A stretch of 64,000 nucleotides of DNA from the NCBI GenBank assembly GCA_001599355.1, contig BCGQ01000001.1:747135-811134 (forward strand), written 5' to 3'. The notes beneath the pieces were generated by a model that had not been told where the DNA came from, did no database searches, and saw nothing but the letters and a program-made list of their open reading frames with translations. The position numbers and the translations under genes were made by a program. Shown piece after piece: positions 1-64,000 of this stretch (the first letter of the stretch is position 1; the number at the start of each line of letters is the position of its first letter). This DNA is from Nakazawaea peltata (Eukaryota > Ascomycota > Pichiomycetes > Alaninales > Pachysolenaceae).

Positions 1-1284
1 TGCAACGTTCTTCTGCAGTAATAGGAATTGCTGGGATTCGTTCAACAAATCCCAGAAGAAATCAATAGGAGAGGATCCAGCTCTTCCTACCAAGTTTTGG
101 AACTGTGGAGCGTCTTTTACGGCAGTACAGAATTGTTTCCATGTGGTTCTCGGGGTTACTTTGAGCTTTAAAGAGTCGGGAGATGACAAGAAGGTCTTGA
201 ATTCCTGTCTCAGCTTGGTATCACTGTTGAAAATCCTCATTTTATGGTATTTCAACAGACTTGCGGTCTCTTCCTCTTTCTTTTTGACTATAGATTCATA
301 AATTTCCAGGATATCAAGGTTGGTTAATACAGAGAAATGCTTATTCAGTTGGAATCTGGCATCTTTCTTAAGGTCATCCACCAATTTCTCGAGAGATGAC
401 GTAACATCCACTTTTAAGTCATTCGATAAATATTCTTCCAATTCTTTAAGCAGTTGTAACTTCAGTTCTTGCTCGGATTTGTCATGCTGCAGACGAAGCT
501 CGCCTACGTATTCCTCGAATATCTCTCTCTTAGTTCTCTCATTCAGTAATGCATAGATTGGCTCGTCAATAATCTGTTTAGAGCAAGTGCTCCATCTGGT
601 ATAATACTTGATATCGTACTGTTGTAAGATTTTGATGAAGTTCTCTTTGTACAATTTCTTCGAGTTGAGACTCTCTTTATATTCCTGTTCGGCTTTGTTA
701 ATCAAGTAACTTTCAAATATCTCACGTTTTGTCAAAGCGTCCGGGATTTCCCAGTAAGTTGGGTGTTTTATGAAATGTTCCATGACTCGAGTGAAAGACC
801 AGTCTTGATCGACCTCTGCTTCTTCGAGCATTTGCAAAAATTTGGCTCTGGCATCCGATAATTGTTTTTGAGTGATCGAATTTATGGGTTTGGTGTTCTC
901 TAACTCGGTGCTTATACTATATTTTTCCGCCAATTGCTGGTAATCAACGTCATCTTCGATCTCTTGTGGGACGTTTTCAGCTTGGTCCTGCTGTTCATCA
1001 GGTTCAATATTGGTGGAAATTGTCTCGGATTCTGTAACTTTGGACTTCAATTCTTCAGGTAATTCCCATGAACTCTCTTCTGTCTCCACATTATAGTAGT
1101 ATATCTGACCATCCTCTGTGGTATATTGTTCCCACTTGGTGCCTTCTAGAAGCAGAGCATGATCGGTACTCAGGGACGGTGTTTCGATGGCATCTTCAGG
1201 CAATTCCCAGGAAGTTTCATTGGTTTCCGTATTGTAATAGTAAACTCGTCCTTCGGGATCGGTCGTTTTCTCCCAAACGGCCAT
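1..1284 (-). CDS. PRP40: Prp40-like U1 snRNP splicing factor, partial (C-terminus outside window)
   Basis: Spliceosomal U1 snRNP protein that bridges the 5' splice site and branch-point factors. The 428 codons visible hold two WW domains, from Trp4 to Pro29 and Trp51 to Pro76, both with the YYYN core. An acidic linker follows, then FF-type helical repeats starting near residue 125 with spaced W/F residues. Domain order and spacing match yeast Prp40. The frame stays open to base 1, so the C-terminus lies outside. The frame also stays open upstream to an earlier ATG near 1341, adding about 19 residues. I chose the ATG at 1284 because it sits just before WW1, as in S. cerevisiae Prp40. It diverges from ARC19 across a gap of about 265 bp. 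Family assignment is firm; the start is likely. Confidence 0.93.
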   Translation of the reverse strand, partial: MAVWEKTTDPEGRVYYYNTETNETSWELPEDAIETPSLSTDHALLLEGTKWEQYTTEDGQIYYYNVETEESSWELPEELKSKVTESETISTNIEPDEQQDQAENVPQEIEDDVDYQQLAEKYSISTELENTKPINSITQKQLSDARAKFLQMLEEAEVDQDWSFTRVMEHFIKHPTYWEIPDALTKREIFESYLINKAEQEYKESLNSKKLYKENFIKILQQYDIKYYTRWSTCSKQIIDEPIYALLNERTKREIFEEYVGELRLQHDKSEQELKLQLLKELEEYLSNDLKVDVTSSLEKLVDDLKKDARFQLNKHFSVLTNLDILEIYESIVKKKEEETASLLKYHKMRIFNSDTKLRQEFKTFLSSPDSLKLKVTPRTTWKQFCTAVKDAPQFQNLVGRAGSSPIDFFWDLLNESQQFLLLQKNVA

Positions 1285-1550
1285 TTTATATGGTTTGTCC
1301 AGCTGTATCAAAATGACTTCACCTCCGTGATGACTTTGTATAGTGAAAGAAATTTTCATATGTATGGAGGAGTGCATGAAATATCAAATTCCCAATCAGG
1401 AAATAGAGGAGTCTAAAGAGACGTGAATAATAGTCGTGTATATTGTCCTAAATCTGGCTCCAGAACAGACAGCGCAGGTAAAAAGGCGTAGTTTAAGGAT
1501 AAAGCGGGTATTAGAAGGAAGGCAAGTGAATTGAATTCGTTGAATCTATC

Positions 1551-2060
1551 ATGTCGCAATCATTACGTCCATATTTAAGTGCTGTTAGATCGTCATTGGA
1601 GGCTGCATTGTGTTTGGAGAACTTCCCATCGCAAGTAAGCGAAAGACACAACTATCCTGAAGTGGAGAGTAAGAAGACGAGAGAGATTTTGTTGAACCCA
1701 ATTACTATATCGAGAAATGAGGGAGAGAAGGTACTCATTGAGTCCTCTATCAACAGTGTGAGGATCTCCCTTAAGATCAAGCAAAGTGATGAGATTGAGA
1801 ACTTCTTAGTTGATAAATTCACCTCCTTCTTGACCAAGAGAGCAGAGACTTTTGTGATATTAAGAAGAGTGCCAATTGAGGGGTACGATATCAGTTTCCT
1901 CTTGACCAATTATCATAATGAGATTATGATGAAGAACAAATTGATTGATTTTGTCATTGAATTCATGGAGGAAGTTGATAAGGAGATTAGTGAGATGAAA
2001 TTATTTTTGAATGCTCGTGCTAGATTTATTGCTGAGGCATATCTTACTGTTTTTGATTGA
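1551..2060 (+). CDS. ARC19: Arp2/3 complex subunit 4 (ARPC4/p20)
   Basis: Core subunit of the seven-protein Arp2/3 complex, which nucleates branched actin at endocytic patches. The 169-residue product matches yeast Arc19 (171 residues) almost end to end. It starts MSQSLRPYL, carries the central ILRRVPI-GYDISFL segment, and ends with the [20 protein letters not shown] helix that packs against ARPC2. No intron or CTG ambiguity affects the assignment. Its divergent neighbour is PRP40. The following gap of about 880 bp leads to the DAL81-like gene. Confidence 0.97.
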
Positions 2061-2940
2061 TGTATAAAGAATAGATGATTAGTGAGACGTGATGTAGATG
2101 TGATGTAGCGATTGATATGGATACAAAAGCTGATTAATATTGATTGGATTCTTGGAATCGATTCCTCAGGCTTACTGTGGTTTGTTGGTGTTATGATGTT
2201 TGAATTGAAACTGAGTAAAATTTAGTGCTTATTTGCGTTTTGTGCCCACATCTGCCCTCCCCAGCTTAATTCTCAGTTAACCCGGCCAAATTTCTTGCCT
2301 ATCTGCCCCATCTGTGTAGATATAAGAAAGTACGTACTATTAAAAATACTAATAACTCTGATAAACTCAGCCGTATACTATATTATTCTCTACTCTAGTC
2401 TACTCTGGTCTGCCATTTATGGTATCTGACCCGCCGGATCTCAATTAATCCGATCATCTCATTCTTCTTCTGCTCTTCTATTTTACTGGAGAGATCGGCT
2501 AAGAAAGTCCTTTTCGTGCCGAGGGCAGATTCTGGGGATGAGGAATGGCAAGAGTCGAGAAATGGGGGAGGGCGAAAATGGAAACACATAATTGAAAGGT
2601 GTAAAAGCTTAGTTCAGTCGAAGGACATGTCTCTCTGAATATTTAGATCTGTGCCCCTCCGTCCTCTCTCCCCATCCACCTCCACCTTTAATCTCCCTAT
2701 CCTGATCTGCCCCTCCTAATGCCTAAAGGGCACAAACGCAAAGAAAGCCCAGATTAAAAAAAAAGGGCGATCGCAGCAGGTAAATCCTAAGACAAACTGA
2801 AAAATACAACTGGATTGGATTAAAAGGCATTAACGTTAGTGTATTTGATATTGAGACTGGGGGTTTTTTAAATACTGAAATTAGTGAGTCTTAGATTAGA
2901 ATCTCAGTGATATCATTAATTAGATCGATTCATTGTGCCC
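2061..2940 (+). promoter_or_regulatory. Intergenic region: ARC19 3' end and long DAL81-like promoter/leader
   Basis: About 880 bp without a supported gene. It contains a pyrimidine-rich block near 2655-2730 and an A-run near 2757-2764. A 64-codon minus-strand frame at 2395-2589 has no recognisable similarity and unremarkable composition, so I do not call it. A long upstream region is usual for a large regulatory gene. Confidence 0.5.
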
Positions 2941-5900
2941 ATGTCCAATAAGAACTACGTTCCCGGCAAGAATTTGGCGGGAGGAGTTTCCGAGAATAAT
3001 AATGGGGCCGTTAACTCTAACTTAGAGAATGCTACAAACTCGTTATTTGCAGCCAACCAGAGTGCTACAGGTGCACATCCTCCTGCTGTCAATAGTCTTG
3101 GAGTTCCAGATTTCAATAACTGGAATGACACCGATTTATATGGATTCCTTTCGGATTCTCCCCAATTCACTGGAGGTCCAAACACTTTTTTACCCAATAC
3201 TTATGCTGGACCAGCTTCCATGAGACCTTCTGGTGTAACCAAGCCAAATGGAGGCGCTGGTATGCAATCTCAGGCTCCTTCCAAAACTTTTTCTTTGGAT
3301 TCTCAGTCACCTCCATTCAACGTCAGATCTCCTGCTGATTTCCTGTATCTACAACCCCAACTGCAGCATGGATCTCTGGCGTCAAACGATTCTAATATTG
3401 AGCCTATTGTGTCACAGTTAGGATTACAGATCCCTCCTCGATTCCAGGCGTCATTATCGGCCAATAGACTGATGTCACAGAGTCATATGGCCACTCAACA
3501 GGTGTTGAATAATAATCTTAATTTCCTGCCTGGATTCGATTATAATCCATCAAGTGCTAACAGTGTTGATCCTTCGTCGGTGTCAGATATGAACACAGCT
3601 GGCGATTCTGTGGCCACATCTCCTCCTATACCTGGCTCTGGAACCACTGGACCTGGTGCTGTTGGAGCCACTACTGCTGCTGCTGCTGCTACTGGAACCG
3701 CTCCAAGGGGAAGGAAACGTGACCTGCCTCAACGCCCTAAAACGAAACCATGTGACTCATGTAGAAAAAAGAAAATCAAGTGTATTCATAAACCAGAGTC
3801 TCTGCTTTGTGAGAATTGTCTGTTGAGAGGTTTGGAGTGTGTATATACTCAAGTAAAGAAGGGAGATGGCGATGAGTCCAATGGAAAGAGGACCCGATAC
3901 GTTGTAGATGAGCTTCATCCTCCTCCTACAGTTCCTATAAGAGAAGTAGATCCTGTTCAAGATTACTCAGTAATGCCTGGATACTCATTATTGAAGAGGA
4001 CCCTTAGTTTACAGTATCCTCGCTCCAGTTTCTATATTGGACCGTCTTCTGTGTACGATCCTGTCCTTTTGGATAGGATTCAGTTGGATAAAGTTGACCA
4101 AGTCCAACTCAATCAGACTACATCATTACGGAAAGTGGCACCAAATGTCCAATTTTCTTTAAAAGACGATTACACAGAACAACTTTATGAAATCACCGAA
4201 AGAAACGTTGATGCCGTCGAGAGATTTGTAGCTCCACATGGCAAGTTATTGATCGAGTTATATTTCCGCATTGTACACCCTTCATTCCCTGTTTTACATA
4301 AAAAGGTGTTTTTGGAGAAGTATTCCAGAACTCACAGGGAGTTTAGTGCTCCTTTATTGGCTGCTGTGTATTGTTTGGCCATCCAATGGTGGGATTATGA
4401 CCCTCAATTGAGTCAATTTCCTAAACCAAATGTGGTATCATTGCAAAAACTTGCGATGCAAACCTTTTCATGGGTCATTGAAAGGCCTAAATTGAGTGCG
4501 GTTCAAGCAGGATTGCTTTTATTGCAATGTCGTGGGGATAATTCGAGGAATTGGTCTCTCTGTTCTCAAGTGGTGGCATTGGCAGAAGAATTGGGGCTTG
4601 GTCTTGATTGCGCCGATTGGAGATTACCAAAATGGGAACGTGGATTGAGAAGAAGACTCGCATGGGCCGTCTATTTACAAGATAAATGGTTGTCTTTGAT
4701 CGAAAGTAGACCTTCGCATATTATTGAGGAAAGAAATTGGTCTGTAAAGTTGGTAACTGACGATGATTTCCCGGAGAAATCCAATGAACCAGATAGTTCC
4801 AAAGAAGGATCGACTGACATTGATAATGGCAAGTTATTATTCAGGGAAATGATTGCATTATCAAGGATTTTATCGGAAATTTTGGACTCTCTTTTCAGTA
4901 TGTCGGCCATAAAGAACGTGACAAGGATTGATCAAGTTTTGAAGGTGGTTAAGCCTTTGCAGTTGAAATTAAGAGAATGGTATCACTCTTTGCCCCAAGA
5001 GTTACATATGAGTTCTGTACAAACCCGTAAATTGAACTCCAATGGCTACTTACAGTTGGCATATTATGCTACTGAGATTACTCTTCATCGAAAGATTATT
5101 ACCACTTTGAATCTGGATTGCCCTCCTGAATTAGTCCAGGTCTGTAGGTCTGCAGCACGTACAAGATTGTTAGCAGCTATGGAGTTTGTGAGAGGATTGA
5201 AACCTGAACATATTCATTCGTTTTGGCATTCTTCCGCATCACCAAATTTGACTTTAATTGGTGCATTTGCGGCTATTTTATTTGTGACTTCGACTTCCGA
5301 AGAAGAAGCTAATATGTACAAGGATCATGTTTATAATTATAGATGGATATTGAGGGTGAGTGCGAAAGGATTTGATCAAGCAGGTTCGGCTTTAGAGCAA
5401 TTAGACACAGTTTTATTCCATATTCCTGGTTTATTCAATGCAGTTAAGTCTGATATTAATCTGGCTACTCCAGGAGGTGATGGAAAGACCTCTGTTGGAT
5501 CGACACCTCGTGTCACTTCTCAAGATCCTAGTCAAAGGAGGTCTGAGACGGCATATCCTGAGGAGGTTGTATCTCGACCACAAAGGTCACCAGTTTCTGG
5601 TTCGGGTTCTGGATCTGGTCCTGCGGCTGCCTCCAGTAAATTCCAACCTCCTCGTAGTTACAACAGATCGAACAGTAATCTGTCACAACAGCAGCCACCC
5701 CTGCAATCAAAACAATCCCCATATAACACATCATATTCACCTCTTAATCAGGTGAACTCGCCATATTCACAAAGAACAGGTCCAAATACTCCGGGAGAGA
5801 CATTACAACCACATGTGGCGAGTGGATCTCGGTCGGCTTCAACTAAATCATCTCCAAAAGTGAATATTCATACTGGTGGAGTTGAAGATTCTAGTGACAC

Positions 5901-6036
5901 AAGAAGTGAGAGCGGGGCGAAAAATGGCTCTGGACTCCCACTGGAAACTCCTAACTCGATAGGACAACAAACAGAGCTGATTAATGGACTGGAGAATTCT
6001 GCAGTTGAGCTGACCGATGCTAAGGATACTAGATAA
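2941..6036 (+). CDS. DAL81: Zn2Cys6 transcription factor, Dal81/Uga35 (TamA) type
   Basis: Likely pleiotropic activator of nitrogen-source genes (allantoin, GABA, amino-acid permeases), the role of Dal81 in yeast and TamA in Aspergillus. The binuclear zinc cluster has Cys at 271, 274, 281, 290, 293 and 300, preceded by a basic RGRKR stretch. A region typical of Dal81/TamA follows (GYSLLKRTLSLQYPRSSFY), then the fungal-specific middle homology region from about 420 to 700, including RRRLAWAVYLQDKW. The N-terminus is N/S/P-rich and the C-terminus is S/Q/P-rich low complexity. Length is 1031 residues against 970 in S. cerevisiae. The frame extends upstream to a GTG at 2935, but the first ATG is at 2941. 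It is convergent with the transporter gene across a minisatellite. Zinc-cluster family is certain; the Dal81 identity is probable. Confidence 0.82.
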   Translation: MSNKNYVPGKNLAGGVSENNNGAVNSNLENATNSLFAANQSATGAHPPAVNSLGVPDFNNWNDTDLYGFLSDSPQFTGGPNTFLPNTYAGPASMRPSGVTKPNGGAGMQSQAPSKTFSLDSQSPPFNVRSPADFLYLQPQLQHGSLASNDSNIEPIVSQLGLQIPPRFQASLSANRLMSQSHMATQQVLNNNLNFLPGFDYNPSSANSVDPSSVSDMNTAGDSVATSPPIPGSGTTGPGAVGATTAAAAATGTAPRGRKRDLPQRPKTKPCDSCRKKKIKCIHKPESLLCENCLLRGLECVYTQVKKGDGDESNGKRTRYVVDELHPPPTVPIREVDPVQDYSVMPGYSLLKRTLSLQYPRSSFYIGPSSVYDPVLLDRIQLDKVDQVQLNQTTSLRKVAPNVQFSLKDDYTEQLYEITERNVDAVERFVAPHGKLLIELYFRIVHPSFPVLHKKVFLEKYSRTHREFSAPLLAAVYCLAIQWWDYDPQLSQFPKPNVVSLQKLAMQTFSWVIERPKLSAVQAGLLLLQCRGDNSRNWSLCSQVVALAEELGLGLDCADWRLPKWERGLRRRLAWAVYLQDKWLSLIESRPSHIIEERNWSVKLVTDDDFPEKSNEPDSSKEGSTDIDNGKLLFREMIALSRILSEILDSLFSMSAIKNVTRIDQVLKVVKPLQLKLREWYHSLPQELHMSSVQTRKLNSNGYLQLAYYATEITLHRKIITTLNLDCPPELVQVCRSAARTRLLAAMEFVRGLKPEHIHSFWHSSASPNLTLIGAFAAILFVTSTSEEEANMYKDHVYNYRWILRVSAKGFDQAGSALEQLDTVLFHIPGLFNAVKSDINLATPGGDGKTSVGSTPRVTSQDPSQRRSETAYPEEVVSRPQRSPVSGSGSGSGPAAASSKFQPPRSYNRSNSNLSQQQPPLQSKQSPYNTSYSPLNQVNSPYSQRTGPNTPGETLQPHVASGSRSASTKSSPKVNIHTGGVEDSSDTRSESGAKNGSGLPLETPNSIGQQTELINGLENSAVELTDAKDTR

Positions 6037-6515
6037 TATGTATGTATATTAATAAGAAGTTATTTAAACCCTCCTAACTATTGACACCCATCAGTCATGG
6101 GCATGTTACAATGTAAATTTATGGAAATAATGCCCCCTTTATATATGCTATTTGCACATGCAATTAGCCCCTTTACGTGCCATGGTTACAATAAATTTAC
6201 CCCTTTTGCGCATAGTTAAGGAGAATTTAGGTATAAAAATCATGTTAAAAATCACATCAAAATTGAAAAGGGGGTTGTTGGGTAAGGTCATGCGGTGAGC
6301 AGGGATGCGCAACCAGTATGGATCACTTTCTTCACCACACCTGACCCCTCACACCTCTACATCACCCCTCTACATCACCCCGCTACATCACCCCTCTACA
6401 TCACCCCTCTACATCACCCCTCTACATCACCCCTCTACATCACCCCTCTACATCACCCCTCTACACCCCTCCCCTACATCCTACAATATTCCACAACTTA
6501 TCAAATCAATATTAA
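6037..6515. other. Convergent intergenic region (DAL81-like / UNC93-like)
   Basis: Apart from the minisatellite, this holds an AT-rich stretch after the DAL81-like stop with a TATGTATGTATATTAATAA-type 3' end signal near 6037-6055. A near-palindrome ATGTTACAA at about 6103 resembles the cluster motif but is imperfect. No gene is supported. Confidence 0.5.
6356..6459. repeat. 13-bp minisatellite, 8 copies (TCTACATCACCCC)
   Basis: Eight head-to-tail copies of TCTACATCACCCC span 104 bp. Only one internal base differs (T to G in copy 3, at 6382), and a degenerate ninth copy follows. The array lies between two convergent genes and ends about 57 bp before the transporter stop codon, so it may enter the 3' UTRs. 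Short frames through it are periodic and not genes. Confidence 0.97.
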
Positions 6516-8045
6516 TTAAACATTATCGGCAACCTTAGATTGGGTAGGACTAATGATATCCTCCAAAGTATTCTCAGTGTCCTCCAAATCTTTCTCCAAA
6601 TCAGAATGATCCTTGACATCGAAGAAAATAACAGGGATAGCAATGATCAAACTACCAGCCAACAAACCCCAAGTGGAACCGAAAATAGACATGTATGGAG
6701 CTCCAAGAGCATCGACTCTCCAAATGATAGCAGCTCCGGCAGACTGGATACCCTTATAGAATCCACTGTATACCACCAACTTTCTGGCACTGTTAGACAA
6801 GGCTCCCATGATATAGTAGACATAAGATTGCCAAACAGAGTCGAAGAAACCGTAGAACATGTAGAGGAACATTGGACCGATGTAGTTTGAGTCTTTGTAA
6901 TCGATCAAAGTCATGTCAACGGCACTTTCTCTGGTGAATTGTAATTGGAACTTCAATCCTCCTCCCCAAATAACATTGGTCAAGACAAAGAGGATACCCC
7001 ATCCGATCTTGGCTCTGGTGGATCTCTTGATCTTGGTGTAATCCATAATAAGAGCGAGTAATGGGGAACCGAACATTTGCATGAACCAGTATAACAACGA
7101 GTTCAAAGATCTGGTTCTGATATTGAATCTAGAAGCGTTGAAATCGGATTGTTGGTATGTGTAGAACCAGTTGGAAGCGAAGAACATTGGGAACAAGAGC
7201 AAGATCTTTGGTTCCGAGACCAAAACATGGACTAATTCCTTTAACTCGGTCTTCCAGGTGGTTTGTTTCTTGAAAATGACTCTAGTACCATCATTCTTCC
7301 ATACCTTGTTGATTGGTAAGATGAAGAAGGCCAAGACTGAACCGAGACACATCAAGACCAAGAAGGCAGCATAAGTTCCATCGTTGACGGAGGAACCCTT
7401 GTTATCGATGTTGTTGGCCAATGGAATAATGGAACCAATGACAGCACCGAGGTTGAAAACAACCCAGAATAACAGAATGGCAAAGGCCTTCTTATCTTCG
7501 GTAGGGTAAGCAAGCATGATTTGAGCTTGAGCAGACCACAAACAAGAGGCACAAACACCCAAGATGGCACCGGAAGCAATGACGAAACCGGCATTCTTAG
7601 TGTGGTAGTAACATAACAATGAGGCAGCATAAAGAGCATATCCAGTACCACCGAAACCTAAGGCAGCTTTTACACCGACAGTGTTGGTGATGGCACCAGA
7701 GAAAAATCCAATGGTAGCGAAAGTACTGTATAAGGCAACGTTGGCGTTATCGGCGACGGTGACGTCAGTACCAGCACCTCCGATACCACTAAGAGCGTTG
7801 AAACAACCCGGAGTCAAGAAACAGATGAAAGAGACCATGAACACTTGAGTCATGGCGGCAGAGTACCTTGGTAAAAACCCAAAGAGCTTCTTATCATACC
7901 ACAGGTCGGAATATTCAGGCTCGTACTTGACGATTCCGTTACCGATCATACCAATATCTGTTTCATCGGTGGAATCTTTGTTGTTGAGCGACACATCATA
8001 GGCAGCTTTCTGCTCGGCCTCTTTATCAGTTATAGACAGCGACAT
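6516..8045 (-). CDS. UNC93-like major facilitator family membrane transporter
   Basis: A 509-residue polytopic membrane protein of the UNC93/DUF895 branch of the major facilitator superfamily. The hydrophilic N-terminus of about 60 residues is followed by LFGFLPRYSAAMTQV and then about 11-12 hydrophobic segments. Family landmarks are an early GCFNALSGIGGAG loop, a glycine-rich LGFGGTGYALYAAS helix and CLWSAQAQIMLAYP. Substrates of fungal UNC93-like proteins are poorly known. It is divergent from NAG1, and the shared region carries two ATGTWACAT palindromes, so I infer co-regulation with GlcNAc catabolism and possible uptake of GlcNAc or a related sugar. It could instead be an unrelated neighbour. 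Start is the first ATG. Confidence 0.85.
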   Translation of the reverse strand: MSLSITDKEAEQKAAYDVSLNNKDSTDETDIGMIGNGIVKYEPEYSDLWYDKKLFGFLPRYSAAMTQVFMVSFICFLTPGCFNALSGIGGAGTDVTVADNANVALYSTFATIGFFSGAITNTVGVKAALGFGGTGYALYAASLLCYYHTKNAGFVIASGAILGVCASCLWSAQAQIMLAYPTEDKKAFAILLFWVVFNLGAVIGSIIPLANNIDNKGSSVNDGTYAAFLVLMCLGSVLAFFILPINKVWKNDGTRVIFKKQTTWKTELKELVHVLVSEPKILLLFPMFFASNWFYTYQQSDFNASRFNIRTRSLNSLLYWFMQMFGSPLLALIMDYTKIKRSTRAKIGWGILFVLTNVIWGGGLKFQLQFTRESAVDMTLIDYKDSNYIGPMFLYMFYGFFDSVWQSYVYYIMGALSNSARKLVVYSGFYKGIQSAGAAIIWRVDALGAPYMSIFGSTWGLLAGSLIIAIPVIFFDVKDHSDLEKDLEDTENTLEDIISPTQSKVADNV

Positions 8046-9224
8046 ATTGAATCGTCAAAGAGGTAAGAAATTTTTCACAAATTTGATCAGAGATGGATCA
8101 AAGCAGATGAGTCTTTGAAATTCGATTAGTTTGTGAACTTAGAGCAACGATCTGATCGAAACAAGCGATATTGATCCTATTATATATGAATACTCACTAT
8201 CTCTGACTCCTACCCCAACTCTATTATCGAAAGAGAATTCCGCTCCAGGTACTTTTTGCTCACAATACTGAAATGCGTCCTTTATGTTGTAGATAAATTT
8301 TGTGACCGGGACTGATAAGAGAAAAAATTGCAACATTAGGAAAAATGTAACACGAGTTAGTTTGGGAACCCTAGAAGTGAGGCTACGTTAAGGGCATGGT
8401 CGTAAACTCCAATTAACTCCTTTGAGGCAACCGGCTTTAGAATGACTGTGATAAGGGCATTTTGTGTACTGAATGGTTCATTCTGTTGCCCTTTGAACTA
8501 AGCTCTCTATTCAGGTAATCCATCGATATTAAATGTAACATCGCTTTTTTGTTGCAATTTAGTGTTATCTGCGCATCGGTTACGATAAAAAAAAGCTGAA
8601 GCCCTGGAAAAAAAGAGGAAAACGGGCCGCTTATGCAGCTTCTAATTACTACTGCTTATCTACATGAGCACTTATCGATTTCTTATCAGTACTAGTGTTT
8701 ATCTTGACAATTTGTTGTAAGATTTTTCCGTATTTTAAGGTTAAAGATATGGGACCTTACATTTTTAGGACATTATTTTTTTATGGCCATCCTTCAAAAG
8801 TAGGGCATGTAACATCCTGTCACTTTCTGGGCAAATCCCGGAGTGATGGAGTTACCCCTCTTGTGGGATTCATAATCGAGAGGAATTAGTATGTTTGGGT
8901 GTGACCCCAATGTCGTGTGCTTGATACATCCCCTCAACTGGTTCTCCATTTGTTAGTTAGCAAATCGCACCATATTTGGTATGGAACACGCCCTCCAAAA
9001 ATGTAACCAAAATTCTAATAAATGTAACCTTTTTCTGTAACATTTTTTCGCAGTGACGTTACAGTTTTTTTAACAGAGTTACATTTCTGACTAGGCTCAG
9101 CTCTTCCCTTCCTTTCATCACAATCAAGCCATCATTAATGGATTCGAAATATTTTTCAACTTCATATATATGATTATACGATACACTGACCACTGAACAG
9201 TGACATACCAAGTTAACAAACAAA
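8046..9224. promoter_or_regulatory. Divergent promoter region, UNC93-like transporter / NAG1
   Basis: 1.18 kb between two divergent genes. Perfect ATGTAACAT palindromes lie at 8533-8541 and 8807-8815. Partial copies (TGTAAC or GTTACA cores) lie at 8345, 9001, 9022, 9035, 9057 and 9078, five of them within 90 bp at the NAG1 side. A TATATATGA element near 9162-9172 is a plausible NAG1 TATA box, and TATATATGA near 8180 could serve the transporter. I see no gene. Confidence 0.8.
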
Positions 9225-9980
9225 ATGAAAGTCGAGAAATATTCAAACCCAGACGAAGCCTCTAAACTGTTAGCAGAATACATTGTGGAGAAGATCACCA
9301 AGTTTGGTCCTACAGAGCTGAAGCCCTTTGTGTTGGGATTGCCCACCGGATCATCTCCAGAGAAGGTGTACAAATATTTAGTTGAATTCCACAAGCTGGG
9401 AAAGATCTCTTTCCAAAATGTGGTATCTTTCAATATGGACGAGTACTATGGTTTGGACCCATCAGATGAGCAAAGTTACCACTACTTCATGTACAAACAT
9501 TTGTTCTCTCATGTGGATTTCAAGCCGGAGAACATTAATATTTTGAACGGGTTGCTGAGTGATGTTGAGAAAGAATGTGCTGACTATGAACTGAAGATCA
9601 AATCTTATGGTCGTATCCATCTCTTTTTAGGTGGGTTGGGTCCAGAGGGACATATCCTGTTCAATGAGACAGGTTCAAGTAGAGACTCCAAGACCAGAAA
9701 AGTTGATCTTGTAGAGTCCACTATTGAGGCCAATTCTCGTTTCTGGAATGGAGACAAGTCCAAGGTTCCAAAACATGCTCTTAGTGTAGGTATTTCCACC
9801 GTTATTGATAACTCCGATGAGATTGTGATTATCGTTTTTGGAGAGGCCAAGAGATTTGCTTTAAAGCAGACTCTTAATGGAGAGATTGGGTCTAAATATC
9901 CATGTTCATTTTTACAAGAGCATGATAATGTTAGGATAGTTACTGATAAGAGTACTTTGGATGAATCGTTTAAGTTGTGA
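9225..9980 (+). CDS. NAG1: Glucosamine-6-phosphate deaminase
   Basis: Cytosolic enzyme converting glucosamine-6-phosphate to fructose-6-phosphate and ammonia, the last step of GlcNAc catabolism. The 251 residues match Candida Nag1 in length and align in number with E. coli NagB: GLPTGSSP loop at 39-45, FNMDEY with Asp72, and GGLGPEGHI-x-FNE with Glu141 (Asp in E. coli), His143 and Glu148. Residue 145 is encoded by CTG at 9657-9659, where the family has invariant Ala. This is the clearest single indicator that CUG means alanine here. Codon 111 is also CTG opposite Ala in C. albicans. The promoter carries clustered GTTACA motifs. Neighbours are the divergent transporter and TOM70 downstream. 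Confidence 0.97.
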   Translation: MKVEKYSNPDEASKLLAEYIVEKITKFGPTELKPFVLGLPTGSSPEKVYKYLVEFHKLGKISFQNVVSFNMDEYYGLDPSDEQSYHYFMYKHLFSHVDFKPENINILNGLLSDVEKECADYELKIKSYGRIHLFLGGLGPEGHILFNETGSSRDSKTRKVDLVESTIEANSRFWNGDKSKVPKHALSVGISTVIDNSDEIVIIVFGEAKRFALKQTLNGEIGSKYPCSFLQEHDNVRIVTDKSTLDESFKL

Positions 9981-10219
9981 ACCCACCTGGCCTTTACCCT
10001 ACCCCTACCGCCATCTATGCTTATCCGCTGCCCTTACCCCTATGCCTGCCCTTACCCCCCATAGTTAACCCCCCATATGCCCTAGTGTAATATATTTCCA
10101 TTTACAGTATTTCCCCTTACAGTAATCATCCCCCATTGCCCCCAAACGAAAATTTTTAATCGAAAAATGGAATTTGGACGAGACGGCGGTTAATCTTCAA
10201 AAGAGCATACCGATTGAAG

Positions 10220-12040
10220 ATGTCAAGTTTGGAATCATCATCACTTTGGGATAAACTGGCCAAGTTCGTAGCTACCCATAGAGCCGCCGTTGCAATTACT
10301 GCGGCTGTTGGAGCTTCGACCGCCGTTGGCGCCTACTATTACTTGAGCAATTCAGCTGATTCGCTGGATTCCGCCAGTAAAAAGAAGAAGAAGAAGTCGA
10401 AGAAGAAGAAGACCAAGAAGGATGGAACTGCTGTAGATGAGGACAAGTTACGTAAATTGCTTGAGGAGGCTGTTTTCCCATTTGATGCTGAGACTTTGTC
10501 GCCAGCTGTCGACGCCTCCGCCTTGGACCTGAAGCAAAAAGAGGAGTACGCGTTGGCTTTGAAGGAGACCGGAAATGCTTTGTTCAAGGACAAGTCTTAC
10601 AGAAAGGCCATTGAGTTCTACACTGCCGCTTTGGAATGTAATGAGGATGCTGTTTTCTACTCCAACAGATCCGCTTGTTATGCTTTCTTGGAGGAGCATG
10701 AGGAAGTTATCAAGGACACCTCCAAGGCTATTCTGCTCAAGCCTGATTATATCAAATGTTTGTTAAGAAGATCTCAATCTTACGATGCTTTGGAGAAGTA
10801 TGAAGATGCCATGTTCGATTTGACTGCTGTCACCCTTTATGGAGGTGTCAGTGCTAAGACCATTGATCTGCAATTGGAGAAGATCTTGGATAAACTTGCT
10901 ACTAAGGTTGTCGAGGCTAAGTTGATCGACCACAGACCTTCTTTGCCATCCACTTCGACTATTGCACCATTCTTCGGTGCCTTTGTTGCTGAAGGTCCAT
11001 TGGAAGGTGTCGATGTTTCTACTTTGGAGGAAGGTTCTGCCACTAAATTCTTGGTCGATGCTTTACTGAAGATTGAGTTGGGTACTACTGAAGGTTACGA
11101 AGAAGCCGATGTCTTGATCAAACAAGCTACCGACAGATTGGGTAAGGAATTGAAGGAATCCTCTCCAGATGCTAAGATTGCTGCTATTGCCTTTGAGTAT
11201 TTGGGAGCCTTTGACTTCTTGAAGAACAATTCCGATATGGCCATCAATAACTTACTCTATGCTATCTCATTGAACCCAAGACCAAGAGCTTATGTTATTT
11301 TGGGATTGGTTTATGCTGACAGACAAGAGGTTGACAATGCCACCAAGCAATTCGAGGCTGCTGGTTCTATGGACCCAGAAAATCCAGATGTATACTACCA
11401 TTTGGGACAATTATTGTACTTGTCGAACAAGTTGAGTGAAGCTGCTTTGCAATTCGAGAAGGCCAAGGAATTGAATCCAAAGAATGTCTTTGCTCATATC
11501 CAATTGGCTTGTATTCTGTTCAAACAAGGTGATCATGAAGGTGCCGAGAGAAGATTCCAAGAGGCCAAGAAGGCCTTCCCAACTGTTCCAGAAGTTGCCA
11601 ACTACCATGCTGAAATCTTAGCTGCTAAGGAAGATTACGAAGGTGCTATGAAACAATTCGAGATTGCTGCTAGATTACAAGCTGCCTTGCCAACCTTCAC
11701 TATTGGAGCCATGCCATTGATCAACAAGGCTACTATGGTATCACAAACCAATATGACCGAGCTGGAAGAACTTCTTGTCCAATCGTTGAAGGTTGATCCT
11801 AAGTCCGAGATCGCCAGAATGACCTTGGCTCAAATCAAGTTGCAACAAGAGAAGCCAGAAGATGCCGTCACCTTATTCGAGGAGCTGTGTGATTTGGCCA
11901 GAACTTACCCTGAAAAATTACAAGCTACCAGATTTGCCGAGCTGACAAAGGTACAAATCAGACTTAGAAAAGACCCTGTCTTGAGTGCCCAAGTCGAAGC
12001 TATCATGAGAAATGCTGCTTTGGCTAATGGTCAGTTCTAG
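10220..12040 (+). CDS. TOM70: Mitochondrial import receptor Tom70
   Basis: Outer-membrane receptor that takes Hsp70/Hsp90-bound precursors, such as metabolite carriers, to the TOM channel. An N-terminal anchor at about 17-40 (AAVAITAAVGASTAVGAYYYL core) is followed by a lysine-rich linker and tetratricopeptide repeats to the end. The C-terminus EKLQATRFAE-x-TKVQ-RLRKDP matches yeast Tom70; the x is CTG at 11942-11944, where S. cerevisiae has Ala. Length is 606 residues against 617 in yeast. The frame reaches upstream to a TTG at 10214, but the first ATG is at 10220. It sits inside the GlcNAc cluster without an obvious functional link, and its 239-bp promoter lacks the ATGTWACAT motif. Confidence 0.95.
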   Translation: MSSLESSSLWDKLAKFVATHRAAVAITAAVGASTAVGAYYYLSNSADSLDSASKKKKKKSKKKKTKKDGTAVDEDKLRKLLEEAVFPFDAETLSPAVDASALDLKQKEEYALALKETGNALFKDKSYRKAIEFYTAALECNEDAVFYSNRSACYAFLEEHEEVIKDTSKAILLKPDYIKCLLRRSQSYDALEKYEDAMFDLTAVTLYGGVSAKTIDLQLEKILDKLATKVVEAKLIDHRPSLPSTSTIAPFFGAFVAEGPLEGVDVSTLEEGSATKFLVDALLKIELGTTEGYEEADVLIKQATDRLGKELKESSPDAKIAAIAFEYLGAFDFLKNNSDMAINNLLYAISLNPRPRAYVILGLVYADRQEVDNATKQFEAAGSMDPENPDVYYHLGQLLYLSNKLSEAALQFEKAKELNPKNVFAHIQLACILFKQGDHEGAERRFQEAKKAFPTVPEVANYHAEILAAKEDYEGAMKQFEIAARLQAALPTFTIGAMPLINKATMVSQTNMTELEELLVQSLKVDPKSEIARMTLAQIKLQQEKPEDAVTLFEELCDLARTYPEKLQATRFAELTKVQIRLRKDPVLSAQVEAIMRNAALANGQF

Positions 12041-12105
12041 ACACTGTGTAAATATCAATAAAGTCTCTGACTGTAATTTCTCTTTTTATTATTCTATACA
12101 CTAAT

Positions 12106-13362
12106 TCACAATTTATAGGAGCCGGAGCAGTCGAACAACTTCTCACCTAATTTGTAGACTTGTTTGACGTTCCCGTTGGTATCAAGGACGGTTAAATCGG
12201 CATCACAACCGGGTCTCAAGAATCCCTTGGTCTTCTCGACACCAATGGATAAAGCTGGACTGTTGGTGACCATTCTTACGGCCTCGGCTAAATCGATATC
12301 CAACCAAGCCATGGCATTTCTAACACATTGAGCAAGATCGGTACCTGAACCGGCAATGGTGTCGGTGCCCTTCAAGAACAAATGGTTACCTTGCTTGACG
12401 ATGTACTGGTCATTCTCCCAGTAGTACTCACCGTCGTTCAATCCGATCAAATGCATGGCATCGGTCACCAAGAACATCTTGTCTGGGCTTGAAGTGTAAG
12501 CAGCTCTTATGGCAGCTGGGTGGACATGGATCCCGTCGGCTACCACACCATAGTATGGGACTCTGTTATGCAGTTTCAATTCCGGAGACGAAATCAAGCC
12601 TACAACTCCAGGTTCTCTATGGTGGAACGATGGCATGGCATTATATAAATGAGTGATCATACTGGCACCCTGTTGCACCGCTTGTAATCCGGTTTTGTAG
12701 GTTGCAGAAGTATGGCCGATGGAGTAGACGATCCCGTCATTGGAGGTGAGCTCATGAATGGACTCTAACACACCATTGAGTTCAGGAGCTGCTGTGATTA
12801 TCAGAATAGAATCCATTCCTTCACCGTACATTTCTTTAATTGACTCATACCCATTTTGGGCCTCGATTAAGGCTGCTGGGGGGTGACACCCCCTCTTGTT
12901 AGGAGATAAAAATGGACCTTCACAATGAGCACCTAAAGAGTCTGTTCTGTCATTCCATCTACTACGGCTGAATACTGGCAAATTCTTCTGGTAAATATGT
13001 GTGAACGTAGAAGGCATAGTTGGACATATACTGGTGACTCCGGTCTTGACATATTCCTTCATGACAAGGTTGTAATTTTTTTGGAAGGTCTCCTGGTCAT
13101 CAATGGAGCAAAAATCGACACCGAAACAACCGTTAATTTGGATATCCAAGAATCCGGGACATACGGTCAATCCTTGTAAATCCACGGTCTCAACGAAGGC
13201 CGAATTTTCCATTGGAGCTTCCACTATTTTTCCGGTGGTTTTGTTAATGTAGACATCTTTGTTGGAGGATAATTTACCTTCATCTGCGACGGCACAGTTG
13301 GTGAAGCGAACGATTTGTTCGATATCTTTTCTTGGAGTGAGTGGTGGTGAAAACACTGACAT
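12106..13362 (-). CDS. DAC1: N-acetylglucosamine-6-phosphate deacetylase
   Basis: Metal-dependent amidohydrolase removing acetate from GlcNAc-6-P to give glucosamine-6-P, upstream of NAG1. The 418 residues show the NagA landmarks in order: PGFLDIQINGCFG, HCEGPFLSPNKRGCH with the metal-binding Glu, GHTSATY and THLYNAMPSFHHREPG with metal and substrate His residues, GIHVHP, and FLVTDAM with the catalytic Asp. Length agrees with C. albicans Dac1 (about 413). It is convergent with TOM70 (65 bp apart) and divergent from NGS1. The shared 308-bp promoter has two perfect ATGTTACAT palindromes. An A/T-rich TATATAAATA element lies near 13411. Confidence 0.97.
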   Translation of the reverse strand: MSVFSPPLTPRKDIEQIVRFTNCAVADEGKLSSNKDVYINKTTGKIVEAPMENSAFVETVDLQGLTVCPGFLDIQINGCFGVDFCSIDDQETFQKNYNLVMKEYVKTGVTSICPTMPSTFTHIYQKNLPVFSRSRWNDRTDSLGAHCEGPFLSPNKRGCHPPAALIEAQNGYESIKEMYGEGMDSILIITAAPELNGVLESIHELTSNDGIVYSIGHTSATYKTGLQAVQQGASMITHLYNAMPSFHHREPGVVGLISSPELKLHNRVPYYGVVADGIHVHPAAIRAAYTSSPDKMFLVTDAMHLIGLNDGEYYWENDQYIVKQGNHLFLKGTDTIAGSGTDLAQCVRNAMAWLDIDLAEAVRMVTNSPALSIGVEKTKGFLRPGCDADLTVLDTNGNVKQVYKLGEKLFDCSGSYKL

Positions 13363-13670
13363 GACTGGTGTGGTGTGGAAATTGTTTAGATAATTCGTAT
13401 CTCATCTCTATATAAATAGGCCCATGGGGGGTTGCGGGAAAATAAAATAAAACATGTTACATTTTTTATGGTACGACGTAGTTGGATGTTACATTGAATT
13501 AAAGTGTCACGTTGCACGACCTTTGAGTTTCATTTCTTATCAGCAAAAACTGTTGTATCGTAACGTTGCAGCTTAAGCAGCCGAGCGTTACACTGATAGC
13601 GTTACACTGATACAGGTAAAGTTAACGTTACAGTAAGCGGTACAGTAAGTGGTACACAGGTAGTGTCAAG
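13363..13670. promoter_or_regulatory. Divergent DAC1/NGS1 promoter with two ATGTTACAT palindromes
   Basis: Perfect palindromes lie at 13454-13462 and 13486-13494, 32 bp start to start, near three turns of the helix. Three CGTTACA half-sites follow at 13586, 13600 and 13626 on the NGS1 side. A TATATAAATA stretch near 13411 suits DAC1. Confidence 0.8.
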
Positions 13671-16595
13671 ATGGCCACTTTGGAACTGAAAAGGAAGAAG
13701 TTGGGCCAGCTTATTATGGCTGGGTTCGAAGGAACCACCGTCAACCTGAAAATCAAATCTTTAATCGAAACTTATCATGTCTCCACCATCATTCTTTCGT
13801 CCAAGAACTTCGAGAATGCTGTCCAGGTGAAAAGATTGATCTGTGAATTGCAAATGATCGCCAAGAACGCCGGGTATGAATATCCTATCATGTTTGCCAT
13901 CGATCAGGAAGGTGGGATGGTGTCTACGTTCTTCGACGAGGACTATATCACTCAATTTCCAGGGCTGATGGGGCTCGCTCTGACTGGTTCCCCAGAATTG
14001 ATCTACGATGTTTGTAAAGCGATGGCTATGGAGTTGAGATCGATTGGGTTCATGATAAATCTCGGTCCCGTCTTGGATATGGTGACGAAGTTCTCACATC
14101 AATTGATAGGAGTACGTTCGTTTGGGTCGTCGGTCGATGAGGTGATCAAGTACGCTTCACTGCTGCTGAGGGGGTTCCGTGACGGAGGTTTACTCACTTT
14201 TGGTAAGCATTTCCCCGGGTTGAATAATGCTGAGATCTCGTCGTTGTTGGAGTTACCGATGCTTACCGAGACTCTTGATCAAATTGAGAATTCCAACGTT
14301 TTGACCTTCAAAGCTTTGATGGATCTGGATTTGTTGGATGGAGTAGAAGGTTCGGGAGCTCTGGTTCCAAATATCTCACCGAATGAATTCCATGCCTGTC
14401 TTAGTACGGTGATCATGGATGATTTGTTAAGAAAGAAACTCAAATTTGACGGTGTTCTGATCAGTGAATGTCTTGAATTGGAAGTTTTATTGTCAAATTT
14501 GGGCTTCAAACAAGGTGTCATCATGGCCCTGTTTGCTACTTGTGATTTAATTTTAGTTTGTCATAATTTCGACTTGCAAATTGAACTGGTGAATGCCCTT
14601 TTGCAAGCCATCGATGACGGGATCTTGGATGAGGTCACTGGAATCGATGAGTCTATCCGTAGAGTCCGTAATTTACAGAAGAAACTCCCATCTTGGGATG
14701 AGGTCTTCAATATCGTTGATATTTCTCCGGAATTACGTCTGAAGCATTTGGGTTTATCTCAGCTGGCGTATCGTAACTCTATAACTTTGGTGAGAGATTA
14801 TAATGGACACCTTCCTATCTGGAAATTCTTCACCGATGAAGAATTCATGCCTGAAAGTAATGGACTTTTACTTTTAACTCCGATTATCACGGCCCTTTAT
14901 TCCAAATCGAATATGCGACTGGTATCTCGGCCTCAATTCCCTGGAGAAGAGGTTTTCCAGGAGTTCGGTAGGAAGTTGTCCTCTTATAAACACCCCAATG
15001 CCAATTTCAAAGTGTATCATACCAGTTACACAGCTAATGGGTTGACGAATTTACATGAACAATTGATAGCCAAATGTAAAGTAGTCATTTTGGTCACATC
15101 TGAGGCCACCAGAAACCTTCATCAGATCGGAATTGCTAAACATATCTCGATGCTTTGTGGAGGAAACAGCCATAAAGCTCCAACTAGGAAACCTTTAATA
15201 ATTGTAGCAGTTTCTTCACCTTATGACTTTTATTATAATAAGAACATCGGTTCGGCTTATTTATGCACTTATGATTATACTGATAATGCATTGGATAAGC
15301 TTGTAGATGTACTTATGGGAGAGTATAGGGCCGTAGGATGTATTCCGGGAGAGTTCCTCAAGCGTCAAGGTGATGCGGAGGAGGAAGATTCCAAGAAAAG
15401 ACGTAAAAAAGAGAGGGTGGAGAGGAGATGGCTTGTAGATGAGTTCGATATCCACAGAGATTGGAAGGGATTGTACTCATTATGTATGTCTAATGTATTT
15501 GTAGGTCGTAATACGAACAGTTACTCTGAGAAGACCAATGAGGATGCGGAACTCGAGCTTTTGGAGAGACCTGAAGATGAGAGAAGCTTTAAAAGGTACC
15601 TTTCGAAGCTATTCCGATTACTCAATGATAACAGGGGAGTTCAGAAGCATTTCGTGGTGAGAAACAGTTCCATGAACACTTTGTATGGATTCGTAGCTAC
15701 TTGGTATAATGAGAGGCTTCGTACTGGTAGTATCATCTATTTGTTAGTTGATCTGCCTAAGAGAAATCAATCTGTGGGAGAGAGTTTACATTCTAAAGCT
15801 ATCAAGTATTTAGTAAATGAGAAGAATTGTGAAAAGGTGACTTTAGGTTCTCCGTTCCCTCTCTTACACTTTCCTACTAAGAGTTTATTACAGACACTTC
15901 AAAGTGATGAACTTTATGATGGTGTTGAAGAGAGCTCTCTTTTCCGCAACAATTCCATGCTCTCATTTTTGACTCGTAATCAGATCTGGACTTTTAGTAA
16001 ATTCCTCAATAGTAGTGAGGAGTCGAAACAACAACTGAGTTATATTTTGGAATTGGATAATCTTAAGAATTGGTCGGTTTCCAAAAAATTGGTCCGTCAA
16101 TTACAAGTAGTGGGGATTATGTTTGATGTGTGCCAGAATTTGCATGACGTTTTGCAGTTAATTTTGGTATATCACTCTTCCAATCCTCTGTTGTATGAAT
16201 TATATACAGAGACTGCTCGTTGTAACCCCTCTACGGTGAAAGTCTTAGTGGCTTTAGAACCTACAAACAAATCGGTTGTGGGAAGTGTAGTTGTCTTTAC
16301 TAATGAGTCTCCAATTTCGAAATTTTACCCATTTTTGGAGAATTTCGGATGTCCAGTGGGGGTTCTTAGTGGGTTAATGATTGATCCTTCGTATGAAAAC
16401 TTGACAGATGTATTTAAATTGGGATTGGTTTGTACTTCATTGAGTTTCTTGAGGAAACAGAATGAGAATTTGGATAAATGTATTTTACTTGGAATTGATA
16501 AGTCTACGAATAACCTTAACAATTTCAAAGATAATGGATTTAAGATGTATAAGCAGTATTATTATTATTATGATGAGAAGGACCGGTGGTTCTAG
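13671..16595 (+). CDS. NGS1: GH3-GNAT fusion, Ngs1-type GlcNAc sensor / histone acetyltransferase
   Basis: A 974-residue fusion. Residues about 1-350 form a GH3 beta-N-acetylglucosaminidase-like domain: AIDQEGGMVSTF, QFPG-A-MGLA-A-TGSPEL (both A are CTG codons at 13965 and 13980), LGPVLDM, GKHFPG and SECLELE. The C-terminal part from about 650 is GNAT-like, with an acetyl-CoA motif A reading RNQSVGESLHSKAI near 700. In C. albicans, Ngs1 of this architecture binds GlcNAc through the GH3 domain and acetylates histones at GlcNAc gene promoters. The homologous nag3 lies in the Trichoderma GlcNAc cluster. The SECLE stretch has Glu where bacterial NagZ has its Asp nucleophile, in keeping with sensing. 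A basic acidic-flanked linker (about 565-585) could be a nuclear signal. Retained hydrolase activity cannot be excluded. Confidence 0.9.
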   Translation: MATLELKRKKLGQLIMAGFEGTTVNLKIKSLIETYHVSTIILSSKNFENAVQVKRLICELQMIAKNAGYEYPIMFAIDQEGGMVSTFFDEDYITQFPGLMGLALTGSPELIYDVCKAMAMELRSIGFMINLGPVLDMVTKFSHQLIGVRSFGSSVDEVIKYASLLLRGFRDGGLLTFGKHFPGLNNAEISSLLELPMLTETLDQIENSNVLTFKALMDLDLLDGVEGSGALVPNISPNEFHACLSTVIMDDLLRKKLKFDGVLISECLELEVLLSNLGFKQGVIMALFATCDLILVCHNFDLQIELVNALLQAIDDGILDEVTGIDESIRRVRNLQKKLPSWDEVFNIVDISPELRLKHLGLSQLAYRNSITLVRDYNGHLPIWKFFTDEEFMPESNGLLLLTPIITALYSKSNMRLVSRPQFPGEEVFQEFGRKLSSYKHPNANFKVYHTSYTANGLTNLHEQLIAKCKVVILVTSEATRNLHQIGIAKHISMLCGGNSHKAPTRKPLIIVAVSSPYDFYYNKNIGSAYLCTYDYTDNALDKLVDVLMGEYRAVGCIPGEFLKRQGDAEEEDSKKRRKKERVERRWLVDEFDIHRDWKGLYSLCMSNVFVGRNTNSYSEKTNEDAELELLERPEDERSFKRYLSKLFRLLNDNRGVQKHFVVRNSSMNTLYGFVATWYNERLRTGSIIYLLVDLPKRNQSVGESLHSKAIKYLVNEKNCEKVTLGSPFPLLHFPTKSLLQTLQSDELYDGVEESSLFRNNSMLSFLTRNQIWTFSKFLNSSEESKQQLSYILELDNLKNWSVSKKLVRQLQVVGIMFDVCQNLHDVLQLILVYHSSNPLLYELYTETARCNPSTVKVLVALEPTNKSVVGSVVVFTNESPISKFYPFLENFGCPVGVLSGLMIDPSYENLTDVFKLGLVCTSLSFLRKQNENLDKCILLGIDKSTNNLNNFKDNGFKMYKQYYYYYDEKDRWF

Positions 16596-17284
16596 GTATA
16601 GTGAAATATGAATAGTGAGATGGTTGTAGGATGATCTTAATGGTGAGCAAACTGTGTCTGCTGAACCTTAAACGATATTTAGTTACTGAATAGCCAATAT
16701 TTACTTCTACACCTTAAATAGTATGTACTTTTGAATCTCTAACCCCCCTCCCTAACCCCCAATTAATTCGTAATTTGCTCATAAATATTTCAATGAGATG
16801 AGATGTGCAAATTACGAATTATCCAATGTCACATTCATAATTTGATAATTTGCTCCTGAAATAATACACCCGGTCATCCAGATGTTACCACTCATCTTCA
16901 CTCGTTAACTACTTCTTGAGAGTCACCGCCGCTCAAGACAGCCACTCAGTCATCTTATCCATTAATCCACCCAATTAAAGCATCCCCCTAACCCGCTATC
17001 ATTATCTCAATACTACTCAATACTACATCCTCCCATGTTACATCCAAAAATCTGTAACATCTTCTGCCCCCTCTGCGCGCGCGCCCACCTTCCTTATCAA
17101 ACCTCTTCTCTTCTCTGCGCGATGTTACATTTCTTTCACGCTCCTGAAAATGTCGCCCAGGTCATTTGAGACCAATCCCCTTTGAAGGTTCCATTTATTT
17201 GAACACAAGCTGAATATATATAACTGCTGTTGGAGTTGAAGGGAGACATACGAGTCAAATTAGTATCCCTAACCACTTCTCACC
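16596..17284 (+). promoter_or_regulatory. HXK1 promoter with two ATGTTACAT palindromes
   Basis: 689 bp between NGS1 and HXK1. Perfect ATGTTACAT lies at 17035-17043 and 17122-17130, with a near copy CTGTAACAT at 17052-17060 and ATGTTACC at 16882. A GCGCGCGC run is at about 17077. A TATATATA box at about 17214 precedes the ATG by about 70 bp. An imperfect inverted pair built on AATTCGTAATTTG occurs at about 16765-16825. No gene is seen. Confidence 0.78.
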
Positions 17285-18661
17285 ATGATCTCGACGGTAA
17301 CCACGTCGGAACAACCAGAGTACATGGTGGTCACCGGAATCGATCCGGTTCCTGACACCATCGACACAGAGACAATGATTCAAGAGTTTGTAGATAACTA
17401 CTATGAGGCGATCCGAAACTCGGAAAACTCGATGATACCCACCTTCAGTTCTCTCCCAACAGGTAAAGAGGAAGGAATGTACTTGGCTATTGATTTAGGA
17501 GGGTCTACTTTGAGAGTAGCGGTTTTACAAGTGTCCAATAAACGGACCAAGACGTTAAGTGAGGATTCATGGCATATTCAAGATGACCAGAAAGTCATAG
17601 ACAAGCAGTTCTTCTCTATAATGGCCCAAAGAATCGGTCAGGTTTTAGCTGGACAAAATCAGATTTCATTAGATCAAACTATACACTGTGGGATCTCATG
17701 GTCCTTCCCGATCCGCCAGACGAAACCGAACAACGGGTTTATCGATAATGTTGGTAAGGGGTATCAGTTGACGGAGTATTCTCAAGGACAAGATTTGAAG
17801 CACCTAGTGGAGACAGCTTGTCTTGACAACGGCATCAAAATCTCCGTGGACCTGATCATCAACGATTCAGCCTCGGTTTTCTTTGCTGGAAAGTATCTTC
17901 ATGATAGTAAAATCGGACTTGTATTAGGAACAGGGACCAATGCCTCGATATCAGTGCCCGTGCTGTCATTATCCGAGCTGAAACGAGCCAATCTGGGTTC
18001 TCATAAAGAATGTATGATCAATACCGAGTTGTCTTTCTTTGGACACAATCTTCAACGTCTTTCTACAGCATATGATCACCAAGTCGATACCAGATGGGGT
18101 TTAGATTTCTCCAGTATCGCTTTACCTCATATGAGTACTGATGACTATGGAGTTTTCCAACCGTTGGAGTTCATGACCAGTGGAAGATACATCTCTGAAC
18201 TCATGAGATTACAAATTGTAGAGCTGGTTGAGACCGGGATATTAAGCTGTGATGTGACTAGTTTGATGACCCCATATATACTTAATGCTCAGTTTGCATG
18301 TGATATTTATGAGAGAGGGGATTTCGACAACTTCTGCTCCACCTATTGCTTACAACTCTGCGAGTCTGATCGTGTGATCATCTCCAAGATGGTTCATCGC
18401 ATCATTGAACGTGCTGTCTACGTTTTAGGTACTGCTTTGATTGCTTTAGTGCGTATTATTGTCGACCAACACCCAGATGATGAGTTGGATATCATCAATA
18501 TTGGATATGTTGGGTCGATTTTACAGTTTTTCCATGGATATCGTGATAAGTTGGAGAAATTTATGAATAATATTGGACAAGGACGTCAAATTCGACTTGT
18601 ATATGTTGAGAATAGTAGTGTTAATGGGCTGGCTATTGCGGCCTCGGTTAATATAGAGTAA
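17285..18661 (+). CDS. HXK1: N-acetylglucosamine kinase (hexokinase family, NAG5/HXK1 type)
   Basis: Phosphorylates GlcNAc to GlcNAc-6-P, the entry step. The 458 residues show the hexokinase fold: AIDLGGSTLRVAVLQV phosphate-binding segment near 62-77, SWSFPI, NDSASVFFAGKY with the catalytic Asp, LGTGTNAS, and an IGYVGSILQFFHGYRD segment near the adenosine site. Length fits the divergent fungal GlcNAc kinases (C. albicans Hxk1, about 490) and not the glucose hexokinases. Context among NAG1, DAC1, NGS1 and RON1 supports GlcNAc as substrate. It is convergent with RON1. Confidence 0.93.
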   Translation: MISTVTTSEQPEYMVVTGIDPVPDTIDTETMIQEFVDNYYEAIRNSENSMIPTFSSLPTGKEEGMYLAIDLGGSTLRVAVLQVSNKRTKTLSEDSWHIQDDQKVIDKQFFSIMAQRIGQVLAGQNQISLDQTIHCGISWSFPIRQTKPNNGFIDNVGKGYQLTEYSQGQDLKHLVETACLDNGIKISVDLIINDSASVFFAGKYLHDSKIGLVLGTGTNASISVPVLSLSELKRANLGSHKECMINTELSFFGHNLQRLSTAYDHQVDTRWGLDFSSIALPHMSTDDYGVFQPLEFMTSGRYISELMRLQIVELVETGILSCDVTSLMTPYILNAQFACDIYERGDFDNFCSTYCLQLCESDRVIISKMVHRIIERAVYVLGTALIALVRIIVDQHPDDELDIINIGYVGSILQFFHGYRDKLEKFMNNIGQGRQIRLVYVENSSVNGLAIAASVNIE

Positions 18662-18719
18662 TGCATGATTAGATATATAGTATACAACTTCGATAGTTCA
18701 ACTTCGTTGAGTTGGTTGG

Positions 18720-18900
18720 TGTAACCTTGGTTTAGCGGTTGGTGTAAACCTCGGTGTAACCCTTGATGTAACCCTCGAATTACCCTCGATGTAGCCCTCG
18801 ATGTAGCCCTCGGTGTAACCCCCGGTATTAGCCTCGGCCTGCACTCAACTGCCCTCGGAATTACCCTCGGTGTAACCCCCGGTATTACCCTCGGATTTCC
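18720..18900. repeat. Degenerate 12-bp repeat tract (CTCGGTGTAACC-like)
   Basis: About fifteen imperfect copies of a 12-bp unit around CCTCGGTGTAAC or CCTCGATGTAGC run between the convergent HXK1 and RON1 stop codons. Copies vary at two or three positions, so it is an old or fast-decaying array. No coding potential is evident. Confidence 0.8.
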
Positions 18901-18918
18901 CCAGATTTCCCCGTCTCC

Positions 18919-20964
18919 TCACTTCCCATACAGAACATACCCATTATCCCCTCTCTTCAACTTACTTGGACTCATAATCTTACCAATATCACCACTCTGT
19001 CTCTCCTCCAGTGCCTCCGATGCTCGACGGTTCCTCACAATCGAACTTTGCCGAGGGTGATGAATCCCATGAGGGAAATAATGAGCATCAAGTGGTGGAA
19101 GATAATACACATTGGATAATGGGAAGTATTCATAATTGGATGGAGTCTTTGGAGACTCCAGGGCTTCATTAATAACAGGGATCGAGGTTGGTAAATTGGG
19201 TTGAAGTGAATTGAGAGATTTAGGTGTGATATTGGTGATGGAGTCTGGTAATGAAATGGTTTGGGGGATTGAAGGAAGGGAATGAGAAGGTTGAGAAGGT
19301 TGAGAAGGTTGGTTCAGTGTTTCTGAGGTCTGTACCTGTGAAATATCCTCTCTGTGTGGTTCAGTTGCTTCTCTGGTTAGTCCATTTCTCTCTTGTCCAT
19401 CAAGTTCTTCCTGTTCCTCCAGTTCTTCTTGTCCCTCAAGTTGTTCCTGTCCCTCCTGTCCACTCTCCCCCCTCACAAGCAAAACATCATCCCGATTATT
19501 ATAAAAACTAGGATTACGTCCCCTCACCTTAATCGCACTACTACGAAGATACTTCACAACAACCTCCTCCATACTGCTAGTTAAAGCACTAACTCGAATA
19601 ACCAACGTATAATGATGTTGGTTTTGCTGAGCTTTCCTGTTATTAAGTGTAGCACTCTTAAACTGAGTCTTACGGAGTACAAATCTCATCTCATTATTGT
19701 TCTTAATGAACTCATTCAACAGAAATGTATGTTGTTGGCTTTCCAAATGGACAACACCTTTAGATTTGGCCGATTTCTTTCCTTCATCGATGATCAAACT
19801 CACATCACAGCCAGCATAGTTCGTCTCGGCATACACGTCGATCTTGAACAGCATAATACTCTTCAATTGACCGTCTCCTCCCACTACAAACTTAGGAATC
19901 TTATCAAGACCGATATCAAATGCGATCTTGATATAATTACGACGATAACATGAGATTTTCTCGACCAAACCTTTCTCTAACTCGCTTCTAGACAGAGAGA
20001 AACGACCTTCGATGTCTCCGGAGGCTATGAGAGTGACTGGGGTTCGATTTTCATCTACTAATCGTCCACTACCTGGGTTTTCCGGGTCATGGGGAGTTAA
20101 AGAAAGAAGGTCGAGGTATTTGGCAGAGGAGGAGTGCTTCTTCTTGGATTTGGGGCCGGTTTTGGACCGGGTTTCGTTGATGACGGGGGTCTTTTCACGT
20201 TCGGATGAACTTTCCAAGCTCAGATATTCTTCAGCTCCTGATAATTGTTGGAGATCGTAAGGTTGAGAGTAGTCGATGGAGGGTTCTCTGTTTTGACGAT
20301 CGAAGTTGAGTAGGAGAGGTTGGGACACACCTTGGGACACACCTTGGGACACACCTTGGGACAGGGACTGAGCGTGAGCTTGAGCCTGGGACTGAACCTG
20401 GGACTGGGACTGTGCCTGCTGTACCTGAGCCTGAGCCTGAGACTGCTGAACCTGAGCCTGAGCCTGAGCCTGAACCTGTTGTGCCTGTTGTGCCTGAACC
20501 TGCTGCTGTGCCTGGAAAAGTTGAAGCTGCTGCTGAAATTGTTGCTGAAATTGCTGCTGATCTCCACCCAGTCCAACCAGTCCTGCCGGTGACATCACTC
20601 CTCCCCTCGTAGGAGGCGTAGTTTGCCCAGGAAACTGCCCAAACGGCTGCCTTATCTGAGTCAACAGATATCCATAGGTCTTATTTAACTTATCAAAATG
20701 ATGTAACCAATGAAAGCCGTCTTCAGTAGTATGAAAGGGAGTAGTATGTGAATGGACTTGGTGTGGTACCGGATATCCTGACATTAAACTGCTTGGGTCA
20801 TCAAATATCCCGTTCATATTGTTAGTAATGGCCTGGTTTCCAGTGGAATTTGTCAAGGAGTCGGCGATTTGCCCATCGTTGGAAAGGTTGGAATTGCTGA
20901 CCGAGTTGAGGAGCTCCAAATCTGGTAAGAATAACGAAGCGAATTCATCGTCGATTGAAGACAT
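18919..20964 (-). CDS. RON1: Ndt80/PhoG-family transcription factor, Ron1/Rep1 type
   Basis: A 681-residue regulator with an Ndt80-like p53-fold DNA-binding domain at about 295-490. Landmarks are LSRSELEKGLVEKISCYRRNYIKI, FKIDVYAETN, and the end motif SAIKVRGRNPSFY. The N-terminus is acidic with a long Q/A-rich tract (about 140-225), a plausible activation domain. The C-terminus is S/P/Q-rich with EEQEELDGQE repeats. Ndt80-family Ron1 regulates the GlcNAc cluster in Trichoderma and Aspergillus, and Rep1 recruits Ngs1 to GlcNAc promoters in C. albicans. Position next to HXK1 supports the same role. Its own upstream region lacks ATGTWACAT, so it may be expressed independently. Family is firm; exact orthology is inferred. 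Confidence 0.9.
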   Translation of the reverse strand: MSSIDDEFASLFLPDLELLNSVSNSNLSNDGQIADSLTNSTGNQAITNNMNGIFDDPSSLMSGYPVPHQVHSHTTPFHTTEDGFHWLHHFDKLNKTYGYLLTQIRQPFGQFPGQTTPPTRGGVMSPAGLVGLGGDQQQFQQQFQQQLQLFQAQQQVQAQQAQQVQAQAQAQVQQSQAQAQVQQAQSQSQVQSQAQAHAQSLSQGVSQGVSQGVSQPLLLNFDRQNREPSIDYSQPYDLQQLSGAEEYLSLESSSEREKTPVINETRSKTGPKSKKKHSSSAKYLDLLSLTPHDPENPGSGRLVDENRTPVTLIASGDIEGRFSLSRSELEKGLVEKISCYRRNYIKIAFDIGLDKIPKFVVGGDGQLKSIMLFKIDVYAETNYAGCDVSLIIDEGKKSAKSKGVVHLESQQHTFLLNEFIKNNNEMRFVLRKTQFKSATLNNRKAQQNQHHYTLVIRVSALTSSMEEVVVKYLRSSAIKVRGRNPSFYNNRDDVLLVRGESGQEGQEQLEGQEELEEQEELDGQERNGLTREATEPHREDISQVQTSETLNQPSQPSQPSHSLPSIPQTISLPDSITNITPKSLNSLQPNLPTSIPVINEALESPKTPSNYEYFPLSNVYYLPPLDAHYFPHGIHHPRQSSIVRNRRASEALEERQSGDIGKIMSPSKLKRGDNGYVLYGK

Positions 20965-21801
20965 GATGAGACGCGAAGTTTAGCCGGGTATCGGTTTAGT
21001 ATTAGTGGGGTTCACTATGAGTTGAAGTATCAGCTTGACTATCAGCTTACTTAATCCGCGTTGGGGCAGAAATAAGCGGAAGATAACTGGGGAATTGGTG
21101 CGCAGGGGCAGAAATGGGACGGCACAGGGGCACAACTACTGGTCACCACTACTGGAGAATACTCAGAATGACTCCACTATAATTTTCACTACATAGTTCC
21201 ACTACACAGTTCCACTGCACAGTCCCTGCCGGACAAATCTCATCACAATAAAGTTAATTCCACCTACATACCATCTCCATCTATCCCCGTTTACTCCATT
21301 TCCCGTCCCGCTTTCTTATCACTTTTGCCTTTCCTATCTCTGTTTTTCTGCCCTTCGGGGATTTCCCGGGCACCGCACCGCAAAGACGTGACCGTTTAGA
21401 GTGAGGGATCAACGGAGGTCAAACGGTGTCGGTGTCGGCACGTCTTTATCTGGGGAAGAAGTTGGCGGAATTCGTTATTCCGTGATATTGTGGGCCGGGT
21501 TAACCAGAATCTCAGGACTCATTAGGCTCACCAAACACTCAGACTCATTTCCACTAAGCTCATTGCCCTTCCTTCAGACTTCACTTTAAATTCTATAGAT
21601 TTCTCTGCCCTCTCTAGATCTGCCCTGTACTTCTCGACTGCACTCCACTGCTCCTCCCTACCCTACTCCACTACTCCCCTAGTCTACCCCACTACTCTAC
21701 TCCACTACTCTACCCCACTAACTACTCCACTAACTACTCCACTAACTACTCCACTTCTACGCTACCACTCCCTCAATCTACCAAACTTCTATTAATCTAT
21801 C
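20965..21801. other. RON1 upstream region and ACTAACTACTCC repeat
   Basis: 837 bp upstream of RON1 and downstream of the MoaD-like gene. At 21717-21752 there are three perfect copies of the 12-mer ACTAACTACTCC inside a looser CTACTCC-rich tract (about 21640-21760). No ATGTWACAT site and no convincing gene were found. Confidence 0.6.
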
Positions 21802-22101
21802 CTATCCCGAAGAAACAGGTGGAACAATCACAATCTCACCCTCATATCCAACATCACCAAACACTCTCTTCAATTCTTCCCCACTCCCATACACTACCTT
21901 CCGCTCATCTAATTGCAAATACTCATCTCCTACCACAATCCCACAATTCTCCACTATATACTTTACAAATTCACCTCCGTATTTCTCCTTGATCAATTCA
22001 AACACTTCTCGTACAAGGCCGTTTTGGGTCTCAAACATATCCATCTCTCGATCACCGGTGAACTTCTTGGCGGGGCCAAAGTATTCCACAGTCAGTTTCA
22101 T
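21802..22101 (-). CDS. MoaD/MOCS2A-like molybdopterin synthase small subunit
   Basis: A 99-residue ubiquitin-fold sulfur carrier. It begins MK-x-TVEYFGPAKKFTG and ends EGEIVIVPPVSSG, matching the start and the EIAVIPPISGG tail of MOCS2A. It would donate sulfur to precursor Z in molybdenum-cofactor synthesis, needed by nitrate reductase. S. cerevisiae lacks this pathway, but nitrate-using yeasts keep it. The penultimate residue is Ser instead of Gly; the last Gly, which carries the thiocarboxylate, is kept. The frame runs upstream to a TTG at 22242 through an Arg/Glu/Lys-rich stretch, but the first ATG is at 22101, exactly at the family start. Urm1 is the alternative, less likely from the YFGPA and PPV motifs. 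Confidence 0.78.
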   Translation of the reverse strand: MKLTVEYFGPAKKFTGDREMDMFETQNGLVREVFELIKEKYGGEFVKYIVENCGIVVGDEYLQLDERKVVYGSGEELKRVFGDVGYEGEIVIVPPVSSG

Positions 22102-22332
22102 CTTCCTGTGTGGACAAGTTAACACGATCTGTGACTGCTCCTCAACTATTTGCGTGCTTCTCAGCTTCTCCCCTCTCCCTTTCCTTCTCCTTTCCTTCTC
22201 CTCTCCCTCCCTGCGCCCTTTCCTTCTCCCTCTCCTTCCCAAATCTGCCCTTTAGTGAAAAATTAGGGCGAAAAATTCATCTCTCAAAATCACCTTCCTT
22301 ACTCGACCTTCCCTTAGTCAACCACTATCAAC

Positions 22333-22872
22333 ATGAACGCCATAAGAAAATACACCACGTTTTCCGGCCCCGCCAACCCAACAGTATGGCAGCGATTCAA
22401 ATCTCAAAAAGTTTTACTCAAACCCATCCTCTTGTTCGTGATATTCGGGTCCGCTACTGTCAACTATAACAGAGAACTGAAGCAGGTGGAAGATATCCGT
22501 GAAAGATTCGACAAGAAATTGGTGATTTTGACCGATATTAGAGATAGATTGAAGAATGGAGAGTCTGTGGATTTAAAACAGGATTTAAAACTCATAAATA
22601 AATCGTTTGAGTTCCTCGGATATGGAGGTTCTTATTTTACTGGGCATGTTGAAAAGCCGGTCCAGGATGATGCTGCTGATCTTTTAGATATTTGGGAGCA
22701 ACTGCATGGTGAATCTACTCCTGGAACTACACCAGATACAGCTCCAAACGCAGCTCCAAGAACTGCTCCAAAAGCTGCCCCTTCACTTGCCCCTAAACCT
22801 ACCCCTCATGTTGTTCCTGCTCCTTCTCCACCTGCACAACTCAACAAAGAACAGTTAAAAGACTTCATCTGA
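22333..22872 (+). CDS. Small predicted membrane protein with coiled coil; function not recognised
   Basis: 179 residues. A basic N-terminus, possibly a mitochondrial presequence, is followed by one hydrophobic segment at about 31-45 (LLKPILLFVIFGSATV core). A charged helical region suited to a coiled coil runs from about 48 to 95. The C-terminus is an Ala/Pro/Thr repeat of the APxTAPxAAP type from about 133 to 170. This layout resembles small mitochondrial inner-membrane assembly factors such as the INA complex subunits, but I cannot align it with confidence. It diverges from the MoaD-like gene and is convergent with the first reductase. Confidence 0.7.
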   Translation: MNAIRKYTTFSGPANPTVWQRFKSQKVLLKPILLFVIFGSATVNYNRELKQVEDIRERFDKKLVILTDIRDRLKNGESVDLKQDLKLINKSFEFLGYGGSYFTGHVEKPVQDDAADLLDIWEQLHGESTPGTTPDTAPNAAPRTAPKAAPSLAPKPTPHVVPAPSPPAQLNKEQLKDFI

Positions 22873-22940
22873 CCCTACTTCGCTCCCTACATGTACATAA
22901 TCAATACATTTATAGTCATTTATAAAAACCCTACGGAAAT

Positions 22941-23783
22941 CTAAACAATGCAGTAACCTCCATCGACAATCAAGTCACTACCAGTAGTGTAAGTTGAAGC
23001 ATCACTAGCCAAATATAAATAAGCACCAGCCAATTCTTTTGGTAACAGCTCTCTACCCAAAGGAACCAAACTCCACCATTTCAGTTTCAAGTCCTTATCG
23101 ATATAATCGGTCAACTCGGTCTTGATGTAACCTGGAGAAACAGTGTTAACACGAGCAAATGCGGCCCATTCAACAGCCAAAGATCTTGCCAAATGCAAAA
23201 CTGCAGCCTTGGTGGTGTTGTATGGAGTTTGCAATTGTGGAACATTTACAATATGAGCCGACATAGACAGTGTAGCAATGAAAGATCCCTTACCATTCTT
23301 CTTGAAGATCTCTCCAACTGCCTTAGCGCAATAATAGACACCATCAACATTACAACTCATGAGCTTTCTGTACTCTTCAACACTGGACTTCTCATCAAAC
23401 ATACTACCTGTGGTCCAAGCGACACCAGCATTGGCGACAAAAATGTCGATTGTACCAAAGTCCTTCTCGATTTGTTTGATGGTTTTATCAACCAGCTCAT
23501 ATTGATCGATCGGACACTTATAAGCCTTACATCTGACGTTATATTTGGAAGCAATCAGGTCGGCCTTATCATCGGCCGGCTTACTGTTATACCAAATGGC
23601 AACATCAGCACCCGCTTGCAGGTACAGTTCAGCAATGGCATAACCAATTCCGGAAGAACTACCGGTGACAGAAGCCACCTTGCCCTTCAATGAGAACAAA
23701 TCCAAAATTGGGGCAGAAACATCTGGGTCAGGTCTTGGTAAGTCCCCAAGGGAATCACAGACATAACTTTTTGGAGCAGACAT
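22941..23783 (-). CDS. Short-chain dehydrogenase/reductase, SOU1-like (copy 1)
   Basis: A 280-residue NADP(H)-dependent reductase of the Sou1/mannitol-dehydrogenase group, which acts on L-sorbose, fructose or related polyols. Rossmann motif TGSSSGIG near 41-48, NAG motif (VANAGVAW), catalytic Ser in TLSMSAH, YNTTK as the Tyr-x3-Lys pair, and SPGYIKTEL. The end [19 protein letters not shown] is typical of this group. It lies in the same orientation as a second copy upstream. A TGACGTCA palindrome lies 437 bp before the ATG. Substrate cannot be read from sequence. Confidence 0.93.
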
Positions 23784-24373
23784 TGTATAAGGAAGAGAAT
23801 TGATTTGTTATTGATATTACTTTGTATCAGTGGTGTTATCGAAATCTAATAATACCCGGGAATATCTAAACTATTTATAAGTTTGACCCGCAGCAAGTCA
23901 TGTGTCTCGGTAGCTGTAAGGTGAAAAAATATATGTAGGGGGGCAGGAAGACATCTGAAGGGTGCAAAACGAAAGAAAAATCACATGAGAAATCATTGAA
24001 CCCAAGCTCGGATCAACCTGACGCGCTACCGTTCCCGGCCCTTATTCTCCTAAGTATTAGTCCCGGCAAACTTCCCCAGCGGTTACACGCGATCCGCTCT
24101 CCAATTCTCCGGCTTACTCTTTCGGTGTAGAGTAGCCCCGAGTGTGGGGCAGCAATTACTGTTTTTGGGTGCGCTAAGATTTTCTGTGCCTTTCATCTTT
24201 AGACCGAATTTTTTCACGATGACGTCATCAATAGCAAGGGGTTACCGAAGACCAGGCTTTGGGGGGGTTTATCCGATCAAGGACAAGAGATTAGTTAATC
24301 CGGAGTTGATCCGCTGTATTGTTTAACAAGATATTCACTCTATTAAATGTGTATTAATTTTAAATGTGCTATT
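23784..24373 (-). promoter_or_regulatory. Upstream region of reductase copy 1, with CRE-like TGACGTCA
   Basis: 590 bp. The palindrome TGACGTCA is at 24220-24227. The region near 24000-24110 is GC-richer than its surroundings. A 60-codon plus-strand frame (24144-24326) has no family resemblance and contains the palindrome itself, so I treat it as chance. Confidence 0.6.
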
Positions 24374-25255
24374 TTAAATCGAACAATAACCTCCATCTAC
24401 TCTGATATCTGATCCGGTAGTATAAGTAGCGGCATCACTGGCCAAATATAAGTAGGCACCGACCAATTCTTGTGGTAACAGTTCTCTTCCCATTGGGATC
24501 AAACTCCACCATTTGGCTCTAACTTTACGAGGTAAGAAATCGGATAATCCAGAGTCGACATAACCTGGAGAAACGGTGTTGACACGAGCAAAACCGGCCC
24601 ATTCAACAGCCAAAGATTTCCCCAAATGTAAGGCACCAGCTTTGGCAACATTGTAGCAAGTTTGGAAGTTTGGAACATTTACAATATGACCAGACATCGA
24701 CAGGGTAATAATGAAAGATCCGTTTTTGTGCTTTTGGAAAATCTTACCAACAACCTTAGCACAGTAGTAGATGGCATTTAAGTCGACATCGACCAATCTC
24801 TTCCAAGTGTCAACCTTGGCGTTAACATCTTGTAAAATGGCACCAGTACCCCAAACGATACCAGCGTTAGCGACAAAGACATGGATACTGCCAAATTCCT
24901 TCTCGATATCCAAGATAACAGTCTCAACATTGTCTGGATCACTAACATCCACCTTATAACTCAGAACTTTGTTACCGTACTCGGCAGCTAATTTTTTGGC
25001 CAGAACAGTGGCATCATTGTAATCCATAATGGCAATATCGGCACCCAGTTGAGAATAACACTCACAAATCAGGTATCCGATACCTCTTCCACCACCAGTG
25101 ACAACGGCAACTTTACCCTTCAACGAAAGTCTGTCGAAGATGTTCTTCTTCAACTCTGGAGCTGGCCATGGCAATGGGGTGTCAACGTCTTCGTTGATGT
25201 AAGAAACGGTTGGACCTTGGTCCTCAGCTGGAGTAGCGTTACCTGAGATAGTCAT
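24374..25255 (-). CDS. Short-chain dehydrogenase/reductase, SOU1-like (copy 2)
   Basis: 293 residues, paralogous to the reductase at 22941-23783 along its whole length. Rossmann motif TGGGRGIG, VANAGIVWGTGA, TLSMSGH, YNVAK catalytic pair, SPGYVDSGL, and the shared tail TYTTGSDIRVDGGYC. The frame reaches a GTG at 25267, but the first ATG is at 25255. The two copies are moderately diverged, so the duplication is not recent. The upstream region has a TGACGTCA palindrome at 25485-25492, 230 bp before the ATG. Confidence 0.93.
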   Translation of the reverse strand: MTISGNATPAEDQGPTVSYINEDVDTPLPWPAPELKKNIFDRLSLKGKVAVVTGGGRGIGYLICECYSQLGADIAIMDYNDATVLAKKLAAEYGNKVLSYKVDVSDPDNVETVILDIEKEFGSIHVFVANAGIVWGTGAILQDVNAKVDTWKRLVDVDLNAIYYCAKVVGKIFQKHKNGSFIITLSMSGHIVNVPNFQTCYNVAKAGALHLGKSLAVEWAGFARVNTVSPGYVDSGLSDFLPRKVRAKWWSLIPMGRELLPQELVGAYLYLASDAATYTTGSDIRVDGGYCSI

Positions 25256-26002
25256 TGTATTATACACTGAACTGTGAATACCCCCTCAGCTTTTGAATGG
25301 GAATCCCTCATTTTTATATCCTTCTGCGATGGGCCTTGGACCTCGATTACCCCGGAAAAAGAAAAGAGGAACGAAGTCCGGAGCTGAGATGGAAAAATGC
25401 GGAACTCCACAAGCTTAGTGCGCGGTGTGTTTTGGGTAGCATTTTATTAAAATTTGTGTATATTTTTAGCATATTACGATAGTTTGACGTCATCTATTGA
25501 TGGGGGTGGTGCAAGAAGGGGTCTGACAGGTTGGATGCCGAGGTTTTGATTGTTTAGATGTTGAGAGAAGCTTCTGGAAGTAGGTTGTACAAGGCTGAGA
25601 GTTATGATAATTGATTATTTTTCTATACGGTTCCAAGTGATCATGAACTTCAATAATTATGTGATGCTCACCCGGGCTGTCATAGCAGACATACCCCACA
25701 TTTCGGTCCATGAGAACTAATTTGGTCCAAATATCCCAATGTCTTAATACTTACAAAGATCATGCGTAGTCATCCCTGAATTCCATCAATTCTTTTAGAC
25801 CCCGTCGATGCTCCGTCACACAAGTCCGGGGTGCTCATCGGGTTTGTGTGCACTACCTTTTCCTTAGGCTCATACTACCCCATAGTTCCCGGGAGTTAGG
25901 CTACTGACGGGATGATGTGGACCCTTGTTGAATGACTACGGAGAGAGGAGATAAACAATTCACTTTAAACTATAAACAAGATGACCTGGTTAAATTAAGG
26001 TC
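25256..26002. other. Reductase copy 2 promoter and unexplained 25490-25930 stretch
   Basis: The first 235 bp are the likely promoter of reductase copy 2 and include TGACGTCA at 25485-25492. The rest, about 440 bp, has a more even base composition than other gaps, with hairpin-prone segments (CCCCG repeats near 25800-25840). A minus-strand frame of 73 codons looks protein-like at its start but matches nothing I recognise. It could be a structured RNA or a decayed coding remnant. Confidence 0.35.
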
Positions 26003-26836
26003 TTATTTGAAGAAAGTCTTCAAGTCATTCAACCAGTTCGTGTACTCGTCATTCTCAACGACGGTGGAGTAATTAACAATGAACTCACCCAATTCTGGGT
26101 CGCAACCGATGCTGCCGAAATAAACTTCGAATAATTCTTGTAATTCCATATCCAACATATCGAAACCTGGACCGTTGTATTGAGACAACTTGATTTGTTG
26201 AGCCTCAGCAGATAAAGACAGAGCTAAAGTGGAATCCTTAACAACTTGCATAGATTGAGGGAAGAATTCCAAATCATCATAAGACAAGTAAGAATGAGCA
26301 ACCAAAGATTGGTTGGTGGTAGGATTCTCCAAAATAAGGTTGACATTCAATAATGAAAACTCACTAGAATCCTCTTCTTCACCTTCCATAAGCTCCTCCA
26401 GACCTTGATCTTGTTGATCCAAATGTTCAGAGGCCTTGGCATGAATATCATTCAACTCAGTACAGTCAAAATAAACTTTCAAAATGTTACCATCTTCCAA
26501 AGTCTTGGTCAAAGTAACAATCTTCTCGCCCTTGGTATGTTGTAACTCGAAGCCGGCTTCACTTAAGTAAGCCAGGTCTTCCTCACTAACCTTGACTGGA
26601 TTTTCAACTTCCAACTCCAACTCTGAGGATAATTTGTTGAACAACAGTTGTTTGGTCTCATTCAAATCCAACAGAATACCACTGGTGGAAAAGCCTCTAC
26701 TCAGCAAACTTGGTACCAAGTAACGAGTGGCGATGATCCCACCATTGGTGGAAACTTGCTTCAAAGTTCTCTTCATACTGTTTCTCAAGACATTTTGTCT
26801 GGCGACAGCAGACATTCCACGGGTAATAAACGACAT
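26003..26836 (-). CDS. MAM33: Mam33 / p32 (gC1qR) family mitochondrial matrix protein
   Basis: An acidic, trimer-forming matrix protein needed for mitochondrial translation and respiratory growth in yeast. The 277 residues have a basic presequence of about 55 residues rich in Arg/Ser, an acidic loop (EELMEGEEEDSSEFS), and the conserved C-terminus with YNGPGFDMLDMELQE and DEYTNWLNDLKTFFK, diagnostic of the p32 fold. The gene follows the two reductases in the same orientation and is 372 bp from PXL1. Confidence 0.93.
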   Translation of the reverse strand: MSFITRGMSAVARQNVLRNSMKRTLKQVSTNGGIIATRYLVPSLLSRGFSTSGILLDLNETKQLLFNKLSSELELEVENPVKVSEEDLAYLSEAGFELQHTKGEKIVTLTKTLEDGNILKVYFDCTELNDIHAKASEHLDQQDQGLEELMEGEEEDSSEFSLLNVNLILENPTTNQSLVAHSYLSYDDLEFFPQSMQVVKDSTLALSLSAEAQQIKLSQYNGPGFDMLDMELQELFEVYFGSIGCDPELGEFIVNYSTVVENDEYTNWLNDLKTFFK

Positions 26837-27208
26837 TGTATCTTATTCACTTAACTAACGATTAATTAAATTATGGCGATATAAATTAAGTATGTAAAAT
26901 AAGGTTTGGAGATGAATTTTTTTCTCCAAATAGCGAAAATTTGTAGAAAATTGGAGAAGATTTTTCTCCTAAGATGCACGAATGGGGGCTAGTGAAGGGG
27001 CGAGTGGAGGGGCGTCTGAAATGAGGCTAGTGGAGAGGCTAGTGGGAAGTACGGAACTCTAAGTGATCTCCTAGTCTCTTCCTGTGGTTCACTTCCTACG
27101 CTTCACCTCCTACAGTTACATCACCGACTGCTACTCCCTTTGCCCTACTTCCTACGCCCTACTTCTCTCCTACTGCTACTCCCTACACTCCACTATCACA
27201 CACCTTTA
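26837..27208 (-). promoter_or_regulatory. MAM33 upstream region
   Basis: 372 bp between MAM33 and the PXL1 stop. It has an AT-rich part near the ATG with TTTTTCTCC repeats, then a tract of CTACTNCCTAC-like degenerate repeats (27060-27190). No gene is seen. Confidence 0.5.
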
Positions 27209-29365
27209 TTAAATCTGAAGTAACCTAGTCCGTCTCTTCTCAATACGTGATTGAGTATCCAATCCAAGATTGTTCTCCCCTTGTTGTTTCTCAAACTCAA
27301 TCAACCCATCTCTCTCACATAATGGAGCTCCATCCACAATGTAATAATCACGGTCAATAAATACACCACAGGCAGAACAGACCAAACAATGAGAATGGAA
27401 TTTCTCCCTCTTCTCATTCTCCAAACATAATCCTTCAATTCCGGTTCCGCATGCAGTACAGAGAGAATCGTTCAATTCGTGGAAATGGTACTCACAGTAA
27501 GGATGGTCATCAATAACGTAACAATTAGTACCTTTAGAGAATGGAGTAGCACATTTATGACAACTGAAACAACCACGGTGCCATTGGCCTGATAATTGGC
27601 CATCTTTAGACCAGATGGACTTGCCAGTAATGTCTAAACCACATCTACGACAAGGACCGGAACCTGCATCGTATTTGACTTCTTGAACAGTAGGCTGACG
27701 AGAAGTTTTCTTTGGAATTGATAATGGTTCTACGGCCGAATCCAAATCCAAAGTTCTTGGCTCCAAATGAGTGTATTCCATAGCTCTCAGTAATGGCTCA
27801 GTAGGATCGTCCTTCGGACTTGAGACTAAAGAATCACTATGGAAAGATGTCTGTTGAGTCGTAGATGTCATTGGATAAGAGCCACTCTTCATATCCCATT
27901 CATTGTCATCACTGAATGCCTGAGTGTTCTTCAAATCAGGTGTTCTTTTAGGAAGATCTCCACCAGTTAAAAGCTCGTACAGGTGATCTCTATTGAAATA
28001 AGCACTATCAGTTGATCTCTTTGGAGGCAATTCTGGAGCAGATTCTTCTTCTTCATCACTTGGATCGATATTCGATTGCTGATGGTCATAATCTTCTTGA
28101 ATTACAATCAGAGGTGGGATATTTGTGGACTCTGGTTGAGGCAGGTCATGGAATTCTTCCTCATCTTCAGGTTCGGAATGGATTAAAGCCTCAGCTTCCA
28201 TCTCAGCTTTATGAGAGATGGAAAGGTTTGGAGAAGCACCGATTTCTTCCTCGATCAATTCAGATAATCTTGGGGCGTTATTATAGTCACCGGTTTCTTC
28301 GTATTTCAGAATAGAATCACGACCTAAACCGAACATATCGTCCAGAGGTTTCAAGTTGGAAACGGGAGGAGCAATTTCACCGTAAAACAGTTCCTGTTCA
28401 GCGTCGGAGTCGTCGTAGGTATTGGCCAGATCGGAATCGTAAGTAGTACTGGCGATTCCCAAATCGGAGATTTCTTTTTGGAGGTTCAGATTATACAGGG
28501 GTTTGTCATATCCAGTTGGGTTATCATTTGGATAATTAGTTGGCAGGGTGGAGTAATTAGTTGGTTCACTCGACTCATGGGCTGGGGGATAATCAGCCAG
28601 CGGATAAGGTGGTTCGTAATTAGCTGGTTTATAATCATTCAGCTCATTAGATGGCTTATAAGTATCTACCTCATAATTAATCAGCTCATTAGATGGCTGA
28701 TAATTATCTGCCTCGTAATTATCTGACTCATACTTAGCTGCCTCGTACTTATCTACCCCACCTGTCTTCACACTCTTAAACGATCTCTCAGGTGATGGTA
28801 AATTCTCCAGCGTCCCCTCAAAATTACTAACCCTTATATTCTCATACGGCACAGGTGCCACCTTCTCATCAACTCCAGGAGTAGAATACAGTGACAGATA
28901 ATGGAAATTAGTAGCCGAACCTTGACGTTCTTTACTTCCAGCCAAAGCCGAGTCAGAATAAATCCTCTGTTGTTGTTGAGCAAACGGAACTGGTGGTGGA
29001 GGCACTCTCTCAAGATGCTTACTCGACTTCCCAGAGTACTGTGAATTCCTGTTGCTACTGTTTTTACTATGAATCAAATTTGGATCACTTTTATAAGCAA
29101 AAGGCAGGGGCAGAGACACATTTCTTTGATTGAATTTGCTCAGCTTAGAGTTGGTCAAAGGGCTATTTGAGCGTACTGAGCTCGATTCTTGTGCAATATT
29201 CCCCTTATACACCTCAAAACCTGCTCTTTCATAAACTCCTCTGTATTTTTTATCTGGTCGTAACGGTGGGAAAGGTGAATTGAAACGCGGTACCACCGGA
29301 GATCTGAAAAACTCGGGCAATGACTCCAATGAGGGGGAGGTGTCCTGAGTTTTGTTTCTTAACAT
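27209..29365 (-). CDS. PXL1: Paxillin-like LIM-domain protein
   Basis: 718 residues with two C-terminal LIM zinc-binding domains, about 568-625 (C-x2-C, W-H-x2-C, C-x2-C, C-x2-H) and 632-690. In S. cerevisiae Pxl1 (706 residues, two LIM domains at the C-terminus) works with Rho GTPases at sites of polarised growth and cytokinesis. The long N-terminus is disordered and Ser/Pro-rich, with PPPPVPF and acidic stretches. A degenerate repeat built on NYE/NYQPSNEL occurs at about 205-275. Domain order and length fit Pxl1. Other LIM proteins are less likely because they carry a RhoGAP domain. Confidence 0.87.
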   Translation of the reverse strand: MLRNKTQDTSPSLESLPEFFRSPVVPRFNSPFPPLRPDKKYRGVYERAGFEVYKGNIAQESSSVRSNSPLTNSKLSKFNQRNVSLPLPFAYKSDPNLIHSKNSSNRNSQYSGKSSKHLERVPPPPVPFAQQQQRIYSDSALAGSKERQGSATNFHYLSLYSTPGVDEKVAPVPYENIRVSNFEGTLENLPSPERSFKSVKTGGVDKYEAAKYESDNYEADNYQPSNELINYEVDTYKPSNELNDYKPANYEPPYPLADYPPAHESSEPTNYSTLPTNYPNDNPTGYDKPLYNLNLQKEISDLGIASTTYDSDLANTYDDSDAEQELFYGEIAPPVSNLKPLDDMFGLGRDSILKYEETGDYNNAPRLSELIEEEIGASPNLSISHKAEMEAEALIHSEPEDEEEFHDLPQPESTNIPPLIVIQEDYDHQQSNIDPSDEEEESAPELPPKRSTDSAYFNRDHLYELLTGGDLPKRTPDLKNTQAFSDDNEWDMKSGSYPMTSTTQQTSFHSDSLVSSPKDDPTEPLLRAMEYTHLEPRTLDLDSAVEPLSIPKKTSRQPTVQEVKYDAGSGPCRRCGLDITGKSIWSKDGQLSGQWHRGCFSCHKCATPFSKGTNCYVIDDHPYCEYHFHELNDSLCTACGTGIEGLCLENEKREKFHSHCLVCSACGVFIDRDYYIVDGAPLCERDGLIEFEKQQGENNLGLDTQSRIEKRRTRLLQI

Positions 29366-30440
29366 GATGCAATGGGTGTTTTAGGTATGCAGTTGGTGGC
29401 CAGGTGCTCTCGATCAGCTAGTAGTTAGTTGAGTATGGTGAGTATGGTGAGAATTGATAAATGGCGTTGCACTGATGGGCACTGGTGGGCAATGGATGGG
29501 CAATGGATGGGCAATGGATGCTCGTTGTTGGTTGTTGGTTGCTAATTGCACTGTACTGACTGGCACTGGTTGCAAAACTGGTTTGTATTTGTCAGCGTTA
29601 ACAGATGGCGGATTCTCCTAATAAACGCGCTAAGACTCTCGAATCTGCTTGACTATGGCGCTATGCTTACTGTGGCTCTATGATTGACTGGCACTATGCT
29701 TGACTGGTGCTATGCTCACTATGACTATTATGCTACCACTACCCCCTGGTTAATGCTTAGTCTACTCCCTGGTGTACTGTCTACCTCCCTCACCTTACTA
29801 ATTCCGGCGTCAACTTTTTATTTATAGAAATCTAACGCAGATCGACGCCAAAAATTAAAAGAAAAACAAACCAAGCTTTCAAACAGCCCTCAAATTGAGT
29901 AGTCAATTTGGAACATCAAAGAAAAAATGGCCAAAGAGTGAGCGTTAATGCGGGACAGTACGAGCGCCAACGTAGAGGCGCATACGCGCAGTGCAGATGG
30001 AAGAGCACTCCATCGAGAAGGAAAATATTACGTGTTACTGTGGGACTGAGGACTGAGGGATACTGAGGGATACTGAGGGAGAGTAGAAGGACAGTGGAGG
30101 GAGAGAGGAGACGAACAAAAGAGATGAACGCAAGAGACGTAATAGATCAGATCACTATCCAACTTAATACTTCCTACCTATGAGACATCTAACCCCCAAT
30201 TTCATCTACTCATTTCATCTACTTATTTCATCTACCCTCCTACATATGAACCATCCTCTTGAGGCAATGTGAATTCTTATTGTACTAAACTAAAACACCA
30301 AACTTAAAAAATTATGCATAAACAAGGCTCAGCTGAGCTCAGCTTAGAACTTGGCTAGGAAAACTTTGCTGGAAAGCGTTTCTGAGAACGGTACTGAGAA
30401 CGGTACTGAGCTGCTGTGAAAAAATTCATTTCTGTAACTT
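29366..30440 (-). other. Long PXL1 upstream region with short tandem repeats
   Basis: 1.08 kb with no supported gene. Three copies of GGGCAATGGAT lie near 29487-29519. TACTGAGGGA repeats lie near 30050-30080, ATTTCATCTACT repeats near 30198-30235, and GAGAACGGTACT twice near 30384-30406. A 62-codon minus frame at 30344-30532 overlaps the TVP38 end and is a shadow. Confidence 0.55.
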
Positions 30441-31331
30441 TTACACGACCAAATTATCATCCTCATAATCCTCCTCTCTGAACAAAGCTTCATCATCAAT
30501 TTCCAAATTACCATCAGAATCCAACGACACATTCAATCCGTTATCCAACTCCAGTAACTTTTCTTGCATTTTCTTGTAAATCAACAGAGTAGCCCCACTG
30601 AACAGAAGCCCGGTAATTAATATACTAAGAAAATCGATCAATCTTTCAGTCCCACTCTTAGATTGGCCCATATCCAGTAATTTAGATCCGATGAATATTG
30701 GAAGAAGTAACTTCGGTGAAGTTATAACACTGGCCATCACGAAAACTGATAACTTGATCCCAGGAATCAGCAGTAATGCTCCATTAGATAACGAATATGG
30801 TAACGGACAAAGTCTAATCAACAGAATCAATAACAAACTATTCTTATCATTTAATACTAAAGTGAACAGTTCAAACATTCTTGAAGTCTCGATCATCTGT
30901 TGCAGTTTCAGTTGTAATACATGCTTGAAAAGTAAGAATGAACAAGTACTACCTAACACAGAACTTGTCAGTAATAATGGCCACCCTCCAGGGAAGCCCC
31001 AAATCATCCCTGTCAATGTAGAAAGAGCACTAAATCCAATCAATGGAGGGAACGAAACTCCAAAGATCAAACAAAACATCAAAAGTGACCCTCCCGGCAT
31101 TTCTCTCCACAGATCTGAAACTCCAATAGCAGTCTCAATCAAACGTTTATGATACACCATAGTAAGTAATCCAATTATAACCCCCACTATATGCATCAGA
31201 GCCACCAGTACCTGTTGCCATAACGGTAACCCCATAAACCATTCTTTAGTAGAACGATATTTTTCTTGCAAATGTGTTAAAATCCCACCAATGAGTCCAT
31301 CATTCTCATTTAATCCAATTGAAATAGCCAT
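30441..31331 (-). CDS. TVP38: Tvp38-like Golgi membrane protein (VTT/DedA fold)
   Basis: A 296-residue multipass membrane protein of the SNARE-associated/VTT family. Yeast Tvp38 sits in Tlg2-containing late Golgi compartments. The VTT hallmark is visible as FPPLIGFSALSTLTGMIWGFPGGW, followed by GSTCSFLLFKH and a conserved RLCPLPYSLSNGALLLIPGIKL segment. The cytosolic C-terminus is acidic (DDEALFREEDYEDD). It is divergent from ACO2. Confidence 0.9.
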   Translation of the reverse strand: MAISIGLNENDGLIGGILTHLQEKYRSTKEWFMGLPLWQQVLVALMHIVGVIIGLLTMVYHKRLIETAIGVSDLWREMPGGSLLMFCLIFGVSFPPLIGFSALSTLTGMIWGFPGGWPLLLTSSVLGSTCSFLLFKHVLQLKLQQMIETSRMFELFTLVLNDKNSLLLILLIRLCPLPYSLSNGALLLIPGIKLSVFVMASVITSPKLLLPIFIGSKLLDMGQSKSGTERLIDFLSILITGLLFSGATLLIYKKMQEKLLELDNGLNVSLDSDGNLEIDDEALFREEDYEDDNLVV

Positions 31332-31669
31332 TTTATCACCCTAATCACCTCTCTAACCGACCTTAACCGCCTTCATTTAGTTCTGCGCCCCTGTCAATTG
31401 AAGGTGAACCTTATTTGATAAATTGCTAACCAATATAAATCATATTTTGCTCACCTCTCAAAATTCATTTTATGCTCACCCCAAACCGGCCCTGTCATGC
31501 AGATCCATCAGCGATTACGGCGAAAATTTTTCCTATCTGCATCTTAGTCATTATCATTTTATCCTGTCTGATTGGGCTAAACTCTAATTTTTTCTAACGG
31601 AAGAGATGATTTAAAATAATCCCAATTATATACAACCCACTCCTGAATACCGTGTCGTATACAATAACC
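31332..31669. promoter_or_regulatory. Divergent TVP38/ACO2 promoter with CCAAT boxes
   Basis: 338 bp. CCAAT occurs at 31430-31434 and, in reverse, at 31571-31575 (ATTGG). Hap2/3/4/5 sites of this type control TCA-cycle genes in yeast; use here is inferred. TATATA near 31628 is a plausible ACO2 TATA box. Confidence 0.5.
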
Positions 31670-34054
31670 ATGTTGTTATCAAGCGCTAGATCCTCCAGAT
31701 CCCTGGTGATACCTAGTATCAGAAAATTAGCCACGAGTTCCGACTCTTTTTACCAAGTCCCTCAGGAATTTGTTAAGAGAACTCCTCCATATGAAAAATT
31801 GATCAAGAAATTGGGAACCGTCAAGAGAGTCTTGAACAATGCTCCGTTGACTCTTGCCGAGAAGATTTTATACTCCCATTTAGTCGAACCAGAAGACTTG
31901 AGCGTCGGTAAAGGTAGTGTCTCCAACATTCGTGGTGTCGAATACTTGAAATTGAACCCAGATAGAGTCGCTATGCAAGATGCTTCTGCTCAGATGGCCC
32001 TTTTACAATTCATGACCTGTGGTATGAAGGAGACTGCTGTCCCAGGTTCCATCCACTGTGACCATTTAATCGTCGGTTCTAAAGATGGTGCCGAAATGGA
32101 CTTGAAATCTTCCATTGCTACCAACGAAGAAGTTTTCAACTTCTTACAATCGTGTGGTGAGAAGTATGGAATTCAATTCTGGGGTCCAGGTTCTGGTATC
32201 ATTCACCAGATCGTCTTGGAGAACTTCTCTGTCCCAGGTTTAATGATGTTAGGTACCGATTCTCATACTCCTAACGCTGGTGGTTTGGGTGCCATTGCCA
32301 TTGGTGTCGGAGGAGCCGATGCCGTCGATCTGTTGACCGGTACTCCATGGGAATTGAAAGCTCCAAAGATCATGGGTGTCAAATTGACCGGTCAATTGAA
32401 CGGCTGGTCTTCTCCAAAGGATGTCATCACCAAATTGGCTGGTATTCTTACCGTTAGAGGTGGTACTGGTTTCATCGTTGAATATTTCGGTGAAGGTGTC
32501 GACTCCTTGAGTTGTACTGGTATGGCTACCATCTGTAATATGGGAGCTGAGATCGGTGCCACCACTTCTACCTTCCCAATGAAGGACGCTCATTATAGAT
32601 ACTTGGTTGAGACTGGCAGAGAGCCAATTGCTAAACTGCTGGCTACCGTCAACAAGAACTTTGGTTTCTTACAAGCTGATGAAGGTGCTGAATATGATCA
32701 AGTCATTGAGATCGATCTTAGTACTTTGGAACCATCTGTTAATGGTCCATTTACCCCAGATTTATCGACTCCAATCTCCCAATTAAGTGAGACCACCAAG
32801 AAAAACGAATGGCCAGAGACTATCTCCGCCGGTTTGATTGGTTCTTGTACCAATTCTTCATATCAAGACATGTCCAGAGCTGTTTCTATTATGAAACAAG
32901 CCGAGAAGGTTGGGTTGAAACCAAAGATTCCTTTCTTCGTCACTCCAGGTTCCGAACAAATCAGAGCCACCATCGAGAGAGATGGTTTGATCGATACTTT
33001 CGAGAAGAATGGAGCCGTTGTTCTCGCTAATGCCTGTGGTCCATGTATTGGTCAATGGGATCGTGGAGCCGACTTCGACAAGAAGCTGACCAACGTCATT
33101 TTCACCTCTTTCAACAGAAACTTCAGAGCCAGAAATGACGGTAACAGAAACACCATGAACTTCTTGACCTCTCCAGATATTGTCACCCTGATGATTTACT
33201 CTGGTGACATGAATTTCAACCCTATGAAGCAATCTATCAAGTTACCAAACGGTGAGGACTTCAAGTTCGAACCACCTGTAGGAGATGAATTACCAGCTGA
33301 CGGTTTCATTCCAGGAAGAAAAGAATTCTACCCAGAATTGGATCCAAAACCAAAGCCAGAAGTTGCCGTAAACGTTTCTCCTTCCAGTGACAGATTGGAA
33401 TTGTTGGAACCTTTCCAACCTTGGGATGGTAAGGAATTGGAAACCCATGTCATTTTGAAGGTCGAAGGTAAATGTACCACCGACCACATCTCTGCTGCTG
33501 GTGCTTGGTTGAAGTACAAAGGTCACTTAGGTAACATTGCCTACAACACTCTTATTGGAGCTCAAAACAAGGAAACCGGTGAGGTCAACAAACTGTATGA
33601 CTTCGACGGTACCCTGTATGGTATTCCAGAATTGATGATGAAATGGAAAGATGAGAACAGACCTTGGACCGTTATCCTGGAACATAACTACGGTGAAGGT
33701 TCCGCTAGAGAACACGCCCTGTTACAACCAAGATTCCTCGGTGGTAAGATCATTCTTGTCAAGTCCTTCGCTAGAATCCACGAGACTAACTTGAAGAAAC
33801 AAGGTATGTTGCCATTGACCTTTGCCGATGAGCTGGATTATGACAAGTTGTCTTCTGGTGACAAATTGGTCACTAAAGGTTTACTCGAATTGGTCGAATC
33901 TGAAGGTGATAACGGAGGTTTCTTACCTATTGAGGTCACCAAGAAGAACGGTGAGAAATTCGAGATCCTTTGTAAACATACCATGTCCAAGGATCAAGTT
34001 GCATTCTTCAAGCACGGTAGTGCCATTAACTACATTGGAAGCTTGAAAGCATAG
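31670..34054 (+). CDS. ACO2: Mitochondrial aconitase, Aco2 type
   Basis: A 794-residue aconitase-superfamily hydratase that aligns more closely with yeast Aco2 (mitochondrial, also used in lysine synthesis) than Aco1. It has an N-terminal presequence (MLLSSARSSRSLV), PPYEKLIKKL, TDSHTPNAGGLG, the iron-sulfur ligands SCTNSSYQD and ANACGPCIGQW, and the swivel domain with NYGEGSAREHA. CTG codons fall on family Ala positions: D-A-LTGTPW (32330), IVT-A-M (33188), NK-A-Y (33593), VI-A-EHNYG (33677) and REHA-A-L (33719). The frame reaches a GTG at 31652; the first ATG is at 31670. It is convergent with the spliced gene 34 bp away. Confidence 0.96.
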   Translation: MLLSSARSSRSLVIPSIRKLATSSDSFYQVPQEFVKRTPPYEKLIKKLGTVKRVLNNAPLTLAEKILYSHLVEPEDLSVGKGSVSNIRGVEYLKLNPDRVAMQDASAQMALLQFMTCGMKETAVPGSIHCDHLIVGSKDGAEMDLKSSIATNEEVFNFLQSCGEKYGIQFWGPGSGIIHQIVLENFSVPGLMMLGTDSHTPNAGGLGAIAIGVGGADAVDLLTGTPWELKAPKIMGVKLTGQLNGWSSPKDVITKLAGILTVRGGTGFIVEYFGEGVDSLSCTGMATICNMGAEIGATTSTFPMKDAHYRYLVETGREPIAKLLATVNKNFGFLQADEGAEYDQVIEIDLSTLEPSVNGPFTPDLSTPISQLSETTKKNEWPETISAGLIGSCTNSSYQDMSRAVSIMKQAEKVGLKPKIPFFVTPGSEQIRATIERDGLIDTFEKNGAVVLANACGPCIGQWDRGADFDKKLTNVIFTSFNRNFRARNDGNRNTMNFLTSPDIVTLMIYSGDMNFNPMKQSIKLPNGEDFKFEPPVGDELPADGFIPGRKEFYPELDPKPKPEVAVNVSPSSDRLELLEPFQPWDGKELETHVILKVEGKCTTDHISAAGAWLKYKGHLGNIAYNTLIGAQNKETGEVNKLYDFDGTLYGIPELMMKWKDENRPWTVILEHNYGEGSAREHALLQPRFLGGKIILVKSFARIHETNLKKQGMLPLTFADELDYDKLSSGDKLVTKGLLELVESEGDNGGFLPIEVTKKNGEKFEILCKHTMSKDQVAFFKHGSAINYIGSLKA

Positions 34055-34088
34055 AAGCTATTTATTATTTATTTCTATCTCATTAAAT

Positions 34089-34402
34089 TTAGAACAAATT
34101 CCTTTGAATCTTATCGTAGTCTACGTAGTTCTTAGCCTCGTTCACGTTCTCTGATCTCTCTCCTTCATTTGAATTCTCATAATAAAATTGCTTCATCTTC
34201 TTCTTTAAGTTCCTATAAATAACCCCCAATTTGTTAGTATTGAGCAATTTATTAAATTTTGGGGGGTTAGTTTTACTTACTCGGTGTACTTACCCTCGGG
34301 GGTGTCTTTAGGGTAGATATGGAACAGGTCGGTCAAAGCTCTTGTTGGTGAGGTTGATTCGATCTCATTTGTGAATGTTTCGTCTTTTTTGATTGGTACC
34401 AT
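34089..34402 (-). CDS. Small spliced gene, 81-residue product, function not recognised
   Basis: Two exons: 34281-34402 (122 nt) and 34089-34212 (124 nt), giving 82 codons with the stop. The join keeps one frame and yields a hydrophilic Lys/Glu-rich protein (MVPIKKDETF start, DYDKIQRNLF end). The intron has GTAAGT donor, TACTAAC branch point and TATAG acceptor, all in the right order, and neither exon is open alone across the junction. An alternative GTAAGT donor 18 nt upstream gives a stop two codons into exon 2, so the downstream donor is preferred. I cannot place the protein in a family. Confidence 0.72.
34213..34280 (-). other. Spliceosomal intron, 68 nt
   Basis: On the minus strand the intron starts GTAAGT at 34280-34275. 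A perfect yeast branch point TACTAAC lies at 34239-34233, and the intron ends TATAG at 34213. Branch-to-acceptor distance is about 20 nt. This is the only intron I can support in the window. Confidence 0.82.
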
Positions 34403-34967
34403 TATGTAATTGTTAAAGTTCCTGCTTCTCCAATTATTTTCCAGTAGTAATTATAAAAAATATATCGTGAAGAGTCAAGAATGGGATCACTAATCTTTAT
34501 ATATTATTAGTATTTGATTATTGATATGACCCAACAAAGACGTCATGTTAAAGCAAAGATCACAATAGTCACAACTTTCCCCTGACTCATTTCTTTTTCT
34601 ATCTGATATAGGCTCCAATCTAAGATCTTAGCTTTCCATAAGAAATACGGAGGATCCCAATAAGATTTCCTCCTCCAACTATTACTGTACAAAAGAGATT
34701 TGCGGATCGGTCCTGCATCATCATGACGTCAAAATTGTCCCTCAAGACAAGTATCCAGCCCCACCTATTCATCTTTTTAAATTGCTCTTGTACTTTGCTA
34801 TTAAGAAAAGAAATAATAAGCGAGGTGCAAGCGAGACTCAGAGCATTTTATCATTTAGCAAACCACAGCCCACCGAAGATTATGTAAGCGATTACCACAG
34901 CATTATATCACTTTTAGCAAATTATAGTTCATTAACATTAAAGATTATGTAAGCAAGGCGTAAAATA
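34403..34967. other. Intergenic region upstream of the spliced gene
   Basis: 565 bp, AT-rich. TGACGTCA lies at 34724-34731, and a near copy AGACGTCA is near 34538. A short direct repeat built on TTATGTAAGC occurs near 34880 and 34947. No gene is seen. Confidence 0.45.
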
Positions 34968-35822
34968 TTATATAGTTTTGTCGTCATTCTGGGTAAAACC
35001 ATCACCTTTATCGTTGATGACAACGGATTTTTGCGATACCTGGTTCATTAATTTCAAAAAGTTGGAGTTTTTGAATTTGCTGGATGTTTGAGCCGATGTA
35101 GTTGTAGAGGCCTTCTTTTGAGAGTGAGCAGTCATCAGCTCTGCTACTAATCTTGCGGTCAGGGCAAACTTCTCTCTATCTAAATCGACTTTATTGTCAA
35201 TATTTGTTGGTGTGGTGGTTCCACTAGTGGCCAGACGTAATTCTGATTCTATAGCTTCGAACAGAGAATCGAATTCTCCCTTTTCATGCTCGAGATGATG
35301 TAATTCTTGGTGCTCCGACATGTATTGGCTAGATAATGTAGACTGTGGTACACTTAATGGCATAGATCTTGGGAGAAGATTGGTTCTCATTATAGGTGAC
35401 TGAGTATTGGTTTGAGAAAATTCTTGAGACCATGCAGTATTCATTCCAGTATTCATTCCACTGTTCATATGGGTTTGAGGAACATTACTGATACTCATTT
35501 TGGAGAACTCTGTAGTCCAGTTGGTATTATTAGTAACCGTATTAAATTGCGGTTGATGATGTGAAGATGGTGCAAATTGATTCGGTATCTGAGGCCCAGG
35601 TCTAGCAGTGAACTGAGAGAACTCATTTTGTAAACCGTGATCTATGTTCATGAAAGTATTAGAATTTGAAAATGCCCTTTGGTTATCATTTCGTTGTTCA
35701 AGAGATTGTCCAAGTCTTGATCCATTAGTAGATGCCAAATGATCTGTCTGTTTAGAGAAAGACAGAAGTGGATTATTGGATCCACCGCATGATGCCGGAT
35801 CGTTAGCAAATAATCCTGACAT
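34968..35822 (-). CDS. PEX20: Peroxin-20-like PTS2 co-receptor
   Basis: 284 residues. A co-receptor that works with Pex7 to import PTS2 proteins into peroxisomes. Evidence is the conserved N-terminal Cys12 in PASCGGSNNPLLSF (the recycling cysteine of Pex20/Pex5), two WxxxF-type motifs (WTTEF near 100 and WSQEF near 130) used for Pex13/Pex14 docking, N/Q/S-rich disorder, and a C-terminal FLKLMNQVSQKSVVI helix of the Pex7-binding region. Yeasts outside the Saccharomyces group use Pex20, while S. cerevisiae uses Pex18/Pex21. It lacks the TPR domain of Pex5. Confidence 0.88.
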   Translation of the reverse strand: MSGLFANDPASCGGSNNPLLSFSKQTDHLASTNGSRLGQSLEQRNDNQRAFSNSNTFMNIDHGLQNEFSQFTARPGPQIPNQFAPSSHHQPQFNTVTNNTNWTTEFSKMSISNVPQTHMNSGMNTGMNTAWSQEFSQTNTQSPIMRTNLLPRSMPLSVPQSTLSSQYMSEHQELHHLEHEKGEFDSLFEAIESELRLATSGTTTPTNIDNKVDLDREKFALTARLVAELMTAHSQKKASTTTSAQTSSKFKNSNFLKLMNQVSQKSVVINDKGDGFTQNDDKTI

Positions 35823-36805
35823 TAAAGTGAGCTTTAAGCTTGTTCCTCAGTCTCTAGCCCTCTCTAGTTTCTTCTAGTCTCTGCTACTTTCCTCTACTCT
35901 CTTGATATCGTTTCCCAGTTAGCGCTATAACTAACACTAAAACCTCTAATTTGAAAGAAAAATTTTCGCTGCTTGAACACAATAGAAAGATTTCCCTGGG
36001 ATGATTCAGTGGCAACTTAACAATAATCCAAATTTAACTACCACACAAAGTTACCGCCTAATATTTGTTAATATTTAAACACTTTTTCACAAGTCCAAAC
36101 TGTGCACTATTTAAATCACCGTCCCGGGCTCGATGATTAACCTGGGGGAGTCATCTAATTTTTTCCTTCTCCATGTTTTCGGTGTAAAGGAGAGATAACA
36201 CTTGCAGGTGATTATAGTTGCCCAAAATGGAAAATTTATCCACGCGCACTACCAGCACAGACGACTCCGAGGCACAGAGCAGATTATCAATAATGGAAAC
36301 ATCAGATGCGCATCTTTACTGCTTGTCATCGCATCACCTAACGGGACCGGGGGGATACTCCACCTCAAAAAGTAGTCTGATTTCCAAATACTATTGAAGT
36401 ATATGAAATGTAAACAATAGAAAGTACAAGATTGAATAATCACGTAATTATTCCTTTAGCAAACCCCGAGCTCACTCTCCTCTATTGCTTAGTTAGTCTG
36501 GTCGTTTCTAGAACCTCTCATGAGCAAGTTATCAATAAAAAGAAAAGAGACCTCACGAAACAACAAAAATTTTTCCTCTCTATTTTTGTTTATCATATAA
36601 AAAGAAGGTTCTGTTAGTGTTGGCATTAGAATAGTTGTACAATATAATTGTGAAGTGATTACCGGATTAACATCAGAGTCGATCTCATCTCATCCGCTGG
36701 AGTTTTAAGTGAAAATATCATTCGAAAGAGTCGTTTCTACCCTCCCGCTGTGGTCCCAAACTAATAACACCCGAAAACAATCCAGAGGCAATTTTAAAGT
36801 ACAAG
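35823..36805. other. Intergenic region PEX20/SUR2
   Basis: 983 bp between the divergent PEX20 and SUR2 genes. It contains a small frame at 36227-36397 listed separately. AT-rich tracts flank the small frame, with a long T/A-rich part at 36520-36610. No other gene is supported. Confidence 0.5.
36227..36397 (+). CDS. Possible small protein, 56 residues, Ser/Thr-rich
   Basis: An ATG in good context (CAAAATGG) opens a 56-residue frame beginning MENLSTRTTSTDD and ending with a Gly/Ser/Tyr-rich tail (GPGGYSTSK then ISKYY). The composition is protein-like, with no hydrophobic segment or signal peptide. It sits alone in a 983-bp gap with its own upstream AT-rich DNA. I do not recognise a family, and a frame of this size can arise by chance. 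Confidence 0.3.
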   Translation: MENLSTRTTSTDDSEAQSRLSIMETSDAHLYCLSSHHLTGPGGYSTSKSSLISKYY

Positions 36806-37882
36806 ATGGATCTGATACGCTCCGTATACAATTACCTTTTCGATCCCGACAAGTTGGCGTTACTCAACCAACCGACTCCACCTTATACTGTCATCACCGT
36901 ACAGCCGCCCTTAATTGAAGGAATACCCGATGGAATGTTGCTGTTAATACTCCCCGTCGTGGCTTATTGGAGTTACTCGTTTATCTTTCATATCATTGAT
37001 GTCTATGAGTTGGCCGAGTACTACAGAATTCACCCTCCAGAAGAAATAGCCAAAAGAAATAAAGCAAGCAAGTTTGAAGTATTGAAAGATGTGATATTAC
37101 AGCATATTATTCAGACCATTGCTGGAATTGCTATGTTCCATTTTGACCCTGTTCCAACTACTGGATACGAAGTCCTCTCAATGTGGACTTTAAAACAAAA
37201 TCTCAAGTACGTACCCAACCATATGATTTCTATTCTTTACAATATTGTGTTGCCGGGAGCCAAGATTTTTGCCCTGTTTGCAATCATTGATTCATGGCAA
37301 TTCTTTTTGCATAGATTGATGCATTTGAATATGACTTTATACAAAAGATTCCATTCCAGACATCACAGACTTTATGTTCCTTATCTGTTTGGAGCTTTGT
37401 ATAATGATCCCGTTGAAGGATTCTTGTTGGATACTTTGGGATCAGGTTTGCTGCTGCTTATAATGCTGTTGACTCCAAGGGAACAGATGATTTTATTCAC
37501 TTTCTCCACTTTGAAGACAGTAGACGATCATTGCGGTTATTCGTTCCCATGGGATTTGTTCCAAATCATTTTCCCAAACAATTCCATCTACCATGATATT
37601 CATCATCAAAACTTTGGTATCAAGAACAACTTCTCTCAACCTTTCTTCACCTTCTGGGACAAATTGTACAAGACCGAGTATCATGGTATCGATCAATACA
37701 AGGAACAGACCAGAAAAATCACCATTGAGAAGTACCATGAATTCTTGGCCAACAGAAAGTTGATGTCCAAGGGTGCCTCTCAACTGAAAAAGCAACAAGA
37801 ACAAGAAAAGACAATCACCTCCAATGCATTACTTACCCCAGAGAACTCTGAGAGTGAGGATGAGTCCAAAAAGAATATGTGA
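36806..37882 (+). CDS. SUR2: Sphinganine C4-hydroxylase
   Basis: An ER di-iron hydroxylase turning dihydrosphingosine into phytosphingosine. The 358 residues have several membrane segments and the three histidine boxes HRLMH, HSRHH and HDIHH. They also carry the Sur2-specific stretches YVPYLFGALYNDPVEGFLLDTL and TLKTVDDHCGYSFPWD. The C-terminus is Lys/Glu-rich. CTG codons cluster in the membrane segment after LDTLGSG, where Ala is as acceptable as Leu. Confidence 0.95.
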   Translation: MDLIRSVYNYLFDPDKLALLNQPTPPYTVITVQPPLIEGIPDGMLLLILPVVAYWSYSFIFHIIDVYELAEYYRIHPPEEIAKRNKASKFEVLKDVILQHIIQTIAGIAMFHFDPVPTTGYEVLSMWTLKQNLKYVPNHMISILYNIVLPGAKIFALFAIIDSWQFFLHRLMHLNMTLYKRFHSRHHRLYVPYLFGALYNDPVEGFLLDTLGSGLLLLIMLLTPREQMILFTFSTLKTVDDHCGYSFPWDLFQIIFPNNSIYHDIHHQNFGIKNNFSQPFFTFWDKLYKTEYHGIDQYKEQTRKITIEKYHEFLANRKLMSKGASQLKKQQEQEKTITSNALLTPENSESEDESKKNM

Positions 37883-38192
37883 TTTTACTTATATGATATG
37901 GCTTTTTTTCCCATTTTTTTGACTTTTTGATTTTGGATCTTACTCAGGGATATCCCTCTAATTACTGCTCGAAGCAATACTTAATTTTAATGAATTCATG
38001 CCATTTATAATCTGTTTTAGCCCCCTCCCCCATCCCCAAATTAATCCCCTAAGCTATCTATTTATTGACACATGAAAAATTCATCACCCGTTTCTGTCAT
38101 TCCTAACAAAATTTTTCTTCTCATTGAAAAAAGTTCCTCAGCTCAACTACGGCGGTTAAGTGAAGGAAGTGGAGAGTACCAAGTGAAACGAT
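37883..38192 (+). promoter_or_regulatory. MHR1 upstream region
   Basis: 310 bp between SUR2 and MHR1, same orientation. It has T-runs just after the SUR2 stop, suitable for 3' end formation, then a C-rich then A-rich stretch. Nothing else is seen. Confidence 0.45.
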
Positions 38193-38789
38193 ATGGCTTC
38201 AAAATTCCGTAGTGCTGGATGGCTTAAGCTGAAAGGCTTTGCTCCACACGTTTATCTTTTCCATAACATCGAAAGTGGCCAAGTTGTATACTCACAACTT
38301 CCCCATGTCACTAACTACCAAATCAAGACCTCGATCAAGAGACCAAACTGGCAATATAAGAAGCCTACTAAAAGAAGAGACATTTGGGAGGTTCTTTGTG
38401 TTGCTGAATTCAAGACTCATGAAGAGCTGTTGAAGATGTATCATGGACTCGTTGAGTTGAGACACATGCGTGAGGTTAAGAAACGTAAGGAAGCTGAGAG
38501 CTTAAGAAGAAGAAATAAGGATGGAAATATCTGGTATTCAGGTCAGTTCAGACCTACATATTCACAAGAGTCAGTTGCTGATTTGGCTACAGTAATAGAT
38601 GAGTTCAAAGTTGACACCAAGATTTACTGGGAAAATCTCTGGAGAAAGGGTGACGACAAGCACTGGAACTTGGACCTCACTAAACACGAACAATTACCTC
38701 AATCTTTGGTCGACAAGAGTGTAATATTAAAGCAATTGAGAGAGTCTGGAAAGTTGGAAGAACTGTTCGAAGATGTTACAACTCTGTAA
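38193..38789 (+). CDS. MHR1: Mitochondrial large ribosomal subunit protein mL67 / Mhr1
   Basis: 198 residues. In yeast Mhr1 is both a mitochondrial ribosomal protein (mL67) and a factor in mitochondrial DNA recombination. Conserved segments in order: HVYLFHNIESGQVVYSQLP, KRPNWQYKKPTKRRDIWEVLCV, LRHMREVKKRKEAE, WYSGQFRPTYSQESVADL, YWENLWRKGDDKHWN and SVILKQL. Slightly shorter than the S. cerevisiae protein (226). Confidence 0.94.
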   Translation: MASKFRSAGWLKLKGFAPHVYLFHNIESGQVVYSQLPHVTNYQIKTSIKRPNWQYKKPTKRRDIWEVLCVAEFKTHEELLKMYHGLVELRHMREVKKRKEAESLRRRNKDGNIWYSGQFRPTYSQESVADLATVIDEFKVDTKIYWENLWRKGDDKHWNLDLTKHEQLPQSLVDKSVILKQLRESGKLEELFEDVTTL

Positions 38790-38842
38790 ATTCAAACACC
38801 ATTTTGTATATAGTTTCTTTTTTAAATAAATATACTTATTTA

Positions 38843-40453
38843 TCATGCAAGTTTATCGGTCTGGATATATTTCTCCTCGTCGATCCCATAGAATTCATCG
38901 TCATCCACTTCTGAGTGGTTCAAAAACTCGTCAATCATAATTCCTATCAAGGTTATGAAACAGGTACCTATACTGACTTTGTCAAACCAATTCTCTACAA
39001 ATTTGACTCTCAAAGGCTCACCTCCAATAGCAGAGTCGATATTTGATGAGAGCAGATCTGGGAGATTCGATCTCAACAATAACACCGTCAGTAATGTGTA
39101 GATTCCTAAGAGTTCCGAGATCATTAAAGATCTGAGAACAGATCTCTTTTTATTATCTGACAGAGCTACGTCATTCAGGGACGAACCATGAATTAACAGC
39201 CTGAGCGAATGAGGGATCAATTTTGAAAGAGAATGGAAAGTGTTAACCACACTGGAAACCGAACAGAGGAACAAGAACCCAGAAATTATAAAACTCAATT
39301 GATTTACCAACATATCTTCATCGATCTCTTCATATCTTCTTACTTGAATTACAATTTTACTAATAGTCACCAGTAACGCATCCTTGGTGATGTCGTTATC
39401 TCTATGAAGAAGATTATCAAAGACCAAATGGGGGAGTCTGATGAGGAACAACGACACCAACCGATACAAACAGTAGATGGCAAACAGTTTTCTGAATAAC
39501 CGCAGCAGTTTGTGTTTTGTAGAGTCTTGGGATTGTTGGAGTTTCAAAACATTAGCCTTCTTCAACAAATCATTATTTAATGAGTTCTTTAACTGAATAA
39601 TAGCACTGACTTCCTCCTCTAATAACTTCAATTCCTGACTAGAACCCTTATGCTCGGCATAACGATCAATTTCAGCTTGTCTTAAAGAGAGAATCTGATC
39701 AGTAGTCTTTAAACTAGATATTATTTTATTCAAATCTGTCTTCGTAACAGGTTTTTGTTTCTTAACAAGTTCATAGAAAGGATTCGAGATAGTACCTACA
39801 CCTCCCAATATGGCGATCATTGTAATTCCAAGCAAAGTGAGCTCGGAAACGTATTTTGAGATCAAATTGAATTGTAATCCATCAGTATTGATCCCCGTGA
39901 TAAAGTCCAACTCACTCAAAAAGTATAACCAGCATAAAAGAACAGCTGCCAACACCATATAATTCAAATTCTTGTTGATATGAGTGATCTGAGGGAAATA
40001 TCTGTCCATAAATATCATCAAGAGCATCAATGGGATAACAAACACCAATAAAAGACTAACGACAGGTATAACAAGATGCCATATCATCAATCTACTCTCG
40101 GCATGGAAAATATCATCCACCTCACATAACGCCAATTCCATCACAAGTAAAGACAACAGGAAAGTCAAGGCAAACACATGATGAACCAGCTTATTGAACT
40201 TCAATTCCACAACTGGGGATGATAAAAACCTAATACCCGAGTCTCTTCGTGCTTGTGGACTCCATTTACTGGGTTTATTAGATGTTGTAGGGTTCTTGTA
40301 ATCTATTCCAAGTGCTGTAAAGTCGATCTCAGGGCCTGCAAAGGTGAAAAGGTTCGGTATTAAATAGTAAATCACCCTAAATGATAAGGTATAGAATCCC
40401 ACAAAGGACGCTATAAGCGGTATCGACCCAAAACAAGCACCAATTGACCACAT
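38843..40453 (-). CDS. GPHR/GPR89 (Golgi pH regulator) family membrane protein
   Basis: 536 residues with about nine hydrophobic segments. The family core shows as ELTLLGITMIAILGGVGTISNPFYE followed by the cytosolic coiled-coil loop (LRQAEIDRYAEHKGSSQELK). Animal GPR89 is a Golgi anion channel and plant GTGs are related; the fungal role is little studied, and S. cerevisiae has no orthologue that I know of. The frame reaches upstream to a GTG at 40471; the first ATG is at 40453. It is convergent with MHR1. Confidence 0.85.
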   Translation of the reverse strand: MWSIGACFGSIPLIASFVGFYTLSFRVIYYLIPNLFTFAGPEIDFTALGIDYKNPTTSNKPSKWSPQARRDSGIRFLSSPVVELKFNKLVHHVFALTFLLSLLVMELALCEVDDIFHAESRLMIWHLVIPVVSLLLVFVIPLMLLMIFMDRYFPQITHINKNLNYMVLAAVLLCWLYFLSELDFITGINTDGLQFNLISKYVSELTLLGITMIAILGGVGTISNPFYELVKKQKPVTKTDLNKIISSLKTTDQILSLRQAEIDRYAEHKGSSQELKLLEEEVSAIIQLKNSLNNDLLKKANVLKLQQSQDSTKHKLLRLFRKLFAIYCLYRLVSLFLIRLPHLVFDNLLHRDNDITKDALLVTISKIVIQVRRYEEIDEDMLVNQLSFIISGFLFLCSVSSVVNTFHSLSKLIPHSLRLLIHGSSLNDVALSDNKKRSVLRSLMISELLGIYTLLTVLLLRSNLPDLLSSNIDSAIGGEPLRVKFVENWFDKVSIGTCFITLIGIMIDEFLNHSEVDDDEFYGIDEEKYIQTDKLA

Positions 40454-40740
40454 TTTGCTCTGTGCTTCCACCTGAATCTGACTTGTTCGTTCAGTGTACT
40501 ATTTTGTGGACCCTTCCGATTACCGCGTAAGGAAAAATACTGGGGAGGTAGGAAAAAATCTTAAAGGGGGTAAAAGGAGGGTGGGGCCAGGCCTAAAGGG
40601 GTGAAGGGATAAAGTTGATTCTATATGAACTTGGGGGCAAGTTCAGGGTGGGGTAAGGGGGGAGGGGAGAAGATCAATTAGAATTTACAAATACATCATC
40701 ATATACCATCAATATCATCAATTAAACAATTATCAACACT
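40454..40740. other. Short intergenic region, purine-rich
   Basis: 287 bp upstream of the GPHR-like gene and downstream of VPS39. It is strongly G-rich on the plus strand (AAAGGGG-type repeats at 40560-40675). No gene is seen. Confidence 0.45.
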
Positions 40741-43650
40741 CTAGTTTTTACTCAGTCTCATACATCCATAATGCACCACCCGGTTGTCTAAAGTCCAACT
40801 CATCACACTCTGACCAAGCTTCTTATTACATATACTACACACCGTCTTATCAGTGATAACAACATGTTCACTGCGTGCTTTCCAATATTGCTCTTTCAAT
40901 TTATATTTTTTCAACTCCACCAAACTCCTAACAAATTGTGACTGCACCGCGCTCACCTCGTTCTGTCTTAAGCTCGACACAAGAAAACTGTTCAATTGCC
41001 CAATCGAGATATCACTAGGTAACTTCTCTAGTACTTGCAACATATCCAATTTCGAACCTTGGGTAATAAGTAAGTTCAATGCTTCTTTGATAGTTAGATC
41101 TTTCCCGATATACTTAGCTAACAAATAATCCAATAACGATTTGGCCGTTTCCGAATCGTTTGTATTGTAGATATGGAAACAGTAGGTCTCGGCTTTCTTG
41201 TAGTCTTTCAATTCGTCTACAAAGATATCCAACACCTTATCATGTTGTCCTAACTTATCCAAGATGATAGTCTTTGAGATCAAGAAGAGATCGTTGCCCG
41301 AGTCGTCAATAGCTTTAATGACCTTAGCCAGATCGAACTTATCGTAATTCAGTAACAACTTCTCTAACTCCTTCACCTTCTCTTGCTGCATATAGATCTC
41401 AACTAACTTGTTATGTATCTTAGTTGAGTCATCACCTAGTTCGTATACCAAATGTTCCAAGTACGATTCGACTATATCAAGATGGGTCGAGGAGAACTTG
41501 TCCTCAAGGAAGTTCAACACTTTGAATTTATTCAAGGACTCACATTCAATAGTATCAACTGTGAAGAAATGCTTAGCATAATCAGGGTCCAAGGAAATAG
41601 GCCATTCGAGATACTTGAAAATCAACCCCAAATTCTTATCATCTAACTTTTGAAGGTATTGGATAGTAGGTAAGGGACCCAGTAAAGATCCCGTATTGGT
41701 CTTCCCCAATTTGAGAAGCAATTCTAACAGATTCTCATGATGTCCCTTGGTGAAATAGAAGTCGATCAACTCTCTATACATGTGATTACGTTCCAAGTTC
41801 AACTGAACAACCTCAGGATCACAGTAATTATTGACACGAAGGAAAGGTGCTACCAATCGCGGCGATGATATCAAATAACATTTGAATAATGTCGTATCTA
41901 CAAGATGAATAAGTTTGACAAGTGATGCCTTTTGAGAATCCTCCGACTCGTTTGCCGATAAATACAAGCTCTTACTAATTGAGACTCCCTTCCATTCGAA
42001 GACAGGAGATTCAGGATTCAACATCTTGTTCAATTTCCTCCTAGTATCAGTCAAATAAGGCACTAAACCTTTGATCGATTTAAGCTCCCCATTCGATTGT
42101 AAATTTTTATGTGACTTTTTAGGTGACAATGACTTCCTCGGAGAAGAAGGAACAGAAGAGGATTCTTGTATAATTGTCTCTCCATCATTAGACTCGATAC
42201 TCAACAATTTCAACTCTTTATCCAAGTCAGGGAATAATGGAATCACCGTATCAGGAGGTGCCATGAACGCAGTAAATAAATCTATAGCTTGATCGATATG
42301 TCCTTGTCGAAATAACACTTTTGCTTGTTTGATTTGGAAATCTCGAAGTAATAAGAACTTCTTATCTTTTTGATTTATGGTCGGGGAAAGGTCATCTCCA
42401 AAGAGCTCGATGAATTCAGACTCACAAGCCGATGGCAGCAGCTTTTCGATCAACGAAATAGCGTCTGCATATTTCAGCTGACTGGACGACTGGGCTAATA
42501 AGTCTTTGAATGAGGCTCTTTCCCAACAATCGATTTCCTTGTCTCCAACAACAAAAAGAGTACTTCCTGCAAATGCAAGCTGATTTACATCCCCATGCAA
42601 TTGAATAGACTGCAACACTTCTCCTGTTTTCACTTTCCTGATTTCGACGGTTCGATTATCGTTGACTAAGATCAAGTAAGGGAACCAGAATTTGATTATA
42701 TGAGGAGTTTTAGTCCAATACAATGGGTTCTTCTTCATCAGTCTCTTCTTATAATGTAAAAATTCTCCATTATCATTGATTTTCAACAGTACATTCTCTT
42801 TTGATATGATATTAGTGTTAGGGAAAGTACGTATAATGAAGTATCTGAAATGATTGGACCTGAAATAATTGAAAGTGGAGTTAGTAGTCACTACCGAGGT
42901 TGACAAATATGGGAGTGAGTTGATCACTGTCACCGCACTTTCCAGATTTGTTTCATACAAATTCACTAACACCACATCATTGTTATTCAATGTGAGGAGT
43001 AATTTCTCAGACGACAAGTATTCTAAGCATCGCACTTTATCATTCAAATTATATTCCAACTTGCTATTGAACTCTCCTTTGATGAAACAGTAAACCACAA
43101 GCTTCCTTTTGCAACATAATGATATATAAGACCGATAATCCAACACCTTAGCAGACTCATAGTGATTATCATTGGAGAATATATTAGCACTACTCAGAGT
43201 CGCAAGAGACATAGAATCACTAAAATCGATCATCGAGTTCTTCTCAAAATACGAATCATCAAAATCTCCACCTTCCTCTACCCCTGAATCCTTCTCAATG
43301 CTCGAGTATATCTTTATGAGATTTGTATTCTTATAATTGACCAACTTCTCTTCTAACAGGAACCCATCCAATATGTAGATATATACAAGTCCCGCAGCCA
43401 AGAGGAGCATATATCCAACATCAGGGAGTATCAATACCTCCTCAATTGGTCCGTCGGTCATCTTTTCAAGTGTCCTTTCCACCACTATTTTACCCCCAGT
43501 TTGTACATTGTAAATCTTGATATCACCATTTGCTAGCCCCACAAAGAGCTTCCCATTGTGAACCAGTACCGCTTTGGCGGTCTCATTCTTCAACAGATGT
43601 GAAGAGTGGTGTTTCAAGATATTCATACTACCATTGCCAGCGATAGTCAT
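40741..43650 (-). CDS. VPS39: Vps39/Vam6-like HOPS tethering subunit
   Basis: 969 residues. A subunit of the vacuolar HOPS complex that binds the Rab Ypt7. The N-terminal CNH/beta-propeller region (about 1-370, with KAVLVHNGKLFVGLANGDIKIYNV) is followed by helical clathrin-repeat-like segments. A C-terminal zinc motif CSICNKKLGQ...VVHYGC occupies the last 40 residues, as in Vps39. Length compares with 1049 in S. cerevisiae. Vps3 of CORVET has the same layout, but the C-terminal zinc motif favours Vps39. Confidence 0.83.
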   Translation of the reverse strand: MTIAGNGSMNILKHHSSHLLKNETAKAVLVHNGKLFVGLANGDIKIYNVQTGGKIVVERTLEKMTDGPIEEVLILPDVGYMLLLAAGLVYIYILDGFLLEEKLVNYKNTNLIKIYSSIEKDSGVEEGGDFDDSYFEKNSMIDFSDSMSLATLSSANIFSNDNHYESAKVLDYRSYISLCCKRKLVVYCFIKGEFNSKLEYNLNDKVRCLEYLSSEKLLLTLNNNDVVLVNLYETNLESAVTVINSLPYLSTSVVTTNSTFNYFRSNHFRYFIIRTFPNTNIISKENVLLKINDNGEFLHYKKRLMKKNPLYWTKTPHIIKFWFPYLILVNDNRTVEIRKVKTGEVLQSIQLHGDVNQLAFAGSTLFVVGDKEIDCWERASFKDLLAQSSSQLKYADAISLIEKLLPSACESEFIELFGDDLSPTINQKDKKFLLLRDFQIKQAKVLFRQGHIDQAIDLFTAFMAPPDTVIPLFPDLDKELKLLSIESNDGETIIQESSSVPSSPRKSLSPKKSHKNLQSNGELKSIKGLVPYLTDTRRKLNKMLNPESPVFEWKGVSISKSLYLSANESEDSQKASLVKLIHLVDTTLFKCYLISSPRLVAPFLRVNNYCDPEVVQLNLERNHMYRELIDFYFTKGHHENLLELLLKLGKTNTGSLLGPLPTIQYLQKLDDKNLGLIFKYLEWPISLDPDYAKHFFTVDTIECESLNKFKVLNFLEDKFSSTHLDIVESYLEHLVYELGDDSTKIHNKLVEIYMQQEKVKELEKLLLNYDKFDLAKVIKAIDDSGNDLFLISKTIILDKLGQHDKVLDIFVDELKDYKKAETYCFHIYNTNDSETAKSLLDYLLAKYIGKDLTIKEALNLLITQGSKLDMLQVLEKLPSDISIGQLNSFLVSSLRQNEVSAVQSQFVRSLVELKKYKLKEQYWKARSEHVVITDKTVCSICNKKLGQSVMSWTLDNRVVHYGCMRLSKN

Positions 43651-43773
43651 CTATCTTCTTCCAGCAACTTACCTGTCTCTTGTCGTGGTGAGGGCGCTTA
43701 CAGAAGGACGTGGAATTTAACAAGCAAATTACGAATATTTCCATTTAAAGAAAGAAAAAAAAAACAAGATATA

Positions 43774-43845
43774 GGGGCATACTGGGAATTGAACCCAGGG
43801 CCTCTCACACCCAAAGCGAGAATCATACCACTAGACCACACGCCC
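43774..43845 (-). tRNA. tRNA-Pro(UGG)
   Basis: A 72-nt cloverleaf on the minus strand. The acceptor stem pairs GGGCGTG with TATGCCC (two G-U pairs), with discriminator C. The anticodon stem CTCGC/GTGAG encloses loop TTTGGGT, anticodon TGG. The T arm CTGGG-TTCAATT-CCCAG is intact. It has no intron and closely matches yeast tRNA-Pro(UGG). A T-run follows on the minus strand as terminator (A-run at 43755-43764). Confidence 0.96.
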
Positions 43846-44057
43846 TATTCTTGTTGAAAGAATCGTTAATTTAAATACATATAGATGAAATATGAATAAT
43901 TGGTGGGACACGACTAAAAAGGTCGTGAATTATTTCCAAGTGGCGATCTCCCGCACAACGAACAAAAAGAATCCACAACAAGTTGAAAGGGCGTTTAGAC
44001 CAGATAAAAGTCAAGGGCATTGGTATTGGATCGATCATCAATTGAATACCTTCAGCA

Positions 44058-45368
44058 ATGGGACAAGAGGCATCATTTCCTAACAAAGGAAAGAAGAACG
44101 ATAAGAAGAAGGAGAAGCCAAAATATGAGCCTCCAGTACAGTCGAAATTCGGAAGGAAGAAGAGAAAGGGCCCAGCTACTACGGCTAAATTGCCAAGTGT
44201 TTACCCTAATACAAGATGTAAATTGAAGTTCTTGAAGATGGAGAGAATAAAGGACCACTTATTATTGGAGGAAGAGTTTGTAACCAACCAAGAAAATGCA
44301 CAACCAACAGAGGCCAAACAAGCAGAAGAGAGAGAGAAACTTGAAGATGTCAGAGGCTCTCCAATGTCCATTGGTACATTAGAAGAGATTATCGATGATG
44401 ACCATGCTATTGTATCCTCTTCATCTGGTCCAGAATACTATGTTTCTATATTGTCTTTTGTTGACAAAGGATTGTTGGAGCCAGGGTGTTCAGTTTTACT
44501 TCATCATAAGACAGTATCGATTGTTGGTGTATTACAAGATGACACTGACCCAATGGTTTCTGTTATGAAATTAGATAAGTCTCCAACCGAATCTTATGCT
44601 GATATTGGTGGTTTGGAAAGCCAGATCCAGGAGATCAAGGAAGCCGTTGAGTTACCTCTTACACACCCAGAATTATATGAAGAAATGGGTATTAAACCAC
44701 CTAAAGGTGTTATATTGTACGGTGTCCCAGGTACCGGTAAGACGTTATTGGCTAAAGCCGTTGCCAATCAGACAAGTGCTACTTTCTTGAGAATTGTCGG
44801 TTCTGAATTGATTCAAAAATACCTTGGTGATGGTCCAAGATTGGTGAGACAACTTTTCAAAGTTGCTGCTGATAATGCCCCATCCATTGTTTTCATCGAC
44901 GAGATCGATGCCATTGGTACAAAGCGTTATGATTCTACTTCTGGAGGTGAGAGAGAAATTCAAAGAACTATGTTGGAATTGTTAAATCAATTGGACGGTT
45001 TCGACGACAGAGGTGATGTCAAGGTTATCATGGCCACCAATAAAATTGAATCCTTAGATCCTGCATTGATTAGACCTGGACGTATTGACAGAAAGATCTT
45101 ATTCGAGAATCCAGATCCTAAGACTAAGAAGAAGATCTTGAATATTCATACCAGTAAGATGAACTTGGCTCCAGATGTGAATTTGGAGGATTTGGTGAAT
45201 GCCAAGGATGATTTGTCTGGTGCTGATATTAAGGCTATCTGTACAGAAGCTGGTTTGTTGGCCTTGAGAGAAAGAAGAATGCAAGTCACTGCTGAAGATT
45301 TCAAGAGTGCTAAGGAAAGAGTATTAAAGAACAAGATTGAAGAAAATTTGGAAGGTCTTTACTTGTGA
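44058..45368 (+). CDS. RPT2: 26S proteasome regulatory ATPase Rpt2
   Basis: 436 residues. One of six AAA ATPases of the 19S base; it opens the 20S gate. It starts MGQ with the N-myristoylation glycine, then a Lys-rich segment and [21 protein letters not shown], diagnostic of Rpt2. An OB domain follows, then Walker A GVPGTGKT, Walker [12 protein letters not shown], arginine-finger region RPGRIDRK, and the C-terminal LEGLYL gate-opening tail. Codon use is biased, with almost no CTG, as for an abundant protein. An overlapping frame at 43892-44083 is a shadow. Confidence 0.97.
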
Positions 45369-45795
45369 TAGAATAAATTGATTATTGATTTAGTTGTAGG
45401 GATAGTGAGTTTGGTGAGTCTGGGACTTTACAGTAATTCCAGTAGCTCCCAGTAATTCCCAGTAATTCTCAGTGATTCTCAGTAATTCTGTACTTATAGT
45501 TCTCTCATAGTTAAGCTCTCATAGTTAAGTTCTCATAGTTAAGTTCTCATAGTTAAGTTCTCATAGTTAAGCTCCCCATAGTAATTTTCCATAGTTAATT
45601 TCTCCAAATAATTTTCCATAGTTAAGCTCCCATAGTTAATTCTTTCTAGTTAAACTCCCCATAGTTAATTTTCCCCTAGTAATTTTCATACTAATTTTCA
45701 TAGTAATTTGCTCACCTTTTCATATTTTACTCCTAAAGTTTAGAATTTACTCAAAGTCCATAGGTGGTGAAGAGCATAAGAGTACTCAGAATCCA
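45369..45795. other. RPT2/MSW1 intergenic region
   Basis: Almost the whole interval is built of short A/T-rich repeats around AGTTAA and AGTAATT. Apart from the 14-bp array it has no distinguishable promoter element and no gene. Confidence 0.5.
45503..45572. repeat. 14-bp tandem repeat, 5 copies (TCTCATAGTTAAGT)
   Basis: Five near-perfect head-to-tail copies of TCTCATAGTTAAG(T/C). Degenerate copies of CATAGTTAA continue on the right to about 45700, and an AGTAATTC(C/T)C tract lies on the left (45430-45488). It lies in the 427-bp gap between RPT2 and MSW1. Confidence 0.92.
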
Positions 45796-46959
45796 ATGAG
45801 ACTCCGTGGTTGGAAACTCCGCAACTTGAAGACCTGCGGATCAAGATTTTATAGCAATGAAGTGGATAAAACCGTGTTACAAACGGATATCGCCGCCCTA
45901 AAGAATCTCCCCCGAAATAGCACCGTTTTTAGTCTTATTCAACCCACTGGTCAGTTCCATCTTGGTAACTATTTTGGTGCTGTCAAGGTCTGGAGAGATA
46001 TCACGAACACTGTAAGTGCTTCAGAAACGCTTCGTGATAACACAAAGCTCATGTTTGGTGTAGCGGATCTCCATGCTATTACTGTACCTCAAGATGCGGA
46101 TTCTTTGAGGGAGAGAAGGACTGAGGCAATTGCTTCAATATTGGCAAGTGGAGTTGATCATGAGAAAGCAGTTGTGTTCCACCAATCTGCTGTTCAACAG
46201 CATTGTGAATTGTTCTGGATTTTGGCCTCCGTGACTAATCTCGGATCCCTCAATCGTATGACTCAATTCAAAAGTAAAGCTAATATTAAAGAGGAAGGGG
46301 ATAAATGGGGTGAGAATATAGGAAGTGCCAAATTGGGTCTTTTCAGTTATCCAGCTTTACAAGCAGCAGATATCTTACTTTATCATTCTACTCATGTTCC
46401 TGTAGGACAAGATCAACAGCAACATCTCGAATTGACCCGAGAAATAGCTTCCTCATTTAATAGGCTTGTTGGGAAGTCTTACTTCGATTTACCCAAGACT
46501 TTATTTGCTCCTACAAAGAAGATCGCATCTCTTAAAGAACCTTCCAAGAAAATGTCCAAATCTGATAAGAATGAGTTATCTAAGATATTGATCACCGAAG
46601 ATCCCGAGTCAATTAGACATAAGATAATGAAAGCCGTAACCGATTCAATTGATGGAAAATTAACTTACGATCCAGAAGGAAGACCAGGTATTTCTAACCT
46701 CATTAATATTATCAATGCCGTCAAGAATGAACCTATAGAAACTACGATCTCTCAAGTTGAAGATTTTTCCAAACAAGAATTGAAAAGTTATGCTGCTGAG
46801 TTGACAATCGAAGAATTAAAAACTCCTAGAGAAGCATACATCGAGTATTATAAAGATCGTCAATTTTTGGATAAAGTAGTAAGGCAAGGTAATGAAAGGG
46901 CTCGTGAGATAGCTGAAAAGACCATTAAAGAGGTCAAGACACTTGTTGGGTTACTTTAG
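45796..46959 (+). CDS. MSW1: Mitochondrial tryptophanyl-tRNA synthetase
   Basis: 387 residues. A class I aminoacyl-tRNA synthetase. A basic presequence (MRLRGWKLRNLKTCGSRFYS) precedes the catalytic core: IQPTGQFHLGNYFGAVK carries the HIGH-like HLGN motif, DLHAIT and VPVGQDQQQHLELTREIA follow, and KMSKSDKNE is the KMSKS loop. These are hallmarks of bacterial-type TrpRS, hence the mitochondrial enzyme. Confidence 0.96.
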   Translation: MRLRGWKLRNLKTCGSRFYSNEVDKTVLQTDIAALKNLPRNSTVFSLIQPTGQFHLGNYFGAVKVWRDITNTVSASETLRDNTKLMFGVADLHAITVPQDADSLRERRTEAIASILASGVDHEKAVVFHQSAVQQHCELFWILASVTNLGSLNRMTQFKSKANIKEEGDKWGENIGSAKLGLFSYPALQAADILLYHSTHVPVGQDQQQHLELTREIASSFNRLVGKSYFDLPKTLFAPTKKIASLKEPSKKMSKSDKNELSKILITEDPESIRHKIMKAVTDSIDGKLTYDPEGRPGISNLINIINAVKNEPIETTISQVEDFSKQELKSYAAELTIEELKTPREAYIEYYKDRQFLDKVVRQGNERAREIAEKTIKEVKTLVGLL

Positions 46960-47320
46960 ATAAAATAAATTCTGTACATAGTCAGTTCATGTAGTGATAA
47001 CTCCAGTCCATCCCCACCATTCCAATCAGCTCTTGAGAGGATGAAAAAAAAAAATGCTCCGCGACGGGGAATCGAACCCCGGTCTACCGCGCGACAAGCG
47101 GTAATTCTAGCCACTAAACTATCACGGATTTTACATGACACTAAAAGAAAAAAATCATATAAGTTCTAATGATTTAGAGCAATTTATTAAATGCGCATTT
47201 TTGCCGAACTACCTCCGATGAGCATCTCCGAATTAAAACCGCCGAGGGTGGGCTGGGGGGTTATATAAAGCCGTTTAAAATACGCTGATAAAAATCCATG
47301 TGTAGATATATTCAAACATA
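46960..47320. promoter_or_regulatory. MSW1/PEBP intergenic region with tRNA-Asp and TATA box
   Basis: Outside the tRNA gene, a clear TATATAAA box lies at 47262-47269, just after a GGGGGG run, and precedes the PEBP-gene ATG by about 52 bp. Nothing else is evident. Confidence 0.6.
47057..47128 (-). tRNA. tRNA-Asp(GUC)
   Basis: A 72-nt cloverleaf on the minus strand. The acceptor stem pairs TCCGTGA with TCGCGGA, with discriminator G. The anticodon stem encloses CTTGTCGC, anticodon GTC. The T arm CGGGG-TTCGATT-CCCCG is intact and there is no intron. A run of ten T on the minus strand follows immediately as the Pol III terminator. Confidence 0.96.
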
Positions 47321-47929
47321 ATGGCTATTCTTCACTATATCGAGAAAACTCTCGGTTATTACTTCTATAACTACAAAGGGAGAGATGATAAACTCATTTC
47401 CAACTTTGATGAGTTTAAAAATATCCCTTTGAACATTAAATTGGAATCGGACGAATTCGCAGATAATGGAGTTATGGCTGAAATCACGGGGAAGAAAAAT
47501 GAGAATTTGTCTCCGTCGATGAAATGGAACTCCAATGCTGAGGGAACTGAATCTTTCATGATCGTATGCCAAGATATCGATTTACCCCTCCCAATGGCTG
47601 CTACTCATATGATTATTTATGGTATCCCCAATTTGAAGACATCGTTTGACCTTGGTGAATTGACAGAGACCAAAATCAAACAATTCAAGCAACCTGAATT
47701 CAATTCCGGTTATGGTACCATGGGAAATCTCGGTTACCATGGTCCTCGCCCCCTTCTGAATCACGGTCCCCACAGATACGTCTTCCAAATCTTCGCTTTA
47801 AATGGTGAGGCTACCGAAAAACTTGCAGCAATTCAAAAAGCTCCAAGTTTAGCGCAGTGTCTTGAAATCGTCAAAGGTAACGTTTTAGGCAAGGGAATTT
47901 TGACAGGTACTTTTGAGAGAAGATTTTAA
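47321..47929 (+). CDS. PEBP-family protein (YbhB/Tfs1-like)
   Basis: 202 residues of the phosphatidylethanolamine-binding protein fold. Family motifs: SPSMKWN, the DIDLPLPMAATHMIIYGIP strand pair (equivalent of the DPDxP...HWxxxxIP motif), and GYHGPRPLLNHGPHRYVFQIFAL, the ligand-pocket GPxxP..G.HRY signature. It resembles the YbhB/plant-bacterial type more than S. cerevisiae Tfs1, which inhibits carboxypeptidase Y. A strong TATA box suggests regulated expression. Ligand and partner are unknown. Confidence 0.88.
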   Translation: MAILHYIEKTLGYYFYNYKGRDDKLISNFDEFKNIPLNIKLESDEFADNGVMAEITGKKNENLSPSMKWNSNAEGTESFMIVCQDIDLPLPMAATHMIIYGIPNLKTSFDLGELTETKIKQFKQPEFNSGYGTMGNLGYHGPRPLLNHGPHRYVFQIFALNGEATEKLAAIQKAPSLAQCLEIVKGNVLGKGILTGTFERRF

Positions 47930-47982
47930 TACTACAACCATTTATATTCTTATAATTATTATTACACCCATTTTTTTAAAAC

Positions 47983-49242
47983 CTATATACCTTCTCTAGC
48001 ACGTCTCTTCAACTTCTCCAACTCATCATCATCTCTTTGAGCACCCTTCTCAATTACCAAGTTCCTCAACAATCTATTTTCCATTTCTAATTGTTGAATT
48101 CTCATTTGTAATCTGTGGGCATTTTCATTCAAATCTTTTATACTTCTTTGCATTTCTTGTTCTTTCAACTTCTTTTTGATTCTAAATCTAGCCGAGGCAG
48201 CTGTATTTCTGCGTCTCTTATCAAGATCAGCATCTGAGCCACTTGGAGGAGTTAAATTGGAATTATAATCCTCACCAGTGCCATCAGGAGAAGCATTGGA
48301 AGCAGAGGGGATACTAGAGAACCCATTGTCGGTTTGCTCTAATTTGACACCATTACTTGTCTGGCCATCATATGAATGAGCTGTTGATGGAGGCGACATA
48401 CTGTCTGACGCAGCATAGCTGGAGTTATTATTTCTGGAAGAACTTGTGTCTAGAAGTGATACTAAATGAGATAACTGGCCATTTCCTGAAGCCGATTGCG
48501 AACTAGATTTGTTATTCAAGATATTCAAAGCATTCATAGCACTGTCATGGAAAGCAGAGTTCTCAGCTTGCTGCAGATTACCAGCTGCAGCTAAATTGGA
48601 TCCATTTCCATTAGAAGATTTAGACTGATGATGAGCTATCAATGCTGCTAATGCGTCTATTTGAATTTGAGACAAACCAGCATTTACTAAAGTGGACATG
48701 GCACCGGGTGGGACTTGAACCTTGGGCACTCCCGACAACAAACTGACTGACAATGAGTCAACTACGGAGTTCTTGGAGCTCTTCTGAGATGATAAAATAG
48801 TCACCAAACTTTGAGATAACAAATCTGGATTGATATTGGCGGAGCTTGTTGACTCACTGCCACTTGTGAGTGGAGTAGGTATGTTATTTTGAGGGGGGAC
48901 AGGCTGGGAGGGGTTCAGATTAGGCTGATACATCCCAAACGATGGTGTATTTGACAGGTCGGACGATGAGTTCACATATGGACCAGAATTCCCATTGTTA
49001 AGAGGGTTCCCATCAAAAAACTGAGGCTCATCGCCTCCATTATTCTTAGGTTTATCTTCATCTGGGAAGATGAAGGAATCATCAGCAAATGCGGCCAACT
49101 CAGCCGATAATTGGTTATCCAAAGAAGCAGGGTCAAGTTCCGACATGAAAGAATCCACATAGATCAACTGCTCCAATAATGCAGTCGAAGTCGAGTCATC
49201 TTGAATATCGTGACTCACTGCCTCGTTCAGTTTACTTGTCAT
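47983..49242 (-). CDS. bZIP transcription factor, Met4/Cys3 (MetR) type
   Basis: 419 residues. The C-terminal basic region RRRNTAASARFRIKKKLKEQ is the signature of Neurospora CYS3, Aspergillus MetR and yeast Met4, followed by a leucine-zipper-like helix. The family activates sulfur-amino-acid genes. The N-terminus has an acidic segment near 70-85 (FPDEDKP) and long N/S/Q-rich tracts. A perfect TCACGTGA lies 176 bp upstream of the ATG, the site used by Cbf1-Met4 complexes, so feedback regulation is likely. Gcn4 is excluded by the basic region. Which yeast orthologue (MET4 or MET28) it represents is unsure. Confidence 0.85.
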   Translation of the reverse strand: MTSKLNEAVSHDIQDDSTSTALLEQLIYVDSFMSELDPASLDNQLSAELAAFADDSFIFPDEDKPKNNGGDEPQFFDGNPLNNGNSGPYVNSSSDLSNTPSFGMYQPNLNPSQPVPPQNNIPTPLTSGSESTSSANINPDLLSQSLVTILSSQKSSKNSVVDSLSVSLLSGVPKVQVPPGAMSTLVNAGLSQIQIDALAALIAHHQSKSSNGNGSNLAAAGNLQQAENSAFHDSAMNALNILNNKSSSQSASGNGQLSHLVSLLDTSSSRNNNSSYAASDSMSPPSTAHSYDGQTSNGVKLEQTDNGFSSIPSASNASPDGTGEDYNSNLTPPSGSDADLDKRRRNTAASARFRIKKKLKEQEMQRSIKDLNENAHRLQMRIQQLEMENRLLRNLVIEKGAQRDDDELEKLKRRAREGI

Positions 49243-49562
49243 GATGAAGTAGTCGAATAAGTAACAAAGTGATCGAAAATATCCACACAGCTAACCGTAC
49301 CAAAGGGTCTAACGAACGCAATATAAGTAAATTATCGACTTTGTAGGTAACTTGTCAACCTTCTTAGCTCTTTGTACAGATAATATGAAAAATGGGCATG
49401 CGATGGATCACACAATATCACGTGATTTAACACAGTGTGTCATTCATCATATTTAACTTCCTTAAACGGAAGCTACGTGATAACTACCCAAATAGGAAAT
49501 AAATGCAAATTCATTAAATATAACATTATCTATGTACATGATAGGACATGGGGTTGGTGAGA
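49243..49562 (-). promoter_or_regulatory. Promoter of Met4/Cys3-type gene with CACGTG site
   Basis: 320 bp. The palindrome TCACGTGA is at 49418-49425, with TACGTGA near 49474. The region is AT-rich near the MTM1 stop. No gene is seen. Confidence 0.7.
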
Positions 49563-50729
49563 TCACACCTCGGAACGTAAACCGAAGAATCTCTTACTCA
49601 TCTCATAACTGCTGATCATAATCGCACACGAAGGGGCGATTTTCATGCTTCTTGGGGCCAAGCCAACATATAAAGAGCGGACTCCTTCATTTTTGGCTAT
49701 TAAATACAAGAATTTGAACATGGAGGTGTTACTGGCTTCTGTAGATACTTGTAATCTTGTCTTTCCGACATCGAAGGGATTAGTCAGTACTGCAGCTACA
49801 ATTCCCGACAGACATCCACTTAAGAAGCTTGTCATGAACACTTTAGAGTCGACTCTGGCACTCTTTGACATCAATGAAGAATCTCCTTCCAGAGCAGTAG
49901 CTTTTAAGTTGAAAAATGAAACGTTTTTCTGAAGGTTTCGTGATATAAATTCGTAAGAGGACCAGTAAATCCCACTGAAAGGTACATCTCTCCATAAAGT
50001 GATCTGTAAACCACGGAACAAAGAGGAAATCCCGGTGGTTTTTATCTCATTTAAAGAATTTTTTATCACCAAGTTCATTAAACTTCCAGAGTTGATATTG
50101 GAGTTGGAAGGAATGGCCTGTAATCTAGTCTTCAAAAGTTCAATTGGAGCTACAGTAGTAGCCGAAAGAACTCTGGCAAATGACCCACAAATTAAAGGAT
50201 TCAATAATGGATAATCTCCAATTGGAGATACATCTCTAAGATATTCATAACCTGAAAAGTAAACCACGTTGGAAGGGATTGCCATTATGAGAACCAAACT
50301 TAAACCTCTATATAAAGCTGAGAATCCTTCAGTAGTGTATATTTTGGAGATACCTTGGAAAGTACCCTTGATTCTGACATCTGGAGCTCCGCTAGATCCA
50401 GTGGATACAGGTGCAGTTTTAGACAGTAGCACTTGTTTCTGAGACTCCTGCCAGAAAACATGTGAGCTATTTGGAGTATTAGGCAGAAGAACATGTTGCT
50501 GCTGCAATCTGATTCTTACGACATCGAACGGTGTCACAGCTACAGAAGTAATAAACGAGCCAGCACATGCACTCATCATCCTTTGATTAAGTGTAATTTG
50601 ACCAGCAGATCTGGTCTCTGAAGACTGAGAGTTACCGGAGGCCGATGAAGAAGAAGCGGAAGCAGCTCGAAACTCCTCCACTTCGATTTCCTCTATGGTT
50701 CCTGCTATTTCAGACGAGATAGTGGCCAT
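49563..50729 (-). CDS. MTM1: Mitochondrial carrier Mtm1 (SLC25A39/40 type)
   Basis: 388 residues. An inner-membrane carrier affecting manganese loading of Sod2 in yeast; animal relatives import glutathione. Three carrier repeats show their signatures: TPFDVVRIRLQQQ near 80, APIELLKTRLQ near 210 and NPFDVGKTRLQVS near 330. The acidic Ser-rich N-terminus and the long insertion after the first signature (LPNTPNSSHVFWQ) are typical of Mtm1. Confidence 0.93.
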   Translation of the reverse strand: MATISSEIAGTIEEIEVEEFRAASASSSSASGNSQSSETRSAGQITLNQRMMSACAGSFITSVAVTPFDVVRIRLQQQHVLLPNTPNSSHVFWQESQKQVLLSKTAPVSTGSSGAPDVRIKGTFQGISKIYTTEGFSALYRGLSLVLIMAIPSNVVYFSGYEYLRDVSPIGDYPLLNPLICGSFARVLSATTVAPIELLKTRLQAIPSNSNINSGSLMNLVIKNSLNEIKTTGISSLFRGLQITLWRDVPFSGIYWSSYEFISRNLQKNVSFFNLKATALEGDSSLMSKSARVDSKVFMTSFLSGCLSGIVAAVLTNPFDVGKTRLQVSTEASNTSMFKFLYLIAKNEGVRSLYVGLAPRSMKIAPSCAIMISSYEMSKRFFGLRSEV

Positions 50730-52122
50730 AATATATCATATACAGGGACTGTGATTGTGATCCGACTCTCTCTTATCGATTTGACACTGGTTAGACGCCG
50801 CTGAAAATGGTCAATCTGGGAAGTTGATAGAGGTCTCTAAATGAATAATTCCACGCACAAAACTTAAATGAATGGATTTCTGGTACAATATCCAACTGTA
50901 ATAAAGATTTGAGTCTAGGTTGTACTCCGTAATCAACTGTTATCACAAGGCCTTGTTCTTTTGACTAATATTTTTCACCGCTTGAAGAAAATTTTTATTT
51001 GAATGCGCAAGAGCGTATTACAGGGCCGAAGAATAGGCGGAAGGGTGGGGGAAGAATAGGCGAAATGGCAGGGGAAAAGACGGGGATGAAGATGAAGGTG
51101 GCAAAGGGTGGTGGCGGGCGACATACGAGTGCGGAACGCAGTCAAGTGAATCCGAGAGTTCGGGAATCTCGGATCTCTTGACGTCGTTTCTCTGTCAGAT
51201 CCGCCCTGACTCCACTAATGCTGCGCGCATATCCCGAATCTCCGGCTGATAAAATCTTGGTTTCGGCCGCACAATCAGAACCGAGCCCCTCTTTAGTGAG
51301 AGGACACCCCCTTTAATGTGCGTGAAAAATTATTAAGGAGAAGTCTGAGGGGAGAAAGAAGGGGATTAAAAATTATTAAAGTAAAATTGAATTAAAGTTT
51401 AATTCCGTTGTTGGTACAGTGTCGCTATGGAGACAGCGTAGCTATGGAAACAGCAATGTTATGGCTGCAATGTATCTACAGTGACCTCTTCAGTTTCGAT
51501 TCTTGGCTGTTCCCGAATTGAATCATATTTAAATCGTTTCCATTCCAAATAATTTAATAAATTTTTATAATTAAGACGAATAGTTAGAAGTGGATATAAA
51601 ATTTGTTTCAACTATTTTACAACTTGAGGCGATATATTTTGGTACCAGCGATAGAGATTTTAACACTTGATTAGCACTTGACTACATTAAGCAGCTTCAT
51701 TATTACTGACGAATAGTCAGTTCACTCTTGAACGAATTACCAACACACCAACAAACCCAACGACAACAGCTGGTCGTTACTCCAACTCATACTCGACAAA
51801 TACCCAACTAACATCCAACCCATTACCCATTACCCATTACTCATCTCACGCTCAACTCACACCCGAATAATTACCCAACTCACAACCAACTCATTGCGCA
51901 CTACTTACCCCCTTCACCCCCTTTATTCCCCTCAACTTCCCCTAGTTTTCCCTTATTTTCTCTAATTTTCCCTAACTTCCCCTAGTTTTCCTTACCTCTC
52001 TCTAATTCCCCCTTTAATATTTCGCTCAGATTATTAATCTATCAAGTTGGAAAAACATGAGAGAAGCCAAAAATTACTAAAATAAACGCCGTAGATAAAT
52101 TGAGACTGAGGACAGTATAGAC
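50730..52122 (+). other. Long MTM1/KOG1 divergent intergenic region
   Basis: 1.39 kb with no supported gene. On the MTM1 side it is mixed, with a G-rich 60-codon plus frame at 50999-51181 that I judge spurious. Short duplications TATGGAGACAGC and TATGGAAACAGC lie near 51427 and 51445. On the KOG1 side, 51740-52020 is strongly C/A-rich, then CCCTARTTTTC repeats, with CCCATTACCCATTACCCATTA near 51820. This looks like a long pyrimidine-rich leader. Confidence 0.5.
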
Positions 52123-55100
52123 ATGCCGGTAAATACGTCTTCTACTCACCCATACGGTGTGGATGACGTCTCTATATCTCCGACAGATGTCCGTCATACT
52201 GCCTTTATCGATAGAGCAGAGCCACGGAGCCAACTGACACCAGAGCAGCAAGAACAAGACCTGCGACGTGACCAAGAACAACTGCTTCTAGTCCAAAATG
52301 GGTCACTGCAACGTACACATCTCAAACCTTTGAATATGGAGATGAGACATGGCTTCGAAGAAGAATATGCTTCCCCAGAATACATGGACATCCTCGCAAA
52401 TGGATTCTTTATATACTACGATGATAAGAGACATAATACATCTGGAAACCCAATGACAGACGATGAAAAGAGAGCCAATTATAGGAATAACCAGCCAATT
52501 TTGGATTGGAAAATCATGAAAGATAGACAAAAGACCGTAAGTGCTGCTATTGTATTATGTTTGAACTTGGGAGTAGATCCTCCTGACATTGTGAAAACTC
52601 ATCCATGTGCAATCACCGAAGGTGGCATCAATCCTTCTAACTTCACCGATACCAAAAAGTGTCTCCAAGCTATAGGTGATGCAATTCAAAAGAATCTCGA
52701 GATTTTGTCCTTGAGAACAAAATATAAACAGTCATTGGATCCTTCAGTGGAAGATTTGAAGCGTTTTTTGAATCAACTTAGACGTTCTTCCAAAGATGAG
52801 AGAATTTTATTTCATTATAATGGTCATGGTGTTCCTCAACCGACTCTGAGTGGTGAGATCTGGGTCTTCAACAGAGGTTATACACAGTATATTCCTATAT
52901 CATTGTATGATTTACAGACATGGTTAGGGGCTCCTTGTATTTATGTTTATGATTGTAGTTCTGCAGGGAATATCATTTCCAATTTCAAAAAATTTGTTCA
53001 GAAAAGAATCGATGATGACAATAACGGGAACCATGATATATCTGCCCCTTCACCAACATCTGCTTATGTGGACTGTATTCAATTGGCTGCTTGTAGAGCT
53101 AATGAGATTCTTCCTATGAACCCGGAGCTCCCGGCAGATTTATTCACTTGCTGCTTGACTTCACCTATAGATATCAGCGTGAAATGGTTTGTGATGAATT
53201 CTCCATTGAAAAAACATGGCCATTATGATTCATTATTCAATGAAAATGGCCAAATTATCATACCAGGAAAGTTGACTGATAGAAGAACTCCTCTTGGAGA
53301 ATTGAATTGGATATTTACCGCAATTACAGACACAATCGCCTGGATCACATTATCTAGACCTCTTTTCAAGAGATTGTTCAGACAGGATTTGATGGTTGCT
53401 GTTTTGTTCAGAAATTTCCTTTTAGCCAAGAGAATTATGCCATTGGTGGGATGTAATCCGATTTCTGACCCTCCTTTACCGGAAGTCAGACATCATCCTT
53501 TATGGGACTCATTCGATTTAGCCATTGATCAGATTTTGTCTCAACTTTTGATCAATCAAAAGGCTGCAGGAAATCCAGCCACTGCGATGTCGTTACAACA
53601 ATCCACCGCACTCACACAACAGCCTGGTCAACAGCTTGCGAACGGAGCAGCTACTCAAAGACCTCCAGGTTCGGATCCTGCCATGTCAAATTTCCAGCAT
53701 TCGACATTCTTTGAGCAACATTTGACCGCATTTGAGATGTGGTTGAAATATGGTGCTCAAACTCGTCAACCTCCTGAACAACTTCCGATTGTTCTTCAGG
53801 TTCTCTTATCGCAAGTGCATCGTATTAGAGCCCTTACTTTACTCTCCAGATTCTTAGATTTGGGCCCTTGGGCTGTATACCTTGCTCTTTCCATTGGAAT
53901 TTTCCCATATGTTTTGAAATTATTACAGAGTCCCGCTCCAGAGCTGAAACCTGTCTTGACTTTCATCTGGGCAAGAATATTGGGTGTAGATTACAAGAAT
54001 ACTCAACAGGAATTGGCAAAAGATGAAGGTTTCGACTACTTCTTGCAGATCCTTAGCATGCCGGTCCCACGAAGTAGTACTGGTGCTGTAAGCATATTGT
54101 CATTAGGAGAACCTCATAAACTGATGTCCTGTTTCATTTTGTCGCTTTTCGTAAGAGATAAGATTAACAACAAGAAAATGGTGGCATCTTCTGCTAACTA
54201 TTCCACAATTTTGCGTATTGTTGAGACGACGTCCAACCCTCACCTTAGACAATGGTCCCTGTTATTATTGTCTCAACTTTGGGATCAGTATCCAGAAGGG
54301 AAGTGGCTCGCTTACAAAGATGGTATTCTCGATAGATTAATTGCCATCTTAAGTGATCCTATTCCTGAGGTTAGAACTTCGGTGATCTTGGCATTGGCCA
54401 ACTTCTTACCGGATGTTAACAACAATGAAGAGGAACACAACACCAATAATTTCGGAAGAGAGGAACTTCAACAACAGGAGATCAGACTTGCCATTTCTGT
54501 TTTGAATGCTATGGAGGATGGTTCTCCGATCGTACGTCGTGAGATTGTAGTGTTTTTCAGTAAATTTGTATTGAAATACTTATCGTTCTTTTTGGTGAGC
54601 GCTTTTGGACAATTGGAGGAAGAGATTGCCTTGATTGATGACCCGATTTCTATAGATGAAGTTCGTAGGATGTCTCCTGCTTATGGAACTGTTTTCAGTA
54701 CTGCTTGGAAACTGCTTTTGATCTTCTCGGAAGATCCTCATAACGAAGTACAATCTTATGCTCAAGAGATCGTTGACTATGTTTTACTCAAGTTAAATGA
54801 AAGTAAACTTGGAGAGATTGCCTTGGAGATGGAACTGTACCTTTTGCAGAAGAGTTCAGTGCGTCTCAATAGTGAGATGGAGTCCATGCAAAACGGAAAT
54901 GGTCATATCAATGAACTCAAAATTCCAAAGAGAAACAATGCCAACTCAATGAATAGTATTAATAGATCGGCCTCGTTGAATATCAGCAAAAATGGGGGAA
55001 GAGTCACCACCATTTCATCTACTGCTGACCAAGACCAAAGAAGAATTGCATCGTCGGCATCAACATTCTCAGTCACCGATAGATTGAAGAATTCTCTTTC

Positions 55101-56454
55101 TTTAACTTCATGGTTGAAATCGTTGAACATCTTGGATCCAAATTCTGAAACAAACAATGGTGATCTGTTAAGATTCAATAATTTGTTGAATGGAAACTCC
55201 AAACCTATTTCTTTTGGGTACGGAAGTGAGCATAAACCTTTGACTCCAAGATTTAAAATGAGAGATATCAAAGTCTTACCCGATCTTCCTTTGACCTCTG
55301 GATTCTTTGACTACAGTTGTGAATACTTCCAAGAACCTCAACTTGGTCCGCAAGAATCAGAAGAACCTGGCAGTGAAGAATATACCAAAAAGATATGGAG
55401 AAGAAACAGAAATGAGGCTATCATCGCAGAGACTCAGGCTCAAAAAGTATTGGCATTAACAGGGGATTGGAATGAGATTCATTGCACGTTGGACAACAAA
55501 TCCCAACCTAGATTATTGAAGTTCACTCAATTTGAAGACTACTTGGTATCTACAGATGAAAAAGATACAGTAACTTGCTTTGACTATCAAAGAAATGAGA
55601 CATTGAGTAAATTCTCGAACGGAAATTCGGTGGGAACCAAGATTACAGATCTCAAATTCTTGAATGAGGACGACCAGCCATTACTTTTAACTGGATCATC
55701 AGATGGAGTAGTCAAATTATTCAAAAATTTCCACTCCACTGAAGATATCCAACTCATTTCTTCTTGGAGAGCCCTCACGGATTTATTATTGACATCCAGA
55801 TCTACTGGGTTGATATCTGAATGGCAACAATCTAGAGGTACATTGCTTGTCACTGGTGATGTCAAGATCATCAGATTATGGGACGCCCCAAGAGAAATGT
55901 GTATTGTGGACATTCCTGCTCGTTCCACAAGCTCCATCAGTTCTATCACTTCTGACCAGGTTGCCGGAAGTATATTTTGTTGTGGTTTCAACGATGGTAC
56001 TGTAAGAGTTTATGATAGAAGATTGTCCTCTCGTGAATCGATGGTCAAATATTGGAGAACTTCAAATTCCTCCATCAAAAAAGTTCAATTGCAACGTGGT
56101 GGATTCAGAGAGTTGGTTTCGGCAAATTCAGATGGTACTGTCCAATTCTGGGATATCAGGAATGATAAACCTGTTTCATCATTCAAGAATTCTCGTAGCA
56201 TAATGACAATGGAAGTCCATGAACATGCTCCTATCTACGCTACTGGGTCAAGAGGTGTTGATATTTTCACCACCTCTGGAGATTTGATCACTAAAATCAG
56301 AAATCCATATGGATATCTTTCCAATAGACCTTCTAGTTACCTTTCGAGTGTTACATTACATCCTCATAGAATGATGATGGCTACCAATTATGCTCATGAT
56401 AGCCAGATCACCGTCTACAATTGTGCCGATCCAAATCCGGTGGACTTCTTCTAA
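52123..56454 (+). CDS. KOG1: TORC1 subunit Kog1 (Raptor)
   Basis: 1443 residues. The scaffold of TOR complex 1 that presents substrates to Tor kinase. The Raptor N-terminal conserved domain (about 110-300) includes DWKIMKDRQKTVSAAIVLCLNLGVDPPD, HYNGHGVPQPT and YVYDCSSAGNI, the caspase-like fold. HEAT-like repeats follow from about 530 (LSQVHRIRALTLLSRFLDLGPWAV), then a Ser/Asn-rich linker near 920-1010. WD40 repeats start at about 1115. Length is close to yeast Kog1 (1557). CTG codons in HK-x-MSCF (54120) and WK-x-LLIF (54709) sit where other fungi tend to have small residues. Confidence 0.96.
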   Translation: MPVNTSSTHPYGVDDVSISPTDVRHTAFIDRAEPRSQLTPEQQEQDLRRDQEQLLLVQNGSLQRTHLKPLNMEMRHGFEEEYASPEYMDILANGFFIYYDDKRHNTSGNPMTDDEKRANYRNNQPILDWKIMKDRQKTVSAAIVLCLNLGVDPPDIVKTHPCAITEGGINPSNFTDTKKCLQAIGDAIQKNLEILSLRTKYKQSLDPSVEDLKRFLNQLRRSSKDERILFHYNGHGVPQPTLSGEIWVFNRGYTQYIPISLYDLQTWLGAPCIYVYDCSSAGNIISNFKKFVQKRIDDDNNGNHDISAPSPTSAYVDCIQLAACRANEILPMNPELPADLFTCCLTSPIDISVKWFVMNSPLKKHGHYDSLFNENGQIIIPGKLTDRRTPLGELNWIFTAITDTIAWITLSRPLFKRLFRQDLMVAVLFRNFLLAKRIMPLVGCNPISDPPLPEVRHHPLWDSFDLAIDQILSQLLINQKAAGNPATAMSLQQSTALTQQPGQQLANGAATQRPPGSDPAMSNFQHSTFFEQHLTAFEMWLKYGAQTRQPPEQLPIVLQVLLSQVHRIRALTLLSRFLDLGPWAVYLALSIGIFPYVLKLLQSPAPELKPVLTFIWARILGVDYKNTQQELAKDEGFDYFLQILSMPVPRSSTGAVSILSLGEPHKLMSCFILSLFVRDKINNKKMVASSANYSTILRIVETTSNPHLRQWSLLLLSQLWDQYPEGKWLAYKDGILDRLIAILSDPIPEVRTSVILALANFLPDVNNNEEEHNTNNFGREELQQQEIRLAISVLNAMEDGSPIVRREIVVFFSKFVLKYLSFFLVSAFGQLEEEIALIDDPISIDEVRRMSPAYGTVFSTAWKLLLIFSEDPHNEVQSYAQEIVDYVLLKLNESKLGEIALEMELYLLQKSSVRLNSEMESMQNGNGHINELKIPKRNNANSMNSINRSASLNISKNGGRVTTISSTADQDQRRIASSASTFSVTDRLKNSLSLTSWLKSLNILDPNSETNNGDLLRFNNLLNGNSKPISFGYGSEHKPLTPRFKMRDIKVLPDLPLTSGFFDYSCEYFQEPQLGPQESEEPGSEEYTKKIWRRNRNEAIIAETQAQKVLALTGDWNEIHCTLDNKSQPRLLKFTQFEDYLVSTDEKDTVTCFDYQRNETLSKFSNGNSVGTKITDLKFLNEDDQPLLLTGSSDGVVKLFKNFHSTEDIQLISSWRALTDLLLTSRSTGLISEWQQSRGTLLVTGDVKIIRLWDAPREMCIVDIPARSTSSISSITSDQVAGSIFCCGFNDGTVRVYDRRLSSRESMVKYWRTSNSSIKKVQLQRGGFRELVSANSDGTVQFWDIRNDKPVSSFKNSRSIMTMEVHEHAPIYATGSRGVDIFTTSGDLITKIRNPYGYLSNRPSSYLSSVTLHPHRMMMATNYAHDSQITVYNCADPNPVDFF

Positions 56455-56498
56455 TGTTCATCTACGATATCCATAAAGTATTAATCTCATTAAATAAG

Positions 56499-59400
56499 CT
56501 AAACCATCATCCAAGAGTCATCTGGTTCTTCAGATTCCAGATGCTCCAGTGAAGGTTCTTCTGAATAATTCAGTCTTCTACTCATAGTTAATTTCTTAGC
56601 ATATTCCAATTCCGAATAAATTGTAGATACAGCAAGACTGACCCCGTTCTCCAGACGGATCTTCTCTCCAACATCTTTAGCCTTTGATATGATCCGTTGA
56701 TCAGATATGACTTTTCTTATCAGTTTACTCAATGATGAGGAATTGAGCTTTCTCAAGGCTACCCCGCAACCAATATCGACAACTCTATTGGCGTAGAAGA
56801 ATTGATCACCGAAGAATGGTTTGATAATAGTAGGTAACCCAGCTCTTAAAGAAGCACCAGTAGTACCTGAACCACCATGATGGACAGCAGCATCTATTTG
56901 AGTGAAAAGCCAGTCATGAGGAACTGATGGTGTATTATAAATACAATCAGGTAAAGGTATTTCGACTTCTTTACTGTCAGCACTACCCAAACGATCAGAC
57001 CATCCTTTGTTCAAGATACATCTGACATCGGCATCCACTACAGCTTCAATCACAGCATTGGTAAGCAGTTTAGGATCCGATACAACAATCGATCCAAACC
57101 CAATATATACCAATTTCTTATTATCAGCTCTACTCTTTTCTATGAACTCGAGTAATGCTTCTGGAGGCTCATAACCATTTCCTTCATCAAGGAACCAATA
57201 ACCTGTGACCTTCACCCAGCTTGCAAAGTCAACACTTGGAGGGAATACAGTAGGTGATATGTTATACAAGAAAGGAACTTTGGATTGTTGTAACAAGTCC
57301 AAGTTCGTCTTTGGAAGCTTCAAAGATTCGTGTCTCCATTTATTCACTTGACCACTAATTCCCTTCCAGAAGACATTTTCAAACATCACATGGGTTAAAT
57401 AATTGTAAGAACCACCTCTTTTTTGATCGGGAACAATAAAAGCATGAGGATACGCTCTTGTTCTGGTCCAAGGCATGGTAAAAGCTCTGAAATAAGGAAT
57501 TCCAAGAGCCTCAGCGATATGAATCCCAGCCATCAGAGATGGCGATTCTATCAAGATATCAGCATCTTGACATGCCTCCCAAGAGGAAGAAAGTAAGTCG
57601 TTAATCCACCCTCTAAACTTGGAAGATGCCTCTTTTAAGAAGGAAACGCTCAAAGTACCATGTGTCACCATAAGACTCATCAATTCAGCAGGATCGCCAG
57701 CGATCTTGGCAAATTCTATCCCGTGTTTCTCTACCCAAGGTTGAAATTCTTCATGGCTAACAATCTTTACTTTGTGACCCTCCTTCAACAACTCTTTACC
57801 CAAAGATATATAAGGTTGAACATCACCACGAGATCCTATGGTCAACAATACGAATTTGTAACTCTTCTTAGGTCTCAAATCTGTCTGAACTTGGGGATTG
57901 TTGTCTAGTATTATAGGGAGATGGACTCCAGATATAGCCTTTAGTTTACTTTCGAAGAGTCTTATTCTTCCTTCAGTCAAGAATAAGTCAGATTCAGGAC
58001 TCGAATTCTCCCCATTATAAGACACAGAAACACTCTTGTCTCTCAATCTACGGTCTATCTGCTTTAAAAGCAAGATCTCACAATCGTCTCTTGCCTCTGA
58101 AGATCCAAACTCGAAAAATAACTCCTCATGTCCATGGATAACAACCACCAACCCCGAGTATCCAAACCGGAATCCTTTCTCTTTATATACATTCTCTATA
58201 TCTTCGAAGGGTAAGATCATATAAGTTCCCGTACCAAGTAATAAAGACCTATAACATATGTGATTATCTCCGATGTAGATCTTGCCGTAAATAGGTACGT
58301 TCTTGATCAAGTGGGAGTAATACGAAGAGATCAATTTCTCGTCTGAAGGTAGAGAGAAATGCTTTTGGAACCTCTCAGTTGCCAGATTACGTTCTACAAC
58401 ATCTTTAATTAAGTATGGATCCTCCAGACCCCTCTCAAGAGAGATAGGTTCAGAATAATGATGAGGAACTGCACTCCACATTTGAGATAAATTCGATACA
58501 TGAGATATTCCAGATGAGGTCATTCCAGTTACTCCTCTGATAATTCCTCGGGATATCCATCTCAGGTATCTTTTATCGTCGTTTTTGAGGTCAGTCAGTT
58601 TTACAGGCGAGCTTTCGTTGCTACTATCACTTGAGGAGGAGATATTCAGTTTGGCGTCGCCTTTCTCGTTGATGAAAATCTCTGGAATTTCGTCTAGAGC
58701 CTGAGCCTGAGCCAGAGCCTGAGCCTGAGCCAGATCCAGATCCTGAGCCAGATCCAGATCCTGAGCCAGATCCACACCCACACCCACACCCACATCCTGA
58801 CCCATTTCCAACTCCATATCCTGATCCAACTCCAAGTCCACACCCTGCTCCACACTCACAGGAATCCTCTCAACTACACTATCACTTCCAGGTGAAGGAA
58901 CCAAATTCCTCGTCGCATTCTCAATATCACGAACTACATCCTCCGCTCCATACAAAAACATCAAATGATAATCATCAACAGCATAAGTCTCGGCACTTTC
59001 TATCACCTTCAACTTCAATAGCTGAGATTTATCAAACACAGGAGTCAACTCAAGATCTAAAATGTTACCCAAAGGTGCCTTCAAAGAAACATGACTCTCC
59101 TTGTTCTTAGCGGAGAAAATATGCTTCTTCAACGTAGCTATCCAGACATTTGCCGAGTCTTCGGAGTCAGTCTCGAAAGTATATGACCGGGACTCGGTAA
59201 TAAGCCTGAATGAATGAGAATGATGCTTCAGATGACGGAAAAGGTGTCTTTCCAGTTTAGAAGTGACATGATCGATCTTGATAGCATACTGTAAATCGAT
59301 GGTTAACGTTGGGAAATACAAATCTACTGAGGAAGAATAAAGTGATAAGCTGGAATCACGAAGAACAGCCCATCTTTTCACATGACGTCTAGAATGAGGA

Positions 59401-60407
59401 GATCTTACACCTAAATTACCGTTTAAAGCCACTTTCCCCTCTTTATGAGGTAAGTAAGCAAAGAAAAGTAAATGTTTACTGGTCAAATAGAGATGTCCTT
59501 GTAATAGCACGTCTCTTAGAAGCCAACATGAGTAGTCTGCGATGAATTCCTCTCCTTCTTGGATATCGAAGACATCACATAATTTTTTCGATATGGTCAA
59601 GGCCTTACGTTTCAGGGAGAGTTGGGAGCGAGATTTGGAGTTGATTGACATTGGGGCTAGTTTTTGGATGACTGAGATTTCGAAGAGGGAGGTGTTGTCA
59701 GAATTATCGGGAGTGGAATGTTGGGAAGGAGTATTCTGTGGAGGGTTTTGGACTAAAGTAGATTCTACTGGCCCGTCTACTGGCCCTTCTCCTTCTCCTT
59801 GCTGATCATCGTCTTCCTTGTCTCCGTCTTCCTCCTCCTCCTCATCTTCTTCTTCCGCCTGATCTTCATCCTCTTCGTCTTCTTCGTTCTCCTCCGCAAT
59901 ATCCAACTCCTCAACTCCCTCCTCCACCTCTTCCACCTCCTCAACCTCCATCTCCATACCAGCATACATACTTGCCGCAGTCAATAACGTCACTATCGAT
60001 TTAGCCATAGAAGAAACAGGATGGGCAAAATCCGAGGAATTCGGATCACTCACACCAGAATCAGGCTCCACACCTCCTTTACCCAAAACCTTCCGAGATA
60101 TACTCCTCGATTCACTCCTAGACTTACTCCTCGACCGAGATCTGGACCTCGACCGGATCATATTGAAAGGCACAGAAGCCACAGCTGCAGCCGCCGCCAG
60201 CGGCAAATTTGATGTCAGTCTCAAAGAGGAACCCAAATGAAGATCTGGTGGCCTAGGCGGTGATAATGGCCTCAAAAGTGACAAAGATCGTCTATTCCTC
60301 ACCGGACTATCCCTCCTTGCTTCCAGCTCATCGGCTTTGACAGCCGGAACCGACGGGGAGCTCAGTCCACTTCTATGAGACCGAATATTGTCATATGATT
60401 GACTCAT
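56499..60407 (-). CDS. ATG26: Sterol 3-beta-glucosyltransferase Atg26/Ugt51
   Basis: 1302 residues. Transfers glucose from UDP-glucose to ergosterol; needed for pexophagy in methylotrophic yeasts. Domain order: disordered Ser/Arg and Glu/Asp-rich N-terminus, GRAM near 280, PH about 335-425, second GRAM about 680-770, and the GT28-type catalytic domain about 846-1272 with GSRGDVQPYISLGKELLKEGH, FTMPWTRTRAYPHAF and VHHGGSGTTGASLRAG. CTG at 57534-57536 (ESPS-x-MAG) aligns with Ala in S. cerevisiae. A hexamer-based coding repeat lies near residues 545-570. The frame reaches a TTG at 60428; the first ATG is at 60407. It is convergent with KOG1. Confidence 0.95.
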   Translation of the reverse strand: MSQSYDNIRSHRSGLSSPSVPAVKADELEARRDSPVRNRRSLSLLRPLSPPRPPDLHLGSSLRLTSNLPLAAAAAVASVPFNMIRSRSRSRSRSKSRSESRSISRKVLGKGGVEPDSGVSDPNSSDFAHPVSSMAKSIVTLLTAASMYAGMEMEVEEVEEVEEGVEELDIAEENEEDEEDEDQAEEEDEEEEEDGDKEDDDQQGEGEGPVDGPVESTLVQNPPQNTPSQHSTPDNSDNTSLFEISVIQKLAPMSINSKSRSQLSLKRKALTISKKLCDVFDIQEGEEFIADYSCWLLRDVLLQGHLYLTSKHLLFFAYLPHKEGKVALNGNLGVRSPHSRRHVKRWAVLRDSSLSLYSSSVDLYFPTLTIDLQYAIKIDHVTSKLERHLFRHLKHHSHSFRLITESRSYTFETDSEDSANVWIATLKKHIFSAKNKESHVSLKAPLGNILDLELTPVFDKSQLLKLKVIESAETYAVDDYHLMFLYGAEDVVRDIENATRNLVPSPGSDSVVERIPVSVEQGVDLELDQDMELEMGQDVGVGVGVDLAQDLDLAQDLDLAQAQALAQAQALDEIPEIFINEKGDAKLNISSSSDSSNESSPVKLTDLKNDDKRYLRWISRGIIRGVTGMTSSGISHVSNLSQMWSAVPHHYSEPISLERGLEDPYLIKDVVERNLATERFQKHFSLPSDEKLISSYYSHLIKNVPIYGKIYIGDNHICYRSLLLGTGTYMILPFEDIENVYKEKGFRFGYSGLVVVIHGHEELFFEFGSSEARDDCEILLLKQIDRRLRDKSVSVSYNGENSSPESDLFLTEGRIRLFESKLKAISGVHLPIILDNNPQVQTDLRPKKSYKFVLLTIGSRGDVQPYISLGKELLKEGHKVKIVSHEEFQPWVEKHGIEFAKIAGDPAELMSLMVTHGTLSVSFLKEASSKFRGWINDLLSSSWEACQDADILIESPSLMAGIHIAEALGIPYFRAFTMPWTRTRAYPHAFIVPDQKRGGSYNYLTHVMFENVFWKGISGQVNKWRHESLKLPKTNLDLLQQSKVPFLYNISPTVFPPSVDFASWVKVTGYWFLDEGNGYEPPEALLEFIEKSRADNKKLVYIGFGSIVVSDPKLLTNAVIEAVVDADVRCILNKGWSDRLGSADSKEVEIPLPDCIYNTPSVPHDWLFTQIDAAVHHGGSGTTGASLRAGLPTIIKPFFGDQFFYANRVVDIGCGVALRKLNSSSLSKLIRKVISDQRIISKAKDVGEKIRLENGVSLAVSTIYSELEYAKKLTMSRRLNYSEEPSLEHLESEEPDDSWMMV
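58696..58772 (-). repeat. Coding hexamer repeat in ATG26
   Basis: Within the ATG26 frame, GCTCAGGATCTGGATCTG-type units repeat (plus-strand CCAGAT/CCTGAG alternation). Nearly every second or third codon is CTG. Read with CUG as Ala, the tract becomes an Ala/Asp/Gln repeat (DAAQDADAAQ, then AQAQAAAQAQ) instead of a Leu-rich one. Confidence 0.85.
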
Positions 60408-60735
60408 TATTTCGTTATGGAATATCAACTATCTCTAACTCAAGCTACGCTGAAAACCCAAATCTCACAACTTCTTTACAACATGTGTCTACTCCACCAC
60501 AACTCTCTAATTAGAAGCCTCTTATCAGTAGACTAGAGATGAATCTTTACCTAATTGGGATGTATGGGAGAAAATACACGACTCATCGGGAGATTCCAAA
60601 TTTGGAAATTGTGAAGAGGTACACGACTAATTAGTCCAAAATAGGTGTTTTTGCATTATATACACTACTATATAATATTGGGGATGACTAGTTGATGGGA
60701 TGACCTGGTGAGGATGATATTTGACATAGCTGTGA
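60408..60735. other. Intergenic region ATG26/MET2
   Basis: 328 bp upstream of ATG26 and downstream of MET2. It has a repeated ACACGACT...AATT(G/A)G phrase near 60576 and 60620, and a TATATACACTACTATATAATA stretch near 60658. No gene is seen. Confidence 0.45.
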
Positions 60736-62226
60736 TTACCATTGTGCTATATCCAGTTCCAGCTCACCAAACACCGAGCTCTTCTTAATCGAAAAATCAT
60801 TTTCATCTTCTTCGTCCTCACCACCAGTAGATTCAGCATTCAATAAATCACTTAAATGCTTAGCTTCGAACTCAAGTATACAATTATTCATTTCTGCAAA
60901 TTCCAATAAAAATGCATCATGACCCTCTGGGGAATCAATTTTCTTGAAAGTTGAGTTTTTGATATTCTTGGCGATCGTTTGCTGCTCCGAAAAAGTGAAA
61001 AGACCATCCGAAGTGATTCCGATAACGAGGGTCGGTAAGTCAAGTGACAGTAACAGTTTCTCGACACTATTTTCAAACTCGGGTCTATCTCTGCATACAT
61101 CATGAGTATCGACTTTCCTTGTAATGGAAATGTAACAATTGGCATCGAATCTACTCAAGAATTTTTCACCTTGGTATCTTAAATAAGATTGAGCAGAGAA
61201 GAAATGGGGGGTTCTGTTTTTGTTTCGTAAAGGTTTGGATGTTGGAGGAGATGTGGAGAGATTAGATACCAGACTAGCAAGAGATTCCATTGAACTACGA
61301 CGAGATCCAACAGTACTGGAAGATGTTCTTCTTGGTCCGGCTCTTTGTGGAGTCCTTAACCCATCATTATGAACAGACCAATTTGTGTCATTGTGCAGTT
61401 CTGAATCAACAGCAGAGTCTCCCTCTGTCTTAGTCTTATCGGATAGCAGTTCCAGCTTTTTCATGTTTCTTCTTCCTTCTGTTCTTCCGAATTTCCTCTC
61501 CAATGAGTTTCTGGATCTATATGTTAACATTGCAGACATTCTCAGAGCACTTAAACCGTTCTTTGGAGGATCATCCAAAGGATAATATCCATCGTCATAT
61601 TTAGGATCGGAATAGATACATTGACGTTGAGCCTCATTCCATGAGATGCACCACAGTGAAGTTCTAGCACTTGTAGCACACAGTACAGCAGTCCTTACAA
61701 AATCTTTAGCCATAAAACACCATTCTAATGATAACATACCTCCCATTGAGCCACCAATGACGATGGCGATCTGTTTTACACCCAAGTATTGCTCAAGAAC
61801 AGCACGATGGATATTCACATCGTCTCTCACCGTGGTCAAGGGGAACTCTGGACCGTATAATTCGTCAGTTTCAGGATCCTTGGTCACAGGAGACAGCGAT
61901 CCATATGGAGATCCAAGTGAATTCAAACAAACGATGAAAAACTTCGAAGGATCAAACAGCTTTCCCTTACCTAAAAGAGGCCCCCACCAATCGGAGACAT
62001 CGGCCGATCCGGTCAAAGCATGACAAATCACCATACAGTTGTTCAGCTCCAGATTCAATTTACCATATGTTTGGTACAGAACAGGAACATTGAATATCAC
62101 ATCACCGCTCTCTAAAGTGACCTCTTCGATCTCGACAAATTTCTGGGAAGCCACCAATTTTGAGAAAGGGTTCTCAGGCTGGGGTTCATCCAGTGTAATT
62201 TCTTTGAATTTCAATTCCTGAGACAT
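60736..62226 (-). CDS. MET2: Homoserine O-acetyltransferase
   Basis: 496 residues. Makes O-acetylhomoserine, the acceptor for sulfide in methionine synthesis. An alpha/beta-hydrolase: ICHALTGSADVSDWWGP, the nucleophile elbow GGSMGGML, the C-terminal catalytic His in SPEGHDAFLLEF, and the yeast-type insert before FSAQSYLRYQGEKF. CTG codons coincide with Ala of S. cerevisiae Met2 at SA-x-RMSA (61543-61545), TS-x-WCISW (61654-61656) and V-x-CATSAR (61681-61683). AAACTGTGG, the Met31/Met32 core, lies about 170 bp upstream. Confidence 0.96.
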   Translation of the reverse strand: MSQELKFKEITLDEPQPENPFSKLVASQKFVEIEEVTLESGDVIFNVPVLYQTYGKLNLELNNCMVICHALTGSADVSDWWGPLLGKGKLFDPSKFFIVCLNSLGSPYGSLSPVTKDPETDELYGPEFPLTTVRDDVNIHRAVLEQYLGVKQIAIVIGGSMGGMLSLEWCFMAKDFVRTAVLCATSARTSLWCISWNEAQRQCIYSDPKYDDGYYPLDDPPKNGLSALRMSAMLTYRSRNSLERKFGRTEGRRNMKKLELLSDKTKTEGDSAVDSELHNDTNWSVHNDGLRTPQRAGPRRTSSSTVGSRRSSMESLASLVSNLSTSPPTSKPLRNKNRTPHFFSAQSYLRYQGEKFLSRFDANCYISITRKVDTHDVCRDRPEFENSVEKLLLSLDLPTLVIGITSDGLFTFSEQQTIAKNIKNSTFKKIDSPEGHDAFLLEFAEMNNCILEFEAKHLSDLLNAESTGGEDEEDENDFSIKKSSVFGELELDIAQW

Positions 62227-62467
62227 GTCGAATCGTACTAGTAACTCGTAGCCACCTGCCGATGATCTGTTTAAATATTTAAGTCCAACTCGATGATGTG
62301 ACTAATCGGCCTCGAAGTTTTCAGACTTTTTCTTACCGCCCATTTCGGCGGAGAGGTGGAGGGGGATGAAGGGAAAATTTTGTAGCTGCGGGCTCAACCA
62401 CAGTTTTTCAGGAGGAGATGAGAAGGTGTAAGAGGGCGCTTAGTAGAAGGAAGGTAAGGTATTGGAA
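62227..62467. promoter_or_regulatory. MET2 divergent promoter with Met31/32-type AAACTGTGG
   Basis: On the minus strand AAACTGTGG reads at 62406-62398, 172 bp before the MET2 ATG. This equals the Met31/Met32 recognition core of S. cerevisiae. No CACGTG was seen here. Use of the site is inferred. Confidence 0.5.
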
Positions 62468-63544
62468 ATGGGATATCCACAGGGGAACTGCCATGTTTAT
62501 GGAGGAGAGGTGGATGATTTGAAGAAACCTTTGAGTTCGTTTGAGAGACATAACTTTGTGGATAAGGTGGACATTTTGATCTCCAAGAGTTACTATGAGC
62601 TGAACAAAGAGGTGATGAATATTCCGTTTGAAAGTTATAATTTGAAGTCTACGTGTTTGGGGAATGTTTTATTGAATGATAGTGTGATTAGACTTGTTCA
62701 GCATCCGCAATTCCATGTCAAGGCTGTGATGAAGTCAGAGTTGAGTAACAATGATTTGTTTGTACTGATCTTAAAAGACACACTTTTAATCACATTATCG
62801 AAAGAGCTAAGTTGGCAAACAGGATTACAAATGAAACCGTCTTCATTCAAGAATTCCGATCAATATCAGTTCCGTTACAATTTGAATAAACCAGACTTGG
62901 CTTCTGATACTACTTTTTTGAAGATACTAAGGTTTTTCCAACTGCAGATCTCTGGTGAATATGAGATTATCATGTCTATAAGTGATGTCAATGGAAGACC
63001 TATGGTACTTTCAGATGAGCAATTATCAAAGATTGATTTGGAGATGAGAATTGGATCCCATACAGGTTCAGCTTCTAGAAACTCAATAGTCCAACCATTG
63101 GTCTCATATTTCGACAACAAAATTGTCCCAGAGAAGATGATCGTAGAACTGAATGATTCAACTTCAGCTTTAGATATGTTAGAATACTTATCTTATCTTT
63201 CGATCGATGGCTCCCAATTAACTAGCCCAGTCGACTCATTTCTATCACTGTATACAGAATCAGTTGATATATTACACAATTCTACAAAGAGAGATGATAT
63301 AGTGAAGGTTTCATATCATGCTGGATTGGTGCCTAGTTTCTACATTCAGAAATCTGTAATCCAGAATATCCCAACCGGAGGGTCATGGATTGCAATCTTA
63401 GCTCACGGAATCGAGAACGTCAACTACGGCTTTGGATTCTCGGAACATTTTTTCCATGAATCGGGCGAAAACAATACTTGTTATCTCCAGAGTGGAAACA
63501 CTTTTGTTCTTTGGGAAACTGTAGGGGGAAGAGACAGTTACTAA
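62468..63544 (+). CDS. Protein of unknown function, 358 residues
   Basis: I do not recognise a family. The frame reaches a TTG at 62462, and the first ATG is at 62468. The product is soluble in appearance with no signal peptide or membrane segment. Notable parts are RHNFVDKVDILISKSYYELNKEV near 25-45, a mixed alpha/beta middle, and a well-structured end with GGSWIAILAHGIENVNYGFGFS and SGNTFVLWETVGG, which suggests a beta-rich C-terminal domain. Codon use and length make a real gene very likely. It is divergent from MET2 and followed after about 105 bp by the PWI gene. Confidence 0.8.
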   Translation: MGYPQGNCHVYGGEVDDLKKPLSSFERHNFVDKVDILISKSYYELNKEVMNIPFESYNLKSTCLGNVLLNDSVIRLVQHPQFHVKAVMKSELSNNDLFVLILKDTLLITLSKELSWQTGLQMKPSSFKNSDQYQFRYNLNKPDLASDTTFLKILRFFQLQISGEYEIIMSISDVNGRPMVLSDEQLSKIDLEMRIGSHTGSASRNSIVQPLVSYFDNKIVPEKMIVELNDSTSALDMLEYLSYLSIDGSQLTSPVDSFLSLYTESVDILHNSTKRDDIVKVSYHAGLVPSFYIQKSVIQNIPTGGSWIAILAHGIENVNYGFGFSEHFFHESGENNTCYLQSGNTFVLWETVGGRDSY

Positions 63545-63650
63545 GAAAAAATTTTCGGGTCATAAAAAATTCTCTGTATTTAAAGGGGTGAATAGATGGA
63601 GAAGGTGAAGTGAGGGGAAGTGAAAAGAAGATCAAATTGAAGATTTCAAG

Positions 63651-64000
63651 ATGGTGATAAAGTTTCCGAAAATATTTGATCAAGAGGTGGATTTGAAGAA
63701 AGTGAATAAAGGGGTGATTTCTTCATGGATGTCACAAGAGCTCGAGACTTTGATCCCAGGAGATGACATATTAGTATCGTTTGCAGAGAACTTGTTGTAT
63801 CAGAATGACCTACCAGATATCAAGGATATTTATAGACAATTGGAAAGTTTTTTAGAAAATGACACTTTGAAGTTTACACATAAGTTGTGGTGTTTATTAA
63901 TAGATGCCCAAACCGATACTGATGGGATCCCTAAAGAGCTTATTGAGATGAGGGAAAAACAGTTGAAGGAACAGGAACTGGCCCGAATAGCTGAACAGGA
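63651..64000 (+). CDS. PWI-domain splicing factor, SRRM1-like, partial (C-terminus outside window)
   Basis: The first 116 codons of a gene cut by the window end. Residues 1-105 form a PWI domain: FPKIFDQEVDLKKVNKGVISSW, with an LxFAENLLYQ middle and LESFLENDTLKFTHKLWCLLIDAQ, then GIPKELIEMREKQLKEQE. N-terminal PWI placement is that of SRm160/SRRM1, an RNA-binding splicing co-activator. S. cerevisiae has a PWI domain only at the C-terminus of Snu71. Start is the first ATG in a purine-rich leader. Confidence 0.85.
   Translation, partial: MVIKFPKIFDQEVDLKKVNKGVISSWMSQELETLIPGDDILVSFAENLLYQNDLPDIKDIYRQLESFLENDTLKFTHKLWCLLIDAQTDTDGIPKELIEMREKQLKEQELARIAEQ

Follow-up and report, generated by a model that had tools for sequence, protein, structure and literature searches.

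The genes of the window, by which we mean the whole 64-kb stretch of DNA analysed here, are best explained by translation of CUG as alanine. Judged from sequence comparisons, the window would come from the nucleus of a yeast that uses CUG as an ordinary codon for alanine. This yeast most likely belongs to the order Alaninales (Nakazawaea, Peterozyma or Pachysolen), and we assign to this reading a probability of roughly 0.97. The CUG-Ala nuclear code, which is NCBI translation table 26, is supported as the best reading by four tests: the columns of bacterial homologues together with a codon control, eukaryotic solved structures, profile scores and a pair of paralogues.

Seven proteins of the window were compared with bacterial homologues, searched for in up to 199 prokaryote genomes per search, and each codon represented by at least 10 columns, 50 codons in all, was assigned a residue. 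The homologues come from a single phylum and are not independent of each other. At least 8 homologue residues were needed for a codon to enter the test, and 51 of the 67 CTG codons of the seven proteins did so (251 CTG codons are present in all). The standard residue was returned for 49 of the 50 codons, CTG being the sole exception. Its columns fitted alanine above every other residue (+38.8 bits), with glutamate at -17.6, serine at -22.2 and leucine, only 13th of the 20 residues, at -65.2, so that the lead of alanine amounted to 56.4, 60.9 and 104.0 bits, respectively. CTT, CTC, TTA and TTG were each still read as leucine, and the statement that the other leucine codons are unchanged refers to these four, CTA having fewer than 10 columns and hence falling outside the codon test. 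Six settings were tried and CTG came out as alanine in all of them, while TGT departed from the standard in three, in one of which TGG did so too.

Since alanine was also the commonest winner at random positions (13,197 of 20,000 draws), the evidence lies in the size of the lead and not in its rank alone. When 51 of the 2,557 aligned positions were drawn at random 20,000 times, no draw matched the lead of alanine at CTG, the maximum being 46.7 bits. Alanine was the best residue in 9,996 of 10,000 bootstraps and remained so when any single protein was omitted. Column by column, alanine beat leucine in 43 and serine in only 37 of the 51 columns and was the modal residue in 17; the one CTG column of DAC1 favoured arginine.

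Similar results were obtained with solved structures. In the eukaryotic test, which covered 58 of the 106 CTG codons of nine proteins with 1 to 3 residues per codon, taken by visual inspection of the alignments, alanine scored +26.7, followed by serine (-5.0), and leucine scored -58.6. This test had no all-codon control of its own, and some queries were partial (KOG1 residues 200-909, TOM70 90-600 and ATG26 from about 845). Five near-identical aconitase chains were counted once, as were three of human Raptor, two each of Tom71, ATG26 and mL67, and those of carbonyl reductase. Left out of the count were the related carbonyl reductase 7dll, the Tom71 residue opposite TOM70 515, where the alignment is gappy, and 1iir, a bacterial match to ATG26. 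Against bacterial solved structures, 16 CTG columns gave +12.2 for alanine, -0.1 for serine and -22.0 for leucine. The single PDB match of the gene at 40741 identifies it as a homologue of VPS39/VAM6.

Profile scores were compared under tables 26, 12 and 1, that is, with CTG as alanine, serine and leucine, respectively. The sum over 32 Pfam domains was 3551.8 with alanine, 3507.3 with serine and 3426.8 with leucine, although serine scored above alanine in 12 of the domains and leucine did so in 3. This contrast comprises 20 of the 30 proteins, the other 10 being annotated only, and its sum omits overlapping or repeat families (for example other TPR and WD40 models, adh_short, KR, UDPGT, UNC-93, Abhydrolase_6 and RIF2_lid). 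With NCBIfam, the sum of 8 scores followed the same order (3381.5, 3338.0 and 3297.8), with two exceptions, nagZ (leucine 145.7, alanine 144.5) and nagA (serine 253.9, alanine 253.0). These scores stem from 8 of the 10 proteins submitted; the hexokinase-like and carrier proteins had no family match.

The codons considered individually are listed in Table 1. A preliminary description of this DNA had named 13 CTG codons as sitting where the protein family has alanine and one, in KOG1, as a counterexample, and according to the codon lists all 14 are in-frame CTG at the positions given there. The claim holds for the CTG codons as a whole and beyond chance, as judged by the 56.4-bit lead and the random draws, and for 9 of the 13 sites; it fails at the other four, namely ACO2 33593 and 33677, MET2 61681 and NGS1 13965. 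Among the nine is NAG1 codon 145, in the motif GHI-x-FNE: the structures agree with alanine, but the prevalence of glycine in bacteria rules out a strict requirement for alanine, and the site calls for a small residue. The KOG1 counterexample is genuine. A scan of genome contigs with ACO2 yielded one distant locus.

Table 1. Individual CTG codons of the window and the residues, or paralogue codons, found opposite them.
Codon	Position	Strand	Bacterial homologues	Solved structures	Other SDR paralogue
NAG1 145	9657..9659	+	G 27, A 3 of 30	A in 5/5 PDB chains among the matches listed	
TOM70 575	11942..11944	+		A in Tom70 and Tom71 chains	
NGS1	13965		N 22/30		
NGS1 104	13980..13982	+	A 20/29		
NGS1 164	14160..14162	+	A 20/30		
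First SDR paralogue 234	23082..23084	-	K/D/E-rich, A 2/29	A in 3ctm	GCC
First SDR paralogue 55	23619..23621	-	A 27/29	A in carbonyl reductase 3ctm	TCT (Ser)
Second SDR paralogue 70	25046..25048	-	E 15, A 6 of 29		GCG
Second SDR paralogue 62	25070..25072	-	A 13/29		GCC
ACO2 221	32330..32332	+	A 30/31	V in 1aco	
ACO2 507	33188..33190	+	A 30/32	A in 1aco	
ACO2	33593		Q 11/20	V in 1aco	
ACO2	33677		G 32/32	G in 1aco	
ACO2 684	33719..33721	+	A 32/32	A in 1aco	
KOG1 608	53944..53946	+		L in three distinct orthologues (five chains listed)	
ATG26 958	57534..57536	-		A in 5xvm/5gl5	
MET2 391	61054..61056	-	A 15/25	A in 5/5 PDB chains among the matches listed	
MET2 228	61543..61545	-	A 30/30	A in 5/5 PDB chains among the matches listed	
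MET2 191	61654..61656	-	A 19, P 11 of 30		
MET2	61681		P 16, A 5 of 30		
MET2 50	62077..62079	-	A 24/30	A in 5/5 PDB chains among the matches listed	

The two SDR paralogues of the window allow CTG to be read against a paralogue within the same DNA. At their 9 unshared CTG positions, the opposite codon is GCN in 3 cases and a leucine codon in none.

Serine, the meaning of CTG in the Candida (Ser1) and the Ascoidea/Saccharomycopsis (Ser2) clades, was second of the 20 residues in the eukaryotic columns and was preferred in the 12 Pfam domains mentioned above; the bacterial columns at SDR1 172, SDR2 185 and ACO2 473 lean towards it, and one CTG of the paralogue pair lies opposite a serine codon. 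However, near-invariant alanine columns carry CTG (e.g. ACO2 684 and MET2 228), and none of the 12 CTG columns in which one residue reaches at least 80% is serine or leucine (6 are alanine, 4 glycine, 1 aspartate and 1 threonine). The alanine-minus-leucine and alanine-minus-serine sums at CTG lie within those of random sets of GCN columns (68 to 156 and 47 to 108, respectively) and outside those of leucine codons (-145 to -62 and 11 to 54). As the former sum also falls within the range of serine codons (39 to 113), serine is excluded by the latter, which is beyond all 5,000 random serine-codon sets (-74 to 7). The column test thus disfavours serine as the main meaning, and we consider it exceedingly improbable. 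The standard code, under which the alanine columns would be due to chance or recent substitutions, finds agreement in KOG1 608 and in a small number of aliphatic columns (SDR2 98 and NGS1 231, 263 and 287, for example), but it is refuted by the low rank of leucine in the very test that recovers this residue for four other codons. Strongly conserved columns are leucine in 51 of 73 cases under those other leucine codons versus 0 of 12 under CTG, and we give the standard reading next to no credence. The scoring of CTG columns, proposed as a check in the preliminary description, places alanine first, with neither leucine nor serine dominating.

CTG might also be ambiguous, read mainly as alanine with a real share of leucine (or serine) through competing tRNAs. 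The share of CTG among the putative alanine codons is uneven among genes (chi-square = 112.6, 29 df, P = 9e-12), CTG is absent from the genes for the proteasome ATPase and the mitochondrial Trp-tRNA synthetase, and low-level mixing is compatible with published mass spectra (PMC5951914). However, ordinary expression-linked bias could also give uneven codon use, and columns with an aliphatic majority show no enrichment at CTG (9.8%) over GCN (19%). A mixture fit for CTG gave weights of 0.80 for alanine, 0.14 for glutamate, 0.04 for glycine and 0.01 for isoleucine, leucine being outside the six largest; with no visible leucine share in this fit, the scarcity of CTG in some genes is rejected as proof of ambiguous decoding, which appears highly improbable. 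It is also very unlikely that the DNA belongs to a yeast outside Alaninales with its own change of CUG to alanine, which would be a fourth independent nuclear reassignment in budding yeasts, or to an Alaninales species in which CUG still has a small leucine share that drives CTG out of the genes under the strongest constraint.

In the preferred reading, CUG as an ordinary alanine codon, decoding would be carried out by a tRNA-Ala whose anticodon has mutated to CAG, as suggested by published work on the Alaninales clade (PMC5951914). According to the same work, such a tRNA would keep its alanine charging, since recognition by alanyl-tRNA synthetase does not depend on specific anticodon bases. 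Its gene would lie outside the window; within these 64 kb, ARAGORN and Rfam detected no tRNA-Ala(CAG), and only tRNA-Pro(TGG) and tRNA-Asp(GTC) were found. The GC content of the window (41.1%) is near the 42.3% of Nakazawaea ambrosiae (PMC10106607), a value with which it is compatible. CTA is rare in the window genes (25 codons), a trait rejected as special to the CUG-Ala code, CTA being generally unpreferred across the subphylum according to PMC11540330.

The CUG-Ala nuclear code has already been described in Pachysolen, Nakazawaea and Peterozyma (PMC5951914), genera that are now placed in the order Alaninales, in line with the statement of the preliminary description that CUG is reassigned to alanine in Pachysolen and its relatives. 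As in that code, CTG has passed from leucine to alanine in nuclear genes of a budding yeast while the other testable leucine codons are unchanged, and no difference was seen at the level of codon meaning. The Ser1 (Candida) and Ser2 (Ascoidea, Saccharomycopsis) codes reassign the same codon in budding yeasts, likewise through a CAG-anticodon tRNA (PMC5951914), but to serine, which in the window is well behind alanine. In Ashbya mitochondria, codons of the leucine box, CUU and CUA, are also reported to have moved to alanine (PMC3874161); that case differs in being mitochondrial and in involving other codons, CTT still being leucine in the window.

The CUG-Ala code of this window is real, was rightly interpreted in the preliminary description and is already known, so that the result is a good confirmation and not a discovery, and no new kind of code is added. 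Changes of sense codons are very rare in nuclear genomes; to recover the present one, 64 kb of raw DNA sequence is enough. The standard code would mistranslate 251 of the 15,740 codons (stops included) across the 30 genes, and correct annotation of the organism needs table 26.

When CTG was masked as X and every other codon was judged by the same procedure, the CTG codons of the window behaved as alanine codons. Homologues of the window proteins were gathered from prokaryote genomes, all of one phylum, and aligned by tblastn, each protein being represented by 10 to 33 loci. The residues found in the column of each window codon then gave that codon a score, in bits, for every one of the 20 amino acids. 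Usable columns came from seven proteins and codons were judged only with at least 10 columns. The standard amino acid was recovered for 49 of these 50 codons, CTG being the lone exception: its 51 columns gave Ala +38.8, Glu -17.6, Ser -22.2 and Leu -65.2. Alanine ranked top in 9,996 of 10,000 bootstraps and first in all seven leave-one-protein-out runs (lead 33 to 57 bits). Taken singly, six of the seven proteins favoured it, DAC1 (one column) being the dissenter. The result held in six pseudocount/subsampling settings; among the control codons, TGT left its standard residue in three settings and TGG in one. Sets of positions drawn at random also went to alanine more often than to any other residue (13,197/20,000), but its lead in them was at most 46.7, versus 56.4 for CTG.

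The codon counts come from 30 genes: of the 32 reading frames that open with ATG and span 150 codons or more, two were dropped as lying inside longer opposite-strand genes. Clearly yeast-type, eukaryotic genes among them code for aconitase, glucosamine-6-phosphate deaminase, homoserine acetyltransferase, TOM70, sterol glucosyltransferase (ATG26), Raptor/KOG1 and VPS39/VAM6 homologues, a GH3 + GNAT protein, a mitochondrial carrier, hexokinase and others. The window GC content of 41.1% is near the 42.3% reported for a Nakazawaea genome (PMC10106607). CTG occurs 251 times, beside CTC 130, CTT 248, TTA 436, TTG 659 and CTA, very rare throughout, 25.

Features located in the window
Feature	Position	Strand	Remarks
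ARPC4 gene	1551		0 CTG, 8 GCN
GlcNAc catabolism and sensing cluster	6516-20964		MFS transporter, NAG1 deaminase, DAC1/nagA-type deacetylase, NGS1-like GH3 + GNAT protein, hexokinase-like gene, NDT80-family regulator; TOM70 within
Small ORF	22333-22872		sole Pfam match DUF5321, sub-threshold
Two tandem SDR genes	22941-25255		55.6% identical (BLASTP)
VTT-domain membrane protein	30441-31331		14 CTG, 8 GCN (P 3e-5)
tRNA-Pro(TGG)	43774-43845	minus	ARAGORN, Rfam
Proteasome ATPase and mitochondrial Trp-tRNA synthetase genes	44058-46959		0 CTG; 27 and 28 GCN
tRNA-Asp(GTC)	47056-47128	minus	ARAGORN, Rfam

Taken together, the CTG columns lay inside the range of columns of the standard alanine codons (GCN), their summed Ala minus Leu score beyond that of Leu-codon columns and their Ala minus Ser score beyond that of Ser-codon columns. 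At least 80% of one residue was found in 12 CTG columns (Ala 6, Gly 4, Asp 1, Thr 1, Leu 0, Ser 0); at the same cut, other Leu codons gave Leu in 51/73 columns, Ser codons Ser in 25/50 and GCN Ala in 44/71. Solved eukaryotic homologues, which we take to be mostly from baker's yeast and also from human, Chaetomium, Candida, Acremonium and cow, gave Ala +26.7, Ser -5.0, Thr -30.8 and Leu -58.6 over 58 CTG columns in nine proteins, with Ala top in 9,925 of 10,000 bootstraps. Bacterial structures agreed (16 columns: Ala +12.2, Ser -0.1, Leu -22.0). Summed Pfam scores put Ala ahead of Ser by 44.5 bits and of Leu by 125.0 over 32 domains, of which 12 singly preferred Ser to Ala and three Leu to Ala; for eight NCBIfam proteins the leads were 43.5 and 83.7. 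With CTG written as X, the alignment of the SDR paralogues spans 278 positions, of which 151 are identical. Two of their CTG positions coincide; at the nine that do not, CTG faces GCN (3), Lys (3), Cys, Ser and Asn (1 each). In a structure search with the first SDR only, this protein was close to solved carbonyl reductases, e.g., 3ctm.

The individual codons named in the preliminary description are all CTG and in frame. Nine of its 13 alanine assignments were borne out; those at ACO2 33593 and 33677, MET2 61681 and NGS1 13965 were not, and its KOG1 exception is genuine. It is the aggregate, rather than single sites, that carries weight.

Depending on the gene, CTG makes up anywhere between 0 and 64% of the putative alanine codons (chi-square 112.6, 29 df). 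About six CTG would be expected in each of the proteasome ATPase and Trp-tRNA synthetase genes (P ~0.001 each, uncorrected for 30 genes). Selection against an imperfectly read codon could produce such unevenness; however, Leu is absent from the six largest weights of a mixture fit of the CTG columns, and columns with an aliphatic majority make up a smaller share of those under CTG (9.8%) than of those under GCN (19%). We therefore prefer the ordinary explanation, that expression-linked codon bias could underlie the uneven use.

ARAGORN and Rfam found no CAG-anticodon tRNA within the 64-kb window, only the two tRNA genes tabulated. In Trichoderma, a GlcNAc cluster is described under the Ndt80-like regulator RON1 (PMC4950302). 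Every reassigned clade is reported to possess a novel CAG tRNA, derived from a tRNA-Ser or tRNA-Ala gene whose anticodon had changed; neither alanyl- nor seryl-tRNA synthetase depends on particular anticodon bases (PMC5951914). By analogy with these clades, N. peltata would carry a tRNA-Ala gene with its anticodon changed to CAG. The Ala clade comprises Pachysolen, Nakazawaea and Peterozyma (PMC5951914), now the three genera of the single family of the order Alaninales, and CUG-Ala reassignment is handled as standard knowledge in PMC11540330. Since both clade and reassignment are already published, the reading of CTG as alanine in this window is correct but already known.
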